A stretch of DNA of 57,068 bases, taken from NCBI RefSeq assembly GCF_016653465.1, contig NZ_NHSQ01000077.1, positions 1 through 57,068 on the forward strand. The letters are read 5' to 3'. The position numbers and the translations under genes were made by a program. Below the pieces are notes generated by a model. It was not told the origin of the DNA. It was given only the letters and a program-made list of their open reading frames with translations, and made no database searches. The stretch comes from Thiocystis minor. Its GTDB lineage: Bacteria > Pseudomonadota > Gammaproteobacteria > Chromatiales > Chromatiaceae. This document shows, one piece after another, positions 1-57,068 of the stretch. Numbering within the stretch: position 1 is the stretch's first letter; each line of letters starts with the position of its first letter.

Positions 1-2
1 AC

Positions 3-164
3 GAGGTGATGCGCCTCATCGCCCGTCTCGGCGGGTTTCTCGGGCGCAAGGGCGATGGCGAGCCCGGTTTGAAGACGATCTGGCTGGGCATGCAGCGCAT
101 CATGGACTTCGCCGCCGGGATCAAATATGCCAGGGAGATGCCGGACACGGAAAGTTGTGCGTAA
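3..164 (+). CDS. IS4-type transposase, C-terminal end (partial)
   Basis: The last 53 codons of a gene that begins outside the window, ending in TAA at 162-164. The residues (EVMRLIARLGGFLGRKGDG, then KTIWLGMQRIMDFAAG) match, from memory, the C-terminal end of IS4-family (Tn5/IS50-like) DDE transposases, where this helical segment closes the protein. No catalytic residue is in the visible part, so activity cannot be judged. No inverted terminal repeat is obvious between its stop and the next gene at 198. The family call rests on this short tail only. Confidence 0.65.
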   Translation, partial: EVMRLIARLGGFLGRKGDGEPGLKTIWLGMQRIMDFAAGIKYAREMPDTESCA

Positions 165-197
165 TGGGATGCGTCAAGCCCCGGACCGCCTCCCGCC

Positions 198-1142
198 ATG
201 CACACCGTTGCGCCCGAGGATCTGCTCGATCCCAAGAACGACTACGTTTTCAAGCGCCTCTTTGGCGAAGCGCCGGCGCTGCTGGTGTCGTTGATCAACG
301 ACCTGCGCCCGGACCTGCCCGAGATCCGTTCGGTGGAGATTCTCAACCCCGGCATCAACGCCGAGGAGTTGCGCGGCAAGTACATCATCCTCGACGTCCT
401 GGCGCGCGATGCGCCGGGGCACGCCTACAATATCGAGATCCAGGTGCGCCGCTATGGCGCCTGGCACCAGCGGGCGCTGTACTATCTGGCGCGGCTGCTG
501 GCGCATCAACTGGAGCAGGGCGAAGACTACGCCACGCTGCGCGCGGCGGTCGGCATCCATCTGCTGGACTTCGATTTGTTTACCGCCACCCCTGAGCAGT
601 GCGCGCAGGCGCGGTGGCGCTTCGAGATGCGCGACGCCCGTCAACCCGAGGTCACGCTGGGGAACCGGTTACAATTGACGCTGATCGAATTGAAGAAAGC
701 GGACCGGCTCGGGCTTGGCTCCGACCCGCTGTCCGCGTGGGTGACCTTTTTCGAGCATTGGCGCGAGGAGCAGACCATGGCCGCGATCGAACATGCCCCG
801 ATCCAGGAGGCGCTGAACCGCGTGCGTCAGTTGAGCGCCGACGAGGAAGCGCGGCGGTTAGCGTTCGTGCGCGAGCGGGCGCTGCACGACGAGGTGTCCT
901 TGCTCAAGGAAGCGCGTGAGGAGGGGCGCGAGGAGGGCGAGCGGCTCGGGATGCAGAAAGGCGAGCAGCTCGGGATGCAGAAAGGCGAGCAGCTCGGGAT
1001 GCAGAAAGGCCGCCTGGCGGCGACCCAGGATACCGCCCGCAACCTCATCGCGCTGGGCGTGCTCAGCGATTGGCAGATCGCCCAGGCCACCGGACTGAGC
1101 GTGGTGCAGATCGAGGCACTGCGCTCAGCCGCCCCGTCCTGA
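198..1142 (+). CDS. Rpn family recombination-promoting nuclease / PD-(D/E)XK putative transposase
   Basis: A 314-residue protein. The N-terminal half (about 8-230) is the PDDEXK_2 fold of the Rpn/YhgA family: it opens with DPKNDYVFKRLFG and carries the core D...EIQVR motif (YNIEIQVRRYGAWHQRALYY, about residues 77-96), where Asp, Glu and Gln form the metal site. These proteins are DNA endonucleases linked to RecA-independent recombination and are often annotated as transposases. The C-terminal part (about 205-270) is charged and helical and includes a tandem repeat of the eight residues GEQLGMQK. The ATG at 198 lies directly before the conserved start of the domain. It follows a transposase remnant, which fits accessory DNA. 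The family is clear; the cellular role is not. Confidence 0.85.
   Translation: MHTVAPEDLLDPKNDYVFKRLFGEAPALLVSLINDLRPDLPEIRSVEILNPGINAEELRGKYIILDVLARDAPGHAYNIEIQVRRYGAWHQRALYYLARLLAHQLEQGEDYATLRAAVGIHLLDFDLFTATPEQCAQARWRFEMRDARQPEVTLGNRLQLTLIELKKADRLGLGSDPLSAWVTFFEHWREEQTMAAIEHAPIQEALNRVRQLSADEEARRLAFVRERALHDEVSLLKEAREEGREEGERLGMQKGEQLGMQKGEQLGMQKGRLAATQDTARNLIALGVLSDWQIAQATGLSVVQIEALRSAAPS
939..1010 (+). repeat. Three tandem 24-bp repeats inside the Rpn-like gene
   Basis: Three head-to-tail 24-bp units (939-962, 963-986, 987-1010). Units two and three are identical and unit one differs by one base (CGG for CAG, giving Arg for Gln). Each encodes G-E-(R/Q)-L-G-M-Q-K, so copy-number change by slippage keeps the reading frame. 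The repeat lies in the charged C-terminal tail, outside the nuclease core. Confidence 0.95.
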
Positions 1143-1191
1143 GGAAAGCTGGGAAAACGCCGAGCAGACCTTCCGCGGCCGCCAGCGGGTG

Positions 1192-1251
1192 GATGCGATG
1201 AGGGACGAACCGCATCGTTCGCGATTGATGCGGTTCCTTCGTCACGGCATC
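1192..1251. repeat. Dispersed palindromic repeat (GATGCGRYGAGG type), copy 1
   Basis: An imperfect inverted repeat: GATGCGATGAGGGACGAACC on the left pairs with the reverse complement of the GATGCGGTTCCTTCGTCACG block on the right, around a TCGTTCGCGAT centre. A second copy begins at the stop codon of the DUF29 gene (1846), so that gene is bracketed by the family. No coding potential is seen between 1143 and 1405. Confidence 0.7.
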
Positions 1252-1405
1252 TATGCGGGCTGGTCTACGACATCCTTGGAAGACGAAATTTCGGGGGAAC
1301 CTCCGTTCGCCAGCTCCCCACATCGACGCGGGCTAAGATTTTTCCACACCTGATATCATCGTCTTTCTTGCGATCATGCTGAATCGTTAGGAATCGGAGC
1401 GACCG

Positions 1406-1846
1406 ATGCCGAGCCTTTTTGACAATGACTTTCATGCCTGGGCGAGTCAACAGGCAGGCTTGTTGCGCGGTGGGAGGTTGGCGGACGCCGATATCCCCCA
1501 CATTATCGAGGAAATCGAAAGCATGGGCCGAAGCGAACAGCGAGAACTCGTCAACCGCTTGGTGGTTCTGCTTCTCCATCTCCTGAAATGGCGTTTTCAG
1601 CCGGGTCTTCGCGGGAACTCTTGGCGGCTGTCCATCAAGGAGCAGCGCATCCGCTTGGAGGCTCACCTAGAGGACAATCCGAGCCTGACGGCGAAACTCG
1701 ATCAAGCCATCGCGCGAGCCTATCGTCTGGCCATGATTGATGCTGAACGCGAGACCGGGTTGGCTGAATCGACATTTCCGACGTCATGTCCCTTCACTTT
1801 CACCCAAATCATGGATGATGCCTTTTGGCCAGAAGAGCCGGCGTAG
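1406..1846 (+). CDS. DUF29 domain-containing protein
   Basis: A 146-residue protein that matches the DUF29 family over its whole length. The family hallmarks are visible: YDxDFxxW-like start (LFDNDFHAWASQQAGLLRGG), the IPHIIEEIESMGRSEQRELVNRL block, then LLLHLLKWRFQP followed by SW and R-x3-L. DUF29 proteins are small helical cytosolic proteins of unknown function, frequent in cyanobacteria and purple bacteria, where they often occur in several copies near mobile DNA. The ATG at 1406 follows a GGAG about 6 bases upstream. The gene stands alone between two copies of one palindromic repeat, and its TAG stop lies within the first bases of the second copy. No function can be assigned. Confidence 0.85.
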   Translation: MPSLFDNDFHAWASQQAGLLRGGRLADADIPHIIEEIESMGRSEQRELVNRLVVLLLHLLKWRFQPGLRGNSWRLSIKEQRIRLEAHLEDNPSLTAKLDQAIARAYRLAMIDAERETGLAESTFPTSCPFTFTQIMDDAFWPEEPA

Positions 1847-1895
1847 ATGCGGCGAGGAACGAACCGCATCGATCGCGAGCGATGCTTGCGGACGA
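1844..1895. repeat. Dispersed palindromic repeat (GATGCGRYGAGG type), copy 2
   Basis: Begins at the TAG stop of the DUF29 gene and reads GATGCGGCGAGGAACGAACC, then GCATCG and a CGCGAGCGATGC arm. It is closely similar to the copy at 1192 over the left arm and centre, while the right arm is degenerate. It is probably a truncated member of the same family. Confidence 0.6.
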
Positions 1896-1972
1896 CGCGA
1901 TGGATGACGAATAGAGCCAATTGGATTTGACGAACTAGGCTGCGGTCGAGTCGGCCGATCTTGAGAGATAGC

Positions 1973-2003
1973 CTTAAAGTGATTACTCTGTAATTACTTT
2001 AAG
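1973..2003. promoter_or_regulatory. Palindromic operator upstream of mazE
   Basis: Two 14-base arms around a TCT centre: CTTAAAGTGATTAC on the left, and GTAATTACTTTAAG on the right, whose reverse complement matches the left arm at 13 of 14 positions. The palindrome ends where the GGGGAGG ribosome binding site begins, 11 bases before the mazE ATG at 2015. AbrB-fold antitoxins bind such palindromes to repress their own operon, so this is the likely MazE/MazEF operator. The symmetry is seen in the sequence; the binding is inferred. Confidence 0.75.
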
Positions 2004-2014
2004 GGGAGGCAAGT

Positions 2015-2266
2015 ATGAAGATTCATCTGGTACCCATTGGCAACTCGAAGGGTGTCCGCATTCCAGCCTCGGTGATCAAGGAATGCGGGTTCGGTGATGC
2101 GCTTGAGATGCGGGTGGAGAATGGCGTCGTGGTGCTTGCGGCGGCCCGTCAGGTGCGTGCCGGCTGGGACGCGGCCTTTGCGTCGATGGCCGTGGCAAGT
2201 GACGATGCGCCACTCGTCCTGGAGACGCTCGAAAACGATTTTGATGTCGAGGATTGGACCTGGTGA
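2015..2266 (+). CDS. mazE: MazE-like antitoxin (AbrB/SpoVT fold)
   Basis: An 83-residue antitoxin. Residues 1-47 are the swapped-hairpin AbrB DNA-binding domain with the MazE signature (IPIGNSKGVRIP-like: LVPIGNSKGVRIPASVI), which binds the operator. The acidic tail (about 60-83, ending DFDVEDWTW) is the part that in this family wraps around the toxin and blocks it. A strong GGGGAGG ribosome binding site precedes the ATG, and a palindrome covers the promoter region. The toxin gene follows with a 4-base overlap, the usual antitoxin-first order. Expected behaviour: labile antitoxin, autorepressed operon. Confidence 0.9.
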   Translation: MKIHLVPIGNSKGVRIPASVIKECGFGDALEMRVENGVVVLAAARQVRAGWDAAFASMAVASDDAPLVLETLENDFDVEDWTW

Positions 2267-2595
2267 GGCAAGTTCGGCGCTATGAGGTTTATCTGGTCGA
2301 TCTCGACCCCACGCAAGGCTCGGAAATCCAGAAGACACGGCCCTGCGTCATCGTTTCGCCCGACGAGATGAACCTTCATATCCGCACGGTGATCATCGCG
2401 CCGATGACGTCCACCCAGCGCGACTATCCGACCCGCGTTAATCTCACGTTTGAGCACAAGAAAGGGCAGATTGTCCTTGACCAAATCAGGACTGTGGATC
2501 AGTCGCGACTCATCAAGCGCCTCGGGGTGTTGCCCGAGGCATTCTCACGGAAAGTGGCCGACGTGCTCCAAGAGATGTTTGCCTACGGTTCCTGA
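2263..2595 (+). CDS. mazF: MazF/PemK family mRNA-endonuclease toxin
   Basis: A toxin of 110 residues from the GTG at 2263, which overlaps the mazE TGA as GTGA and implies coupled translation. A TTG at 2254 would add three residues but sits deeper in mazE. The PemK/MazF fold is evident: EVYLVDLDPTQGSEIQKTRPCVIV contains the loop and Arg of the active site, and VIIAPMTS and QIVLDQIRTVDQSRL contain the conserved Thr and Asp-Gln segments. MazF toxins cut single-stranded mRNA at short sequences and stop growth when the antitoxin is lost. No obvious terminator follows. Confidence 0.9.
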   Translation: MRQVRRYEVYLVDLDPTQGSEIQKTRPCVIVSPDEMNLHIRTVIIAPMTSTQRDYPTRVNLTFEHKKGQIVLDQIRTVDQSRLIKRLGVLPEAFSRKVADVLQEMFAYGS

Positions 2596-2928
2596 TGAGG
2601 ATCGCTCGCAGGGCGCGATGGTTTTCGCTTCGCTCTACCCATTGGGGCTGGAGCAGCAGGAAATCGTGGAGTTCCTGGGGCTTGCCGATCTGGATGCCTG
2701 GTTGGAAGGACGCTGGGCTCGGCGTTTTTCTCCGGCCTGCGGCCGGAGGGCCGAGTGCAACTCGGCGCTCCCAGGAAGGGTGTTTTCAAGTCGGCGCATG
2801 GCCGTTCGCCAACTCCGCCGATCGCGTTGCGGTCATGGAAACGAGTGCCTATCATGCAGTGCGATACGCCACGCGCGATCGCCCCGCCATGGGCTTACTC
2901 GACCGATCCGAGAACGTAAAGGACTGAC
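2596..2928. other. Gene-free stretch with a degenerate palindromic repeat
   Basis: No convincing gene. Open frames here lack family features and overlap repeat DNA. At 2713-2774 there is a worn copy of the palindrome found intact at 9258-9335 (right arm CCGAGTGCAACTCGGCG), with an internal hairpin TCCGGCC-TGC-GGCCGGA at 2731-2747. A short open segment at 2620-2720 reads like a protein fragment (SLYPLGLEQQEIVEFLGL) that I do not recognise. Confidence 0.6.
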
Positions 2929-4056
2929 ATGCGAAAAAAAGCACTTATTACCGGTATCACCGGGCAGGATGGCTCCTATCTTGCTGAATTCCTTCTTGAA
3001 AAAGGCTACGAGGTTCACGGGATCAAACGGCGCGCCTCGTCGTTCAATACTCAGCGGGTGGATCACCTCTATGAGGATCCGCATGTCGAGCAGCAGAACT
3101 TCGTTCTCCATTATGGCGATCTGACCGATACCTCCAACCTCACGCGCATCCTCCAGCAGGTGCAGCCGGATGAGGTCTATAACCTCGGCGCTCAATCGCA
3201 TGTCGCGGTCAGCTTCGAATCGCCCGAATACACCGCCGATGTCGATGCGATGGGCACCCTCCGGCTGCTCGAAGCGATCCGCTTTCTGGGGCTGACCTCC
3301 AAGACCCGTTTCTATCAGGCGTCCACCTCCGAGTTGTTCGGTCTGGTGCAGGAGACCCCGCAGAAGGAGACTACGCCCTTCTACCCGCGCAGCCCCTACG
3401 CGGTCGCGAAGCTCTACGCCTATTGGATCACGGTCAATTATCGCGAAGCCTATGGCCTCTATGCCTGTAACGGTCTGCTCTTCAATCATGAGAGCGCGCG
3501 CCGGGGCGAGACCTTCGTGACCCGCAAGATCACCCGGGGATTGGCGAATATCGCCCAGGGACTCGAACGCTGTCTGCATTTGGGCAACCTGGATGCCAAG
3601 CGCGACTGGGGACATGCCAAGGACTATGTCCGCATGCAATGGATGATGTTGCAGCAGGATCGGCCCGAGGATTATGTGATCGCGACCGGGGTGCAGTATT
3701 CGGTGCGTCAGTTCATCCTCTGGTCCGCCGCCGAACTGGGCCTGTTGTTGCGGTTCGAGGGGGAGGGGGTCGACGAATGCGCCGTGGTCACCGCCGTGAC
3801 GGGCGACAGGGCGCCGGCGGTCAAGGTGGGCGACATCGTGCTGCGGATCGATCCACGCTATTTCCGCCCGACAGAAGTCGAAACCCTGCTGGGCGATCCG
3901 ACCAAGGCCCGCGAGCGGCTCGGCTGGGTGCCCGAGATCACGGTGCAGGAAATGTGCGCCGAAATGGTCATCGAAGATCTCAAGGTGGCGCGGCGTCATG
4001 CCTTGCTGAAGGCGCATGGTCATGAGGTGCCGGTTGCGCGGGAGATTAACGGATGA
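2929..4056 (+). CDS. gmd: GDP-mannose 4,6-dehydratase
   Basis: A 375-residue enzyme of the usual Gmd length. It converts GDP-mannose to GDP-4-keto-6-deoxymannose, the first step to GDP-L-fucose and related deoxysugars for surface polysaccharide. It is an extended short-chain dehydrogenase: NADP-binding [15 protein letters not shown] near residue 9, the [11 protein letters not shown] arginine segment, the catalytic STSELFG and [12 protein letters not shown] (Tyr-x3-Lys), and the [17 protein letters not shown] substrate block. The ATG at 2929 has AAGGA 7 bases upstream. The next gene overlaps its stop by 4 bases (ATGA), forming a two-gene operon for the successive reactions. Confidence 0.97.
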
Positions 4057-5036
4057 GCGACCGCGATTCGTCACGCGCCCCAACCGTTTTCGTTGCCGGT
4101 CACCGCGGCATGGTTGGGCGCGCCATCGTGCGCCGACTTCAGGCGTTGGGTGGCCGCCGGATTCTGACGGCCGGACGCGAGGAACTGGATTTGCTCGACC
4201 AGCGCGCGGTCCAGACTTTTTTTGACGCGCACGCGATCGATCAGGTCTATCTGGCCGCCGCCCGGGTTGGCGGCATTCATGCCAACAATACCTATCCGGC
4301 CGATTTCATCTACGACAACCTGATGATCGAGGCCAATCTCATCCACGCGGCGCATTGCGCGGGGGTTCGGAAACTGCTGTTCCTCGGTTCCTCCTGCATT
4401 TATCCGCAGCGGGCCGCGCAGCCGATGACCGAGTCCGCCTTGCTGACCGGCACGCTGGAACCGACCAACGAACCCTATGCCATCGCCAAGATCGCCGGGA
4501 TCAAACTTTGCGAAAGTTATAACCGTCAGTACGGACATGACTATCGCAGCGTGATGCCGACCAATCTCTACGGACCGCACGATAATTTTCATCCTGACAA
4601 CAGCCATGTGATCCCGGCTCTGTTGCGGCGCGTCCACGAGGCGGCGCGCGCGGGCGCGGACGAGGTCGTCATCTGGGGCACTGGCGCGCCGATGCGCGAG
4701 TTTCTCCATGTCGATGACATGGCCGCCGCCAGCGTGCATGTGATGGAGTTGGACGACGACCTTTATCGCGCCAACACGCAGCCCATGCTGTCGCACATCA
4801 ACGTGGGGTCTGGCGTGGATTGCACCATTCGCGAGCTGGCGCACACCATCGCGCGGGTTACGGGTTTTCAGGGTCGGCTTGTCTTCGATCCGAGCAAGCC
4901 CGATGGTACGCCGCGTAAATTATTGGATGTCTCCCGACTCAAGGCCCTGGGCTGGCAGGCCGGCATCGGACTGGAAGAGGGTCTCAGAGACACCTATGAT
5001 TGGTTTCTCGCCAATCAGGAGGATTTTCGAGGATAG
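4053..5036 (+). CDS. fcl: GDP-L-fucose synthase
   Basis: A 327-residue extended SDR epimerase/reductase (also called wcaG) that turns the product of Gmd into GDP-L-fucose. The N-terminal [14 protein letters not shown] is the NADPH-binding glycine motif, LGSSCIYP carries the catalytic Ser/Cys region, [20 protein letters not shown] supplies Tyr-x3-Lys, and [23 protein letters not shown] is typical of the family. The start overlaps the gmd stop, so the two are translationally coupled. No glycosyltransferase gene is visible downstream, where repeat-rich DNA begins. Confidence 0.96.
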
Positions 5037-5137
5037 CGCGCGCTCGGGGACTGTCGGGGCGAATGAATTTGCCCCTACAAGGATGCCATCTGCGTTAAGG
5101 GGGTTTCCGGGAAAGTGTTTACCAGAATCGACGCTTC

Positions 5138-5238
5138 AAATGGACAGGATTCACAGGATTTTTCAAGATTGACAGGATTGAAAACAATGGCTTCTATCCT
5201 GTTCATCCTGCGAAATCGTGTTAATCCTGTCCATTCTC
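5138..5238. repeat. GGACAGGATT-type dispersed inverted repeat
   Basis: AAATGGACAGGATTCACAGG and TTTCAAGATTGACAGGATTG on the left, with AATCCTGTCCATT on the right as the inverted arm and further TCCTGTTCATCCTG units in the middle. A related half-copy is at 45400-45447. From memory, this ACAGGATT repeat is widespread between genes in many bacteria. Confidence 0.75.
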
Positions 5239-5349
5239 AGTCTCTCCGTGGGTCGATTGTTTTCAGGAAATCACCTAAGCGCAACGACCCGGGTTTTAGA
5301 ACGGTGGCGGGGTGGCGATCATCCACACGAATATCATTGATGACACGCC

Positions 5350-5496
5350 CTAGTGCAACTGTGCGAAAGTCCCAAGACCGTCTCAGGTCGTAATCGTTGT
5401 CGTTGTCGAATATTCGCCATGTCGAGACCGCGATCACGACAACGACAACGACAACGAGGAGGCCCCGGTCTCGGAACTTGAGCAGCGAAGCACTAG
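5350..5496 (+). repeat. CTAG-ended hexamer-array element, copy A
   Basis: 147 bp from CTAGTGCAACTGTGCGAAAG to GCAGCGAAGCACTAG. The two ends are imperfect inverted repeats of about 32 bases. Inside are two TTGTCG units, a loop AATATTCGCCATGTCGAGAC, then three CGACAA units in the opposite sense, so the element can fold into a long two-level hairpin. Loop orientation: forward. It ends 33 bases before the ATG of the MBL hydrolase. Confidence 0.9.
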
Positions 5497-5528
5497 GGTC
5501 ATGGAGGCTCATTTTGCCCGATTTCGGA

Positions 5529-6929
5529 ATGTCCAGCAAAACCATCGTCCATCATGGCGCCGTGGACGGCGTAACCGGTTCCTGCCACGAACTCCGGCTG
5601 GGCGATGGTCGCTCGGTGCTGGTAGACTGCGGGCTCTTTCAGGGCGCGGAGACCTCGCCCGGCGGCGCGGGCGTCGAGCGGCTCCAGATCGATTTTCCGG
5701 TGGAGCCGGTGCTGGCGCTGATCGTCACCCATGTGCATATCGATCATGTCGGGCGTATCCCTTATCTGCTGGCGGCCGGTTTCAAGGGGCCGATTCTGTG
5801 CAGCGAGGCGTCGGCGGAGCTGTTGCCGCTGGTGTTGGAAGATGCGCTGAAGATCGGCGTGACGCGGGACGCGACGCTCATCGAGCGGGTGTTGAAACTT
5901 CTGCGCGCGCGCACCATCGGCGTGCCTTATGGTCACTGGTACACGCTGGCCGAGGGCGATCCGGGTTTACGGATCAAGCTGCGGCCCGCCGGGCATATCC
6001 TCGGGTCGGCGTCCGTGGAATGCGATTTGCCCCAGGGTGGCGCGCATACCCGTATTCTCTTCTCGGGCGATCTCGGGGCGCCTTACACGCCACTGCTGCC
6101 CGCACCAAAATCGCCCTACAGCGCGGATGTGGTGGTGCTCGAAAGCACCTATGGCGACCGTCTGCACGAGGGACGCCGTGACCGCCGCCAGCGATTGCAG
6201 GCGATCGTCGAGCATGCCTTTCGCGATGGCGGAACCCTGCTGATCCCGGCATTCAGTATCGGTCGCACGCAGGAGCTGCTCTATGAACTGGAGTCGATCA
6301 TCCATCGGGATCGTCAACGGACGCTGGCCGCGGTGCGCGTCTGGGACGATGTCGAGATTATTTTGGATTCGCCGCTCGCCGCGGATTTCACCGCCGGTTA
6401 TGCCCGTCTGCGCGCGCATTGGGACCGAGAAGCCCGGCGCCGGCTCGATTCGGGCCGTCATCCGCTCGCTTTCGAGCAGGTGTTGACGGTCACCGATCAC
6501 GCGACCCATCTGCGTACGGTCGAGTATCTCAGGAGTTCGGCGCGGGCGGCCATCGTCATCGCCGCGAGCGGCATGTGTGCCGGCGGGCGCATCGTCAACT
6601 ATCTCAAGGCGATGTTGGGCGATCCCCGTCACGATGTGCTGTTCGTCGGTTATCAGGCCGCGGGGACTCCGGGGCAGGCCATTCAGCGGTATGGGCCCCG
6701 TGGCGGCTATGTTGATCTGGACGGTCAGCGTTACGACATCCGGGCCGCGATCCATACGCTTGGCGGCTATTCGGCGCATGCCGATCAAAACGATTTGATC
6801 AACTTCATCGGGCGGATGCGCGTCAAGCCGCGCGAGGTCATCCTGGTGCATGGCGATGCGCACGCCAAGGAAAGCCTGCGGCGGGAGCTGCAAGCGCGTT
6901 TTCAGGGGGTGGAGATCCGGATCGGTTGA
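5529..6929 (+). CDS. MBL-fold / beta-CASP metallo-hydrolase (RNA-processing type)
   Basis: A 466-residue metallo-beta-lactamase with a beta-CASP domain, the architecture of CPSF73-like and bacterial YSH1-type nucleases. The zinc-binding THVHIDH lies at residues 67-73. Later elements are GHILGSASVE, FSGDLG, the beta-CASP entry VVVLESTYGDR with the GGTLLIPAFSIGRTQELLYEL helix, SGMCAGGRIVNYL, and the C-terminal HTLGGYSAHADQNDL and ILVHGDAHAKESL. The family cuts RNA endonucleolytically; the substrate is unknown. I take the ATG at 5529 (MSSKTIVHHG) as the start, since everything upstream is repeat element. It stands alone. Confidence 0.92.
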   Translation: MSSKTIVHHGAVDGVTGSCHELRLGDGRSVLVDCGLFQGAETSPGGAGVERLQIDFPVEPVLALIVTHVHIDHVGRIPYLLAAGFKGPILCSEASAELLPLVLEDALKIGVTRDATLIERVLKLLRARTIGVPYGHWYTLAEGDPGLRIKLRPAGHILGSASVECDLPQGGAHTRILFSGDLGAPYTPLLPAPKSPYSADVVVLESTYGDRLHEGRRDRRQRLQAIVEHAFRDGGTLLIPAFSIGRTQELLYELESIIHRDRQRTLAAVRVWDDVEIILDSPLAADFTAGYARLRAHWDREARRRLDSGRHPLAFEQVLTVTDHATHLRTVEYLRSSARAAIVIAASGMCAGGRIVNYLKAMLGDPRHDVLFVGYQAAGTPGQAIQRYGPRGGYVDLDGQRYDIRAAIHTLGGYSAHADQNDLINFIGRMRVKPREVILVHGDAHAKESLRRELQARFQGVEIRIG

Positions 6930-7231
6930 CCTGGAAAGCGCGGTCGAACCGCAAAAAACGCGAATAACGCGAAAGGTTTCAAACTGCTAAGAGTGGTTTA
7001 GCCGCCAGCCGCCAGCTTCAGGCAGCCAGATTTTTCGTTTCAGTCACTTGGTCATGGCGAACCGCGTGCCAGGACTCGCCCATTGGAAGAAGATGTCGAT
7101 CAGCGAAACCCCCGGCATAATCGCCGCTGGCCGCTGGCCGCTGGCCGCTGGCCGCTGGCCGCTGGCCGCTGGCCGCTGGCCGCTGGCCGCTGGCCGCTGG
7201 CCGCTATATCTAGCTTTCTCGCACCCTTCCA
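6930..7231. other. Gene-free stretch with a heptamer array
   Basis: It lies between the convergent MBL hydrolase and ter operon ends. It contains short direct repeats (AACGCGAATAACGCGAA near 6959 and AGCCGCC repeated near 7002) and the heptamer array at 7124-7205. No gene is seen. Confidence 0.7.
7124..7205. repeat. Heptanucleotide tandem array (CCGCTGG)n
   Basis: 82 bases, 11.7 perfect copies of CCGCTGG. It lies 26 bases beyond the stop of the HpcH/HpaI-like gene (minus strand). Seven-base units are not a multiple of three, so this is not coding repeat. Arrays of 7-mers resemble the short tandemly repeated sequences known from cyanobacteria. Confidence 0.97.
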
Positions 7232-8098
7232 TTAGTCCATCGCGGTTCGTTCGATGATATGCCGGGCCCAGGCGCTGTGCGTGGCGACTTCGCACATGGA
7301 TCCGTCGAACTGGAAGACGGCGCGGTCGTCGGTCAGGATGCGTCGTGCCGCTTCCAGTTCCAGTTGCGAGACGCGAAAACTCGCCTCGATCGTCGGGAGC
7401 TGGCTCGGATGAATGGCGGTCTTCCCGCAGAGTCCGTGGGCGATATCCTCGCTCAGTTCTTCCCGGAGAATCTCCGGACAGTCGATATGCTCGAACACCG
7501 GGGCGGTGAGCTGAAAACCGAAGGGTTTGAAGACGGTCACCAGATGGGCGATGGTGTGTCCCAGGGGTGTGCGGTAGATGGTGCGGTCGCGGGGCCGGCG
7601 AATGCCGAGGATGGACAGCAGGTCGTTGCCGCCGATGCGCAGCGCCAGAATCCGCTTCTGATAGCCGCGGTCGAGCAGATGGTCGCGCAGTTCGATCATT
7701 CTGGAGGTGTCGAAGACATCCCGGGTTTCGAGCGTCGGCATGCACAGATGCCGGGAGTCCATGAGCAGGCTCAGATAGTCATCCACATTGCTCAGATCCA
7801 GCTTGGGCAGGACGAATCCGTCCAGTTTCTCCACACCCGGCAGCGCGAGCAACCAAGTCAGGATCTCGGGATTGCGCACGCGCACGAAGCGCAGCGCGGA
7901 TGACCTGACCTGCATCCGTTCCAAGGCGTCGCGGAGGTTGTCGAGCCCCGCCGCGAGATCCTCGGGCGCAACGGCGTCTTCGGTGCAAAAGATGACAGAA
8001 CGCAGTTCCGGCCACTTGGCGCCGTTGGCAATCTTCAGAACATCCCGATGGGTTGCAGGGACATACAGGGAAGCGCCCAGTCGGTAGGCATTAAGCAT
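7232..8098 (-). CDS. HpcH/HpaI aldolase / citrate-lyase-beta-like protein of ter operon
   Basis: 288 residues, last gene of the ter operon. It is a TIM-barrel protein of the HpcH/HpaI/CitE type: MLNAYRLGASLYVPATHRDVL opens the barrel, SVIFCTEDAVAPEDL carries the acidic segment, FVRVRNPEILTWLL the conserved Arg, FVLPKLDLSNVDDYLSLL the Lys strand, and LCGKTAIHPSQL the C-terminal signature. In this family these bind Mg and acyl-CoA or keto acids. Stand-alone members in ter operons are thought to take part in making a small metabolite, but the reaction is unknown. I use the ATG at 8098, which overlaps the upstream gene by 8 bases. Confidence 0.88.
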   Translation of the reverse strand: MLNAYRLGASLYVPATHRDVLKIANGAKWPELRSVIFCTEDAVAPEDLAAGLDNLRDALERMQVRSSALRFVRVRNPEILTWLLALPGVEKLDGFVLPKLDLSNVDDYLSLLMDSRHLCMPTLETRDVFDTSRMIELRDHLLDRGYQKRILALRIGGNDLLSILGIRRPRDRTIYRTPLGHTIAHLVTVFKPFGFQLTAPVFEHIDCPEILREELSEDIAHGLCGKTAIHPSQLPTIEASFRVSQLELEAARRILTDDRAVFQFDGSMCEVATHSAWARHIIERTAMD

Positions 8099-9206
8099 CG
8101 GATAAACCCTTGATGAGCGAGACGGCCTGGTAGGGCAATGCTGGATCGACCTCCCAATGCACTTGTTTTTCTTGGGCCAATTGTAAGATATGAAGCGCCT
8201 CCGGTGCGTGCGGATCGCGGAGGATGAGCAACCTCGGGACGCGCCGCAGCAGGACGCGGGTTGCCTCGCCAATGCCTGGCTTGATGAGATTCTCGTCCAT
8301 GATCCCGAAGCGATCCTTGATCGCGGCGAGCCAGATCCGGGAGCGTTCGCGCGCGCGCAGCGGATCGACCGGAGTGGGGCAGGGCGCGTAATCTTCCTCC
8401 AGCAAGGCGCGGATCTCCCGCAGAAGTTCGTCGACAAACCATCGGGACAGATCTCCCGAGGCGAATTCGCGGTAAAACACGCAGCCGTGGAAGTCGTCGG
8501 GTCCGATCCCTTCGTGCAGGATCGAGCGGCTGATCAGGCCCGACATGGTTGCATTCAGGATGCTCGACGGGATCAGGTAATCCTCGTCCGTGGGCGCCAT
8601 GCCGACGCCGGCTAGATCGGTCAGGGCGAAGAGCGTGGCGTCCAGACGCATGCCCTGCGTCCTGTGAAAGAATTCGACCGACGCGGCCAGTTCGCGGGCG
8701 ATGACGCCTTTGCCGGTCCAGCCATCCACGAAGACGATACCGTCCGGCGCTCTTGCCTCGTCATTCATGATAAAGCGCAGTGCGTTTTGGTCGATGCCCC
8801 GGTCGCGAATGATCGAGAGGGAATAATGCGCCGTCGGGCGATCCAGGATGTCGGTCAGCACATGCTTGAGCGTCACGCCAACCGGGGTGCCGGCGCGCGC
8901 GAGCGAGACGAGCGTGATGTCGTTCTGTCGGCGTGCCGCGACGATGGCGGCTAGGTCAAGCAGACCTTGCGCCATGCGTCGGCGGTTCATGGCGAACGCC
9001 TGGTGGAACATATCCATGTAACGCGGCGAGGGCAGGGTCTCGGGACTCAGCATCTCGCTGTAATGCCGTTGACCGCTTTGGATCAGGCGCTCTTTCTCGG
9101 CTACTTCGATTAGTTCCATCGCGATGGGCTTGAGCAGGATGTGGACGTCCTCGGGGCGGTAGCTGCCTGAAAAACGCGCGCGCTGTTCGACTGGAGGCAT
9201 GGGCAT
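8091..9206 (-). CDS. StiP-family protein: PRTase-like domain plus Pelota-type RNA-binding domain
   Basis: 371 residues from the ATG at 9206, which has CCGGAG just upstream; a second ATG at 9200 is possible. The longer open frame runs into repeat DNA. The region about 75-260 is a phosphoribosyltransferase-like fold (LVSLARAGTPVGVTLKHVL, then PDGIVFVDGWTGKGVIAREL as a PRPP-loop equivalent). The last 75 residues (TRVLLRRVPRLLILRDPHAP onward) resemble the Pelota-type RNA-binding domain joined to it in ter operons. Some databases name the family cysteine protease StiP, a label I would not take as functional evidence. It overlaps the next gene and so is probably co-translated. Confidence 0.8.
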   Translation of the reverse strand: MPMPPVEQRARFSGSYRPEDVHILLKPIAMELIEVAEKERLIQSGQRHYSEMLSPETLPSPRYMDMFHQAFAMNRRRMAQGLLDLAAIVAARRQNDITLVSLARAGTPVGVTLKHVLTDILDRPTAHYSLSIIRDRGIDQNALRFIMNDEARAPDGIVFVDGWTGKGVIARELAASVEFFHRTQGMRLDATLFALTDLAGVGMAPTDEDYLIPSSILNATMSGLISRSILHEGIGPDDFHGCVFYREFASGDLSRWFVDELLREIRALLEEDYAPCPTPVDPLRARERSRIWLAAIKDRFGIMDENLIKPGIGEATRVLLRRVPRLLILRDPHAPEALHILQLAQEKQVHWEVDPALPYQAVSLIKGLSDA

Positions 9207-9257
9207 GGGGCTCCGGTGAGGGGTTTTTTGCAAGAGGACGAAGGTCACGAATGCCTT

Positions 9258-9335
9258 CTGGGATCGCCGAGTTGCACTCGGCGTCTCCGCTCTGGTCTGG
9301 CGGCCGGGGAGCCGAGTGCAACTCGGCGATCCCAG
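9258..9335. repeat. Perfect 25-bp inverted repeat inside the ter operon
   Basis: Left arm 9258-9282 and right arm 9311-9335 are exact reverse complements over 25 bases, with CGAGTTGCACTCGGC as the core, around a 28-base loop. Each arm also holds its own small palindrome (CGAGTTGCACTCG). It lies between the HAD and StiP genes. A degenerate copy is at 2713-2774. It may be mobile or may act as an RNA stem within the operon message. Confidence 0.95.
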
Positions 9336-9363
9336 AGGTGCCTCGTCGAGTGAGGCCGATGGC

Positions 9364-10122
9364 TTACAGCAAGGGTCGGCCGAAGGTCTCCCCAAATAAC
9401 TGCGAACCGCGTGGCGTCAGCGAATAATCGCATTCGGCCATGAAGGCGCCGTCGATGAGGCTGTCGCCGATTCCAACGGTCATCAGTTCGCCCCATTCCC
9501 CGCTCAGTTTTTCGATCAGATAGCGCACGGCGTGTTCCTTGCCGAGCGTGCGGGGCAGCACCGCGAGGTTGTTGCCGTTGCGATGCAGTCGATAGACCCT
9601 GGACCGATCCGCGACCCAGGGCTGGATCAAGGCGCGCTGCAAGAGATCCAGATCGCCGTCGCGGCCATCCCGATATTTGGCGACCAGATAAAAGGGCAGG
9701 TCGAAATCCTCGATGATCCGGACGTGGGCGGAGAGTCCCTGTCGGACGATGAAGGTATCGACATGATCGAGCAGTGCGTTCAAATCCTCCAGGTGGTTCC
9801 GAGAGGCGGTCGTCATGCGTTCCAGCCAGGGCGCGTCGGGAACGCCATCGGGGTTCAGGACGATTCCGCCATAGTCGATGATGCGCCAACTCTCGAAGGG
9901 CAGTTCCACCCGACGGAGCGAATCCAGATCCCGCGCGGTGGTGGGTATCACCGTCGTATTGGTGTCCAGCAGATGCCAAAACGCCTGCTGTTTCGCCGTC
10001 ATGAAGGAATGGGCGCTGCCGTCGCGGAGATAAGCGACTGGCCGCAGAGCCTCATCGGTCGGACATTTGGGTCGACTCTGGAAGAGGGTATCGTCCAGAT
10101 CGAGAAAAACCAGCTTGCGCAT
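9364..10122 (-). CDS. HAD-superfamily phosphatase of ter operon
   Basis: 252 residues. The haloacid-dehalogenase active site is complete: FLDLDDTLF with the nucleophile Asp8 and acid Asp10, TTARDLDSL as motif II, the lysine around LGKEHAVRYL, and GIGDSLIDGAFM as the acidic motif IV. The cap and fold resemble sucrose-phosphate-phosphatase-like HADs. Ter operons often carry such a phosphatase with ATP-grasp and phosphoribosyltransferase genes, which suggests dephosphorylation of a nucleoside-like intermediate; the substrate is unknown. The ATG at 10122 has no clear Shine-Dalgarno sequence because an 87-bp repeat begins just two bases upstream of it. Confidence 0.88.
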   Translation of the reverse strand: MRKLVFLDLDDTLFQSRPKCPTDEALRPVAYLRDGSAHSFMTAKQQAFWHLLDTNTTVIPTTARDLDSLRRVELPFESWRIIDYGGIVLNPDGVPDAPWLERMTTASRNHLEDLNALLDHVDTFIVRQGLSAHVRIIEDFDLPFYLVAKYRDGRDGDLDLLQRALIQPWVADRSRVYRLHRNGNNLAVLPRTLGKEHAVRYLIEKLSGEWGELMTVGIGDSLIDGAFMAECDYSLTPRGSQLFGETFGRPLL

Positions 10123-10123
10123 C

Positions 10124-10210
10124 TTAAACCGCGTTCGGCATGACAGGCGTTGTCATGGTCTTGGCTTGACGTCGCCACGACTCGTGCATAACGGAGTTGA
10201 CGCGGTTTAA
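10124..10210. repeat. 87-bp TTAAACCGCG-ended element, copy E1
   Basis: Exactly 87 bp, with termini TTAAACCGCG and CGCGGTTTAA. An internal hairpin CATGACA/TGTCATG lies near the left end (10138-10157). It abuts the start codon of the HAD gene (minus strand), so the usual ribosome-binding position is repeat sequence. Confidence 0.92.
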
Positions 10211-10231
10211 GAGTATGACTTTTTTATTCAT

Positions 10232-10318
10232 TTAAACCGCGTCTCGCCGATGGTTGTGAGCTGCCGCAAGTCTGGCGATGCCTGTGGGCCTTGCCTGTCA
10301 GTCTAAGACGCGGTTTAA
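10232..10318. repeat. 87-bp TTAAACCGCG-ended element, copy E2
   Basis: Exactly 87 bp, with termini TTAAACCGCGTC and GACGCGGTTTAA. It is separated from E1 by 21 AT-rich bases. Its right end contains the TAA stop codon of terB (10315-10317). The internal sequence is not obviously alignable to E1, so the shared features are the ends and the length. Confidence 0.92.
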
Positions 10319-10770
10319 GCCAGCTCGAAATCCGCCGGGTTGAGGGCGAGTTCCATGGCGATCTTGCGGGCGACGCGCTTCTCGCTATCGTCGAAATTGC
10401 CGTCGGCGGCGGCGATGGCGATGATCAGACGCATGATGAGACGAGCGGCGTCATCCTTGCCCTTCATCTTGCGAATCGCATCGTAGGCCTTGGCCTCGCC
10501 CAGATCCTTGTCGAATTCGATCTGGCTCATGGCGTTCTGGAAGGCGTCGATCAGATCCTTGCTGGCGAAGACGGACAGCGCCTCATAGTTCTCGATGAAG
10601 CGCATCATCTTCTGTTTTTCCTCGGAAGAGACCACGCCATCGGCCATGGAGATCAGCACCGAACCGCTGATGGCCGCGTTCAGAAAATCCTTGTTCTTGA
10701 ATTTCATCGCCTCGGTTTTCAGTTCGGAGGCTTTCTGTTTCAGGTTGCTGACGAAGTCTTGGAAGCTCAT
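10315..10770 (-). CDS. terB: Tellurite resistance protein TerB
   Basis: 151 residues from the ATG at 10770 (MSFQDFVSNLKQKASELKTE); eight codons upstream are open but not conserved. The TerB helical domain is complete: FLNAAISGSVLISMADGVVSSEEKQKMMRFI and RLIMRLIIAIAAADGNFDDSEKRVARKIA hold the two acidic metal-binding stretches (ADGxxxxxE, ADGxFxxxE). TerB is a cytosolic/membrane-associated protein that binds divalent metal and in E. coli contacts TerC. The length matches the E. coli family. Its stop codon lies inside the E2 repeat. It follows terA by 66 bases. Confidence 0.95.
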   Translation of the reverse strand: MSFQDFVSNLKQKASELKTEAMKFKNKDFLNAAISGSVLISMADGVVSSEEKQKMMRFIENYEALSVFASKDLIDAFQNAMSQIEFDKDLGEAKAYDAIRKMKGKDDAARLIMRLIIAIAAADGNFDDSEKRVARKIAMELALNPADFELA

Positions 10771-10836
10771 GGCGTTTGCTCTCTGTTGGATCACGATTGA
10801 CGAAAATGTTGTTCAGTGGGCAGGCGACGCTGGCGA

Positions 10837-12030
10837 TCAATCCTTCTTGCCTCTTACCCAATCCAAGCCCCAGCGATGCGTCTTGTCGACATCGAGATGG
10901 CCACGGTAGTAATCGACGAGCTTGGTGATCTTGACCGATCCGCCCTGGTTCTCGATCAGGGCGATGGCGCACATGGGCCGATCGTTGCGGCTCGAATCGA
11001 GCTGGATCTCGATTTCCGGCTGTCCGGGCGTTTTCAGGGTGATGCGCGCGTTGGCCTCGGCCCAATTGGGAGTCCCTTCGTAGATGAAAGCATAGACGAC
11101 GATGCGCTGGATCTCGTCCCAATACTGGCCGTTGATGCGTAGGTTTTCGCCCTCGGTCCGGGTGCCGGTGCGGTCGTCCGCGTCGAGGGCGATATAGGGC
11201 GGATCCCGGTAGTCGCCGAAGGTGTTTCCGAGCGCCTGGACCACGCTCTTGGAGCCGTCCTTGAGTTCGTACAGACAGCCGAGATCCAGATCGATGCTGT
11301 TGGAACGGGTGCCGCCGAAAAAGCCCTTTTTGACGGGGCCGGCGCGGGTTGTCCAGTTGAGATTGATCAGAATCTCGCCGTGGGCCGCATTGGCTTTCTT
11401 GTCGAGCGAGACCGTGTTGCCGCGCTTTTCCAGGGTGATCTTGCTCAGATTGAGCGGTGCCGTCTGGGGTTTGGGCGGAACGGGCGCCGAGACTGGCGCG
11501 GGCGCATCCTCCACGGTGCCGCCGAAATGTCCGACCAGCGCCGCCATGCCGCCGTTGAAACCCTGGCCCAGCGCGCTGGTGCGCCAGACGCCATCCTTCC
11601 GGTAGATCTCCAGCAGCATCAGCGCGCGCTCGGCGGCGAAGTCGGCCCCGCTGAAGTCGAAGCGCCCCGTCTCGCGGCCGGCGTCCATGAAACGCACATG
11701 ACCGCTGCCGATGCTGGACATGGCGCCGGCGCCGTCGAGCGCGGCGGTGATCGTCAGACGCTCGATGGTCGAAGGCAGTTTTCCAAGGTCGACGGCAAAG
11801 CCCGCCGCATCGCCCGCAGGCGTTTCCAGCCGCACGCCGCCGCAGGGCGTCGTCGGCTGATTGAAGAAGGTCATATAGCGATCGTCGGAGAGCTTGCCCT
11901 GACCATCCAGACCGAAGCAGGCGAAATCGAGAATCAGATCGGGTGCGTTCACGGCCACGCCGAGCGTGAAGCGTTGGCCGTTGGGGACCAGATCGGCGAT
12001 TTTGGCCCGTTGTCCGCGTTGTAGATTCAT
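10837..12030 (-). CDS. terA: TerA-like protein with two TerD-type domains
   Basis: 397 residues from the ATG at 12030 (MNLQRGQRAKIADL). It has two TerD-like beta domains, about 1-165 and 215-395, joined by a proline-rich linker (APAPVSAPVPPKPQTAP). Domain 1 has DLILDFACFGLD and YMTFFNQP; domain 2 has SIDLDLGCLYEL, DDRTGTRTEGE and RPMCAIALIENQGG. TerD-type domains bind calcium through paired acidic loops and are soluble or membrane-peripheral. TerA is part of the core ter set for tellurite, phage and colicin tolerance. It starts 4 bases after the terD stop. Confidence 0.9.
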   Translation of the reverse strand: MNLQRGQRAKIADLVPNGQRFTLGVAVNAPDLILDFACFGLDGQGKLSDDRYMTFFNQPTTPCGGVRLETPAGDAAGFAVDLGKLPSTIERLTITAALDGAGAMSSIGSGHVRFMDAGRETGRFDFSGADFAAERALMLLEIYRKDGVWRTSALGQGFNGGMAALVGHFGGTVEDAPAPVSAPVPPKPQTAPLNLSKITLEKRGNTVSLDKKANAAHGEILINLNWTTRAGPVKKGFFGGTRSNSIDLDLGCLYELKDGSKSVVQALGNTFGDYRDPPYIALDADDRTGTRTEGENLRINGQYWDEIQRIVVYAFIYEGTPNWAEANARITLKTPGQPEIEIQLDSSRNDRPMCAIALIENQGGSVKITKLVDYYRGHLDVDKTHRWGLDWVRGKKD

Positions 12031-12034
12031 CCGC

Positions 12035-12613
12035 TTAACCCACGTTGACGCCGTGTTGCAAGGCGAGCGCGCGGAGTCCGCCGGCATATCCCTGGCCCAC
12101 GGCCTTGAATTTCCAGTCGCCAGCGTGACGGTAGATCTCGCCGAAGATCATCGCGGTCTCGGTCGAATAATCTTCGGAGAGATCGAAACGGACCACTTCA
12201 AGATTGTTGTCGCGATTGACGACTCGGACGAAGGCGTTAGCGACTTGGCCGAAATTCTGCTTGCGGGCGTCGGCGTCGTGGATGGTGACCACAATCACCA
12301 GACGCTGAATCTCGGGCGGCACCTTCGACAGCGTCACATGCACGGATTCGTCGTCGCCTTCGCCGGCGCCGGTCAGGTTGTCGCCGGTGTGCTCGACCGA
12401 GCCTTCGGGCGAGGTTTTCTGATTGTAGAAGATGAAATAGGCGTCGCTCGGCACCTTGCCGTCTTCCTTGACCATGAAGAGACTCGCGTCGAGGTCGAAC
12501 GCCTGCCCATCGGTCGCGCGCGCGTCCCAGCCCAGGCCCACGAGGACGTTTTCGAGATTGGGCGCCTCTTTGCTCAGGTTGACGTTGCCGCCTTTGTTCA
12601 AGCTGATGGCCAT
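12035..12613 (-). CDS. terD: TerD family stress protein
   Basis: 192 residues, the standard TerD/TerE length. It starts [20 protein letters not shown], then [10 protein letters not shown], the calcium-binding [38 protein letters not shown], and the end [29 protein letters not shown]. It is very similar to the first gene of the operon (16284-16862), so the two are likely paralogues from duplication; on this evidence I cannot say which is TerD and which is TerE. It overlaps the end of the upstream phosphoribosyltransferase gene by 16 bases. Confidence 0.93.
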
Positions 12614-13764
12614 AAATCCTCCATTGAGTGCGAATAGCGAGAGGTCAGACAGTTGGATCCCAGGTGTTGCATCAAATCGTCCAGACCGTCGAGCGGGGTT
12701 TCATGACAGACAATGATGCGGGCGAAATCGTCGGGATCGACGTTATACAGATAATTCCGGATGCCTTCTCCGTAATTGTCCGCGAAAACGAGTCGGTGTC
12801 CAATGTCGGCGCCGGGCAGAATCGGCGAGCGGGTGGTTGCCTGCACCACGACCGCGAAGCCGCGCGACTCCAATTCCAGCCCGACCCGAAAGGCGAGGTG
12901 CATGAATTCCCCGGTTCCGAGGACCAGGATCGACGCGCCGGGGGCGAGTCCGACGCACAGCCGCTCAAGCTCCGACATGGGAGTCGAAATAGGTCGATCA
13001 ATGCCGAAGCGCCCAAGATCGTCGGCGATCTGACCGGGTTCGCGCCGATTGTCGCCCACGGCGGCCGGCGCGGGTTCGTGCTCCCAGTCGGCGTCCGGCT
13101 GGAAGGAAAAATCCGCGTGGAGCGCCGCTACGCAGCGCACCGGTACTCCCAACCGTTCTGAAAATTGCTCGGCGCTGCGCGCGCCACTGAAATTGGTGAT
13201 GGCCACGAAATGCACCCGTTCCAGTCGCGGATTCCGCGTTCGATAGGCCGCGACCAGATTGCACAGGGTGGAACCGGTGCTGATTTCATCGTCTACCACG
13301 ATCAGCTCGCGGGCCGTCCGGAATAACGCCTGATGACGTGCGTTTAAGGGCTCATAGAGCGTTTGATCGGGTGCGTGACAATGGGGCTCCTGAAACTCCA
13401 GGAACGGGCGCCCGGCGACGCGATACCGGGTGGAATGGAGAAAGAGCGCGTCGGCTTCGGGCCGCTGATTCAGCGCCGCCTCGAAGACGCCTTGTCCGAG
13501 ACCGGTCGCCGTCTCGGCCATCGCCATGAAGGCCCAGGGGCCTGGCCCCAAATCCAGCGCGGACGCCAGATACTCATGCACCCGACGCATCCGCGAGGGC
13601 GCGGCCGGCCAGTGTTTGCCAAGCACCTTGCTGAGAAACAGAAAGCCCCGCTTGGGGTTGTTGCGGGCGGCGAAACCGCAGAGTTCATCCAGCGGAAAGG
13701 CGGCCTCGCGCACCTGGATATCGAGCACTCCAGTGGGCAGTTCCGCCCGGTACGACTCGCTCAA
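12598..13764 (-). CDS. Phosphoribosyltransferase with TRSP-type C-terminal domain (ter operon)
   Basis: 388 residues. The PRPP-binding loop of type I phosphoribosyltransferases is plain: [14 protein letters not shown] at about 153-166. The second half (about 250-388: [35 protein letters not shown]) looks like the TRSP domain fused to such enzymes in ter operons. Together with the ATP-grasp, HAD and HpcH-like genes it forms the set proposed from comparative genomics to make a nucleoside-like metabolite. The ATG at 13764 overlaps the ATP-grasp stop as ATGA, and its end overlaps terD, so the three are translationally linked. The chemistry is inferred. Confidence 0.88.
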
Positions 13765-14789
13765 ACGACAGCCTCGATCCGGCGGAAGTGGGCCAGTTCC
13801 AGAACGCGGACACCGCTTTCGACCCTGTGCGCTTGATCGGGAAAACCATGGGTCAGGCCATGCAGCGCCAGATAGGGGAGATTGACGCCGATCGCCCCCG
13901 CGTAGCCGATGCCGCCGGAAAAACGGGGGTTGATCTCCAGCAGGCGAAAGCCGTTCCGCCCTTCCCGAAATTGCACGTTGAACAGTCCGAGCAGCCCGAA
14001 AGCCCCGGTCATCTCGCGGATGGCTTGCGTGAGTTCAGGGATATCGACGATCTCCTGGCCGTAGCCGCCGGCCTTCGATTTTCGCCGCTGGACGGCGGCG
14101 ATGAGCCGCTGGCCATCGCCGACGCAATCGACGCTATATTCATATCCTTCGAGGAATTCCATCAGCAGCAGGGTTTCAAAGGTCTCCGACTCACTCAGGA
14201 GCCGCCGCAGGCCATCGTGATGAATCGAATAGAGCGCGTTTTGCAGCAGGATTTCCAGGCCGCCGCGCTGTTCATCGATGACGCGAAAACCGGCGCCGTT
14301 GACGCCCTCGGCGGGTTTGACGCACAGCACCTCGTGGGAGGCGCGCAGTCGCTCATAGGCCGTCTCGAATTCGTCGGCGGTGCGGAATTCCAGGAAATCG
14401 GGCGGGGGAATGGAAAAGCGCCTCGCCTCTGTATAGAAGCGCGCCTTATCCATCAGTGTCGTTAGATGGTCCGCCGACGCTGGCGCCAGGACTCGCACGC
14501 CTTGTTCGGCAAAGCGCTCCTGGTACGCGGCCAGCAATTGAACGCCCTTGCCCGGCCAGAGGAGATCGATTCGCCGTTCCCGACAGAAGTCGAGACAGAA
14601 ATCGAGATAGGCATCGCCGACTGTGCCGGTCGGTTCCAGTGCGAATTCATGCGCCGACAGAAAGCCGGGGAACTCCTTCTGGGTGTGCGAACAGACCAGA
14701 TGGAATTCGCCGGCCTCGTCACCCTGACGGATGAGGTCGAAAACGGCACGGACATTGGAGAAGGTTCGGTTGAACCAGACGCGGGTCAT
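13761..14789 (-). CDS. ATP-grasp family enzyme of ter operon
   Basis: 342 residues. The ATP-grasp fold is recognisable by VLCVKPAEGVNGAGFRV (the grasp lysine and glycine loop, about 152-168), LLLMEFLEGYEYSVDCV (about 206-222) and the metal-ligand end FRLLEINPRFSGGIGYA (about 283-299, Glu and Asn bind Mg-ATP). These enzymes join a carboxylate to an amine through an acyl phosphate. The N-terminal part resembles carbamoyl-phosphate-synthase-like ATP-grasp ligases. It is coupled by a 4-base overlap to the phosphoribosyltransferase downstream. The substrate is unknown. Confidence 0.88.
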   Translation of the reverse strand: MTRVWFNRTFSNVRAVFDLIRQGDEAGEFHLVCSHTQKEFPGFLSAHEFALEPTGTVGDAYLDFCLDFCRERRIDLLWPGKGVQLLAAYQERFAEQGVRVLAPASADHLTTLMDKARFYTEARRFSIPPPDFLEFRTADEFETAYERLRASHEVLCVKPAEGVNGAGFRVIDEQRGGLEILLQNALYSIHHDGLRRLLSESETFETLLLMEFLEGYEYSVDCVGDGQRLIAAVQRRKSKAGGYGQEIVDIPELTQAIREMTGAFGLLGLFNVQFREGRNGFRLLEINPRFSGGIGYAGAIGVNLPYLALHGLTHGFPDQAHRVESGVRVLELAHFRRIEAVV

Positions 14790-14808
14790 GGTGCCGTCGC
14801 TCTCGGGG

Positions 14809-15405
14809 TTACAGATGCGGCTTGATCTGCGGCAGCAGTTGTTCCGCCGTCCGGCCTTGCCCGACCTCGCCGATGGCGTGCATCTTCCATTCGCCGCCGT
14901 GACGGTAAAGCTTCGCCATGATCATGGCCGAATGACTGCCCTGACAGCTCAGGTCGTAGCGCGCGATCTCGCTGTTATTGCTGCCGTTGATGATGCGGCA
15001 GTAGGCATTTTCGACCTTGGAGAAATCCTGGCCGGTGAAGTTGTTGACGGTAAAGACCAGGCTTTTCACGTTGGCCGGAACCGCCGCGAGATCGACCTTG
15101 ATCTGTTCGTCGTCGCCTTCGCCCTCGCCGGTGCGATTGTCGCCGGTATGCTCGATGCTGCGGTCCTGACTGCGCAGTTGACGGAACCACACGGTATCGA
15201 CCAGATTTCCCGGCTCGTCGAAGAGCAGGCAGGAGGCGTCGAGATCGATGCTCTCGCCGCCGCCACCGCCGAAGAGTCCGCCCAACATGCCGCCGCTCTT
15301 GCCCTTCGCGGCATCCCAACCGAGACCCATGACGATGCGGGTCAAGCCGCCGCCGGCTTCTTTCTCCAGCGAGATTTTCTGACCTTTCTGCAGGCTGATA
15401 CCCAT
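14809..15405 (-). CDS. TerD family protein, TerZ-like
   Basis: 198 residues. The TerD fold is clear: MGISLQKGQKISLEKE, IVMGLGWDAA, the calcium loop SIDLDASCLLFD, RSIEHTGDNRTGEGEGDDEQ, VFTVNNFTGQDFSKVENAYCRI and MIMAKLYRHGGEWKMHAIGE. Compared with the two other TerD proteins it has a glycine-rich insert (GGMLGGLFGGGGGES, about residues 38-52) and a polar C terminus. These features and the FSKVENAYCRI wording point to the TerZ branch. It lies 19 bases upstream of the ATP-grasp gene and is separated from the AIM24 gene by an 87-bp repeat. Confidence 0.88.
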   Translation of the reverse strand: MGISLQKGQKISLEKEAGGGLTRIVMGLGWDAAKGKSGGMLGGLFGGGGGESIDLDASCLLFDEPGNLVDTVWFRQLRSQDRSIEHTGDNRTGEGEGDDEQIKVDLAAVPANVKSLVFTVNNFTGQDFSKVENAYCRIINGSNNSEIARYDLSCQGSHSAMIMAKLYRHGGEWKMHAIGEVGQGRTAEQLLPQIKPHL

Positions 15406-15443
15406 CTCAAGATTCCTCGATGTGAAATTGATTGATTAATCGC

Positions 15444-15530
15444 TTAAACCGCGCCCGCTCCGACAGTGAAAGAGGCTGCCGAGGTTGTTTCAATCCAAAA
15501 GCATCGCCGACCGCGCCGGGCGCGGTTTAA
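15444..15530. repeat. 87-bp TTAAACCGCG-ended element, copy E3
   Basis: Exactly 87 bp, with ends TTAAACCGCGCCC and GGGCGCGGTTTAA (13-base perfect inverted repeat). It holds the TAA stop of the AIM24-like gene (15527-15529). Its interior aligns with E4 at 44825: CTCCGACAG near the left and CAATCCAAAA then CATCGCC, ACCGC near the right. Confidence 0.95.
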
Positions 15531-16210
15531 TGGGCCTGCGGTTGGAATAATCCGCGGTTGCGCGAGCAGATCACGACCTTGCCCTGGCCCCGAAAGCGGA
15601 GCACCAGACCCTCGCCGGAGGTCACCGAATTGACGATGTTCCCGAAGAACCCGCCCCCGGTCTGCGGCATGCCGACCTCGTACTGCAGATTGGACGACCA
15701 GGCGACCGCATGGTTGTTGTCGATCACGGTTTCGCGATCGGGCGCGATGTCGAGCGTGAAGATCGAGCCGAACCCGGACACCGCCAGTTTGCCACGCCCC
15801 GTCGCCTCCATGATGACGAATCCGCCGGTGCCGCCGAACAGCCCGCCGCCGACAGTGTTCATGCGCGCGCGCACCTCGACGGAGGAGTCTGCCGCCACGA
15901 AACTGCCATCCGACAGCGTGTAGGCATTGCCCGGCCCGACATCGAGCAGTTCGATGGAGCCTGGAAGGGTGGGCGACAGCAGACAGTCGCCATCGCCGCT
16001 CACGGCCTCGATTTCCTGCTGAAACAGCGATTCGTCGGTGGCCATGCGCCGCAGCAGGGCACGCCCCAGACCGCCCCGCAGTTGGCCCTTGACCTGAAGC
16101 GCCGCCTCCATCATGACCATGGCGCCCGATTCGCAGAAGATTTTTTCGCCCTTTTGCAGACTGACATGCAGGAAGGGATCAATCTCCCCGGTGACGGTGA
16201 ACGTGGGCAT
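15527..16210 (-). CDS. AIM24 / TIGR00266 family protein
   Basis: 227 residues. It matches the AIM24-like beta-helical family (TIGR00266): FLHVSLQKGEKIFCESGAMVMME at the start, then GGLGRALLRRMATDESLFQQEI, PTLPGSIELLDV, the glycine repeat GGGLFGGTGGFVIMEATGRGK, and IDNNHAVAWSSNLQYEV. Members are cytosolic, often sit in ter operons, and are thought to be scaffolding or envelope-stress proteins; mitochondrial Aim24 shares the fold. The function here is unknown. Its stop codon lies in an 87-bp repeat. A GC-rich hairpin lies just upstream of its ATG. Confidence 0.87.
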   Translation of the reverse strand: MPTFTVTGEIDPFLHVSLQKGEKIFCESGAMVMMEAALQVKGQLRGGLGRALLRRMATDESLFQQEIEAVSGDGDCLLSPTLPGSIELLDVGPGNAYTLSDGSFVAADSSVEVRARMNTVGGGLFGGTGGFVIMEATGRGKLAVSGFGSIFTLDIAPDRETVIDNNHAVAWSSNLQYEVGMPQTGGGFFGNIVNSVTSGEGLVLRFRGQGKVVICSRNRGLFQPQAH

Positions 16211-16252
16211 TGGCTGAGTCCTCCCGGCAAGGTATCAGGGATAAAGCACCAG

Positions 16253-16276
16253 CGGGGGCGGGTTTGAAACCCGCCC
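16253..16276. repeat. GGCGGGTTTGAAACCCGCC hairpin, copy 1
   Basis: A near-perfect palindrome, GGGGCGGGTTTGAAACCCGC then CCC, in the 73-base gap between the first terD gene and the AIM24 gene. The same palindrome occurs at 56759-56788 beside the group II intron. Within the operon it would form a stable stem without a T tract, so processing or stabilising of the message is more likely than termination. Confidence 0.8.
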
Positions 16277-16283
16277 CAGACGG

Positions 16284-16862
16284 TCAGCCAACATTCACGC
16301 CGTGATCCTTCGCCAGCGCATTGAGACCGCCGGCGAAGCCCTGGCCGACGGCCTTGAACTTCCATTCCGCGCCGTTGCGGTAGACCTCGCCGAACACCAT
16401 GGCGGTCTCGGTCGAGTAGTCCTCCGACAGATCGAAGCGGGCCAGTTCGGTGTTGCTGTCCTTGTTCAGAACGCGCATGAAGGCGTTGCGGACCATGCCG
16501 AAGTTCTGGTTGCGGGCTTCGGCCTCGTGGATGGTGACCGCGAAGACGATGCGCTGAATGTTGGGGTCAACCCCCGGCAGATTGATCGAGACGGTTTCGT
16601 CGTCGCCTTCGCCGGCGCCGGTGGTGTTGTCGCCGGAGTGGATCACGGCGCCATCGGGCGAGGTCTTCTGGTTGTAGAAGATGAAATGCCCGTCGGACAG
16701 TACCTTGCCGGTCTCGCCGACCAGAAAAACGCTGGCGTCCAGATCGAAGGCCGCGCCATCGGTGGAGCGGGCATCCCAACCCAGCCCGACGAGCGCATTG
16801 ATCAGGCCCGGATCGGTCTTGGTCAGGCTGACGTTCCCGCCTTTCTGCAAACTGATTGCCAT
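16284..16862 (-). CDS. terD: TerD family stress protein (first gene of ter operon)
   Basis: 192 residues: [30 protein letters not shown], the calcium-binding [43 protein letters not shown], and [29 protein letters not shown]. It is nearly collinear with the protein at 12035-12613 and is a paralogue of it. The ATG is preceded by GAGGAG. It is the most upstream minus-strand gene, so the operon promoter should lie between 16863 and about 17010; I see no good -10/-35 pair there. TerC, the membrane partner, is absent from the window. Confidence 0.93.
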
Positions 16863-17012
16863 GTGTTTCTCCTCAGTGGGTGGTGGGATTCTTCAAGAGG
16901 GCATTAGTTTAGTCGACTCGCGAGACGGATGGTACCGAGGCGAGGGTTGTGTATCGATCCCGTCAAGCCCGATCGGCTGGTTGCGATCCTAAAGTAAAGA
17001 ATAATGAACTGA

Positions 17013-17640
17013 CCATCGCCTGGAAGGCGATGGTATCAAGTAACGGCTAAAGCCGGCGATGTCGGCTGAAGCCGAGTCGGTCCCCGCCGAAGCAGGCTTA
17101 AGTCGAAGGGGGCTCCCTGATCGGGGAAGCTTCCTCTTCACCCGATCGGGGAAGCTTCCTCTTCATATGGAGAAGGTCGCATCCTGATCATGACACTGGT
17201 TGGCAATAGACGCTTTGATGATCTCGTCGGTGACCTGACCGCTGCTGCGGCAACAGTAACCGCGCGCCCACACATGGCGCCCCCAGTCGCGTTTGCGGAT
17301 CTCCGCAAACGCTCGCAGCAGGATGAACGCGCTTTTCCCTTTCAACGGCTGGACCAAGCGGCTGATGGTGACTTGCGGAGGAATCGAGAGCATCACGTGG
17401 AGATGATCGGCGGAGCGATGTCCCTGCAGAATATCCACGCGCTGCCGCCGGCACTCCTCTCGCACCACATCCCCCCCCCGCTCCGCCACCGCCTCGCGCA
17501 GCACTTTGTGGCGGTACTCGGTGATCCAGACCACGTGGATGCGGATCGAGAAGACCGTGCGAGAGCCGTGACGATGTTCTTCCATGGTTCCGAAGTCGCA
17601 AAAAGGAAATGCTCAAGCTTCCGCCTAAAGGCGGGGGTTT
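17013..17640 (-). mobile_element. IS200/IS605-type insertion sequence (single-tnpA)
   Basis: The transposase gene is flanked by the subterminal hairpins expected of this family. On its 3' side are CCATCGCC/GGCGATGG (17013-17033), CGGCTAAAGCCG and TCGGCTGAAGCCGA, then two 22-base direct repeats (17119-17140 and 17144-17165) containing GGAAGCTTCC. On its 5' side is CCGCCTAAAGGCGG followed by GGGTTTTTT (17621-17640). No inverted terminal repeats are expected, and no tnpB gene is present. The outer limits are approximate. Confidence 0.7.
17163..17585 (-). CDS. tnpA: IS200/IS605 family transposase TnpA, catalytic Tyr apparently replaced
   Basis: 140 residues, the full length for this single-strand transposase. 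The HUH metal motif is intact (ADHLHVM, His61 and His63). The C-terminal helix should read AYIANQ or EYIENQ with the nucleophilic tyrosine, but here it is EIIKASIANQ with serine at position 126 (codon at 17208-17210, TCT; a TAT codon would restore Tyr). The protein is otherwise intact, so the element looks recently inactivated. That this residue is the nucleophile comes from knowledge of the family and should be confirmed by alignment. The start ATG at 17585 opens with MEEHRHGSRTVFSIRIHVVWITEYR, standard for the family. Confidence 0.88.
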   Translation of the reverse strand: MEEHRHGSRTVFSIRIHVVWITEYRHKVLREAVAERGGDVVREECRRQRVDILQGHRSADHLHVMLSIPPQVTISRLVQPLKGKSAFILLRAFAEIRKRDWGRHVWARGYCCRSSGQVTDEIIKASIANQCHDQDATFSI

Positions 17641-17751
17641 TTACCCATCCCCATTGGAGACAATAAAACAGGTAATCCCCCGGTTTTGCCAGGGTGACAG
17701 TGGAGATGCCCTCGATCTCCGTGCTCATCCCACACAAGGAGAATTGATGAA

Positions 17752-17868
17752 ATGCCCTACAGCGAACTCAAGCGGATCGCCGGCGCGTTCTTGCCCCTTG
17801 CCCTACCCAAGCCCTATTCGATTCCTTGTGCAATCATCGGCGCACGCTTCGCTCAATCGCGTTCATAA
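17752..17868 (+). CDS. Possible 38-codon leader ORF before the sensor kinase
   Basis: A short frame (MPYSELKRIAGAFLPLALPK...) with AAGGAG 10 bases upstream, ending in TAA at 17866-17868, only 10 bases before the kinase ATG at 17879, which has no Shine-Dalgarno sequence of its own. Translation of this leader could deliver ribosomes to the kinase start. The same AAGGAG is 5 bases from an ATG at 17747 that is in frame with the kinase, so the alternative is simply a longer kinase. No homology is recognised. Confidence 0.35.
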   Translation: MPYSELKRIAGAFLPLALPKPYSIPCAIIGARFAQSRS

Positions 17869-17878
17869 TGCTCCGCGT

Positions 17879-19363
17879 ATGGGAATCAAAACCAAGCTCA
17901 AGCTGATCGGTCTGCTGCCTCTGTTGATGGCGGTGGTCTTCGGCGCGACCGCCTATCGCGGCCATGAAAGCCTGCGCGAGCTGCGTGACCTCACCGACCT
18001 GGCCGACGGGATGCAGGATCAGGTGGAACAGGTGGAGTCCGACGTCCATCGCTTCATCGAGACCCGTGCGGACTCTTTCCGCCAGGAAGTCTATCTGTTG
18101 CTGGATTCGTTGGATATCCAGGCGTATGTCGCGGGCCAACGCTTCGAGGCGCCATCCGCACCCGCGATCGTGGCGGAACTGCGCCAGCGGCTGATGCGGA
18201 CCCACCGGGGCTTCATGGAACTGGACGCACTCTACTTGCCCGTCCTCAACGCGGTCGGCATCGCGCACATCCAGCAGCTCGCGCAACGCATCCAGATCGA
18301 ACTCAGTCACATTAAACCCCTGCTGCACCGTCTGAAACATGACAGCCATCGCTCCGTGGTCGACTATAGCGATACGCTCTGGAAGACCGAATTCATCCTG
18401 ATCGTCATCACCGCACTTCTGGTTCTGGCCCTGATGGCGCCAGTTCTGTATCGGGTCGCCACCGCGCTGCACACGCTCAGCCGGGGTACCCGCGAGTTGG
18501 GACAGGACGGTATCCCGCCTGTTCTGTCCTTGTCCGGAAAGGATGAATTCAGCCGGTTGGCACTGGATTTCAATCAGATGTCGCGACGGCTCGCAGAGGC
18601 CGAAGCGGTGCGGAAACGGCATACCGCCGAACTGGAAAACGCGGTGAAGGATCTGGAAAATTTCAGCTACTCGGTCTCGCACGATCTGCGCGCGCCCCTG
18701 CGCGCCATCGATGGATTCGTCGCCATCCTGATGGAGGAGTACGCACCACTCCTGGACGCGGAGGGTTTACGTCTGTTCGCCGTGGTCAGTGCCAACGCCA
18801 AGAAAATGGAGCAGCTTATCAACGATATTCTGGCCCTGTCGCGCGCTGGCCGCCTGGAATTGGAACCCCGTCAGGTCGACATGAATGCGCTGGTGGACGA
18901 GGTCTGGAACGACTTGACCGAGCAGCAGGGGGAACGCTCGATTCAATTCCAGTGCGAGGATCTGCCAGGGATTTTCTGCGATCCGCGGGCCATCCGTCAG
19001 GTCTGGCGGAACCTGTTGGGGAATGCGCTCAAGTTCACCCAGGGCCGCGATCCGGCGGTGATCGAGGTCAGCGCGGAACGTCGGGAGGGAATGATCCGTT
19101 ACCGTGTCAAAGACAATGGCGCGGGCTTCGATCCCGCCTATGCCGACAAACTCTTCGGGCTCTTTCTGCGTCTGCATGGCATGGATGAGTTCGAGGGCAC
19201 GGGCGTGGGGCTGGCCATCGTCAAACGGTTCATCCAAAAGCATAATGGCCAGGTGGAGGGGACGGGCGCGGTGGGCATGGGCGCCACGTTTTGTTTCAGT
19301 CTGCCTGTCCAACCATTCGATGAGTCGGAGGATGTGCATGGTCGAGAGAGAATTGGTGGTTGA
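17879..19363 (+). CDS. Membrane sensor histidine kinase
   Basis: 494 residues from ATG 17879. Two membrane segments (about 8-25, [17 protein letters not shown], and about 170-190, [20 protein letters not shown]) bound a periplasmic sensor of about 140 residues that is helical, with no family I recognise. Then come HAMP (about 190-245), HisKA with [17 protein letters not shown] (phosphorylated His268) and HATPase_c (N box [14 protein letters not shown]1 DNGAGFDP, G2 GTGVGLAIV). The HisKA type is that of phytochrome-like kinases paired with Rcp1-like regulators. An alternative start at 17747 has a better ribosome site but adds 44 unlikely residues. Its end overlaps the next gene by 26 bases. 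Confidence 0.92.
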
Positions 19364-19799
19364 TATCCTCCTGGTGGAAGACAACCCGAGCGACGCGGAA
19401 CTCGCCATCCGCGCCTTGAAAAAGCGCAATCTGGCCAATCACCTGGAATGGGTCAAGGACGGCGCCGCCGCCCTGGATTTCCTCTTCCAGCGGGGCGATT
19501 ATGTCGGACGTTCCAGTGCCCTGCCGAAGGTGGTGCTGCTGGATCTGCGCCTGCCCAAGGTCGATGGGATCGAGGTGCTGACGCAGATCCGCGCCCATCC
19601 GGAGACGCGAGAGTTGCCGGTGGTCATTCTGACCTCCTCGAAAGAAGAGCAGGATCTCGTCGCCACCTATCAACTCGGCGTCAACAGTTTCGTCGCCAAA
19701 CCGGTCGCCTTCGACGAGTTTGCCCGCACCGTGGCCGAGCTGGGCATGTACTGGGTGCTCGTCAATCGGGTGCCGCCCGATATCCGCTCTCCATCATGA
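19338..19799 (+). CDS. Single-domain response regulator (Rcp1/CheY-like)
   Basis: 153 residues, a lone receiver domain. [21 protein letters not shown] carries the acidic pair, [13 protein letters not shown] the phospho-acceptor Asp69, VILTSS the conserved Thr/Ser and FVAKPV the lysine. The N-terminal DNPSDAEL and the long SSALPKVV loop are typical of the Rcp1 group that serves phytochrome-type and HWE/HisKA kinases. The start ATG 19338 has GGAGG 6 bases upstream, inside the kinase gene. Its TGA overlaps the ATG of the following hybrid kinase (ATGA). With no output domain it is probably a shuttle in a phosphorelay. Confidence 0.93.
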
Positions 19800-22700
19800 C
19801 CGCTCCGTTGCGCATCCTGTTGCTGGAAGATAGCCCCTCGGACGCGGAGCTGATCGAACGCTTCCTGAGAAAATCGGGGCTGTCGTTCGATTCGCGCCGG
19901 GTCGAGCGCGAGGATACCTTTGTGGAAGCACTGGATGCGTTCCGCCCGGAGGTCATCCTGGCGGACTACAGTCTGCCTCACTTCGACGGGTTGCAGGCGT
20001 TGAATCTGGTGCGCGCGCGCGATCCCGATCTGCCGTTCATCTTCGTCACCGGGGCGTTGGGCGAGGAAGGCGCGGTGGAGTTGCTGTGCAACGGCGCCAA
20101 TGATTACGTCCTCAAGGATCTGCTCACCCGTCTGCCCATGGCATTGGAACGTGCGCTGGAGAATGCGCGTCAGAGCAAGGCATTGCACAAGGCCGAGCAG
20201 TCGCTGCGGGAGAGCGAGGAACGCTTCCGCGCCATCGTGGAAACCACGCTGGACTGGATCTGGGAGGTGGATGCCGAGGGCCGCTATACCTATGTCAGCC
20301 CGGCTTCGACCAGACTGCTGGGCTATGCCCCGGAGGAAATGCTGGGACGCCGCCCCATCGATTTCATGCCGCCGTCCGAGGCCACGCGCATCGGCGCAAG
20401 CCTTGCCGAGATCGTCGCCGCCCAACAACCCTTTTCGTTGCTTGAAAATACCTGCCTGCGCAAGGACGGGGCACCCGTCGAGATGGAAACCAGCGGGATC
20501 CCGATTGTCGGGGCCGACGGCCGTTTCCTGGGCTATCGGGGGATCGACCGCGATATCACCCAACGCAAGCGCAATGTGGCGACGCTGCTGTTGCAGGCCC
20601 GTCGCGCCACGGCCCTGCTGGAGCTGCCGCGCGCCGCCGAGCACATGGATGAGCGGGAATTCATGCAATTCGGTCAGGAGTTGGCCGAGGAACTGACCGC
20701 GAGCCGAATCGCGTTCATCCATTTCGTCAACGAGGATCAGGAAACCATCGAACTGGTCACCTGGTCGCGCCGCACCCTGGACGGTTATTGTCAGGCGGCC
20801 TATGACAAACATTATCCGATCAGCCAGGCGGGCGTGTGGGCGGATGCCCTGCGTCAGCGTGCCCCGGCGGTGTTCAACGAGTATGCAACGACGCCTCACA
20901 AGCACGGCCTGCCCGAGGGTCATGCGGAGTTGACGCGCCTGATCAGCGTGCCCGTGATGGAAGGCGACCTGGTTCGCATGATGGCCGGGGTCGGCAATAA
21001 GGACAGCCTCTACACCGACCTGGATGTCGAGAGCGTTCAGCTCATCGCCAATGAGATCTGGCGCATCGTCCGTCATCGGCGGGCGGATCAGGAACTGCGT
21101 AAACTCTCGCTGGCCGTGGAACAGAGTCCGGCCAGCATCGTCATCACCGATCTGGATGCCCGCATCGAATACGCCAATCCCGCGTTCACCAGGGTTTCGG
21201 GCTACCGTCTCGACGAGGCGATGGGTCGGAATCCGCGTGTCCTGCAATCCGGGCAAACCCCGCGCGAGGTGTACGATGACCTCTGGACGACCCTGGGCCG
21301 AGGCGATGTCTGGCGTGGCGAGTTCTCCAACCGGCGCAAGGATGGCAGCGACTATGTCGAGCTGGCCATCATCTCGCCAGTGCGCCAACCGGACGGGCGC
21401 ATCACCCACTATCTTGCGGTCAAGGAAGATATCACCGAGCGTAAACGTGTTGAAGAAGAACTCAAACACTATCGTCTGCATCTGGAAGAACTGGTTGAAA
21501 CCCGGACTCTGGAGCTGAAAACACTGGAGGAGCGCAGCCGACTCATCCTCGAATCGAGCGCCGATGGACTCTATGGCGAGGATACCGAGGGACGCGCGAC
21601 CTTCATCAATCCGTCCGCCTGCGCCATGCTGGGCTATCGTCCGGAGGACGTGCTGGGCTGCTGCACGCATGATCTGATTCACCACAGCCACCCCGATGGG
21701 ACGCACTATCCGAAAGAAGACTGTCCAATCCACCGCGCCTCCGGCCATAAGCATGTGCTACGGCAGGACGAGGACGTGTTCTGGCATGCCGACGGCCACC
21801 CCTTTCCGGTGTCGTATTCGTCCCATCCCATGTATCGGGACAAGCAGCTCATCGGCGCGGTGGTCAGCTTCTTCGATATCTCCGCGCAAAAGCAGACCGA
21901 GGCGGCGCGCGAGGCGGCGCTCGCCGAGGCGGAGCGTCTCGCGCGTCTGAAGAGCGAGTTCCTGGCCAACATGAGCCATGAGATCCGTACCCCGCTCAAT
22001 GCCGTGCTGGGGTTTGCGCAGATCGGCGTGCGCCAGAGCGACGGGCGCAAGGCGCGGGATTTTTTCAAGCGGATCATGGATTCGGGGCAACTGCTGCTCG
22101 GTATCGTCAACGATATCCTGGACTTTTCCAAGATCGAGGCGGGCAAGCTCAACATCGAACAGGGCCTGATCGACTTGCGCGATGTCATCGACCATTCCGT
22201 GGAGCAACTGCGGGAGCGCGCGCGGGATAAGGGGCTGGAACTCTCTGTCGATGCCTCTCGCGAGCTTCCCGCCACCTGTCGCTGCGACGGTCTCAGGCTT
22301 GCGCAGGTGCTGGGAAATCTTCTGTCGAACGCGATCAAGTTCACCGAGCAGGGAAAGGTCGTTCTGTCGGTGACCCGGAGCGCTCGCAGTCTGTCGTTCA
22401 GCGTGTCGGACACGGGCATCGGCATGACCGACACGCAGGTGGCAAACCTGTTCCAGCCCTTCGAACAGGCGGATGGATCGATCACTCGCCGGTTTGGCGG
22501 CACCGGGCTAGGGCTTGCGATCAGCAAACGTCTGGTGGACATGATGGGGGGCGAGATCGACGTCCAGAGTCGGCCGGGAGAAGGGGCTCGCTTCGATGTG
22601 CGGATTCCCCTGGTCGATCCCTCCGGAACGCTCTCCGTGCGTCCGGTCGAGGCGACCGCGCCGTTGCTTGCGACACCGCCCCAGCGTCTGCCTGGGCTCG

Positions 22701-23761
22701 TCATCCTGGTGGCCGAGGATAACGCGGTGAATCGACTGGTGCTGGAAGAGTTGCTGAAAGATGAAGGCTGCTGGCTGGTGCAGGTCGAAAATGGGCTCCA
22801 AGCCGTGGAGCGCGTGCGCCAGGATGGTGCCAACGCCTTCGATCTGGTGCTCATGGATATCCAGATGCCGGTCATGGACGGTTTCGAGGCGACCAGACAG
22901 ATTCGCGGGTTCGCGCCCGAGCTGCCGATCGTCGGTCTGACCGCTCACGCCCTGCCGGCCGAGCGCAATCATTGTCTGGCGTCAGGTATGGTCGATCATC
23001 TGGCCAAACCGGTGAATCTCGATGCATTGGTGGAGACCATCCTGAAATATGCCAAAATCGCTCCCGATCCCACCCGTTCGCCAAGGCTGGAACTCATCGG
23101 GCGGCTTGAACGGATCGCCGGGGCGCGGCAAGCCCCACCGGTCATCGGCGCTGGCGACGCGCTGGCGATGATCGACTGGCCGGCCCTGACGAACCGTCAT
23201 CAGCGACGCCCCGAATTTCTGCCCAAACTTCTGGAGTCCGTGCTGACCGGGAATGCCGCGCATCCCGCCGCCCTGCGTCAAGCCGCCAACCGCGGCGACA
23301 TGGGCCGCATCGCCTTCCTCGCCCACAGCCTGAAAGGCACAGCGGGCAACCTCTGCGCCGACGCCTTCAGAGAGCTTGCTACCAGTACGGAAAACAATGC
23401 CCGCGCGGAACGCAGCGAGGCATCCCGGCAAGCCTTTCGGCTTGCCAACGCGCTGGAGACAGTGTTAAAGGAAATTGCAACGCGATTGGAAGAGTTCGTG
23501 GCGCCGATGGCCGAGGATCCGAGTGTGGCCGTCCCCATCGACGAGGCGGTCCTCTCCGAGGCGATCGCTCGTTTGGAATCCCAGCTCGTCATTGACGACA
23601 CAGCGGCAAATGCGACCTTCAAGGCGTTTCAGCCACTCTTCCTGCGCGCCCTTGGCGAACAGGCTCGACAACTCGGCCGGCAGATCGAGTGTTTCGACTA
23701 CCCAACGGCGCTCGACACCCTGCGCGCTGCCAAGGCGGATCGGGGCGAGACCGCCGTGTAG
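19796..23761 (+). CDS. Hybrid sensor histidine kinase: REC-PAS-GAF-PAS-PAS-HisKA-HATPase-REC-Hpt
   Basis: 1321 residues, with no membrane segment seen. Domain order: receiver (1-120, Asp57 in [12 protein letters not shown]); PAS (about 140-262); GAF (about 265-425); PAS with PAC (about 435-560, ending KEDITERKR); PAS (about 575-700, with an [17 protein letters not shown] segment); HisKA with [14 protein letters not shown] (His728); HATPase_c; receiver (about 975-1085, Asp1021 in [13 protein letters not shown]); and an Hpt domain with [10 protein letters not shown] (His1177). It therefore carries a full His-Asp-His relay plus an N-terminal receiver that could be driven by the upstream kinase. 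The output regulator is not in the window. ATGA overlap with the upstream regulator. Confidence 0.93.
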
Positions 23762-23823
23762 GCGGTTGCGCATCCAACGCGCGGCGGATCGAACGCTTTT
23801 GTTCCGATGCCCGATCAAGCCAA

Positions 23824-23970
23824 CTCGTGCAACTGTGCGAAAGTCCCAAGACCGTCTCAAGTCGTTGTCGTAATCGAATATTCGCCATGTCGAGACCGCG
23901 ATTACGACAACGACAACGACAACGACAACGAGGATGCCCCGGTCTCGGAATTTGAGCAGCGAAGCACTAG
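23824..23970 (+). repeat. CTAG-ended hexamer-array element, copy B
   Basis: 147 bp, the same length as copy A. It begins CTCGTGCAACTGTGCGAAAG (one base off CTAG) and ends GCAGCGAAGCACTAG. It has one TTGTCG on the left arm and four CGACAA on the right. The loop, AATATTCGCCATGTCGAGAC, is in forward orientation. It sits 49 bases upstream of the malate synthase start. Confidence 0.9.
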
Positions 23971-24019
23971 CCATTTCTTAAAAACGCCCCGGCCGTTGCC
24001 GGGGATGGAGATCGCGACG

Positions 24020-26212
24020 ATGATCGAACGACTGGAGATCGGCGGCCTCAAGGTCGCCCAACCCCTGTATGACCTGGTCAGCAACGAGATCGCCCCAGGC
24101 ACCGGGATCGATCCGGAAGCCTTCTGGAGCGCCTTCGGCGAGATCCTGCGCGAGCTTGCGCCACGCAATCGCGAACTGCTCGCCCGAAGGGACGCGCTAC
24201 AGACCCAGCTCGATACCTGGCATCAGGAGCGCCGCGGCCAGTCGATGGATCTGGACGCCTACCATGCCTTTCTGACTGACATTGGCTATCTGGTTCCCGA
24301 GGGACCGGATTTCCTGGTCAGCACCACCAATGTCGACCCGGAAATCGCCGCGATCGCCGGCCCCCAACTCGTGGTGCCGCTGAGCAATGCGCGCTATGCC
24401 CTGAACGCGTCCAATGCGCGCTGGGGCAGTCTCTACGACGCGCTCTATGGAACCGATGCGATTCCGGAGGAGGATCATCTCAAGCGCGGTCACGACTTCA
24501 ACCCCGAACGCGGGGCGGCAGTGGTCGCGCGCGCCGCGGCCTTTCTGGACGCGACCGTCCCGCTCAATCGCGGCTCCTACGGCGATGCCTGCGGATTCAA
24601 GCTCGAACAGGGCAAGCTGGTCGTCTGTCTCCCCGACAACAGTCAAACCATGCTGACGGATCCGGCGCAATTCATCGGCTATCGCGGCAGTCCGGAACAG
24701 GTCTCGGCCATCCTGTTCGTCCATCATGGACTGCATATCGAGATCCAGATCGACCGCGAGCACCTCATCGGCAGGGAGAGCCCGTCGGGGATCGCGGACA
24801 TCCTGCTGGAGTCCGCCGTGACTTGCATTCAGGACTGCGAGGATTCGGTCGCCGCCGTCGATACCGAGGACAAGGTCGGCGTGTATCGCAATTGGCTCGG
24901 CTTGATGAAAGGCGACCTGACCGTGCAGTTCAGCAAGGGCGGCCGGATGGTCGAACGCGCGCTGGACCCCGATCGCAGCTATATTCGGCTTGGTGGCGGT
25001 ACCCTGGCCATGCCCGGCCGCGCGCTCATGCTGGTGCGCACGGTTGGCCATCTGATGACCACCGACACCGTGCTCGATGCCGCGGGCGAGGAGGTGCCCG
25101 AAGGCATGCTCGATGCCATGGTCACGGTGCTGTGCGCGCTGCACGACGTCCATCCCGACTTCGGCGCGCGGCGCAACTCGCGCACCGGCAGCGTCTACCT
25201 CGTCAAGCCCAAGCTGCACGGACCCGCGGAGGTCCAGCTTGCCGTCGACCTCTTCGCGCGCGTCGAGGCGGCATTCGGTCTTCCCGTTAACACGATCAAG
25301 ATCGGCATCATGGACGAGGAGCGTCGCACGACGGTCAACCTGAAAGAATGCATTCGGGTCGCCCGCGAGCGCATCATCTTTATCAATACCGGTTTTCTCG
25401 ACCGCACCGGCGACGAGATCCATAGCGGCATGGAAGCCGGTCCGGTGCCGCGCAAGGGCGACATGAAGAGCCAACCTTGGCTCCTGGCCTACGAGGACTG
25501 GAATGTGGATGTAGGTCTGGCCTGCGGCCTGCCCGGACACGCTCAGATCGGCAAGGGCATGTGGACCATGCCGGACGAGATGCACGCCATGCTCGCGAGC
25601 AAGATCGCGCATCCTCAGGCTGGCGCCAACTGCGCCTGGGTGCCCTCGCCAACCGCCGCGACCCTGCATGCCATCCACTATCATCAGGTCGACGTGGCCG
25701 AGGTCCAGGCCGAACTGGTCCGGGGCGGGCGCCGCGCCAGTCTGGACGATCTTCTGCAGGTTCCGACGGTGCGCGATCCGGCCTGGACCGCCGAGGACAT
25801 CCAGCAGGAACTGGACAACAATTGTCAGGGCATCCTGGGGTATGTGGTGCGCTGGATCGATCAGGGCGTGGGCTGTTCCAAGGTGCCGGACATCGCCAAT
25901 GTGGGTCTGATGGAAGACCGCGCGACCCTGCGCATCGCCAGTCAGCAGGTTGCCAACTGGCTGCATCATGGCGTCGTCAGCCGCGAGCAGGTGCTGGAAA
26001 CGCTGCAACGCATGGCGGACGTGGTGGACGGTCAGAATGCCGCCGATCCTCAGTACCGGCCTATGGCGCCCGGCTTCGACGGCCTCGCCTTCGAGGCCGC
26101 CCGCGAGCTGATTTTCCAGGGTCGCGCGGCCCCGAACGGCTATACCGAGCCCCGGCTGCATGCCATGCGCCGACGGCGCAAGCAACTGGATGGAACGCGA
26201 TCGGATTCCTGA
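24020..26212 (+). CDS. glcB: Malate synthase G
   Basis: 730 residues, close to the 723 of E. coli GlcB. It condenses glyoxylate with acetyl-CoA to give malate, in the glyoxylate shunt and glycolate use. The G-form signatures are clear: [34 protein letters not shown]-like region (about 95-140), [33 protein letters not shown], and the C-terminal [21 protein letters not shown] choose ATG 24020 ([13 protein letters not shown]), which matches the usual N terminus and has GGAGA 8 bases upstream; ATG 24005 would add five residues. It stands alone, so isocitrate lyase must be elsewhere if present. Confidence 0.96.
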
Positions 26213-26300
26213 CGTCATTCCTGCGGCAACCGCTTTCGGGCGGCGCTCGCCAGCCGTCCCGACAGGGATCGACTCTCAAGCCAGGGCACCCGAGCGGGCT

Positions 26301-26328
26301 TTGCCCATTGATCGGCCTCGCCTATAAT
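26301..26328 (+). promoter_or_regulatory. Predicted sigma-70 promoter for the FmdB-type gene
   Basis: TTGCCC at 26301-26306 and a perfect TATAAT at 26323-26328, spaced 16 bases, 71 bases before the next start codon. A lone TTAAACCGCG (26337-26346), the end motif of the 87-bp family, lies just after it, without a partner end. Confidence 0.5.
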
Positions 26329-26398
26329 CCGCTGCCTTAAACCGCGTCCGCCACCAGGACGCGACTGAACATTTGTCAAACGATCCTGGAGAATGATG

Positions 26399-26656
26399 AT
26401 GCCCACCTACGATTATCGTTGCGATGCCAACAACCGCGTGGTCGAGATCTCACACCGGATGAGCGAGAGTTTGAGCAGTTGGGGCGAACTCTGTGCGCGC
26501 GCCGGTCTCGAGACTGGCGATACGCCGGCCGATGCGCCCGTGCATCGTCTGGCGACCGGCGGCAATGTCATTTCCAGCCACAGCCTCGGCAGTGGCAGCG
26601 CCCCGGCCTGTGCTTCCGGTTCCTGCTGCGCGGGCGGGATGTGCGGGTTGCAGTAA
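26399..26656 (+). CDS. FmdB-type zinc ribbon protein
   Basis: 85 residues. It starts MPTYDYRCDANNRVVEISHRMSE, the N-terminal half of the FmdB putative regulatory/zinc-ribbon family (usually PxYxYxC..C). The second CxxC pair of the ribbon is not in its usual place; cysteines cluster instead at the C terminus (ACASGSCCAGGMCG). Three ATG codons run in series (26393, 26396, 26399); the third has GGAGA at 6 bases and gives the conserved MPTY start. Its function is unknown; the cysteine-rich tail suggests metal binding. It lies upstream of the Msr fusion on the same strand, with an 82-base gap. Confidence 0.75.
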   Translation: MPTYDYRCDANNRVVEISHRMSESLSSWGELCARAGLETGDTPADAPVHRLATGGNVISSHSLGSGSAPACASGSCCAGGMCGLQ

Positions 26657-26738
26657 GGCGATGTGAAACATTTTCGCGCTTGCGCGGGTCTCACCAGAAA
26701 CATCTGTCGTCTGACATTCTTCTCTCTGGAGCGCGCGC

Positions 26739-28001
26739 ATGGTTTCAATCAGTCGAATCTTTGTGTGGGGCATGCTGGTTCTGATGCCGACGAGCCTGTT
26801 TGCCAGTGACGATTCCATCGTGCTTGGCATGGGCTGTTTCTGGGGGGCGGAGAAACGGATGTCCGAGATTCCCGGCGTGATCGATGTCGAGTCCGGCTAT
26901 GCCGGCGGCGATGACCCAGCGGCGGGCTACGAGGACGTGCTGAAGCTGGAGAGGGCGCTGCGGCGCGGCGCCTCCGGGCAACGCAATCATGCCGAAGTCG
27001 TCAGGGTGCGCTTCGATCCTGAGCGCGTGAGTCTCGAAACCATCCTGAAAAGGTTCTGGGAGAGCCACGATCCCACGCAGGGCGATCGTCAGGGTAACGA
27101 TTTAGGCAGCAATTACCGCAGCGCCATCTATACCCGCGATGAGGCGCAAAGGGCCGTCGCGCTGTCGACCCGTACGGCGTATCAGCAAGCGCTGAGTCAG
27201 GCGGGACATGGTCGGATCACCACCGAAATCGCGCCCCTGCGCCACTACATTCGCGGCGAGGAGCAGCATCAGGATTACCTGAAGAAGAACCCCAACGGTT
27301 ATTGCGGGCTCGGTGGCACGGGCGTGGTCTTCCCCGGCGGGGAGACCAAGGCGGGACCACCGCCGCTGGCGGCGGATCAGCTCGCGTGGGATCGGCAGTT
27401 GATCGTGTTCGAGGCGGAAGACTGTCCCTTTTGCAAGCAGTTCCATGCCGAGGTGATGGACGCCTGGCAGTCGGAGATTCCCATTGCCGCCACCCTCAAC
27501 CACGAACCGCCTAAGGACTGGACGTTGCAGAAGGCATTGTTCGCCACGCCGACCACAGTGCTCTTCGAGCAGGGACGGGAGGTGTCCCGTTTCACCGGCT
27601 ACCAGGGCGACAAGGAGCGCTTCTGGAAATGGCTGGGGTTTCAGGTTCTGACGCCGGCGCAGCAGCGGGTCGCCTTCGAACAGGGCACCGAGCCGGCGTT
27701 CACCGGCTCTCATCTCGATGAAAAACGCCCGGGTATGTTCGTCGATGCGGTCACCGGCGCCCCCCTGTTTCGCAGCGATGCCAAGTTCGAAAGCGGCACC
27801 GGCTGGCCCAGCTTCTTCAATCCAGTCGAGGGAGCGATTACCCTGCACGAGGATCGCTCGCACGGGATGCGCCGGGTCGAGGTGCGCAGCGCAAGCTCCG
27901 GGATGCACCTGGGGCATGTGTTCGACGACGGTCCCCCTCCGTCAGGCAAGCGTTACTGCATCAACGGAAACGTCCTGAAATTCGAGCCGGACGCCGAATG
28001 A
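26739..28001 (+). CDS. msrAB: Methionine sulfoxide reductase fusion MsrA-thioredoxin-like-MsrB
   Basis: 420 residues. An N-terminal signal segment (about 1-22, ending SLFA-S) indicates export. Residues 25-195 are MsrA with GCFWGAE (catalytic Cys33) and GSNYRSAIY. Residues 215-300 are thioredoxin-like with DCPFCKQF (Cys229, Cys232). Residues 305-420 are MsrB with SGTGWPSFF and RYCINGN (Cys407). The MsrB part lacks the CxxC zinc pairs. It reduces both S- and R-methionine sulfoxide in secreted or periplasmic proteins. The middle thioredoxin-like domain differs from the Neisseria PilB order (thioredoxin first) and could act as an internal electron donor. It overlaps the DUF1415 gene by 4 bases. 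Confidence 0.93.
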   Translation: MVSISRIFVWGMLVLMPTSLFASDDSIVLGMGCFWGAEKRMSEIPGVIDVESGYAGGDDPAAGYEDVLKLERALRRGASGQRNHAEVVRVRFDPERVSLETILKRFWESHDPTQGDRQGNDLGSNYRSAIYTRDEAQRAVALSTRTAYQQALSQAGHGRITTEIAPLRHYIRGEEQHQDYLKKNPNGYCGLGGTGVVFPGGETKAGPPPLAADQLAWDRQLIVFEAEDCPFCKQFHAEVMDAWQSEIPIAATLNHEPPKDWTLQKALFATPTTVLFEQGREVSRFTGYQGDKERFWKWLGFQVLTPAQQRVAFEQGTEPAFTGSHLDEKRPGMFVDAVTGAPLFRSDAKFESGTGWPSFFNPVEGAITLHEDRSHGMRRVEVRSASSGMHLGHVFDDGPPPSGKRYCINGNVLKFEPDAE

Positions 28002-28540
28002 ACGACGAGGCGATCATCGCGGCGACGCGGCACTGGATTGAGCAGGCGGTGATCGGGTTGAACCTCTGCCCGTTCGCCAAGGTGGTCTACGTGAAGCGTC
28101 AGGTACGCTTCGTGGTGAGTCATGCACGTCATCTGGACGGATTGCTTGAAGACCTCGACCGCGAGCTGGAGTTTCTTGTCGCCGCCGACCAGGATGCCGT
28201 CGAGACGACGCTGTTGATCCACCCCACGCTTTTGCCGGATTTTCTCGATTTCAATGAGTTCATGCCGCTGGCCGAGGCGAGCGTGGAGGAACACGACCTG
28301 CAGGGTGTCATCCAGATCGCCAGCTTTCACCCGGCCTTTCAGTTCGCGGGAACGGCACCCGAGGATCTCGGCAACCTCACCAATCGGGCGCCGTTTCCGA
28401 CGCTGCACCTGCTGCGCGAGGACAGCATCGCGCGCGCGGTGACGGCATTTCCCCAGGCCGAGACGATTTATGAACGCAATATCGAGACGATCGAGGCGCT
28501 GGGACAGGCGGGTTGGCAGGCTTTGTGGCGCAAGCCCTGA
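27998..28540 (+). CDS. DUF1415 family protein
   Basis: 180 residues matching DUF1415 throughout: ATRHWIEQAVIGLNLCPFAKVVYVKRQVRF at the start, TTLLIHPTLLPDFLDFNEFM, GVIQIASFHPAFQFAGT and NRAPFPTLHLLREDSI. The N-terminal LCPFA cysteine and the FHPxF segment are conserved in the family. It is cytosolic with unknown function and common in proteobacteria. It is translationally coupled to the Msr fusion (ATGA), although that protein appears to be exported. Confidence 0.9.
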   Translation: MNDEAIIAATRHWIEQAVIGLNLCPFAKVVYVKRQVRFVVSHARHLDGLLEDLDRELEFLVAADQDAVETTLLIHPTLLPDFLDFNEFMPLAEASVEEHDLQGVIQIASFHPAFQFAGTAPEDLGNLTNRAPFPTLHLLREDSIARAVTAFPQAETIYERNIETIEALGQAGWQALWRKP

Positions 28541-28655
28541 GCAGGTCGTGAACAGGTTCCATACTCGAGACGCACCAGCCTGAGCTGGATGCGCGCGCAT
28601 ATTCCGCCGCCGGTGACGGTGACCATCGGTGGGCCGTCGCTCGGCGGCATGATGC

Positions 28656-29183
28656 TCAATCGCCTTCGAACTCGCACAGCGCAAAGACCTTTTGTCCACG
28701 GCTTTCGAGCCGCCGGCGCCCGCCAAGATCGGGCAGATCGATGACGAAACAGCACTCGACGATCCCGCCGCCCATGCTCTCGATCAAGTTGCAGGCCGCC
28801 TCCGCCGTGCCGCCGGTCGCGATCAGGTCATCGACCAGTAGCACCTGCTCGCCCTCGGTCACCGAATCGACATGCATCTCGATGCGGTCGGTGCCGTATT
28901 CGAGATCGTAGTCGTGGCCGACGGTCTCGGCCGGCAGCTTGCCTTGCTTGCGAATCGGCACGAAGCCGACGCCGAGTTGATAGGCCAGCGCCGCGCCGAT
29001 GATGAAACCGCGCGCCTCGATGCCGGCCACCCGATCGATCTTCACGGGGGTGTAGCGATGGACCAGTTCATTGATGGTGACGCGCAGTCCGACTGGATCC
29101 TTGAGCAGGGTCGTGATGTCGCGAAACATGACGCCCTGCTTGGGATAATGGGGAACGGTGCGAATGAGCGACTTGATGGGCAT
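28656..29183 (-). CDS. apt: Adenine phosphoribosyltransferase
   Basis: 175 residues from the ATG at 29183 ([20 protein letters not shown]); a longer open frame upstream runs into the mtnP end. The family signature is present: [42 protein letters not shown], and the PRPP loop [15 protein letters not shown]. It makes AMP from adenine and PRPP. The gene lies 20 bases after MTA phosphorylase, whose product is adenine, so the two form a short salvage pathway from methylthioadenosine to AMP. Confidence 0.96.
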
Positions 29184-29203
29184 GGCTCTCTTTCCGGAAA
29201 GGG

Positions 29204-30094
<891 letters not shown>

Positions 30095-30338
30095 TCACGA
30101 TCCCCCGCCATGCGATTGTCAATAGGGCCGACAGTCTACCCGATTGGTCGCGTGAAAATGAACGGCGGGACCAAACTTCCGCGGGACGTTCGTTTGACCT
30201 GTATCAATTCAGCGGGAAGGCATGCCTTTGAGGATGGCGCCGCCCGGTTTAATGTCGCGCGAGGCGGGAATCGCCCACCTATCGACTCGGTTCGTTCGGC
30301 GGTGCGAGGCTCGAGGGTTTTTCCAACGACCGCTTTCG

Positions 30339-32021
30339 ATGTACAGCATAGGCCAGCCTCTCATGATTTCCCCACCATTCTTCAGCCGCGGCGACCTGGA
30401 CGGCTTCTTCGGTCTTTTCGTCGACAACCTCCTGCAGATCATGCTGATCGTCCTGCTCGGGCCGATCATCTGCGGTTTTACCTCGACGCAGATCGCCGAA
30501 CAGATCCTGCCCGCTGTCGCCCTGTCGGTGGTCTTCGGGAACCTCTTCTATGCCTGGCAGGCACGCCGGCTTGCGCGCCGCACCGGTCGCGACGACGTGA
30601 CCGCGCTGCCCTATGGCATCAATACCGTCAGTCTCATGGCCTTCATGTTCCTGGTCATTGGCCCGGTCTACCGTGACACGGGCAACCCGGAGTTGGCCTG
30701 GCAAGTCGGTTTGTTCGCCTGTTTCCTGAACGGGGCGATGGAGATCGTCGGGGCCTACGGCGCCGACTGGCTGCGCCGCAATACGCCCCGCGCGGCCCTG
30801 CTCTCGGCGCTCGCCGGCATTGCCGTGACCTTCATCGCCATGGGTTTTGTCTTCCACATCTTCGCGGCTCCGGCGCTGGCGTTGCTGCCGATGATGATCC
30901 TGCTCGGTGTCTATGCGGCCAAGCTGCGTCTGCCCTGGGGGTTGCCCGGCGGGTTTGTCGCGGTCTGCGTCGGCGTGGCGATCGCGGCGGCGCTGCACGC
31001 GCTCGGCTGGCTGGAAAGCACGACGCCCGCGGTCGCGGCGGATCTTGGGCTGCACCTGCCGCGGCCAGTGCCAGACTCGATGCTGGCCCTGATGTTCTCG
31101 CCCCTGGGCTGGCAGTACTTCGCCGTCATCCTGCCAATGGGTCTGTTCAACATCATCGGCGCGCTTCAGAACCTGGAAAGCGCCGAAGCGGCGGGCGACC
31201 GCTACGAGACGCGCCCGTCGCTGCTGGCGAACGGCGCCGGCACGCTCCTGGCCGCCAGCTTCGGCAGCCCTTTTCCGACGACCATCTATATCGGCCACCC
31301 GGCCTGGAAATCCATGGGGGCGGGAACGGGCTATTCGGTGCTGAATGCCATCGCCATGAGTTTGCTCTGTTTGACCGGAACCTATGCCGTCGTCATGGCC
31401 TGGGTGCCGCTGGAGGCGACCCTCGGCATCCTGCTCTGGATCGGCCTGAGCATCACGGCCCAGGCGTTTCAGGAGACGCCGCGCCGGCATGCGCTGGCGG
31501 TGAGTCTCGGCATGATCCCGGCGCTGGCGGCCTGGGCCTTGCTGTTGATCGAAACCACACTGCGGGTCAGTGGCTCCTCGCTGTTCGCGGTGGCGGACAA
31601 GTTCGGCAGCGACCTCTATATCCACGGTGTCATCGCGCTCAATCAGGGATTCATCTTCACCTCGACCATCCTGGCCGCCATGCTCGCCTTCATGATCGAC
31701 CGCCGTTTCGATCAGGCGGCCGGTTGGTGTCTTGCCGCCTCGATCCTCTCCTACTTTGGCGTCATCCACTCCTACCGACTGACCGAGAGCGGTGTGCAGA
31801 ATCATTTTGGCCTGAATGCCGCGCCGGAATTCGCCGCAATCTACGCACTCTGCGCGCTGCTCCTGTGGCTGCTGCATCGCGATGCCCGGCGCGCGGCTCG
31901 ATCATCCGGCGCGCTGCCCCCGAGCGCTGGCCAGTCGCTCCAGCCGGGACCGACGCTCGCCGCCCGACACCCGGCGCCAGATTTGGCTGAAGCCGCGCCA
32001 AGAGATCGCGCGCATCCCTGA
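30339..32021 (+). CDS. NCS2 family nucleobase permease
   Basis: About 560 residues, integral membrane protein with some 12-14 hydrophobic segments. It has YGINTVSLMAFMFLVIGPVYRDTG near segment 2-3, GLFNIIGALQNLESAEAAGDRYETRPSLL (the Glu-containing region of NCS2 carriers) and FGSPFPTTIYIGHPAWKSMGAGTGYSVLNA. It resembles the AzgA/xanthine-uracil permease side of the superfamily but is unusual in sequence, so the base carried (purine likely) is uncertain. Start options are ATG 30339 and 30363; neither has a strong ribosome site. The C-terminal 50 residues are proline- and alanine-rich and probably cytosolic. It is divergent from mtnP-apt. Confidence 0.85.
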   Translation: MYSIGQPLMISPPFFSRGDLDGFFGLFVDNLLQIMLIVLLGPIICGFTSTQIAEQILPAVALSVVFGNLFYAWQARRLARRTGRDDVTALPYGINTVSLMAFMFLVIGPVYRDTGNPELAWQVGLFACFLNGAMEIVGAYGADWLRRNTPRAALLSALAGIAVTFIAMGFVFHIFAAPALALLPMMILLGVYAAKLRLPWGLPGGFVAVCVGVAIAAALHALGWLESTTPAVAADLGLHLPRPVPDSMLALMFSPLGWQYFAVILPMGLFNIIGALQNLESAEAAGDRYETRPSLLANGAGTLLAASFGSPFPTTIYIGHPAWKSMGAGTGYSVLNAIAMSLLCLTGTYAVVMAWVPLEATLGILLWIGLSITAQAFQETPRRHALAVSLGMIPALAAWALLLIETTLRVSGSSLFAVADKFGSDLYIHGVIALNQGFIFTSTILAAMLAFMIDRRFDQAAGWCLAASILSYFGVIHSYRLTESGVQNHFGLNAAPEFAAIYALCALLLWLLHRDARRAARSSGALPPSAGQSLQPGPTLAARHPAPDLAEAAPRDRAHP

Positions 32022-32120
32022 ATGCCGTCTCCCGCCACCCCCGGCGCGCAGCGACCCCAGATCGGCGCAACCAACCAGGCGGGCCAGCCGGATGCGTTTT
32101 CACGCGTGGATTCAGGTATC

Positions 32121-32184
32121 CTAAGCCGCGTCCGGACCGCTGTGGGTTTGCGGAAACGGCATTTTTCGCTCTGGACGCGGTTAG
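32121..32184. repeat. Degenerate short relative of the TTAAACCGCG element
   Basis: CTAAGCCGCGTCC at 32121 and GGACGCGGTTAG ending at 32184 form an imperfect inverted repeat 64 bases long. The ends are one or two bases off the TTAAACCGCG motif and the body is shorter than the 87-bp copies. It lies between the permease and argS. Confidence 0.5.
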
Positions 32185-32299
32185 GTGCCCAACTCTCTTT
32201 ATTATCCTGTGCGGATGTTGGCGGCGAGCGGCCCCGAGGATCCTCTAACGGCTCCATCGGCACTGTCGACCGCGCAACGTCGCCGAGTCGTCAATCCGA

Positions 32300-34105
32300 A
32301 TGAAGCAAGACATCAAAGACCTCATCAGCGCCGCACTGACGGCCCTCGTGTCCAACGGCCAGCTCGACGCCCCGGAATTGCCCGAGCCGATGCTGGAGCG
32401 TACCCGCGACACCGCTCACGGCGACTTCGCCACCAACGTGGCGATGGTGCTCGCCAAGCTCACCCGTGCCAAACCGCGCGAGCTGGCGCAACGGCTGGTG
32501 GAAGCGCTGCCGCCCTCGCCGCTGGTCACGCGGGTGGAGATCGCCGGACCGGGCTTCATCAACTTCTTTCTGGCCGACACGGCCTATCGCGCCGAGATTC
32601 CCCGCATCCTGGAGGCCGGTCACGAGTTTGGCCGCAGCCGCATCGGTGCTGGCCGGCGGGTGCAGGTCGAATTCGTCTCCGCCAACCCGACCGGCCCGCT
32701 GCATGTCGGACACGGACGCGGCGCCGCCTATGGGGCGGTGGTCGCGGATCTGCTGGCCGCGGTCGGCTTCAACGTCCATCGCGAGTATTACGTCAACGAC
32801 GCCGGGCGCCAGATGGACATCCTCTGCGCCTCGGTCTGGCTGCGCTATCTGGAACTCTGCGGCGAGGATCTGCGTTTTCCGAGCAACGGCTACAGGGGCG
32901 ACTATGTCTGGGACATCGCCGCGACCCTGCACCGCGAGCATGGCGACGCCTATCGTCATCCTGCGGAGAATGTCTTCGCCGGGGCGCCCGAGGATGCCGC
33001 CAGCGCTGACGAGCACGACGAGGAAGGCAATCCCCTACCGAATGCCCCTGTGGGCGACAAAGAGGCCCATATCGACGGGCTCATCGTCGCCGCCAAGCGT
33101 CTGCTCGGCGACCACCGTTATCGGTATGTCTTCGAGTTGGGGCTGAACATCATCCTCGACGATATTCGCGACGATCTGTCCGGGTTCGGCGTCGACTATC
33201 AGGAGTGGTATTCGGAACGCTCGCTGACCGAGAGCGGCGCGGTCAATAAGGCCATCGAGCGTTTGCGCGCGGGCGGCCATCTCTACGAACAAAACGGCGC
33301 GCTCTGGTTCTGCTCGACCGCCTTCGGCGACGAAAAGGACCGGGTGGTGGTGCGCGACAACGGCCAGAGCACCTATTTCGCCTCCGACATCGCCTATCAC
33401 ATGGACAAGCTCGAACGCGGGTTCGACCGGGTCATCGATATCTGGGGCGCTGACCATCACGGCTATATCCCGCGCGTGAAGGCGGCGCTCCAGGCGCTTG
33501 GCGACGATGCCGACCGGCTCGACGTGCTGCTGGTGCAGTTCGCGATCCTCTATCGCGGCGGCGAGAAGGCGCAGATGTCCACCCGCTCCGGCGAGTTCGT
33601 CACCCTGCGCGCGCTGCGCCAGGAAGTCGGACGCGATGCCGCGCGCTTTTTCTATGTCATGCGCCGCTGCGAGCAGCACCTGGATTTCGACCTGGATCTG
33701 GCCAAGTCCGAGTCCTCCGACAACCCGGTTTATTATGTGCAGTACGCCCACGCCCGCGTCTGTAGCGTGCTGCGTCAGGCCGCCGAGAAGGGCATGGTGG
33801 TCGACCCAAGCCCTGGCGCGATCAACCTGGAACGTCTCGTCGAGGATCACGAACAGGCGCTGCTGCGCAGCCTGACCCGTTATCCCGAGGTGGTCGAGAC
33901 GGCCGCGCTCAAGGCCGAGCCGCACCAGCTCACCCAGTATCTGCGCGAGCTGGCCAATGATTTTCACACCTACTACAACGCCCACCAGTTTCTGGTGGAG
34001 GACGCCGTCCTGCGTGACGCGCGCATCAAACTGATCCTGGCCGCGCGGCAGGTGTTGCGCAATGGTCTGGGCCTGCTCGGCGTCTCGGCACCGGAGAACA
34101 TGTAA
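32300..34105 (+). CDS. argS: Arginyl-tRNA synthetase
   Basis: 601 residues, class I synthetase. It has the N-terminal Add-1 domain (about 1-115), the ATP-binding [23 protein letters not shown] with HVGH as the HIGH motif, [15 protein letters not shown], the [14 protein letters not shown] segment in place of KMSKS (MSTRSG, common in this enzyme), and the C-terminal anticodon-binding helices ending [19 protein letters not shown]. It attaches arginine to tRNA-Arg in the cytosol. An insert rich in acidic residues ([17 protein letters not shown], about 234-250) is seen after the catalytic core begins. The SPOR-protein gene follows after one base, a common gammaproteobacterial pairing. Confidence 0.97.
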
Positions 34106-34106
34106 G

Positions 34107-34733
34107 ATGGTCAAGGAAACGCGACGCGGCACCCCCGCGCGGCTGCTGGTGAAACGCAAGCAGAGTTGTTCCTGTGTCTGGTGGTTGCTGTTGGGCATCG
34201 CGCTGGGCGTGGTCGCCGGCAATTTCATGTCGACACGGCGTGACGCGACGAATCCGCAACCCGGGGCATCGCCAAGCACCAACCGCGAGTCGCAAGCGGC
34301 GCCCGTACAACCGACCTTCCACTTTCCGCAGCTCCTCAATGATGCAACGGTTGAGGTCGGCGACAAGGGACCGCCGCCGCCGCCGCCGGCACCTCGGCCG
34401 CAACCGCCCGTCGAGCAACCGCAGCCAATGGTGGAAGATCCGTCGACGCTACCGTCTGACGCGCCACGGCCGGCCGAGCCCGTCCCGGCGGCTCGCAGCG
34501 GAACCTATGTGGTGCAGGCGGGTTCCTTCACCAGCGCGGCGGATGCGGAGCGCCGTAAGGCCGAACTGGCCCTGCTGGGAATCTCCAGCAGGGTTCAGAC
34601 CGCGACCCTCCCGAGCGGGAAGACCGCCTATCGCGTGCGGACCGGTGCCTATTCGAGCAAACAGGCCGCGGAGCAGGTGCGTGCTCAGCTCAAACGCAAT
34701 GGCAAGGAGGGGATGACCATCCCCATCAAATGA
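34107..34733 (+). CDS. SPOR-domain membrane protein (FtsN-like)
   Basis: 208 residues from ATG 34107, one base after the argS stop. A short basic N terminus (KETRRGTPARLLVKRK) precedes one membrane segment (about 21-39, CVWWLLLGIALGVVAGNFM), then a proline-rich periplasmic linker (PPPPPPAPRPQPP) and a C-terminal SPOR domain (about 133-208, YVVQAGSFTSAADAERRKAELALLG and YRVRTGAYSSKQAAEQVRAQLKRNG). SPOR domains bind denuded septal peptidoglycan, so a division role like FtsN is likely. The argS-ftsN order supports this. Confidence 0.88.
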   Translation: MVKETRRGTPARLLVKRKQSCSCVWWLLLGIALGVVAGNFMSTRRDATNPQPGASPSTNRESQAAPVQPTFHFPQLLNDATVEVGDKGPPPPPPAPRPQPPVEQPQPMVEDPSTLPSDAPRPAEPVPAARSGTYVVQAGSFTSAADAERRKAELALLGISSRVQTATLPSGKTAYRVRTGAYSSKQAAEQVRAQLKRNGKEGMTIPIK

Positions 34734-34784
34734 GAACGAACAGCAAGCTTGCGGAATGCAGCCGCGCGCTGCGGGATGACGCGG

Positions 34785-35450
34785 TCAATTGAGGTTCGGC
34801 GTGTGGCCGGCCGCCACATAGACCGCGCGTTCGGCGACATTGGTGGCGCGGTCGGCGACCCGCTCATAGTTATGCACGATCCACAGCAGGTAGGTTCCCG
34901 TCAGCGCGAATTCCACGTCCACGCGCATTCTGCCGAGCACCTGTTCGATGATCGCGTCCTCGTCGCGATCGACCTGCTCCTCGCGCATCACGGCCGCGCG
35001 CGCGGTGTTCTCGTCGCTGTTGGAGGTGAAGGCGTCGAGCGCGGCGGCGAGCATGGCGATGGCGTCGCCGGCGACTTCAACGATGGACGCGACTAATTCG
35101 GACGGAAGACGGCTGTCTCCGATCTTGAGCATCACGCTGGCCACGTCCCCGGCATAATCGCCGATGCGTTCCAGTTCGGACACCAGCTCCATGCAGGCGC
35201 CCAGCGCGCGCAGATCTTCGCCGGCGGGCTGATACGCGGCGAGGGTGACCAGGCACTGCTGTTCCAGCAGGCGACGCTGTTGATTGATCCCGCTGTCCGC
35301 CGCGATGATTCGCTCGGCCAAGGCCAGATCATGCTCCCGGAGACAGCTGACTGAGCGATTCAGTGCCTGGATCACCAGTTCCCCCAGGTCGCCGATGGCC
35401 GCCTGAAGCTGGATACGCTTTTTCTGCACCAGATTGATATTGTCGGTCAT
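34785..35450 (-). CDS. phoU: PhoU family phosphate-signalling protein
   Basis: 221 residues, two PhoU three-helix bundles. The family metal-binding motifs E-x-x-R-I-x-D-Y-A (SELERIGDYAGDVAS, about 88-102) and YERVADRATNVAE (about 194-206) are both present. PhoU couples the Pst transporter to the PhoR/PhoB system and is cytosolic, membrane-associated. No pst or phoBR genes are in the window, so it is separated from its usual operon, as often seen for second PhoU copies. No terminator is evident between it and the convergent SPOR gene. Confidence 0.9.
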   Translation of the reverse strand: MTDNINLVQKKRIQLQAAIGDLGELVIQALNRSVSCLREHDLALAERIIAADSGINQQRRLLEQQCLVTLAAYQPAGEDLRALGACMELVSELERIGDYAGDVASVMLKIGDSRLPSELVASIVEVAGDAIAMLAAALDAFTSNSDENTARAAVMREEQVDRDEDAIIEQVLGRMRVDVEFALTGTYLLWIVHNYERVADRATNVAERAVYVAAGHTPNLN

Positions 35451-35534
35451 CGTGGCATCCTCGTGTGAGTCATCGAAAGTACGCTCAATCGACCGGCGAT
35501 TGTCTCACAGGCATGTTGCGGAAACTGGTACGCA

Positions 35535-35559
35535 GAAAAAAACCGCCCGAATGGGCGGT
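35535..35559 (-). terminator. Rho-independent terminator for the minus-strand secreted-protein gene
   Basis: Read on the minus strand: stem ACCGCCC-ATTC-GGGCGGT followed by TTTTTTT. It lies about 130 bases beyond the stop of the gene at 35687-36049 and ahead of phoU. Confidence 0.85.
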
Positions 35560-35686
35560 TGATCCTAAAGCCTGCCGTTGAAACCGCAAAGCATACGCGC
35601 GATCTGGACTTCGGATCGCCAGCGCCATTGGCTCAAGCCAGTCCGTCCAAACCGATCAGGCGGTGGTCAGCGGTATATCATCCGGG

Positions 35687-36049
35687 TTAGCGGAAGCCCC
35701 AGCGCAGGGCGGAGGCTCCGTGACCGATGCTTTGCGCCGCATCGCCGATCGAGCCGATGCCATTGGCGACATTCGAGGTATTGCGGCCAAATACCTCGGT
35801 ATCCTCGGTCCGATTCATGACCCGTACCCGGTTATCCGTCAGATCGGCGTTGCTGTTCATGAGCCGCGAACGCGCACGGGATTCGCGGTCGATGGCCCCG
35901 GCGGCTGCATGGTTGACATCGGCCTGGCTACGCATCACTTCGTTATAGGCGCTATTGCCGTAGACATTAAAGTTATCGGCGGAAACGGCGGATGCCGACA
36001 GCAGCAGCGCGACGGAGGCGATACCGCCAAAGAGTCGATTGATGGTCAT
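35687..36049 (-). CDS. Hypothetical exported protein
   Basis: 120 residues with a clear signal peptide (MTINRLFGGIASVALLLSASAVSA, cleavage after about residue 24). The mature part is polar, rich in Asn, Arg and Asp (SRARSRLMNSNADLTDNRVRVMNRTEDTEVFG), without cysteines or membrane segments, and ends GHGASALRWGFR. I do not recognise the family. A ribosome site GAGGAGCC precedes the ATG and a good terminator follows, so it is probably a real, separately transcribed gene. Confidence 0.7.
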   Translation of the reverse strand: MTINRLFGGIASVALLLSASAVSADNFNVYGNSAYNEVMRSQADVNHAAAGAIDRESRARSRLMNSNADLTDNRVRVMNRTEDTEVFGRNTSNVANGIGSIGDAAQSIGHGASALRWGFR

Positions 36050-36127
36050 GGTTGGCTCCTCGATTCAGATTGCGATGAAATTCGGGGTGTCCGTTCGGAC
36101 GCGGTTTAAACGGAAAGCGCGATCAAT

Positions 36128-36508
36128 ATGTCAACTCTCCGCGATCAACGATTTTGGATCGGTCACAGCGAACAACTGGTTGAGGGCGCGTATCTTCGGA
36201 TCGATGCGAGCTATGCTGGCGATCCGACCTCTTTACTTGTCTTTCGATACAAGGGTCAGTGTCTGGCGTATCGGAATCTCTGCGTGCACATGCCGCGCGA
36301 GCTCGATTGCGAAAACGATATGATTTTTGACGAGACCGGTCAATATTTGCGTTGCTCGATGCATGGGATCGTCTATGACCCGCTCACGGGCGAATCGCTC
36401 AGCACGCTCTGCAACGGTCAGCGGCTGACGTCGGTCAGGGTGATGGAGGACGAAACAGGGATCTGGATCAAGGATCGGCGGCTCAGGCCGCGGCTGGCGG
36501 CGGATTGA
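36128..36508 (+). CDS. Rieske [2Fe-2S] protein
   Basis: 126 residues, a stand-alone Rieske domain. Ligands are in Cys52-x-His54 (NLCVHMPREL) and Cys76-x2-His79 (LRCSMHGIVYD). The spacing between the two boxes (22 residues) and the absence of a membrane anchor fit soluble Rieske-type ferredoxins or dioxygenase-type electron carriers more than the bc1 subunit. No oxygenase or reductase gene is next to it, so its partner is unknown. A lone CGCGGTTTAA repeat end lies just upstream at 36100. Confidence 0.88.
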   Translation: MSTLRDQRFWIGHSEQLVEGAYLRIDASYAGDPTSLLVFRYKGQCLAYRNLCVHMPRELDCENDMIFDETGQYLRCSMHGIVYDPLTGESLSTLCNGQRLTSVRVMEDETGIWIKDRRLRPRLAAD

Positions 36509-36765
36509 GGCCGGAGTGACGACGGTAGACGCGCGAGTATGGTGCGCCGAAGTCTCGCCAACGAGAGCGATCTGCGTAGTGCCTGATCGGAACTTGGCAA
36601 CGAGTAAAAAATTAATTAAAACAACGGCAACGACAACGGCGCTAAAGGTATTTGCGAATTGGCTTGTTTAGCTTATGAATGAACCGTTCCTTAGGTACCG
36701 CTGCACTGGCGGCAATCGAACCGCAAGGCGCGGCGCCTGTGCGGTTCCGGCTGCCGGATGCTGGT
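36509..36765. other. Intergenic region, no gene seen
   Basis: An AT-rich patch (AAAAAATTAATTAAAACAAC near 36605) with a fragment ACAACGGCAACGACAACGGC resembling the hexamer arrays. A stem GAACCGCA/TGCGGTTC (36719-36748), which could end the hcp message, lacks a T tract. Confidence 0.5.
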
Positions 36766-38055
36766 TCAGGCACCCATGGCGCGTTTCAGATCGCCCTCGG
36801 CATCGCCGCCGGTAAGCCGCAGATCATAGCGTTCCTGCAGAATGGCGAAGACGTTGGGCGTGACGAAGGCCGGCGGATTCGGGCCGAGCGTGATGCCCTT
36901 GACTCCGAGACTGAGCAGCGTCAGAAACACGGCTACGGCCTTCTGCTCGAACCAACTGATGACCAGTGTCAGCGGTAGGTCGTTGACGCCGCAGTCGAAC
37001 GCCTTGGCCAGTGCCACCGCGACTGAGATCGCGCCATAGGCATCGTTGCACTGCCCCATGTCCATCAGACGCGGCAGGCCCAGATGCTCGCCATAGTCGT
37101 AATCGCGGATGCGAAACTTGCCGCAGCCGAGCGTCAGGATAAAGGAATCCTTTGGCGTGGCTTGCGCATAATCGCTGAAATAATTGCGGCCCTTCTCGGC
37201 ACCGTCGCAGCCGCCGATGACGAAGAAATGGCTGATCTGGCCGGCCTTGACGGCATCGACGATGGTCTGGGCCCGGTCGAGCAGCACGGTACGATGGAAA
37301 CCGACCGTGGATTCTCCCACGATGTTTTCCTCGCAAGGCTCGCAGCGACGCGCTTCCTCGATGACCGCCGAAAAATCCTCGTCCAAACGCTGACCGCCTG
37401 GTACCGCCGTGGCGCGCATGGTGAAGAGTCGGCCCTTGTAGCTGTCGGGCGGGATCAGCACGCAGTTGGTGGTCACGACCACGGGGCCGGGGAAGGCCGC
37501 GAATTCCTTTTTCTGGTTCTGCCAAGCGCCGCCATAGTGACCGGCCAGATTCGGATGCTGCTGGAACTTCGAGTACATATGGGCCGGCAGCATCTCGCCG
37601 TGGGTGTAGACCTTGATGTCGGTGCCCTTGACCTGTTCGAGCAGGTTCCAGAGATCCACCAGGTCATGCCCCGAGACCAGAATCCCCGGTCCCGCCTGGG
37701 TGCCTTCCTTGACCTTGATCGGCGCTGGCTTTCCGAAGGACTCCATATGGCCCTCGTCGAGCAGTTCCATCACTCGCAGATTCATTTCGCCGCATTTGAG
37801 ACAGAGTTCCAGCAGGGTCTCCAGGTCGAAGTTGACGTTGGTCATGGTCGCGAACAGGGCTTCCTCGATGAAGGACGAAACCTGTTCGTCGAATTTGCCC
37901 ATTCTCCGGGCATGATGCGCGTAGGCGGCCATACCCTTGAGTCCGTAGAGCAGGGTTTCCTGGAGCGACTGGACATCGGCGTCCTTGCCGCACACACCGG
38001 GGGAGGTGACGCAGGCGGTCTGGCGGAAGGTTTGTTCACACTGGTTGCAATACAT
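36766..38055 (-). CDS. hcp: Hybrid-cluster protein (hydroxylamine reductase), short form
   Basis: 429 residues from ATG 38055. The N terminus has the [4Fe-4S] cysteines Cys3, Cys6, Cys15 and Cys22 (MYCNQCEQTFRQTACVTSPGVCGK). Hybrid-cluster ligands are visible in SGHDLVDLW, TTNCVLIPP, EENIVGESTVGFHRT, GGCDGAEKGRNYFSDYA, LGCGKFRI and PLTLVISWFEQKAVA. Class I/II enzymes are about 540 residues; this one lacks about 110 in the N-terminal helical region, as in class III proteins. Hcp reduces NO or hydroxylamine and protects against nitrosative stress. No hcr reductase gene is adjacent. An FNR/DNR-like site lies upstream. Confidence 0.93.
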   Translation of the reverse strand: MYCNQCEQTFRQTACVTSPGVCGKDADVQSLQETLLYGLKGMAAYAHHARRMGKFDEQVSSFIEEALFATMTNVNFDLETLLELCLKCGEMNLRVMELLDEGHMESFGKPAPIKVKEGTQAGPGILVSGHDLVDLWNLLEQVKGTDIKVYTHGEMLPAHMYSKFQQHPNLAGHYGGAWQNQKKEFAAFPGPVVVTTNCVLIPPDSYKGRLFTMRATAVPGGQRLDEDFSAVIEEARRCEPCEENIVGESTVGFHRTVLLDRAQTIVDAVKAGQISHFFVIGGCDGAEKGRNYFSDYAQATPKDSFILTLGCGKFRIRDYDYGEHLGLPRLMDMGQCNDAYGAISVAVALAKAFDCGVNDLPLTLVISWFEQKAVAVFLTLLSLGVKGITLGPNPPAFVTPNVFAILQERYDLRLTGGDAEGDLKRAMGA

Positions 38056-38164
38056 GGAAACCTCTGGATCTGAAAAATAGCTCAAGGAAAATCGGCACGC
38101 GGGATGGGTCAGGGCCTGGCCGGGTGCGCGGGGGAGAGTGTCGCGGGAGCGGGGCGGGATGGCC

Positions 38165-38178
38165 TTGACCGAGATCAA
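38165..38178 (-). promoter_or_regulatory. FNR/DNR-type half-symmetric site upstream of hcp
   Basis: TTGACCGAGATCAA, nine of ten matches to TTGATNNNNATCAA. It lies about 110 bases upstream of the hcp start. CRP/FNR-type regulators (FNR, DNR) control hcp in many bacteria. The rest of the 378-base gap (38056-38433) shows only a triple CCTTTTCAG repeat near 38346-38372 and a CGCGGTTT end motif at 38403. Confidence 0.45.
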
Positions 38179-38433
38179 ATGGCTTCTGACGTGTGTCGCT
38201 GCCCCCATCGCACTGGCGCTTCCGGTCTCAAACCGAATCCTTGCCGTTGGAGATGCCAGGGCGCGCCCGCACTTATAATGATGGTGAAGAGGCATGAATG
38301 GCCGTTGAGCCTGCGTTCAACCGTGTCCAGACGGAAAAGCGTCGTTTTCAGCCTTTTCAGCCTTTTCAGGCGTCGCGACCGCCTCTGGGGCGATCAGCAA
38401 GACGCGGTTTTTTATCCCTTAGGAGTTAATGTG

Positions 38434-38670
38434 ATGAAACTGATGATGATTTCGATGACTCTGCTGGCGGCCGCCACCATCGCTGCCTGCGGAACCACCA
38501 CCGCATCGCGTACGGGTAGCGGCGCGGCGCTCGGGGCGGCCACCGGCGCGGCAGTCGGTTCATTGAGCGGTAACGCGGGTAAGGGCGCGCTCATTGGCGC
38601 GGGAGCCGGCGCCCTTGGCGGTTACGTCCATGATCGCAACGAGAAAAGCAAAGAGCAGCAGCGGTGGTAG
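38434..38670 (+). CDS. Glycine-zipper lipoprotein
   Basis: 78 residues. It has a signal peptide with lipobox TIAAC (lipidated Cys19), then a glycine-zipper membrane segment (GAALGAATGAAVGSLSGNAGKGALIGAGAGALGGYVHD, the 2TM/YMGG type), and a short charged end. Such proteins are small outer-membrane or periplasmic lipoproteins (OsmB/SlyB-like) tied to envelope stress. The ATG at 38434 has AGGAG 8 bases upstream. It stands alone before ppnP. Confidence 0.85.
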   Translation: MKLMMISMTLLAAATIAACGTTTASRTGSGAALGAATGAAVGSLSGNAGKGALIGAGAGALGGYVHDRNEKSKEQQRW

Positions 38671-38760
38671 GCTGACCGCGGAACCCGTCGGCTTCGGGCG
38701 GCGGGTTTCGTCGGCAAAGCCCGCTTGCACCCAATCCCACGCATCGCCAGAGAAGTCGTT

Positions 38761-39075
38761 ATGTCTGAATTCACCAATGTCACCGTGACCAAAAAAGCGA
38801 ACTGCTATTTCGATGGTCTGGTGACCAGTCGCACCCTGACGTTCCCGGACGGGCGCATCAAAACCCTCGGAATCATGCAGCCCGGCGAATTCGAATTCGG
38901 CACCCAGGCGCGAGAACTGATGGAAATCATGAGCGGAGAACTGGAGGTATTGCTCCCCGACGAGGAGCAATGGCGTCAGATTCAGGGGGGCGAATCGTTC
39001 GAGGTGCCCGCCAATTCCAAATTCCGCGTCCGGGTGCGCGCCTTGACGGATTATTGCTGTTCGTTTCTTTCCTGA
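38761..39075 (+). CDS. ppnP: Pyrimidine/purine nucleoside phosphorylase PpnP
   Basis: 104 residues from ATG 38761 (MSEFTNVTVTKKANCYFDG), the full length of the PpnP (DUF1255/YaiE) cupin family. Conserved blocks are GKVTSRTL-like GLVTSRTLTFPDGRIKTLGIMQPGEFEFGT, ELMEIMSGELEVLLP and GGESFEVPANSKFRVRV. It phosphorolyses purine and pyrimidine nucleosides to the base and ribose 1-phosphate. It fits the salvage theme of the window (apt, mtnP, permease). It is followed by a hexamer-array element. Confidence 0.95.
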   Translation: MSEFTNVTVTKKANCYFDGLVTSRTLTFPDGRIKTLGIMQPGEFEFGTQARELMEIMSGELEVLLPDEEQWRQIQGGESFEVPANSKFRVRVRALTDYCCSFLS

Positions 39076-39104
39076 ACCGGGTAAACCAGCCTCTGGCTCG
39101 AACC

Positions 39105-39250
<146 letters not shown>

Positions 39251-39258
39251 GTTTCCGC

Positions 39259-40983
39259 ATGGACCTCACCAATCAAATCATCCTGATCGTCTCGCTCGTG
39301 CTGTTCGCCAGCGTCCTGGCCGGCGCCTTGAGCAGCCGGCTGGGCGCGCCCCTGCTGCTGGTGTTCCTGGTCATCGGCATGCTGCTCGGCGAGGACGGCC
39401 CCGGCGGCATCGAGTTCGACGATGTGCGCGTGGCTCACCTGTTCGGCAGCCTGGCGCTGGCCGTCATCCTGTTCGATGGCGGTCTGGCGACCCCCTATCG
39501 AAATTTCCGGGTCGGACTCAAACCGGCGCTCGGGCTGGCGACTATCGGCGTTCTGATCACCACCCTGATCACCGGGGCGTTCGCCGTCTGGTGGCTGGGT
39601 CTGGGCTGGCTTGAGGGGCTGCTGCTCGGCGCCATCGTGGGTTCCACCGATGCCGCGGCGGTGTTTTCGCTGCTGCGTTCCAGGGGCTTGGAGTTGAAGC
39701 AGCGCGTGGGGGCCACGCTGGAGATCGAGTCCGGCAGCAACGATCCCATGGCCGTCTTCCTGACCATCGCGCTGATCGAGCTGGTCCTCCATCCTCAGGG
39801 CAATCCAGGGCTGACGCTGTTGACCGAGTTTGCCCGTCAGATGGGGCTGGGCGCCTTGATCGGCCTGGCCGGCGGCTTCGGTCTGGTGTGGCTGGTCAAC
39901 CGTCTGACGATGTCGCCGGGACTCTATCCGCTTGCGGTCCTGGCGGGCGGCTTGAGTCTCTTCGGCGTGACTGCGGTCCTCGATGGCAGCGGCTTTCTGG
40001 CCATCTATCTAGCCGGACTGGTGGTCGGCAACCGTCCGCTCCAGTCCCGCCTTGACATCAAACGTTTCCACGACGGGATCGCCAGTCTGGCGCAGATCGG
40101 CATGTTCCTGATGCTCGGGCTGCTCGTCACCCCCTCGGAATTTTTGCCGGTGGCGCTGGATGCGCTGCTGTTCGCGGCGGTGCTGATCCTGCTGGCACGG
40201 CCGCTGGCGGTCTGGCTCTGTCTGCTGCCGTTTCGCTTTCCCTGGCGCGAGCAGGTGTTCATCGGCTGGGTGGGTCTGCGCGGGGCGGTGCCCATCATCC
40301 TGGCGCTCTTCCCGCTGCTGGCGGGTCTGGAGCAGGCCCAGATGTACTTCAATATTGTGTTCTTCGTGGTCCTGCTGTCGCTGCTGATCCAGGGCTGGAC
40401 GCTGTCATCGCTGGCGCGGTTGCTGAAGCTGGAGATCCCGCCGACCACCCAGGTGGTGCAGCGGGTGGAACTGGACATTCCCGGCCAGCAGGAACTGGAA
40501 CTGGTCGGCTATCGTTTGGCGGCCAATTCGCCGGCGGTCATCGAGAAGCGGGCTGGCTTGACCCTGCCCAGGGGCGCGCGGGTGGTGGCGATTCTGCGCG
40601 ACAGGCATTTGCTGGAGCATCTGGAACCGCTCGACCCCCGTCCGGGCGACTATCTTTATCTGATGGCGGATCCGACCGACCTGCCGACTCTCGACCGCTT
40701 GTTCGTCGCGAGCCCCGCCGCGGCACGTCTTTCCGACCTCGCCTTTTTTGGCGAGTTCGTCCTCAACGGCGATGCCCGCGTGGGCGATCTGTGCACGGCT
40801 TACGGGATCTGTCTGGCCGACAGCGAGCATCGATTCACGCTCGATGAGCTGATTCGTCGTGGGCTCAACGCGCATCCGGTCGTCGGCGACCGGTTGCAAC
40901 TGGGGAGTGTGGAATTGGTGGTGCGGCGAGTGCAGGATGACCGGATCACGCAGGTGGGACTGAAGTTGCCCCGTGCAAACTGA
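39259..40983 (+). CDS. nhaP2: CPA1 family K+/H+ antiporter (NhaP2/CvrA-like)
   Basis: 574 residues. The N-terminal ~390 residues form about 12 membrane segments of the cation/proton antiporter fold, with the family motifs AVILFDGGLATPYRNF, GAIVGSTDAAAVFSLLR and ESGSNDPMAVFLTIALIEL (the paired Asn-Asp), and VGLRGAVPIILALFPLLAG. A cytosolic RCK/TrkA-C-like domain (about 400-485, VELDIPGQQELELVGYRLA...GDYLYLMADPTDL) and a CorC-HlyC-like terminal domain (about 490-574) follow, as in NhaP2. It exports K+ or Na+ in exchange for protons and is probably nucleotide-regulated. Its start is preceded by repeat copy C. Confidence 0.93.
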   Translation: MDLTNQIILIVSLVLFASVLAGALSSRLGAPLLLVFLVIGMLLGEDGPGGIEFDDVRVAHLFGSLALAVILFDGGLATPYRNFRVGLKPALGLATIGVLITTLITGAFAVWWLGLGWLEGLLLGAIVGSTDAAAVFSLLRSRGLELKQRVGATLEIESGSNDPMAVFLTIALIELVLHPQGNPGLTLLTEFARQMGLGALIGLAGGFGLVWLVNRLTMSPGLYPLAVLAGGLSLFGVTAVLDGSGFLAIYLAGLVVGNRPLQSRLDIKRFHDGIASLAQIGMFLMLGLLVTPSEFLPVALDALLFAAVLILLARPLAVWLCLLPFRFPWREQVFIGWVGLRGAVPIILALFPLLAGLEQAQMYFNIVFFVVLLSLLIQGWTLSSLARLLKLEIPPTTQVVQRVELDIPGQQELELVGYRLAANSPAVIEKRAGLTLPRGARVVAILRDRHLLEHLEPLDPRPGDYLYLMADPTDLPTLDRLFVASPAAARLSDLAFFGEFVLNGDARVGDLCTAYGICLADSEHRFTLDELIRRGLNAHPVVGDRLQLGSVELVVRRVQDDRITQVGLKLPRAN

Positions 40984-41311
<328 letters not shown>

Positions 41312-41575
41312 TTACCAGCTATTGGCCGCACTAAGGGCCGCGCGGGCCTCCTCGGTGGGATAAATCGCCTTGCCCGCCTCGTCGAGGAGGGTAATCGCGA
41401 GGGTCGGACAGCCTTCGGCCGCCGAGCGCATCATCAGTTGGTCCCCAAGGCCGCCAGTCGGAAGCGCCTTGAGATCATCGCCGATATCGTCTTCCTTGAA
41501 CGCTTGGGGGCAGGCCACCCAGCAGGTACCGCAGCCAATACAGGCGGCAGCTTCAACCTCGATCTTGCTAATCAT
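41312..41575 (-). CDS. Ferredoxin, single [4Fe-4S] or [3Fe-4S] cluster
   Basis: 87 residues from ATG 41575 (MISKIEVEAAACIGCGTC). Ligand cysteines are Cys12, Cys15, Cys18 and the distant Cys56 in EGCP, with an extra Cys22 before proline. This matches Desulfovibrio/Thermotoga-type monocluster ferredoxins of about 60 residues plus a C-terminal extension (ITLLDEAGKAIYPTEEARAAL). It is a cytosolic one-electron carrier; the partner is not evident from neighbours. Longer in-frame starts at 41620 or beyond are possible but add no conserved sequence. Confidence 0.88.
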   Translation of the reverse strand: MISKIEVEAAACIGCGTCWVACPQAFKEDDIGDDLKALPTGGLGDQLMMRSAAEGCPTLAITLLDEAGKAIYPTEEARAALSAANSW

Positions 41576-41848
41576 GTGTACGAAGGGTCCATAGCGGGTT
41601 AGGCTGCGTGTCGTCTGCATCGCGCAGCAGGATTTCAAACGCCAAAAGATACGCTGGGGTGGCGCGGGGCGCAACGAGATAGGATACCCCACACGCGGAA
41701 GGCGACGACGGCTGGCACGCGAGAGCGCGCAAATTCAGCGTACGTGTTCATCGTTGGGTAACCCGTATAATCGACCATCGGACGTGATCGGCCAATCCGA
41801 GAAACCATGCATGTCTTTATCAGGGAATCATCGAGAGAGCCTTCATCC

Positions 41849-42337
41849 ATGTCAGATGCCCCATTCGACCTCATCGACGCCAAGGACGCCTTCGCCGATA
41901 GCGACTGGTTCCATGTCTGCCGTCAGACCCAGACGCCTTACGTCGTCGTGCGCAGTGGCGAGACATCAGCCGACGTGCTTTGGGACTATGTCACGCTTCC
42001 GCCGAGTTGCGATGCCCTGTTGCGCGGCCATTTTGCCTCGCTGGAAAACAACGCCCGCGCGATTTTCGAGCGCTTCGCCATTCCGGAATCGCATCTCAGG
42101 ATCAAGCCTACCCTGATCTGTTTCGACAGACTGCCGTTCGATCATGCCAAGCGTGCCGCGGCGGAACTTCACGGCCTCATTTCAACCTATCTGCCCGATG
42201 CCCGGACTGTCTCGCGTGGCGCTCCGGTTCCTTGCGAGTCGGCCGCGCCAGCCGGCGACAGGATGCGGGACGAACTGGAAGCGCCCAGCCTCCGGCGGCT
42301 TTGGGTCGAAGAACAAAGCCACGCCAGTTCGGTCTGA
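41849..42337 (+). CDS. Hypothetical protein
   Basis: 162 residues from ATG 41849 (MSDAPFDLIDAKDAFADSDWFHVCR), with a GAGAG ribosome-site candidate and a TATAAT at 41766-41771 upstream. It is soluble, with no signal or membrane segment. Notable stretches are PYVVVRSGETSADVLWDYVTLPPSCDALLRGHFASLENNARAIFERFAIPE and ICFDRLPFDHAKRAAAELHGLI. The tail (about 125-162) is proline- and charge-rich. I do not recognise a family. Codon usage and third-position GC look like those of its neighbours, which supports a real gene. Confidence 0.6.
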   Translation: MSDAPFDLIDAKDAFADSDWFHVCRQTQTPYVVVRSGETSADVLWDYVTLPPSCDALLRGHFASLENNARAIFERFAIPESHLRIKPTLICFDRLPFDHAKRAAAELHGLISTYLPDARTVSRGAPVPCESAAPAGDRMRDELEAPSLRRLWVEEQSHASSV

Positions 42338-42502
42338 ATCCTCTGCCGCAGCGGCGCCGAAGTCGAGTCGCTCAACCTGCAACGCCAGAGCTTCCAGCCC
42401 TCACGGAACGGGACAGACCAAGCGGGTCTATCGACGCAAAGACCTGGTTTCGTTCGCATGACTGTCGCTCGGAAGAACTAAATACATGCTTTTATTTCAG
42501 AG

Positions 42503-42524
42503 AAAACACAATATATTGTGTTTT
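42503..42524. promoter_or_regulatory. Perfect palindrome containing a NrdR box
   Basis: A perfect 22-base palindrome whose inner 16 bases are ACACAATATATTGTGT, in full agreement with the NrdR consensus (ACACWATATWTWGTGT-like). NrdR is the ATP/dATP-responsive repressor of ribonucleotide reductase genes. TATATT at 42512-42517 could be a -10 covered by the box. A second box at the usual 31-base spacing is not convincing (TAAATACATGCTTTT near 42478 is a weak match). The next gene is nrdB, whose start is 378 bases away. Confidence 0.75.
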
Positions 42525-42559
42525 CGGTTGGAGATACTGTCTGGATGTCCTAGAATGAC

Positions 42560-42686
42560 CTCGTGCAACTGTGCGCAAGTCCCAAGACCGTCTCAGGTCG
42601 TTGTCGCGGTCTCGACATGGCGAATATCGATTACGACAACGACAACGAGGAGGACCGGGGCTCGGAACTTGAGCAGCGAAGCACTA
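42560..42686 (+). repeat. CTAG-ended hexamer-array element, copy E
   Basis: 127 bp, from CTCGTGCAACTGTGCGCAAG to GCAGCGAAGCACTAG, with the shortest arms (one TTGTCG, two CGACAA). Its arms are in the same orientation as copies A and B, but the loop reads CGGTCTCGACATGGCGAATA, the reverse complement of theirs. It lies between the NrdR box and nrdB. Confidence 0.9.
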
Positions 42687-42901
42687 GCGCTTCCGGCGCA
42701 CGGGCGGTACCACGCGAACGCGTTCGACGGATCGCCTGGCACCGGGTTTTTCCGGCTTTCTTCCTGGACGGATGGCACTGCCGTCGGTCTTTCGGGACGG
42801 GGCGATTCCCGCCCTTCAGTCAACCTTAACCTTCTTCCGCCATCCACCCACGTCGGCTGCCTGGCGGATTGATCGAATCGATGAATCGAGGACAGACCAC
42901 C

Positions 42902-44290
42902 ATGCTGAACTGGGACGATCCACTTGCCGCGGCCAAGCCCGACGCTTTCCGTCCGGCCGCTGCCATGCCGACTTCGGCGGGTCAGGACGATCGGCTGGAT
43001 AGCCTGGCGGGTCAGCACGCGGATTTCCGGACGCGCTTTCAATCCCACGATACCCGCGCCCATGCGAGGCCCGGTCAGGGGCTGGTCGCCAATCTCAATC
43101 TGATGGAGAGCGCCGGCGCGGCACCCGTGGTCGCTCCCGATCCCTTTGCCGCCGCCGCGAACCAACAGGCCGAGCTGTCCATCGAGGATCCGCTCCTCCC
43201 CGGCGCGCACCATGAGCCTGAACAGGGTGCCGCGGGCGGCGCCACCGGACTCGAAAGCCTGGAACTGGGCGCGGGCCGGGTGCGGGTGGACGATAAGGCG
43301 ATCATCAACTGTCGAGCGGATCTCAATCAGCTCGTGCCCTTCAAATACGACTGGGCCTGGCAGAAATATCTCGACGCCTGCGCCAATCACTGGATGCCGC
43401 AAGAGATCAACATGAACGCGGACATCGCGCTCTGGCGGGATCCGAACGGCCTGACCGACGACGAACGCACCATCATCAAGCGTAACCTGGGCTTTTTCTC
43501 GACCGCCGATTCGCTGGTCGCGAACAATCTGGTGCTGGCGGTCTATCGTCACATCAGTAACCCCGAGTGCCGTCAATATCTGCTGCGCCAGGCGTTCGAG
43601 GAGGCGTTGCACACCCATGCTTATCAGTACGTGGTCGAAAGCCTGGGGTTGGACGAGGGCGAAATCTTCAACATGTACCGCGAGGTGCCATCCGTCGCGC
43701 GCAAGGCCGAGTGGGCGCTGCCCTACACCCAGCATCTGGCCGACCCGCATTTCAACACCGGCACGCGGGAGAACGATCAGACGCTGCTGCGCGAACTGGT
43801 CGCCTTCTACGTGATCTTCGAGGGCATCTTTTTCTATGTCGGTTTCGTGCAGGTGTTGAGCATGGGCCGGCGCAACAAGATGACCGGCACCGCCGAGCAG
43901 TTTCAGTACATCCTGCGCGACGAATCCATGCACATGAATTTCGGCATCGATGTCATCAACCAGATCAAGATCGAGAATCCCCGCCTCTGGACCCCGGAGT
44001 TCCGGGAGGAACTGGTCACCATGATCCGCGACGCGGTCGCGATGGAGTCGCGCTATGCCCACGACACCATGCCGCGCGGCGTGCTGGGCCTGAACGCGCC
44101 CATGTTCGAGGAGTATCTCCAGTTCATCGCCAACCGCCGCTGCGCCCAGATCGGATTGCCCGAGCAGTATCCGGGCGCCAGCAATCCCTTCCCCTGGATG
44201 TCCGAGGTGCTGGATCTCAAGAAGGAAAAAAACTTCTTCGAGACGCGCGTGACCGAGTATCAGACCGGTGGGGCGCTGAACTGGGATTGA
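42902..44290 (+). CDS. nrdB: Ribonucleotide reductase beta subunit (class Ia)
   Basis: 462 residues from ATG 42902 ([16 protein letters not shown]). The radical-carrying beta subunit that works with NrdA to make deoxyribonucleotides. Di-iron ligands and radical site by position: Asp203 ([10 protein letters not shown]), Glu234, His237 and Tyr241 ([12 protein letters not shown]), then the later EGIFFYVGF and [10 protein letters not shown] with Glu and His ligands. The tyrosine is present, so a Tyr-radical enzyme is expected. The first ~105 residues are an Ala/Gly/Pro-rich extension not in standard NrdB (about 340-380 residues). nrdA is not beside it. Confidence 0.95.
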
Positions 44291-44302
44291 TCCCCGAGCG
44301 GC

Positions 44303-44668
44303 CTACTCGTCGCGAATGTACGCGAACCGGACGTCATCTGGCGTCCCTTCCAGCGCGCTTCCGGCGGGCGGACGCCACATCACCATGTCCTCGATCTGGC
44401 TCGCCAGCTCGAAATCTTTGTCGGTGACGCCCTTCGCCGAATGGGTCATCAGACTGATGGTCACGCGGTCATAGGAGACCGTCAGATCGGGGTGATGCCA
44501 AGCGGCTTCGGCAAGGTGTCCGACGGCGTTGAGCGCCATCAGCGTTCCCTTCCAGCCGTGGGTGCGGTAGGTGCGGCGCAGACAGCCGTCCTCGAAGATC
44601 CAGCGCGGGAGTTCGCGGGCGATCCGCTCGCGGATTTCCGCTTCGCCGTAGACTCGGATGTCGGACAT
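44303..44668 (-). CDS. phhB: Pterin-4a-carbinolamine dehydratase
   Basis: 121 residues from ATG 44668 (MSDIRVYGEAEIRERIARELPRW). Family motif EAAWHHPDLTVSYDRVTISLMTHSAKGVTDKDFELA holds the catalytic His-His-Pro; WIFEDGCLRRTYRTHGWKGTLMALNAVGHLAE is the preceding helix. It dehydrates 4a-hydroxytetrahydrobiopterin, recycling cofactor for phenylalanine hydroxylase. No phhA is adjacent; stand-alone members may act in molybdopterin-linked metabolism. Longer than the ~95-residue minimum by a C-terminal tail. It is convergent with nrdB. Confidence 0.88.
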   Translation of the reverse strand: MSDIRVYGEAEIRERIARELPRWIFEDGCLRRTYRTHGWKGTLMALNAVGHLAEAAWHHPDLTVSYDRVTISLMTHSAKGVTDKDFELASQIEDMVMWRPPAGSALEGTPDDVRFAYIRDE

Positions 44669-44738
44669 GGTTGGTGCCTCCGGTGGTTTCACCCAACCCG
44701 GCAGAGCCGGAACTAAAAACGTGATCGAGGACTTTGCT

Positions 44739-44794
44739 CGTTGTCGTTGTCGTTGTCGCTCGGATACTCGACAACGACAACGACAACGACAACG
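44739..44794. repeat. Hexamer hairpin (TTGTCG/CGACAA), partial family member F
   Basis: CGTTGTCGTTGTCGTTGTCG at 44739-44758 and its reverse complement within 44769-44794, around a 10-base loop CTCGGATACT. It lacks the CTAGTGC outer ends of copies A-E. It lies between phhB and tadA. Confidence 0.9.
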
Positions 44795-44824
44795 CGATTT
44801 CTTCGACAGTCTGTTTTTAATGTT

Positions 44825-45447
<623 letters not shown>

Positions 45448-45526
45448 CGAGGTTCGAACTCGGTCGCTATGGCAGAATCCCTCACCACAGACTCCACTTC
45501 GTCTCCCATCGAACGAGAACCCAGGC

Positions 45527-46627
45527 ATGGACACTGAACCGACCAGCGACCTCTTTCAACCCTACCGGCTTGGCGGCCTGACGCTTGCCAACCGGCTCGT
45601 CATGGCGCCGCTGACGCGCAGTCGCGCGGGCGCGGGCGATGTGCCGACGCCCTTGATGGCGACCTATTATGCACAGCGCGCCAGTGCCGGTCTGCTGATC
45701 AGCGAGGCGTCGCAGATTTCGCCGCAGGGCAAGGGGTATATCCAAACGCCGGGGATTTACAGCGCCGAACAGATCGCTGGCTGGAAGCAAGTCACCGACG
45801 CCGTGCATGCCGCTGACGGCAAGATCGTCATCCAGCTCTGGCATGTCGGGCGTATCTCGCATCCCGACCTGCAGGACAACGGCGCGCTGCCGGTCGCGCC
45901 CTCGGCGGTGATCCCGGTCGGCCAGGTGTTCACCGGCCAGGGAATGGTCGACATGGTGACGCCGCGCGCGCTCGAACTCGACGAAATCCCCGGTCTTGTG
46001 GCGGACTACCGACAGGCGGCCCGCCATGCGCAAGAGGCGGGTTTCGATGGAATCGAGATCCACGCGGCCAACGGGTATCTGCTCGATCAGTTTCTGCGGG
46101 ACAAGACCAATCGGCGTACCGACCTCTACGGCGGCGCCATCGAAAACCGCGCCCGGCTGCTGCTTGAAGTCACCGACGCGGTGCTTGAAGTCTGGGAGAA
46201 GGATCGTGTCGGCGTGCGTCTCTCGCCGCTCTCGCCGGTCAACGATATCGACGACTCGGATCCCGAGCCGCTGTTCACCCATGTCGTGAGCGAGTTGACG
46301 GCACGCGGCATCGGTTTTCTGCATGTCATTGAAGGCGTGACCGGCGGTCCGCGCGAGACAGGTCATCCCTTCCAGCTTGACACCCTGCGACGACTGTTCA
46401 AGGGAACCTATATCGCCAACAACGGTTACACGCGCGATCTTGCGCTGACCGCTCGCGCGGCCGATAGCGCCGACTTGATCGCCTTCGGCAAGCTCTTCAT
46501 CTCCAACCCCGATCTGGTCGAGCGGTTGCGTCTGAATGCCCCGCTGAATGAGCCCGATCCCGCGACCTTCTATGGCGGCGACGAGCGCGGCTATACCGAT
46601 TATCCCTGTCTCGACAGCGCTCGCTGA
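45527..46627 (+). CDS. nemA: Old-yellow-enzyme family alkene reductase (N-ethylmaleimide reductase type)
   Basis: 366 residues from ATG 45527, an FMN-binding TIM barrel. LFQPYRLGGLTLANRLVMAPLTRSRAG opens the barrel with the Thr that tunes FMN. IQLWHVGRISHP carries the conserved Trp/His region, FDGIEIHAANGYLLDQFLRDKTNRRTDLYGGAIENRARLLLEV has His-x2-Asn and Tyr, and LIAFGKLFISNPDLVERL is the phosphate-binding end. It reduces activated C=C bonds (maleimides, enones) and some nitro compounds with NAD(P)H in electrophile detoxification. An open extension of 32 codons before the ATG is not conserved. Confidence 0.93.
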   Translation: MDTEPTSDLFQPYRLGGLTLANRLVMAPLTRSRAGAGDVPTPLMATYYAQRASAGLLISEASQISPQGKGYIQTPGIYSAEQIAGWKQVTDAVHAADGKIVIQLWHVGRISHPDLQDNGALPVAPSAVIPVGQVFTGQGMVDMVTPRALELDEIPGLVADYRQAARHAQEAGFDGIEIHAANGYLLDQFLRDKTNRRTDLYGGAIENRARLLLEVTDAVLEVWEKDRVGVRLSPLSPVNDIDDSDPEPLFTHVVSELTARGIGFLHVIEGVTGGPRETGHPFQLDTLRRLFKGTYIANNGYTRDLALTARAADSADLIAFGKLFISNPDLVERLRLNAPLNEPDPATFYGGDERGYTDYPCLDSAR

Positions 46628-46667
46628 GAAATATCTATTTTCTCGTTCCCGACTCCTGCGCAGAATC

Positions 46668-46771
46668 GTTGTCAGTTGTCAGTTGTCAGTTGTCAGTTGT
46701 CAGTTGTCAGTTGTCAGTTGTCAGTTGTCAGTTGTCAGTTGTCAGTTGTCAGTTGTCAGTTGTCAGTTGTC
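46668..46771. repeat. Heptanucleotide tandem array (GTTGTCA)n, long copy
   Basis: 104 bases, 14.9 perfect copies of GTTGTCA. It lies between the convergent reductase and guaA genes. The same heptamer, same orientation, recurs at 48446-48480 on the other side of guaA. Confidence 0.98.
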
Positions 46772-46796
46772 GGGTAACTCTTGAATCTCCTTGGTA

Positions 46797-46817
46797 GCGA
46801 GGGCGTACTGCCCTCGC
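46797..46817. terminator. Possible bidirectional hairpin between nemA and guaA
   Basis: GCGAGGGC-GTACT-GCCCTCGC, an 8-base perfect stem between two convergent genes. No T tract follows on either strand, so termination is only suggested by position. Confidence 0.4.
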
Positions 46818-46864
46818 TTCTGGTGGGCGGTCTTGTGCAGATCGAATCGGGAAGGTTTGAAGGT

Positions 46865-48439
46865 TTACTCCCACTCAATGGTCCCCGGCGGCTTGCCGGT
46901 GATGTCGTAGACCACCCGCGACACACCGGGCACTTCGTTGACGATGCGCCGGCAGACTAGATCGAGAAATTCATAGGGCAGATGCGCCCAGCGGGCGGTC
47001 ATGAAGTCCAGCGTCTCGACCGCGCGCAGCGCGATGACATGGGCATACTGGCGGTTGTCGCCGACCACGCCGACCGAGCGCACGGGTAAAAAAACCGCGA
47101 ACGCTTGCGAGACCTGGTCATAAAGATCGGCGCGACGCAGTTCCTCGATGAAGATGTGATCGGCCAGACGGAGCGTCTGGGCGTCGTGCCGCTGCACTTC
47201 GCCCAGGATTCGCACGCCAAGACCAGGGCCGGGGAAGGGATGGCGATAGACCATCTCGGAGGGTAGGCCCAACTCGACCCCGATTCGGCGCACCTCGTCC
47301 TTGAACAGTTCGCGCAAGGGTTCGACCAGCTTGAGGTTCATGTCATCCGGGAGACCGCCGACATTGTGATGCGACTTGATAACCTTGGCCTTGCCGCTCT
47401 TGGCGCCGGCGGATTCGATCACGTCCGGATAGATGGTGCCCTGCGCCAGCCACTGCACATCCTGGATCTTGCTCGCCTCGTCATCGAACACCTCGATGAA
47501 GGTATTGCCGATGATCTTGCGTTTCTGTTCCGGATCGCTCACGCCCTTGAGCCGGCCCAGGAAACGCTCCTCGGCATCCACCCGAATCACCCGCACGCCC
47601 ATGTGACGGGCGAAGGTGCTCATCACCTGATCGCCCTCGCCGAGGCGCAGCAGACCGTTGTCGACGAAGACGCAGGTGAGTTGATCGCCAATCGCGCGGT
47701 GGAGGAGGGCGGCGACCACGCTGGAATCGACGCCGCCGGAGAGTCCGAGCAGAACCTTGTCGGTTCCAACCTGGGCGCGGATCTTCGCGAGACTGTCATC
47801 GATGATGTTGTCCGGGGTCCAGAGACGCCCGCAGCCGCAGATCTCGTGCACGAAGCGTTCGATAATCCGCTGGCCCTGGCGGGTATGGGTGACCTCGGGA
47901 TGGAACTGCACGCCATAGAAGCGGCGCTCCTCGTCGGCGATTCCGGCGAGCGGGGCGTTTTCGGTTTCGGCGATGACCTGGAAGCCTGGCGGCAGCGATT
48001 CCACACGGTCGCCGTGGCTCATCCAGACATCCAGGAGTCCGTAGCCCTCGGGGCTGGCATGGTCCTCGATATCGCGCAGCAGCCGCGAGTGTCCGCGCGC
48101 GCGGACTTGGGCATAACCGTATTCGCGATGGGTCGCCGGGACGACCGCGCCGCCGAGCTGCGCAGTCATGGTTTGCAGGCCGTAGCAGATGCCCAGCACC
48201 GGCACCCCGAGGTCGAAGACCAGCGGATCGGCGCGCGGCGTTTCGGCCTCATGGACGGATTGCGGCCCGCCCGAGAGGATCACCCCGCTGGGTGCGAACT
48301 CGCGGATGGCCTGGGCGTCCAGGTCGTAGGGGTGGAGTTCGCAATAGACCCCGGCCTCGCGCACCCGCCGGGCGATCAACTGGGTGTATTGAGATCCGAA
48401 GTCCAGGATCAGGATGCGGTCGGCGTGGATGTTGGGCAT
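46865..48439 (-). CDS. guaA: GMP synthase (glutamine-hydrolysing)
   Basis: 524 residues, standard length. Class I glutamine amidotransferase domain (about 1-195: [36 protein letters not shown] with the catalytic Cys, GVQFHPEV with the His), ATP pyrophosphatase domain (about 205-395: [24 protein letters not shown]-loop) and the C-terminal dimerisation domain ending [17 protein letters not shown]. It converts XMP to GMP. The ATG at 48439 has no Shine-Dalgarno sequence: a heptamer array begins 6 bases upstream. guaB lies about 4 kb further upstream with three other genes between, so the usual guaBA operon is interrupted. Confidence 0.97.
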
Positions 48440-48445
48440 AAATGA

Positions 48446-48480
48446 GTTGTCAGTTGTCAGTTGTCAGTTGTCAGTTGTCA
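48446..48480. repeat. Heptanucleotide tandem array (GTTGTCA)5 at the guaA start
   Basis: Exactly five perfect copies of GTTGTCA. On the coding strand of guaA it reads (TGACAAC)5 followed by TCATTT and the ATG, occupying the ribosome-binding position. Confidence 0.97.
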
Positions 48481-48579
48481 GAGATCCAGGTCTTGCGCAG
48501 CCAAGATCGAATGGAGCGCGCGAAATGCCGCGATCTTTCAATCGCAACCCGCGAATCCTGAAAAATCTGTCGATGCTGT

Positions 48580-49203
48580 CTAGCGTGTGTCAGTTGGCGG
48601 TACGCCACGCAAGGCGTCGCGATAGGCCCGGATCGCTTCGTCGGTCGTCGGGCGGTCGAGAAAGGACATGAGCAGATCCAGATCGAGTCCAGGCAGTACC
48701 TCGCTCGCGACGAGTGGGACATAGCGCTCGTCGTGCAGTCCGTAGGGCTGAATCCGGCCCTTGCGCCAGTACCAGATCTCGGCCACGCCGAGTTTGCGGT
48801 AGATGTCGAGCGTGTCGATACGCCCCGAGGTCCAGACGACCTCGATGGCCAGGTGCGGGCGCTCGCGCTCCGGGTCGCCGAAGATGTAACACTCGTCCGG
48901 TTCGGCGCCCCGGGTGCGATCAGCCGACTTCAGCGTCCAGGAGCCGAGGACGGAGAAAGGGATGTCGCGTTCCAGGCAGTAGGTTTCGACCAGGCAGCCG
49001 ATCAATGACTTGATCGCCTCGTGGGTGCGGGATGGACTCATGATCTCGACGACTCCCTCCAGATAGGCAATGCGCGGCGCCGAATGATCGCCGCGCATGT
49101 CGAGCAGGCGTTCATAGTCATCCCAACTCAGGTCCGAGAGATGGACGACGTGATCCTCGGTCGGTCGGTCATCGTGTTGTTCGTATTGGGCCTGGGTATA
49201 CAT
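48580..49203 (-). CDS. Uma2 family (DUF820) putative endonuclease
   Basis: 207 residues. Uma2/DUF820 proteins are PD-(D/E)XK-fold putative nucleases abundant in cyanobacteria and phototrophs. Hallmarks: LSWDDYERLLDMRGDHSAPRIAYLEGVVEIMSPSRTHE, the core GAEPDECYIFGD with Asp, and LAIEVVWTSGRIDTLDIYRKLGVAEIWYW (Glu, then Lys, with Leu-Glu/Ile-Glu core). The C terminus ends LPGLDLDLLMSFLDRPTTDEAIRAYRDAL. Its role is unknown; many genomes hold dozens of copies. It sits between guaB and guaA and probably arrived by transfer. Confidence 0.88.
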   Translation of the reverse strand: MYTQAQYEQHDDRPTEDHVVHLSDLSWDDYERLLDMRGDHSAPRIAYLEGVVEIMSPSRTHEAIKSLIGCLVETYCLERDIPFSVLGSWTLKSADRTRGAEPDECYIFGDPERERPHLAIEVVWTSGRIDTLDIYRKLGVAEIWYWRKGRIQPYGLHDERYVPLVASEVLPGLDLDLLMSFLDRPTTDEAIRAYRDALRGVPPTDTR

Positions 49204-49303
49204 TGACCTCGCCTCTATGATGTTGGATGGTTCAGTCTGATCGGTGTCAGGATCAGGAGGCGATGCTCAATCCAGACTGCCCGGTATGCATCCATCTCCT
49301 TCG

Positions 49304-49507
49304 TTACAAGATGCGGCGCTCCTGCGCGTACTGGCGGAGTGCTTGGTTCACTGCGGTCGAATCAGGAAAAATCCGATGAAGATCGGGGTCGATCCTGACG
49401 ATGTTGGTTCCCTCCCGATAACGGGCGGCATACTTCCCGCGTTCGCCTGATTTGATCAAGCTCGGCGGATACTCGGGCTTCAAGGTATCTTCTTCATTCA
49501 TAAGCAT
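49304..49507 (-). CDS. Putative antitoxin partner of BrnT
   Basis: 67 residues; ATG 49507 or 49501 (MNEEDTLKPEYPPSLIKSGERGKYAARY). It overlaps the end of brnT by 14 bases (or 8), the toxin-first order normal for BrnT systems. It is not a typical BrnA: it lacks the long ribbon-helix-helix region, but the end STAVNQALRQYAQERR could form a short RHH helix. Assignment as antitoxin rests on position and size. Confidence 0.6.
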   Translation of the reverse strand: MLMNEEDTLKPEYPPSLIKSGERGKYAARYREGTNIVRIDPDLHRIFPDSTAVNQALRQYAQERRIL

Positions 49508-49760
49508 TGCGCTCGGATCGTGTCATGCATCGTGCTGAGATGATACGGATGGTGTCGTTTCTTTCGGTGAATGACACCACGAGATGCCGGGCTTTTGAGG
49601 AGATGCCGAAGAGTAGGTAACGCATTTCATCGGATGAGTGCTCCGGATCGGAAACAGATGAAGCGTGTTCATCGCCAAAAACCTCCGTCGCCTCAATAAA
49701 GGTGACTCCGTGTTTTGCCTGATTAGCGCGCGCCTTCTTCTCGTCCCACTCAAAATCCAT
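49494..49760 (-). CDS. brnT: BrnT family toxin
   Basis: 88 residues. The BrnT (DUF497) signature is complete: FEWDEKKARANQAKHGVTFIEATEVFGDE, then RYLLFGISSKARHLVVSFTERNDTIRIISARCMTRSERNAYE, with the conserved Arg, Ser-Ala-Arg and Arg-Glu residues of the RelE-like fold. BrnT is a ribonuclease that blocks translation until bound by its antitoxin. The gene is 63 bases after the guaB stop. Confidence 0.9.
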   Translation of the reverse strand: MDFEWDEKKARANQAKHGVTFIEATEVFGDEHASSVSDPEHSSDEMRYLLFGISSKARHLVVSFTERNDTIRIISARCMTRSERNAYE

Positions 49761-49823
49761 ATCAAAAAATCCACATAAAGACCTAGCTCCGGCTGTTGCC
49801 CAAGCAACAGCCGGCGCCAGATT

Positions 49824-52460
<2,637 letters not shown>

Positions 52461-52470
52461 TTAACCCGTG

Positions 52471-52499
52471 AGTATAGGATTTCAAATCCGAGTGGTAAA
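52471..52499 (-). promoter_or_regulatory. Predicted sigma-70 promoter of guaB
   Basis: On the minus strand: TTTACC (52494-52499), 17-base spacer, TATACT (52471-52476). The -10 ends about 50 bases before the guaB ATG at 52421. Confidence 0.6.
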
Positions 52500-52508
52500 C
52501 TTGTGTTT

Positions 52509-52849
52509 ATGAATATCATCACATCAATGGCTATCAGGCGGTCATCGCCTTTGACCCCGACATTGAACTGTTCCGGGGGGAGTTTATGGGACTGAATGGC
52601 GGTGCCGACTTCTATGCCGCCGATGTCGAAGGTTTGAAGCGGGAGGGCGAAATTTCGCTGCGTCTGTTCCTGGACGCCTGCAAGCGTCGTGGGATCGAGC
52701 CACGCAAGCATTTTTCGGGTAAATTTTCCCTGCGGGTCGATCCCGCCACGCATGAGGCCGCCGTCATGGCCGCGGCCGCGCATGGTCAGAGTTTGAATCA
52801 GTGGGCGACGGAGGCGATCAGGCAGGCCGCCCAGGCGGAGTCTTGTTGA
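52509..52849 (+). pseudogene. HicB family antitoxin with a 5' frameshift
   Basis: Most of a HicB-type antitoxin (about 114 codons). From 52508 one frame reads HINGYQAVIAFDPDIELFRG, then EFMGLNGGADFYAADVEGLK, then LRLFLDACKRRGIEPRKHFSGK and a C-terminal ribbon-helix-helix SLNQWATEAIRQA. The only plausible start ATG (52509, MNIIT) is in the next frame; one added base near 52522 (ATCAC to ATCACC) would join M-N-I-I-T-I-N-G-Y-Q to the rest. As it stands, translation could begin at ATG 52586, giving an 87-residue protein without the N-terminal strands. No hicA toxin is adjacent. It is either a real frameshift or a one-base sequencing error. Its stop overlaps the xseA start. Confidence 0.75.
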
Positions 52850-54222
52850 CCGCGCGGAAAACCACCAAGGATGCGGGTCTGGACTTTTCCCGCGACATCT
52901 ACAGCGTGGCGCGTCTCGCCAGCGAGGTGCGGGCCGTGCTCGACGGCAGTTTCCCGCTGCTCTGGGTGCGGGGCGAGATCTCGAATCTGGCGCAGCCCGC
53001 CTCGGGACATCTGTATTTCAGCCTGAAGGACGAAGCGGCCCAGGTCCGTTGCGCCATGTTCCGTGCCAAGCGGCTGTTGCTGCCGTTTAAACCCGCGAAC
53101 GGCCAGCAGGTGCTGGCGCGCGTGCGGGTGACGCTCTATGAGCCGCGCGGCGATTTCCAACTGGTGGTCGAGCATCTGGAATCGGGCGGGGAGGGCGCGC
53201 TGCGGCTGGCCTTTGAGCGCCTGAAGCAAACGCTCGTCAGCGAGGGCTTATTCGCGGAGTCCAGCAAGCGCCCGTTGCCAGCCTTTCCGTGTCAGGTGGG
53301 CCTGATCACCTCGCCCACGGGCGCGGCGGTGCGTGACCTGCTCGCGGTGCTCAAGCGCCGGTTCAGCGCCTTGCCGGTGGTGATCTATCCCGCGCAGGTC
53401 CAGGGTGAGGCGGCGGCTGCCTCACTGATCGCCGCGCTGACGCTCGCCAATGCCCGTGCCGACTGCGATGTGCTGATCCTGGCGCGCGGCGGCGGTTCGC
53501 TGGAGGATCTCAACGCCTTCAACGACGAGTCGCTGGCGCGGGCGATTCGCGCCTCCGCGATTCCGGTGGTCAGCGGGGTCGGTCATGAGAGCGATCTCAC
53601 CATCGCCGATCTGGTGGCAGATCGGCGGGCGGCCACGCCCTCGGCGGCGGCCGAACTGGTCGCGCCCTCGTCCGAGCATGTTCGGCAGCGACTGACCGCG
53701 CTGTCCGTGCGTCTGGCCGAGGTTCAGCAACGTCGGTTTGACCTCGTCCGTCAGCGACTGGCGGGCGTGGTGCGCCATCTGGGGCTGCTGCATCCGGCCG
53801 CCCGGTTGCAGCAGCAATCGCAGCGTCTGGATTTCGCTCAACAGCGCTTGCTGACACTCATGGCGGAGCGGCTGGGGGGTGCGCGGAACCGACTTCGTCC
53901 AGTCGTGGCGCGATTGGGCGCGGTCTCGCCGGAGCGACGGCTGGAACGGGCGGGGATGATTCTGGACGCGCTCGGCCAACGGCTCGCTCGGGCGTCTCAT
54001 CGGATGGCGGAACAGCGGCGCGAGCGGCTACTGCGTGCTCTCGCCGGACTGGAGGCGCTTAGCCCCTTGGCCACGCTGGCGCGCGGCTACGCCATCGTCA
54101 CGCGCTGGCCGGATGGTTTGATTGTCAGGGATCCGTATCAGGCTCCACCTGGAACCCACATTCAGGCGCGTGTCGCGGCAGGGCGATTGATGGCGGTTGT
54201 GGCGTCCGACGAAAGCGGCTGA
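52846..54222 (+). CDS. xseA: Exodeoxyribonuclease VII large subunit
   Basis: 458 residues from TTG 52846, whose last two bases and the next A form the TGA of the upstream antitoxin frame (TTGA), with GGAG upstream; a GTG at 52801 would add 15 unlikely residues. OB-fold domain (about 15-110, DIYSVARLASEVRAVLDGSFPLLWVRGEISN, SGHLYFSLKD), catalytic domain (about 115-250, GLITSPTGAAVRDLL, ILARGGGSLEDLNAFNDESLARAI, SGVGHESDLTIADLVADRRAATPSAAAEL), long coiled coil (about 265-405) and the C-terminal segment with LARGYAIV. With XseB it digests single-stranded DNA. xseB is not in the window. Confidence 0.94.
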   Translation: MTARKTTKDAGLDFSRDIYSVARLASEVRAVLDGSFPLLWVRGEISNLAQPASGHLYFSLKDEAAQVRCAMFRAKRLLLPFKPANGQQVLARVRVTLYEPRGDFQLVVEHLESGGEGALRLAFERLKQTLVSEGLFAESSKRPLPAFPCQVGLITSPTGAAVRDLLAVLKRRFSALPVVIYPAQVQGEAAAASLIAALTLANARADCDVLILARGGGSLEDLNAFNDESLARAIRASAIPVVSGVGHESDLTIADLVADRRAATPSAAAELVAPSSEHVRQRLTALSVRLAEVQQRRFDLVRQRLAGVVRHLGLLHPAARLQQQSQRLDFAQQRLLTLMAERLGGARNRLRPVVARLGAVSPERRLERAGMILDALGQRLARASHRMAEQRRERLLRALAGLEALSPLATLARGYAIVTRWPDGLIVRDPYQAPPGTHIQARVAAGRLMAVVASDESG

Positions 54223-54363
54223 ATCGCGTCGAATCACCAAGGATTTGCCGCCGCCCTGGGTGCGCCGACCTGTGGTCGTCACGCCGCGCTTGGCTGACGG
54301 CGGTCCGAATACAACTCGGTCATCCTTCCGGCAGCCGTTCTCATTTTGGCGTCATCCGCCATC

Positions 54364-54479
54364 GTAGGAGCCCCCTTGCGGGCGATATGACTTGCCAGTC
54401 GCCTTTGGGTCTGGGGCTAAACCCCGTCGCCCGGAAGCCAGCCCGCAGGCCCGCAAGTCGCCCGCAAGCGGGTTCCTAC
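54364..54479. repeat. REP-like inverted repeat between xseA and the EF-G-like gene
   Basis: GTAGGAGCCCCCTTGCGGGC (54364) and the inverted arm CCCGCAAGCGGGTTCCTAC (ending 54479) match over 20 of 22 bases, with GGGGCTAAACCCC between. It is similar to REP sequences described in pseudomonads. It lies between two convergent genes and may help termination. Confidence 0.75.
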
Positions 54480-54518
54480 GTCAACATGAGAATTACTGTC
54501 CCCCAGCCGGGGTGTTGC

Positions 54519-56564
54519 TCAGTCTTCCGCGCGCTGATAGGCGTCCGCCATCTGCTTCTGGATGTTGGCGGGTACCGGTTCGTAGCGACTGAGTTCGATA
54601 CTGTAGGTGCCCTCGCCGCCGGTCATGGCCTTGAGCCGGGCGTCATAGCCTGACAACTCCGCCAGCGGCGCCTCGCCTTCGATCAGGATGCGACCGCGAC
54701 TCTTGGTCTCGCTGCCGTTGATGCGGCCGCGCCGGCTCGACAGATCCCCCGCCAGATCGCCCATGGCGCTGTCCTGGGCGGTGATGCGGATCTTGACGAT
54801 CGGTTCCAGGATGACCGGCTGGGCCTTGAGCACGGCGTCGATGAACGCCTTGCGACCGGCGGTGGCAAAGGCGATGTCCTTGGAATCCACGGGATGAAAT
54901 TTGCCGTCATAGACGGTGACCTTGACATCCTGGAGCGGATAACCGGCGACGGCGCCTTCATCGAGCACCTGACGCACGCCCTTTTCGATCGAGGGGATGA
55001 AATTGCCGGGAATGACGCCGCCGACCACCGCGTCGATGAACTCGAAGCCGGCGCCGCGTTCGTTGGGCTCGACCCGCAGATAGACCTCGCCGAACTGACC
55101 CGCGCCGCCAGTCTGTTTCTTGTGCCGGTGATGCCCCTCCGCCTTGCCCACGATGGTCTCGCGGTAGGGGATGCTCGGCGGGTGGGTCTCCACCTCGACA
55201 TGGAATTGTTCGGTCAGCCGGCGCAGCAACACCTTGAGGTGCAATTCGCCAAGACCGCGGATGATGGTCTCGTTGGCGGCGGCGTTGTGTTCGAGATGGA
55301 AACAGGGGTCTTCCGACTCCAGTTTATGCAGCGCGTCGGTCAGCTTCTGCTCGTCGCCGCGCTTGGCGGTGTTGATGGCGAGTCCGAACAGCGGCAGCGG
55401 GCATTCCAGGCTGGCGAGGTGGAAGTGGTCTTCCTCGTGCGAGTCGTGCAGCACGGCGTCGAAATGGATGTCGTCGACCCGCGAGACGGCGAGGATGTCG
55501 CCGGGGACGCCTTCGCTCACCTCGATCAATTCGCTGCCATGCAGTCGGTAGAGATGATTCACCTTGAACGGCTTGCGGGCGTCGCCGATCAGGATCTGAG
55601 CGCCCGTCGTCATGCGGCCCTGATGGATGCGGAAGATGCCGAGTTTGCCCCGGAAGGGATCGTTGATGATCTTGAAGACATGCGCCACGACATGCAGCGA
55701 CGGATCGGGCTTGACGGTCACCGGCAGCAGCGTGGCACCTTCGCCTTTCAGGAAGGGTGGCGGGTTGCCTTCGGATGGGTTGGGCATCAGCCGCGCCAGA
55801 ATCTCCAACAATTCGGGGATGCCTGCGCCGGTCTGCGCGGACACGAAACAGACCGGGATCAGGTGAGACTCGCGCAGCGCGGTCTCGAAGGGGTCATGGA
55901 GCTGTTCGGGCGCGAGATCCTGGCCCTGCTCCAGATACACCTCCATCAGCGCCTCGTCGACTTCCACGACCTGGTCGATAATGTGGCTGTGGGCATCTTC
56001 CACCGAGGTGAAATCGGCGCCCTCGCCGGTCGGCTGGAAGAAGCAGTCGACGACCCGCTTGCCGCCATCGGCCGGCAGATTGATCGGCAGACATTCGGCG
56101 CCGAAGGTTTCGCGGATCTGCTCGGTCAGACCGGCGAGGTCGAGATCCGGGGCATCGATCTGGTTGACGACGATGAGACGGCAGAGCTTGCGGTTCTGCG
56201 CGGCCTTCATCATGCGGATGCTCATTGGCTCGATGCCGGACTGAGCATTGATGACCAGGGCGGCGGTCTCCACGGCGGGCAGAACCGAGATGCTGCGTCC
56301 GAGGAAATCCGGGTAGCCGGGGGTGTCGATCAGATTGATGTGTTTGCCGCCGGTACTGAAGCTCGTGATGGCTGCGTCCAGCGAGTGTTGCAGTTCTTTT
56401 TCCAGCGGGTCGAAGTCGCAGACGGTCGTGCTCCGGGCGATGCTGCCAGGGCTGGGGATCACGCCGGTGGCGGCGAGCAGTGCCTCTACCAACGTGGTCT
56501 TACCGGAGCCGGCGTGGCCGACCAGTGCGATATTGCGGACGTCCTCGGCATTGTAGTCAGACAT
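54519..56564 (-). CDS. Elongation factor G-like GTPase (EF-G2 type)
   Basis: 681 residues. G domain (about 1-270): P loop ALVGHAGSGKTT, IDTPGYPDF, and NQID in the place of NKxD (VVNQIDAPDLDL). Then the EF-G domains II-V: GKLGIFRIHQGRMTTGAQILI, LGELHLKVLLRRL, KQTGGAGQFGEVYLRVEP and SSRRGRINGSE. The gap before the P loop and the long acidic G' region differ from canonical FusA (about 700 residues), and it is not beside rpsL-rpsG-tuf. It is thus the second, EF-G-like family whose exact function is unclear. The NQID change may alter guanine recognition. ATG 56564 is a typical start. Confidence 0.88.
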   Translation of the reverse strand: MSDYNAEDVRNIALVGHAGSGKTTLVEALLAATGVIPSPGSIARSTTVCDFDPLEKELQHSLDAAITSFSTGGKHINLIDTPGYPDFLGRSISVLPAVETAALVINAQSGIEPMSIRMMKAAQNRKLCRLIVVNQIDAPDLDLAGLTEQIRETFGAECLPINLPADGGKRVVDCFFQPTGEGADFTSVEDAHSHIIDQVVEVDEALMEVYLEQGQDLAPEQLHDPFETALRESHLIPVCFVSAQTGAGIPELLEILARLMPNPSEGNPPPFLKGEGATLLPVTVKPDPSLHVVAHVFKIINDPFRGKLGIFRIHQGRMTTGAQILIGDARKPFKVNHLYRLHGSELIEVSEGVPGDILAVSRVDDIHFDAVLHDSHEEDHFHLASLECPLPLFGLAINTAKRGDEQKLTDALHKLESEDPCFHLEHNAAANETIIRGLGELHLKVLLRRLTEQFHVEVETHPPSIPYRETIVGKAEGHHRHKKQTGGAGQFGEVYLRVEPNERGAGFEFIDAVVGGVIPGNFIPSIEKGVRQVLDEGAVAGYPLQDVKVTVYDGKFHPVDSKDIAFATAGRKAFIDAVLKAQPVILEPIVKIRITAQDSAMGDLAGDLSSRRGRINGSETKSRGRILIEGEAPLAELSGYDARLKAMTGGEGTYSIELSRYEPVPANIQKQMADAYQRAED

Positions 56565-56787
56565 CGGTGATCCTGTCGTGGCGCTTGAGTGGAATGCAGG
56601 GCGTTGGTGCGCCCTTTCGGCTGATCGTTCGAAGAACCGAAATTATACTGTAACCGAGATGTCGCACTGGCGGTATGTCGGTGCAATTCCGCGACGATTG
56701 CGTTGGGTCAAGGATCTTTACTATAGCCTTCGCACCTGATATCCAAACATAACCTTGGCTAGGGGGCGGGTTTGAAACCCGCCCCTA
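56565..56787. other. Upstream region of the EF-G-like gene
   Basis: Gene-free. A minus-strand TATAAT (complement of 56642-56647) lies about 78 bases before the EF-G-like start, without a good -35. A palindrome occupies 56759-56788 next to the intron. Confidence 0.45.
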
Positions 56788-56788
56788 G
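56759..56788. repeat. GGCGGGTTTGAAACCCGCC hairpin, copy 2
   Basis: A 30-base palindrome with CTAG at both ends and the core GGCGGGTTTGAAACCCGCC, the same as at 16253-16276. The group II intron begins at its last base. Confidence 0.85.
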
Positions 56789-57068
56789 TGTGCCCGGCAT
56801 GGGCCAAGACTTGCGACCTGCAAAGAGGTCGCCGGAGAGAGTGACGACAACCGTAGTGAAGCGCAAGGCGGACGCCGCGAGGCCAAGCTGAAAGAAGCGT
56901 GGATCAAAGGCACGACCGTAGGAACACGAACAAGCAGTGAGGCCGGATGCGGGCGATGAGCGTGCTAGGGACCGCGAAATCCAACCGTCACCGAAAGACG
57001 CATCCGGTAGAGCTTGACGGCACGGGCCGACAGTCTTGGCACCTTACCCGGGGAGATCTCGGGCCTGA
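56788..57068 (+). ncRNA. Group II intron, 5' part (domain I), cut by window end
   Basis: It begins GTGTGCCCGGCATGGGC, which fits the GUGYG 5' splice-site consensus followed by the domain I base of bacterial group II introns. The remainder is GA-rich non-coding RNA-like sequence with no open frame, including GAAGCGTGGATCAAAGGC, GACAGTCTTGGCACCTTACC and CGGGGAGATCTC blocks that I recall from related introns. The reverse transcriptase gene (domain IV) would lie beyond the window. The 5' exon is a stem-loop, the kind of target favoured by class C introns, though without the usual T tract. Confidence 0.7.

What the first reader, a model, noticed from the sequence alone, without database searches (positions are those of the whole stretch)
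5350..42686. Family of CTAG-bounded elements with inverted TTGTCG hexamer arrays and a loop that occurs in both orientations
Seen: five copies (5350-5496, 23824-23970, 39105-39250, 41101-41260, 42560-42686) share about 32-base imperfect inverted ends (CTAGTGC...), arms of 1-6 TTGTCG/CGACAA units and a central loop. Hexamer number differs between copies. Normalised to the arms, the loop reads ATTCGCCATGTCGAG in three copies and its reverse complement in two. Inference: either recombination between the inverted arms flips the loop, or the family holds two founder forms. The elements look like non-autonomous MITE or REP-type mobile DNA; CTAG could be a duplicated target site.
Basis: seen in the sequence. 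Interest (0 to 1): 0.85.

Follow-up and report, generated by a model that had tools for sequence, protein, structure and literature searches.

The report
Mobile hairpin elements with flipping loops
The window holds five copies of a small non-coding mobile DNA element that is scattered through this purple sulphur bacterium's genome, and the central loop of its DNA hairpin appears to have flipped over after insertion at several sites, so the same site in two related species can carry the loop in opposite directions.

Summary
In detail: five copies, loops 3 forward (F): 2 reversed (R). The genome (Chromatiaceae, same genus as an uncultured Thiocystis MAG) has at least 46 copies with a readable loop; 45 were scored, 23 F: 22 R. 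Relatives: MAG G004 5 F: 7 R, single-contig G005 1: 2, Thiorhodococcus mannitoliphagus 11: 0. 'Two founder forms' alone fails: of 8 insertions shared by two species with readable loops, 4 have opposite loops (2 complete in both species, 2 at G004 contig ends). Arms keep their direction in 10 of 10 shared insertions; orientation is not clustered on a poorly resolved arm tree. TAATCG and TGATCG hexamers beside the loop mostly keep their loop side, but one hexamer variant occurs in R copies only, so some R copies also share descent. Mobility: CTAG ends and two single-tetranucleotide empty sites fit IS630-type insertion; an IS630-like element here has resembling ends (14/20 and 11/20), but no parent with the same ends was found. 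Best reading: IS630-type MITE whose hexamer stem lets replication template switching invert the loop. Opposite loops at shared sites are shown in assemblies, without reads; the mechanism is inferred. New variant of a known kind.

The parts
5350..5496 (+). MITE copy 1, loop F; CTAG at both ends. Left arm 5350-5390, TAATCG+TTGTCGx2 5391-5408, loop 5409-5430, CGATCA 5431-5436, CGACAAx3 5437-5454, right arm about 5455-5496
   Evidence: G004 site without the element
23824..23970 (+). MITE copy 2, loop F; left terminus CTCG, right CTAG; upstream of a malate synthase gene
   Evidence: absent from G004 and G005, where the flanks have changed
39105..39250 (-). MITE copy 3, arms on minus strand, loop R; the arm end near 39250 has lost its terminal bases
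   Evidence: absent from the G005 site
41101..41260 (-). MITE copy 4, arms on minus strand, loop F; terminus near 41260 lost
   Evidence: absent from the G004 site
42560..42687 (+). MITE copy 5, loop R; left terminus CTCG, right CTAG
   Evidence: one CTAG at the G004 site without the element
44741..44792 (.). Related-looking TTGTCG hairpin with a different loop (CTCGGATACT) and no family ends; not counted as a copy

Best explanation
This is a family of non-autonomous elements of the MITE kind, mostly about 130-190 bp, placed at CTAG/TA targets by an IS630-type (Tc1/mariner-like) transposase. Each full copy is a long hairpin: imperfect inverted ends, stems of TTGTCG/CGACAA hexamers and a loop of about 22 bases. 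After insertion the loop, with the variant hexamers beside it, has been inverted in place at a number of sites, because the hexamer arrays are short inverted repeats at which replication can switch template (spacer inversion). The arrays also gain and lose units, and some copies have lost the core. Shown in assemblies: the family and its spread, sites without the element, shared insertions with opposite loops. Inferred: that the turned block is loop plus neighbouring hexamers, template switching as the mechanism, and IS630-type transposition.
For: Shared insertions of G004 with G000 or G005 (flank pieces 87-97% identical); loop orientation: F/R in L020/L054, L025/L096, L027/L092; R/F in L041(G005)/L090; F/F in L004/L048, L028/L040; R/R in L024/L057, L034/L060: 4 of 8 opposite. 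L025/L096 share unusual arm bases and are sisters with 99% SH-aLRT support. L041 and L090 share the loop base GAGAT, found in 3 of 71 copies (the third is L034), in opposite orientation. Orientation is unclustered on a tree of 57 of 71 copies: 18 changes, shuffled mean 19.1, 196 of 500 shuffles as low; L001 (F) and L017 (R) have identical arms over the 76 aligned columns. Hexamers at the loop: A side TAATCG in 15 of 29 F and 13 of 31 R; B side TGATCG in 13 of 29 F and 14 of 31 R (G054 left out). Arms keep direction to the flanks in 10 of 10 shared insertions, read by eye. Transposition: two sites without the element show one CTAG-like tetranucleotide (CTTG, CTAG), read by eye; an element with CTAGTAC ends, HTH_32 and DDE_3 matches lies in G000 and one with nearly the same ends in G004; beyond CTAG the MITE ends match its ends at 14/20 (left; 0 of 20,000 shuffles as good) and 11/20 (right; 84 of 20,000). 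Literature: template switching at short inverted repeats inverts spacers (PMC8604942, passages incl. abstract); ISY100 of the IS630 family inserts almost only at TA, which is duplicated (PMC2170065, passages incl. abstract).
Against: No autonomous element with the same ends was found; G005 IS630-type ends match the MITE no better than many shuffles do (1,346 to 7,313 of 20,000), and I compared ends after seeing the resemblance. Two of the four opposite pairs rest on G004 contigs that end inside the element. G000, G004 and G054 are drafts and no reads were available. One A-side hexamer, TCATCG, occurs in 7 of 31 R and 0 of 29 F copies (Fisher p 0.011), so orientation is not fully free of descent; TTGTCG on the B side of L025/L096 is too common (19 of 60) to mark one core. 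Array length follows the arm only weakly (right longer than left in 15 of 20 F, p 0.04; 11 of 19 R, not significant; ties left out). Uniform hexamer runs present on both sides are short: the smaller of the two runs is 0, 1, 2, 3 or 4 units in 5, 23, 27, 11 and 5 of 71 copies. Three of the five window sites gave no clean empty site. In the yeast paper the inverted spacers involve only 2-5 bp.
Confidence: 0.7

Rival explanations
1. Two founder forms: an F and an R element each spread by transposition and no inversion happens in place.
For: Both forms are common; all 11 scored G054 copies are F; TCATCG beside the loop occurs in R copies only, 7 of 31 against 0 of 29.
Against: 4 of 8 shared insertions have opposite loops; orientation is unclustered on the arm tree and two copies have identical aligned arms with opposite loops (39 of 52 inner branches are open).
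Confidence: 0.05
2. Assembly artefact: short-read assemblers pass through a loop between identical inverted repeats in either direction.
For: G000 has 198 contigs, G004 about 500, G054 at least 504; contigs of G004 (L090, L092, L099) and G054 (L084, L086, L087, L089) begin or end inside elements.
Against: In L020 (F) the loop is tied to its right arm by two CGATCA and one CGACAA, in L054 (R) to its left arm by about two units, in L096 by two; the smaller uniform run of the two sides never exceeds four units, 24 bp, shorter than usual assembly words (recalled). The single-contig G005 has 1 F and 2 R. A random artefact would hardly leave 11 of 11 G054 copies F.
Confidence: 0.08
3. Inversion by a dedicated site-specific recombinase, with the hexamer arrays as recombination sites (a phase-variation switch).
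For: Orientation is near 1:1 in G000; the central loop is better conserved than the arms (mean column consensus 98.0 against 94.0%, p 0.0007, 17 and 76 columns, 39 G000 copies).
Against: Array length varies widely (uniform runs up to 8 units left and 11 right); the turned segment is only about 30-40 bp, short for known invertases (recalled). No recombinase was sought.
Confidence: 0.1
4. Ectopic gene conversion: cores are swapped between dispersed copies through the shared hexamer arrays and enter in either orientation.
For: Two G054 copies (L091, L093) combine the common core and a similar right arm with another left end, so modules seem to recombine at the arrays.
Against: L041 and L090 carry the same uncommon loop base in opposite orientation, which fits inversion in place; this is one locus, with one partner at a contig end.
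Confidence: 0.17

Closest known systems
RUP (repeat unit of pneumococcus), proposed to be mobilised by IS630-Spn1 (PMC2229807 and PMC3049150, passages only)
   Same: 107 bp non-coding repeat, ends like an IS630 element, insertion at TA, tightly folded.
   Different: The passages read mention no hexamer-array stem and no loop in two orientations; here the candidate parent is only a partial match.
Correia repeat enclosed elements of Neisseria (inversion reported by Elbeyioglu et al. 2017, known to me only from one passage and a reference in the review PMC10969869)
   Same: Bacterial MITE with a change of orientation at its site.
   Different: The review says the element undergoes inversion; here the arms keep direction in 10 of 10 shared insertions and only the inner core differs.
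Template-switch spacer inversion at short inverted repeats (PMC8604942, passages; Schofield et al. 1992 in E. coli seen only as a reference, not held)
   Same: A spacer between perfect inverted repeats is inverted, recurrently and reversibly.
   Different: There gene sites with changes of 2-5 bp; here dozens of dispersed copies, a spacer of about 22-40 bp and a hexamer-array stem.
Flip-flop hairpin-loop inversions of chloroplast DNA (PMC6342102, passages)
   Same: Hairpin loops with 18-19 bp flanking repeats in both orientations, homoplastic.
   Different: Not a mobile repeat; the inverted loops are 5 and 9 bp.

Membership tests
MITE (non-autonomous DNA transposon) | Short non-coding repeat, many dispersed copies, inverted ends | tested here: met
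   46 copies with a loop in G000; mostly about 130-190 bp with imperfect inverted ends, 13/20 identical beyond CTAG
MITE (non-autonomous DNA transposon) | Target-site duplication and empty sites | tested here: met
   2 of 5 window sites: at 5350 (CTTG in G004) and 42560 (CTAG in G004); the other three lack the element in a relative but have altered flanks. CTAG at both ends in 12 of 45 G000, 5 of 12 G004, 1 of 3 G005, 7 of 11 G054 copies, unread ends counted as no
IS630-derived MITE | Ends shared with an autonomous IS630 element | tested here: inconclusive
   CTAG shared; 14/20 (left) and 11/20 (right) to the G000 element beyond it. Of 27 DDE_3 loci scanned, 4 showed a CTAG-type end pair at 900-1700 bp, none with the MITE's own ends; several loci are cut by contig ends
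IS630-derived MITE | Insertion at TA, preferably in CTAG | tested here: met
   a 2-bp TA and a 4-bp CTAG duplication cannot be told apart. The CTAG preference of IS630 was seen only as a reference title
REP element with RAYT transposase | Short GTAG-headed palindrome (recalled) mobilised by a Y1 transposase | tested here: inconclusive
   Y1_Tnp matches exist in 4 of 4 genomes, one in the window; size and CTAG ends fit IS630 better; linkage to copies was not tested
Recombinase-driven inverton | Fixed recombination sites and a cognate recombinase | not tested
   No recombinase search was made; variable arrays speak against fixed sites
Template-switch spacer inversion | Inverted spacer between short inverted repeats, arms unchanged, recurrent | tested here: met
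   on assemblies only; the biochemical mechanism is not testable with these tools

The most novel reading that the evidence does not exclude
The hexamer-array stem is a selected inversion device: a MITE that carries its own loop-flipping hot spot, with a loop held constant by a protein that binds it in either orientation, which makes it a dispersed set of binary switches near genes.
Probability: 0.08. Interest if true: 0.85.

Novelty: new variant of a known kind. Interest (0 to 1): 0.52.

Why it matters
Dozens of similar hairpins, with insertion sites shared between species, form a natural replicate experiment for the rate and limits of loop inversion in bacteria. It also warns that such loops are poor phylogenetic characters and that hexamer-stem MITEs remodel after landing.

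Tried and rejected
Rfam at gathering scores found nothing at the copies (one group II intron match elsewhere). A Y1/RAYT transposase was considered as the mover because one lies in the window; size and CTAG ends fit IS630 better, but linkage was not tested. Searching for other sequences with the MITE's ends gave further copies, truncated ones, ends-only forms of about 64-66 bp (L100, L123, L129) and stray single ends. The ends-only junctions show short direct repeats (GGTC, GGC; by eye), so I read them as core deletions. A stray left end in G005 (L130) had no partner at the distances scanned. CTAGTAC-ended relatives led to the IS630-type element. Array length as a marker of what turns was weak. 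The exact loop pattern had no hit in viral contigs and the element none in plasmids at E 1e-5. Literature searches for such a MITE or for such repeats in Thiocystis or Chromatiaceae listed nothing that I recognised as the same thing; most listed papers were seen only as listings. A faulty left-end pattern was replaced.

Rows dropped: L039 (arms too short to orient) from orientation counts; before the weak hits L102, L103, L105 (G004), L058 (G005), L095/L107 and L106 (G054), and the core-only hits of G008 and G029 (L042, L043, L047, L050). Of 71 oriented copies, 57 had both arms for the tree. Loops were accepted at 14 or more of 17 matches, which may raise apparent loop conservation. First-look caps (40 scored candidates per genome) mean copy numbers are lower bounds.

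Full report
Observation. The five copies are present at the stated coordinates with the stated parts. In the frame of the arms the loop is forward (F) in three and reversed (R) in two. Copy 1 folds as one long hairpin, better than each of 200 shuffles. Two of the five copies lack one outer terminus.

Where it occurs. The window is part of contig C77 of a 5.3 Mb draft genome, G000. A loop pattern in named genomes hit 19 stretches, all in an uncultured Thiocystis MAG and in Thiorhodococcus mannitoliphagus (records very near the window's own may be left out there). The MAG is G004, of G000's genus, by matching contig numbers and lengths. Of 54 genomes (G000 among them) 5 had a match at E 1e-5: G000, G004 and G005 strongly, G008 and G029 only at the core. 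G005 is one contig of 5,017,071 bp, perhaps T. violascens (recalled, not checked). Four further members of the genus (G001, G002, G003, G006) had none. T. mannitoliphagus is G054.

Copies and orientation. After gathering full and partial hits, read a loop in 46 of 47 G000 loci given to it (one of them, L039, could not be oriented), 12 of 18 G004 loci, 3 of 3 G005 loci and 11 of 12 G054 loci. Counts: G000 23 F and 22 R; G004 5 and 7; G005 1 and 2; G054 11 and 0. These are lower bounds on copy number.

Inversion in place. Comparing flanks between genomes gave ten shared insertions, nine G000/G004 and one G005/G004; seven later G000 loci added none. Eight have a readable loop in both: L004/L048 F/F, L028/L040 F/F, L024/L057 R/R, L034/L060 R/R, L020/L054 F/R, L025/L096 F/R, L027/L092 F/R, L041/L090 R/F. 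In L032/L100 the G004 copy has no core and in L015/L104 only a remnant is left. So 4 of 8 are opposite; without the two where a G004 contig ends in the element (L092, L090), 2 of 6. The arms point the same way relative to the flanks in all ten (by eye). L025 and L096 are sisters at 99% SH-aLRT and share unusual arm bases; L041 and L090 share an uncommon loop base. The tree shows no clustering of orientation, but it has 76 columns and 39 of 52 inner branches are open.

What turns. The hexamers touching the loop differ on its two sides, most often TAATCG on one and TGATCG on the other, at similar frequencies in F and R copies. The simplest reading is that the turned block is the loop plus neighbouring variant hexamers, with exchange in the outer uniform TTGTCG arrays. 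Against a fully free exchange: TCATCG on the A side is found in 7 of 31 R and 0 of 29 F copies (p 0.011), in both G000 and G004, which suggests a subset of R copies with common descent. Average array lengths hint that arrays stay with the arms, but weakly.

Mobility. At window 5350 the G004 site reads ...CACGCC-CTTG-GG... where G000 has CTAG at each end of the element; at 42560 G004 has one CTAG (by eye). At 39105, 41101 and 23824 relatives lack the element but the flanks have changed. The G000 element at C83:13289-14599 has CTAGTACAGCGGCGC ends and two open pieces matching HTH_32 and DDE_3, the make-up of IS630-type transposases (recalled). Another with nearly the same ends lies in G004 and two with other CTAGTAC ends in G005. 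Beyond CTAG the MITE's ends resemble those of the G000 element (14/20 and 11/20), not those of G005. I conclude IS630-type, parent not found.

Mechanism. Spacer inversion by template switching at short inverted repeats is documented in yeast, reversible, and seen only with arms longer than 9 bp (PMC8604942, passages); loops of chloroplast hairpins flip-flop (PMC6342102, passages). Here uniform hexamer runs present on both sides amount to 6-24 bp in 66 of 71 copies and none in 5, to which matching variant hexamers may add. The contrast between near 1:1 in Thiocystis and all-F in the closely similar G054 copies fits inversion that is slow against a burst of transposition but frequent over species divergence (inference).

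Loop conservation. The 17 central loop bases are better conserved than the arms. Loop detection favours intact loops, so this may be partly bias; otherwise something still selects the loop, or exchange between copies homogenises it. This is unexplained.

Context. Genes next to the window copies include an epimerase, a beta-CASP hydrolase, a hybrid sensor kinase, malate synthase, a sodium/proton exchanger and the small chain of ribonucleotide reductase. Two mechanical ORFs start within or just before an element, but their domain matches begin at residues 60 and 88, the first beyond the element and the second also beyond it by position.

Noticed in passing
window 5094-5279: A second dispersed repeat of about 186 bp just upstream of copy 1, with some 22 places in G004 and 6 in G005 listed; the G004 site lacks it together with copy 1.
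   Followed up: no
window 15436-15531: Another repeat of about 95 bp with 3 places in G004 and 5 in G005 listed.
   Followed up: no
window 44815-44900: A repeat of about 85 bp with 5 places in G005, next to the sixth TTGTCG hairpin.
   Followed up: no
window 17163-17585: Y1 (IS200-like) transposase gene, possibly RAYT-like.
   Followed up: partly
window 56871-57042: Group II intron D1-D4 match to Rfam.
   Followed up: no
L124, L126, L127, L128, L160: Other small repeats with CTAGTAC ends in Chromatiaceae; the one in L127 has TTGTCG arms with a different loop.
   Followed up: partly
L152-L158, L161 (G008): G008 holds about 20 CTAGTAC/CTAGTGC ends; the eight loci read are followed by a different, longer repeat.
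   Followed up: no
L043 (G029): TTGTCG-armed hairpin with yet another loop, flanked by GACCGTC and ACGGTCTCG like this family's arms: perhaps a distant relative.
   Followed up: no
L091 and L093 (G054): Copies with the common core and a similar right arm but a different left arm, as if joined at the hexamer array.
   Followed up: partly
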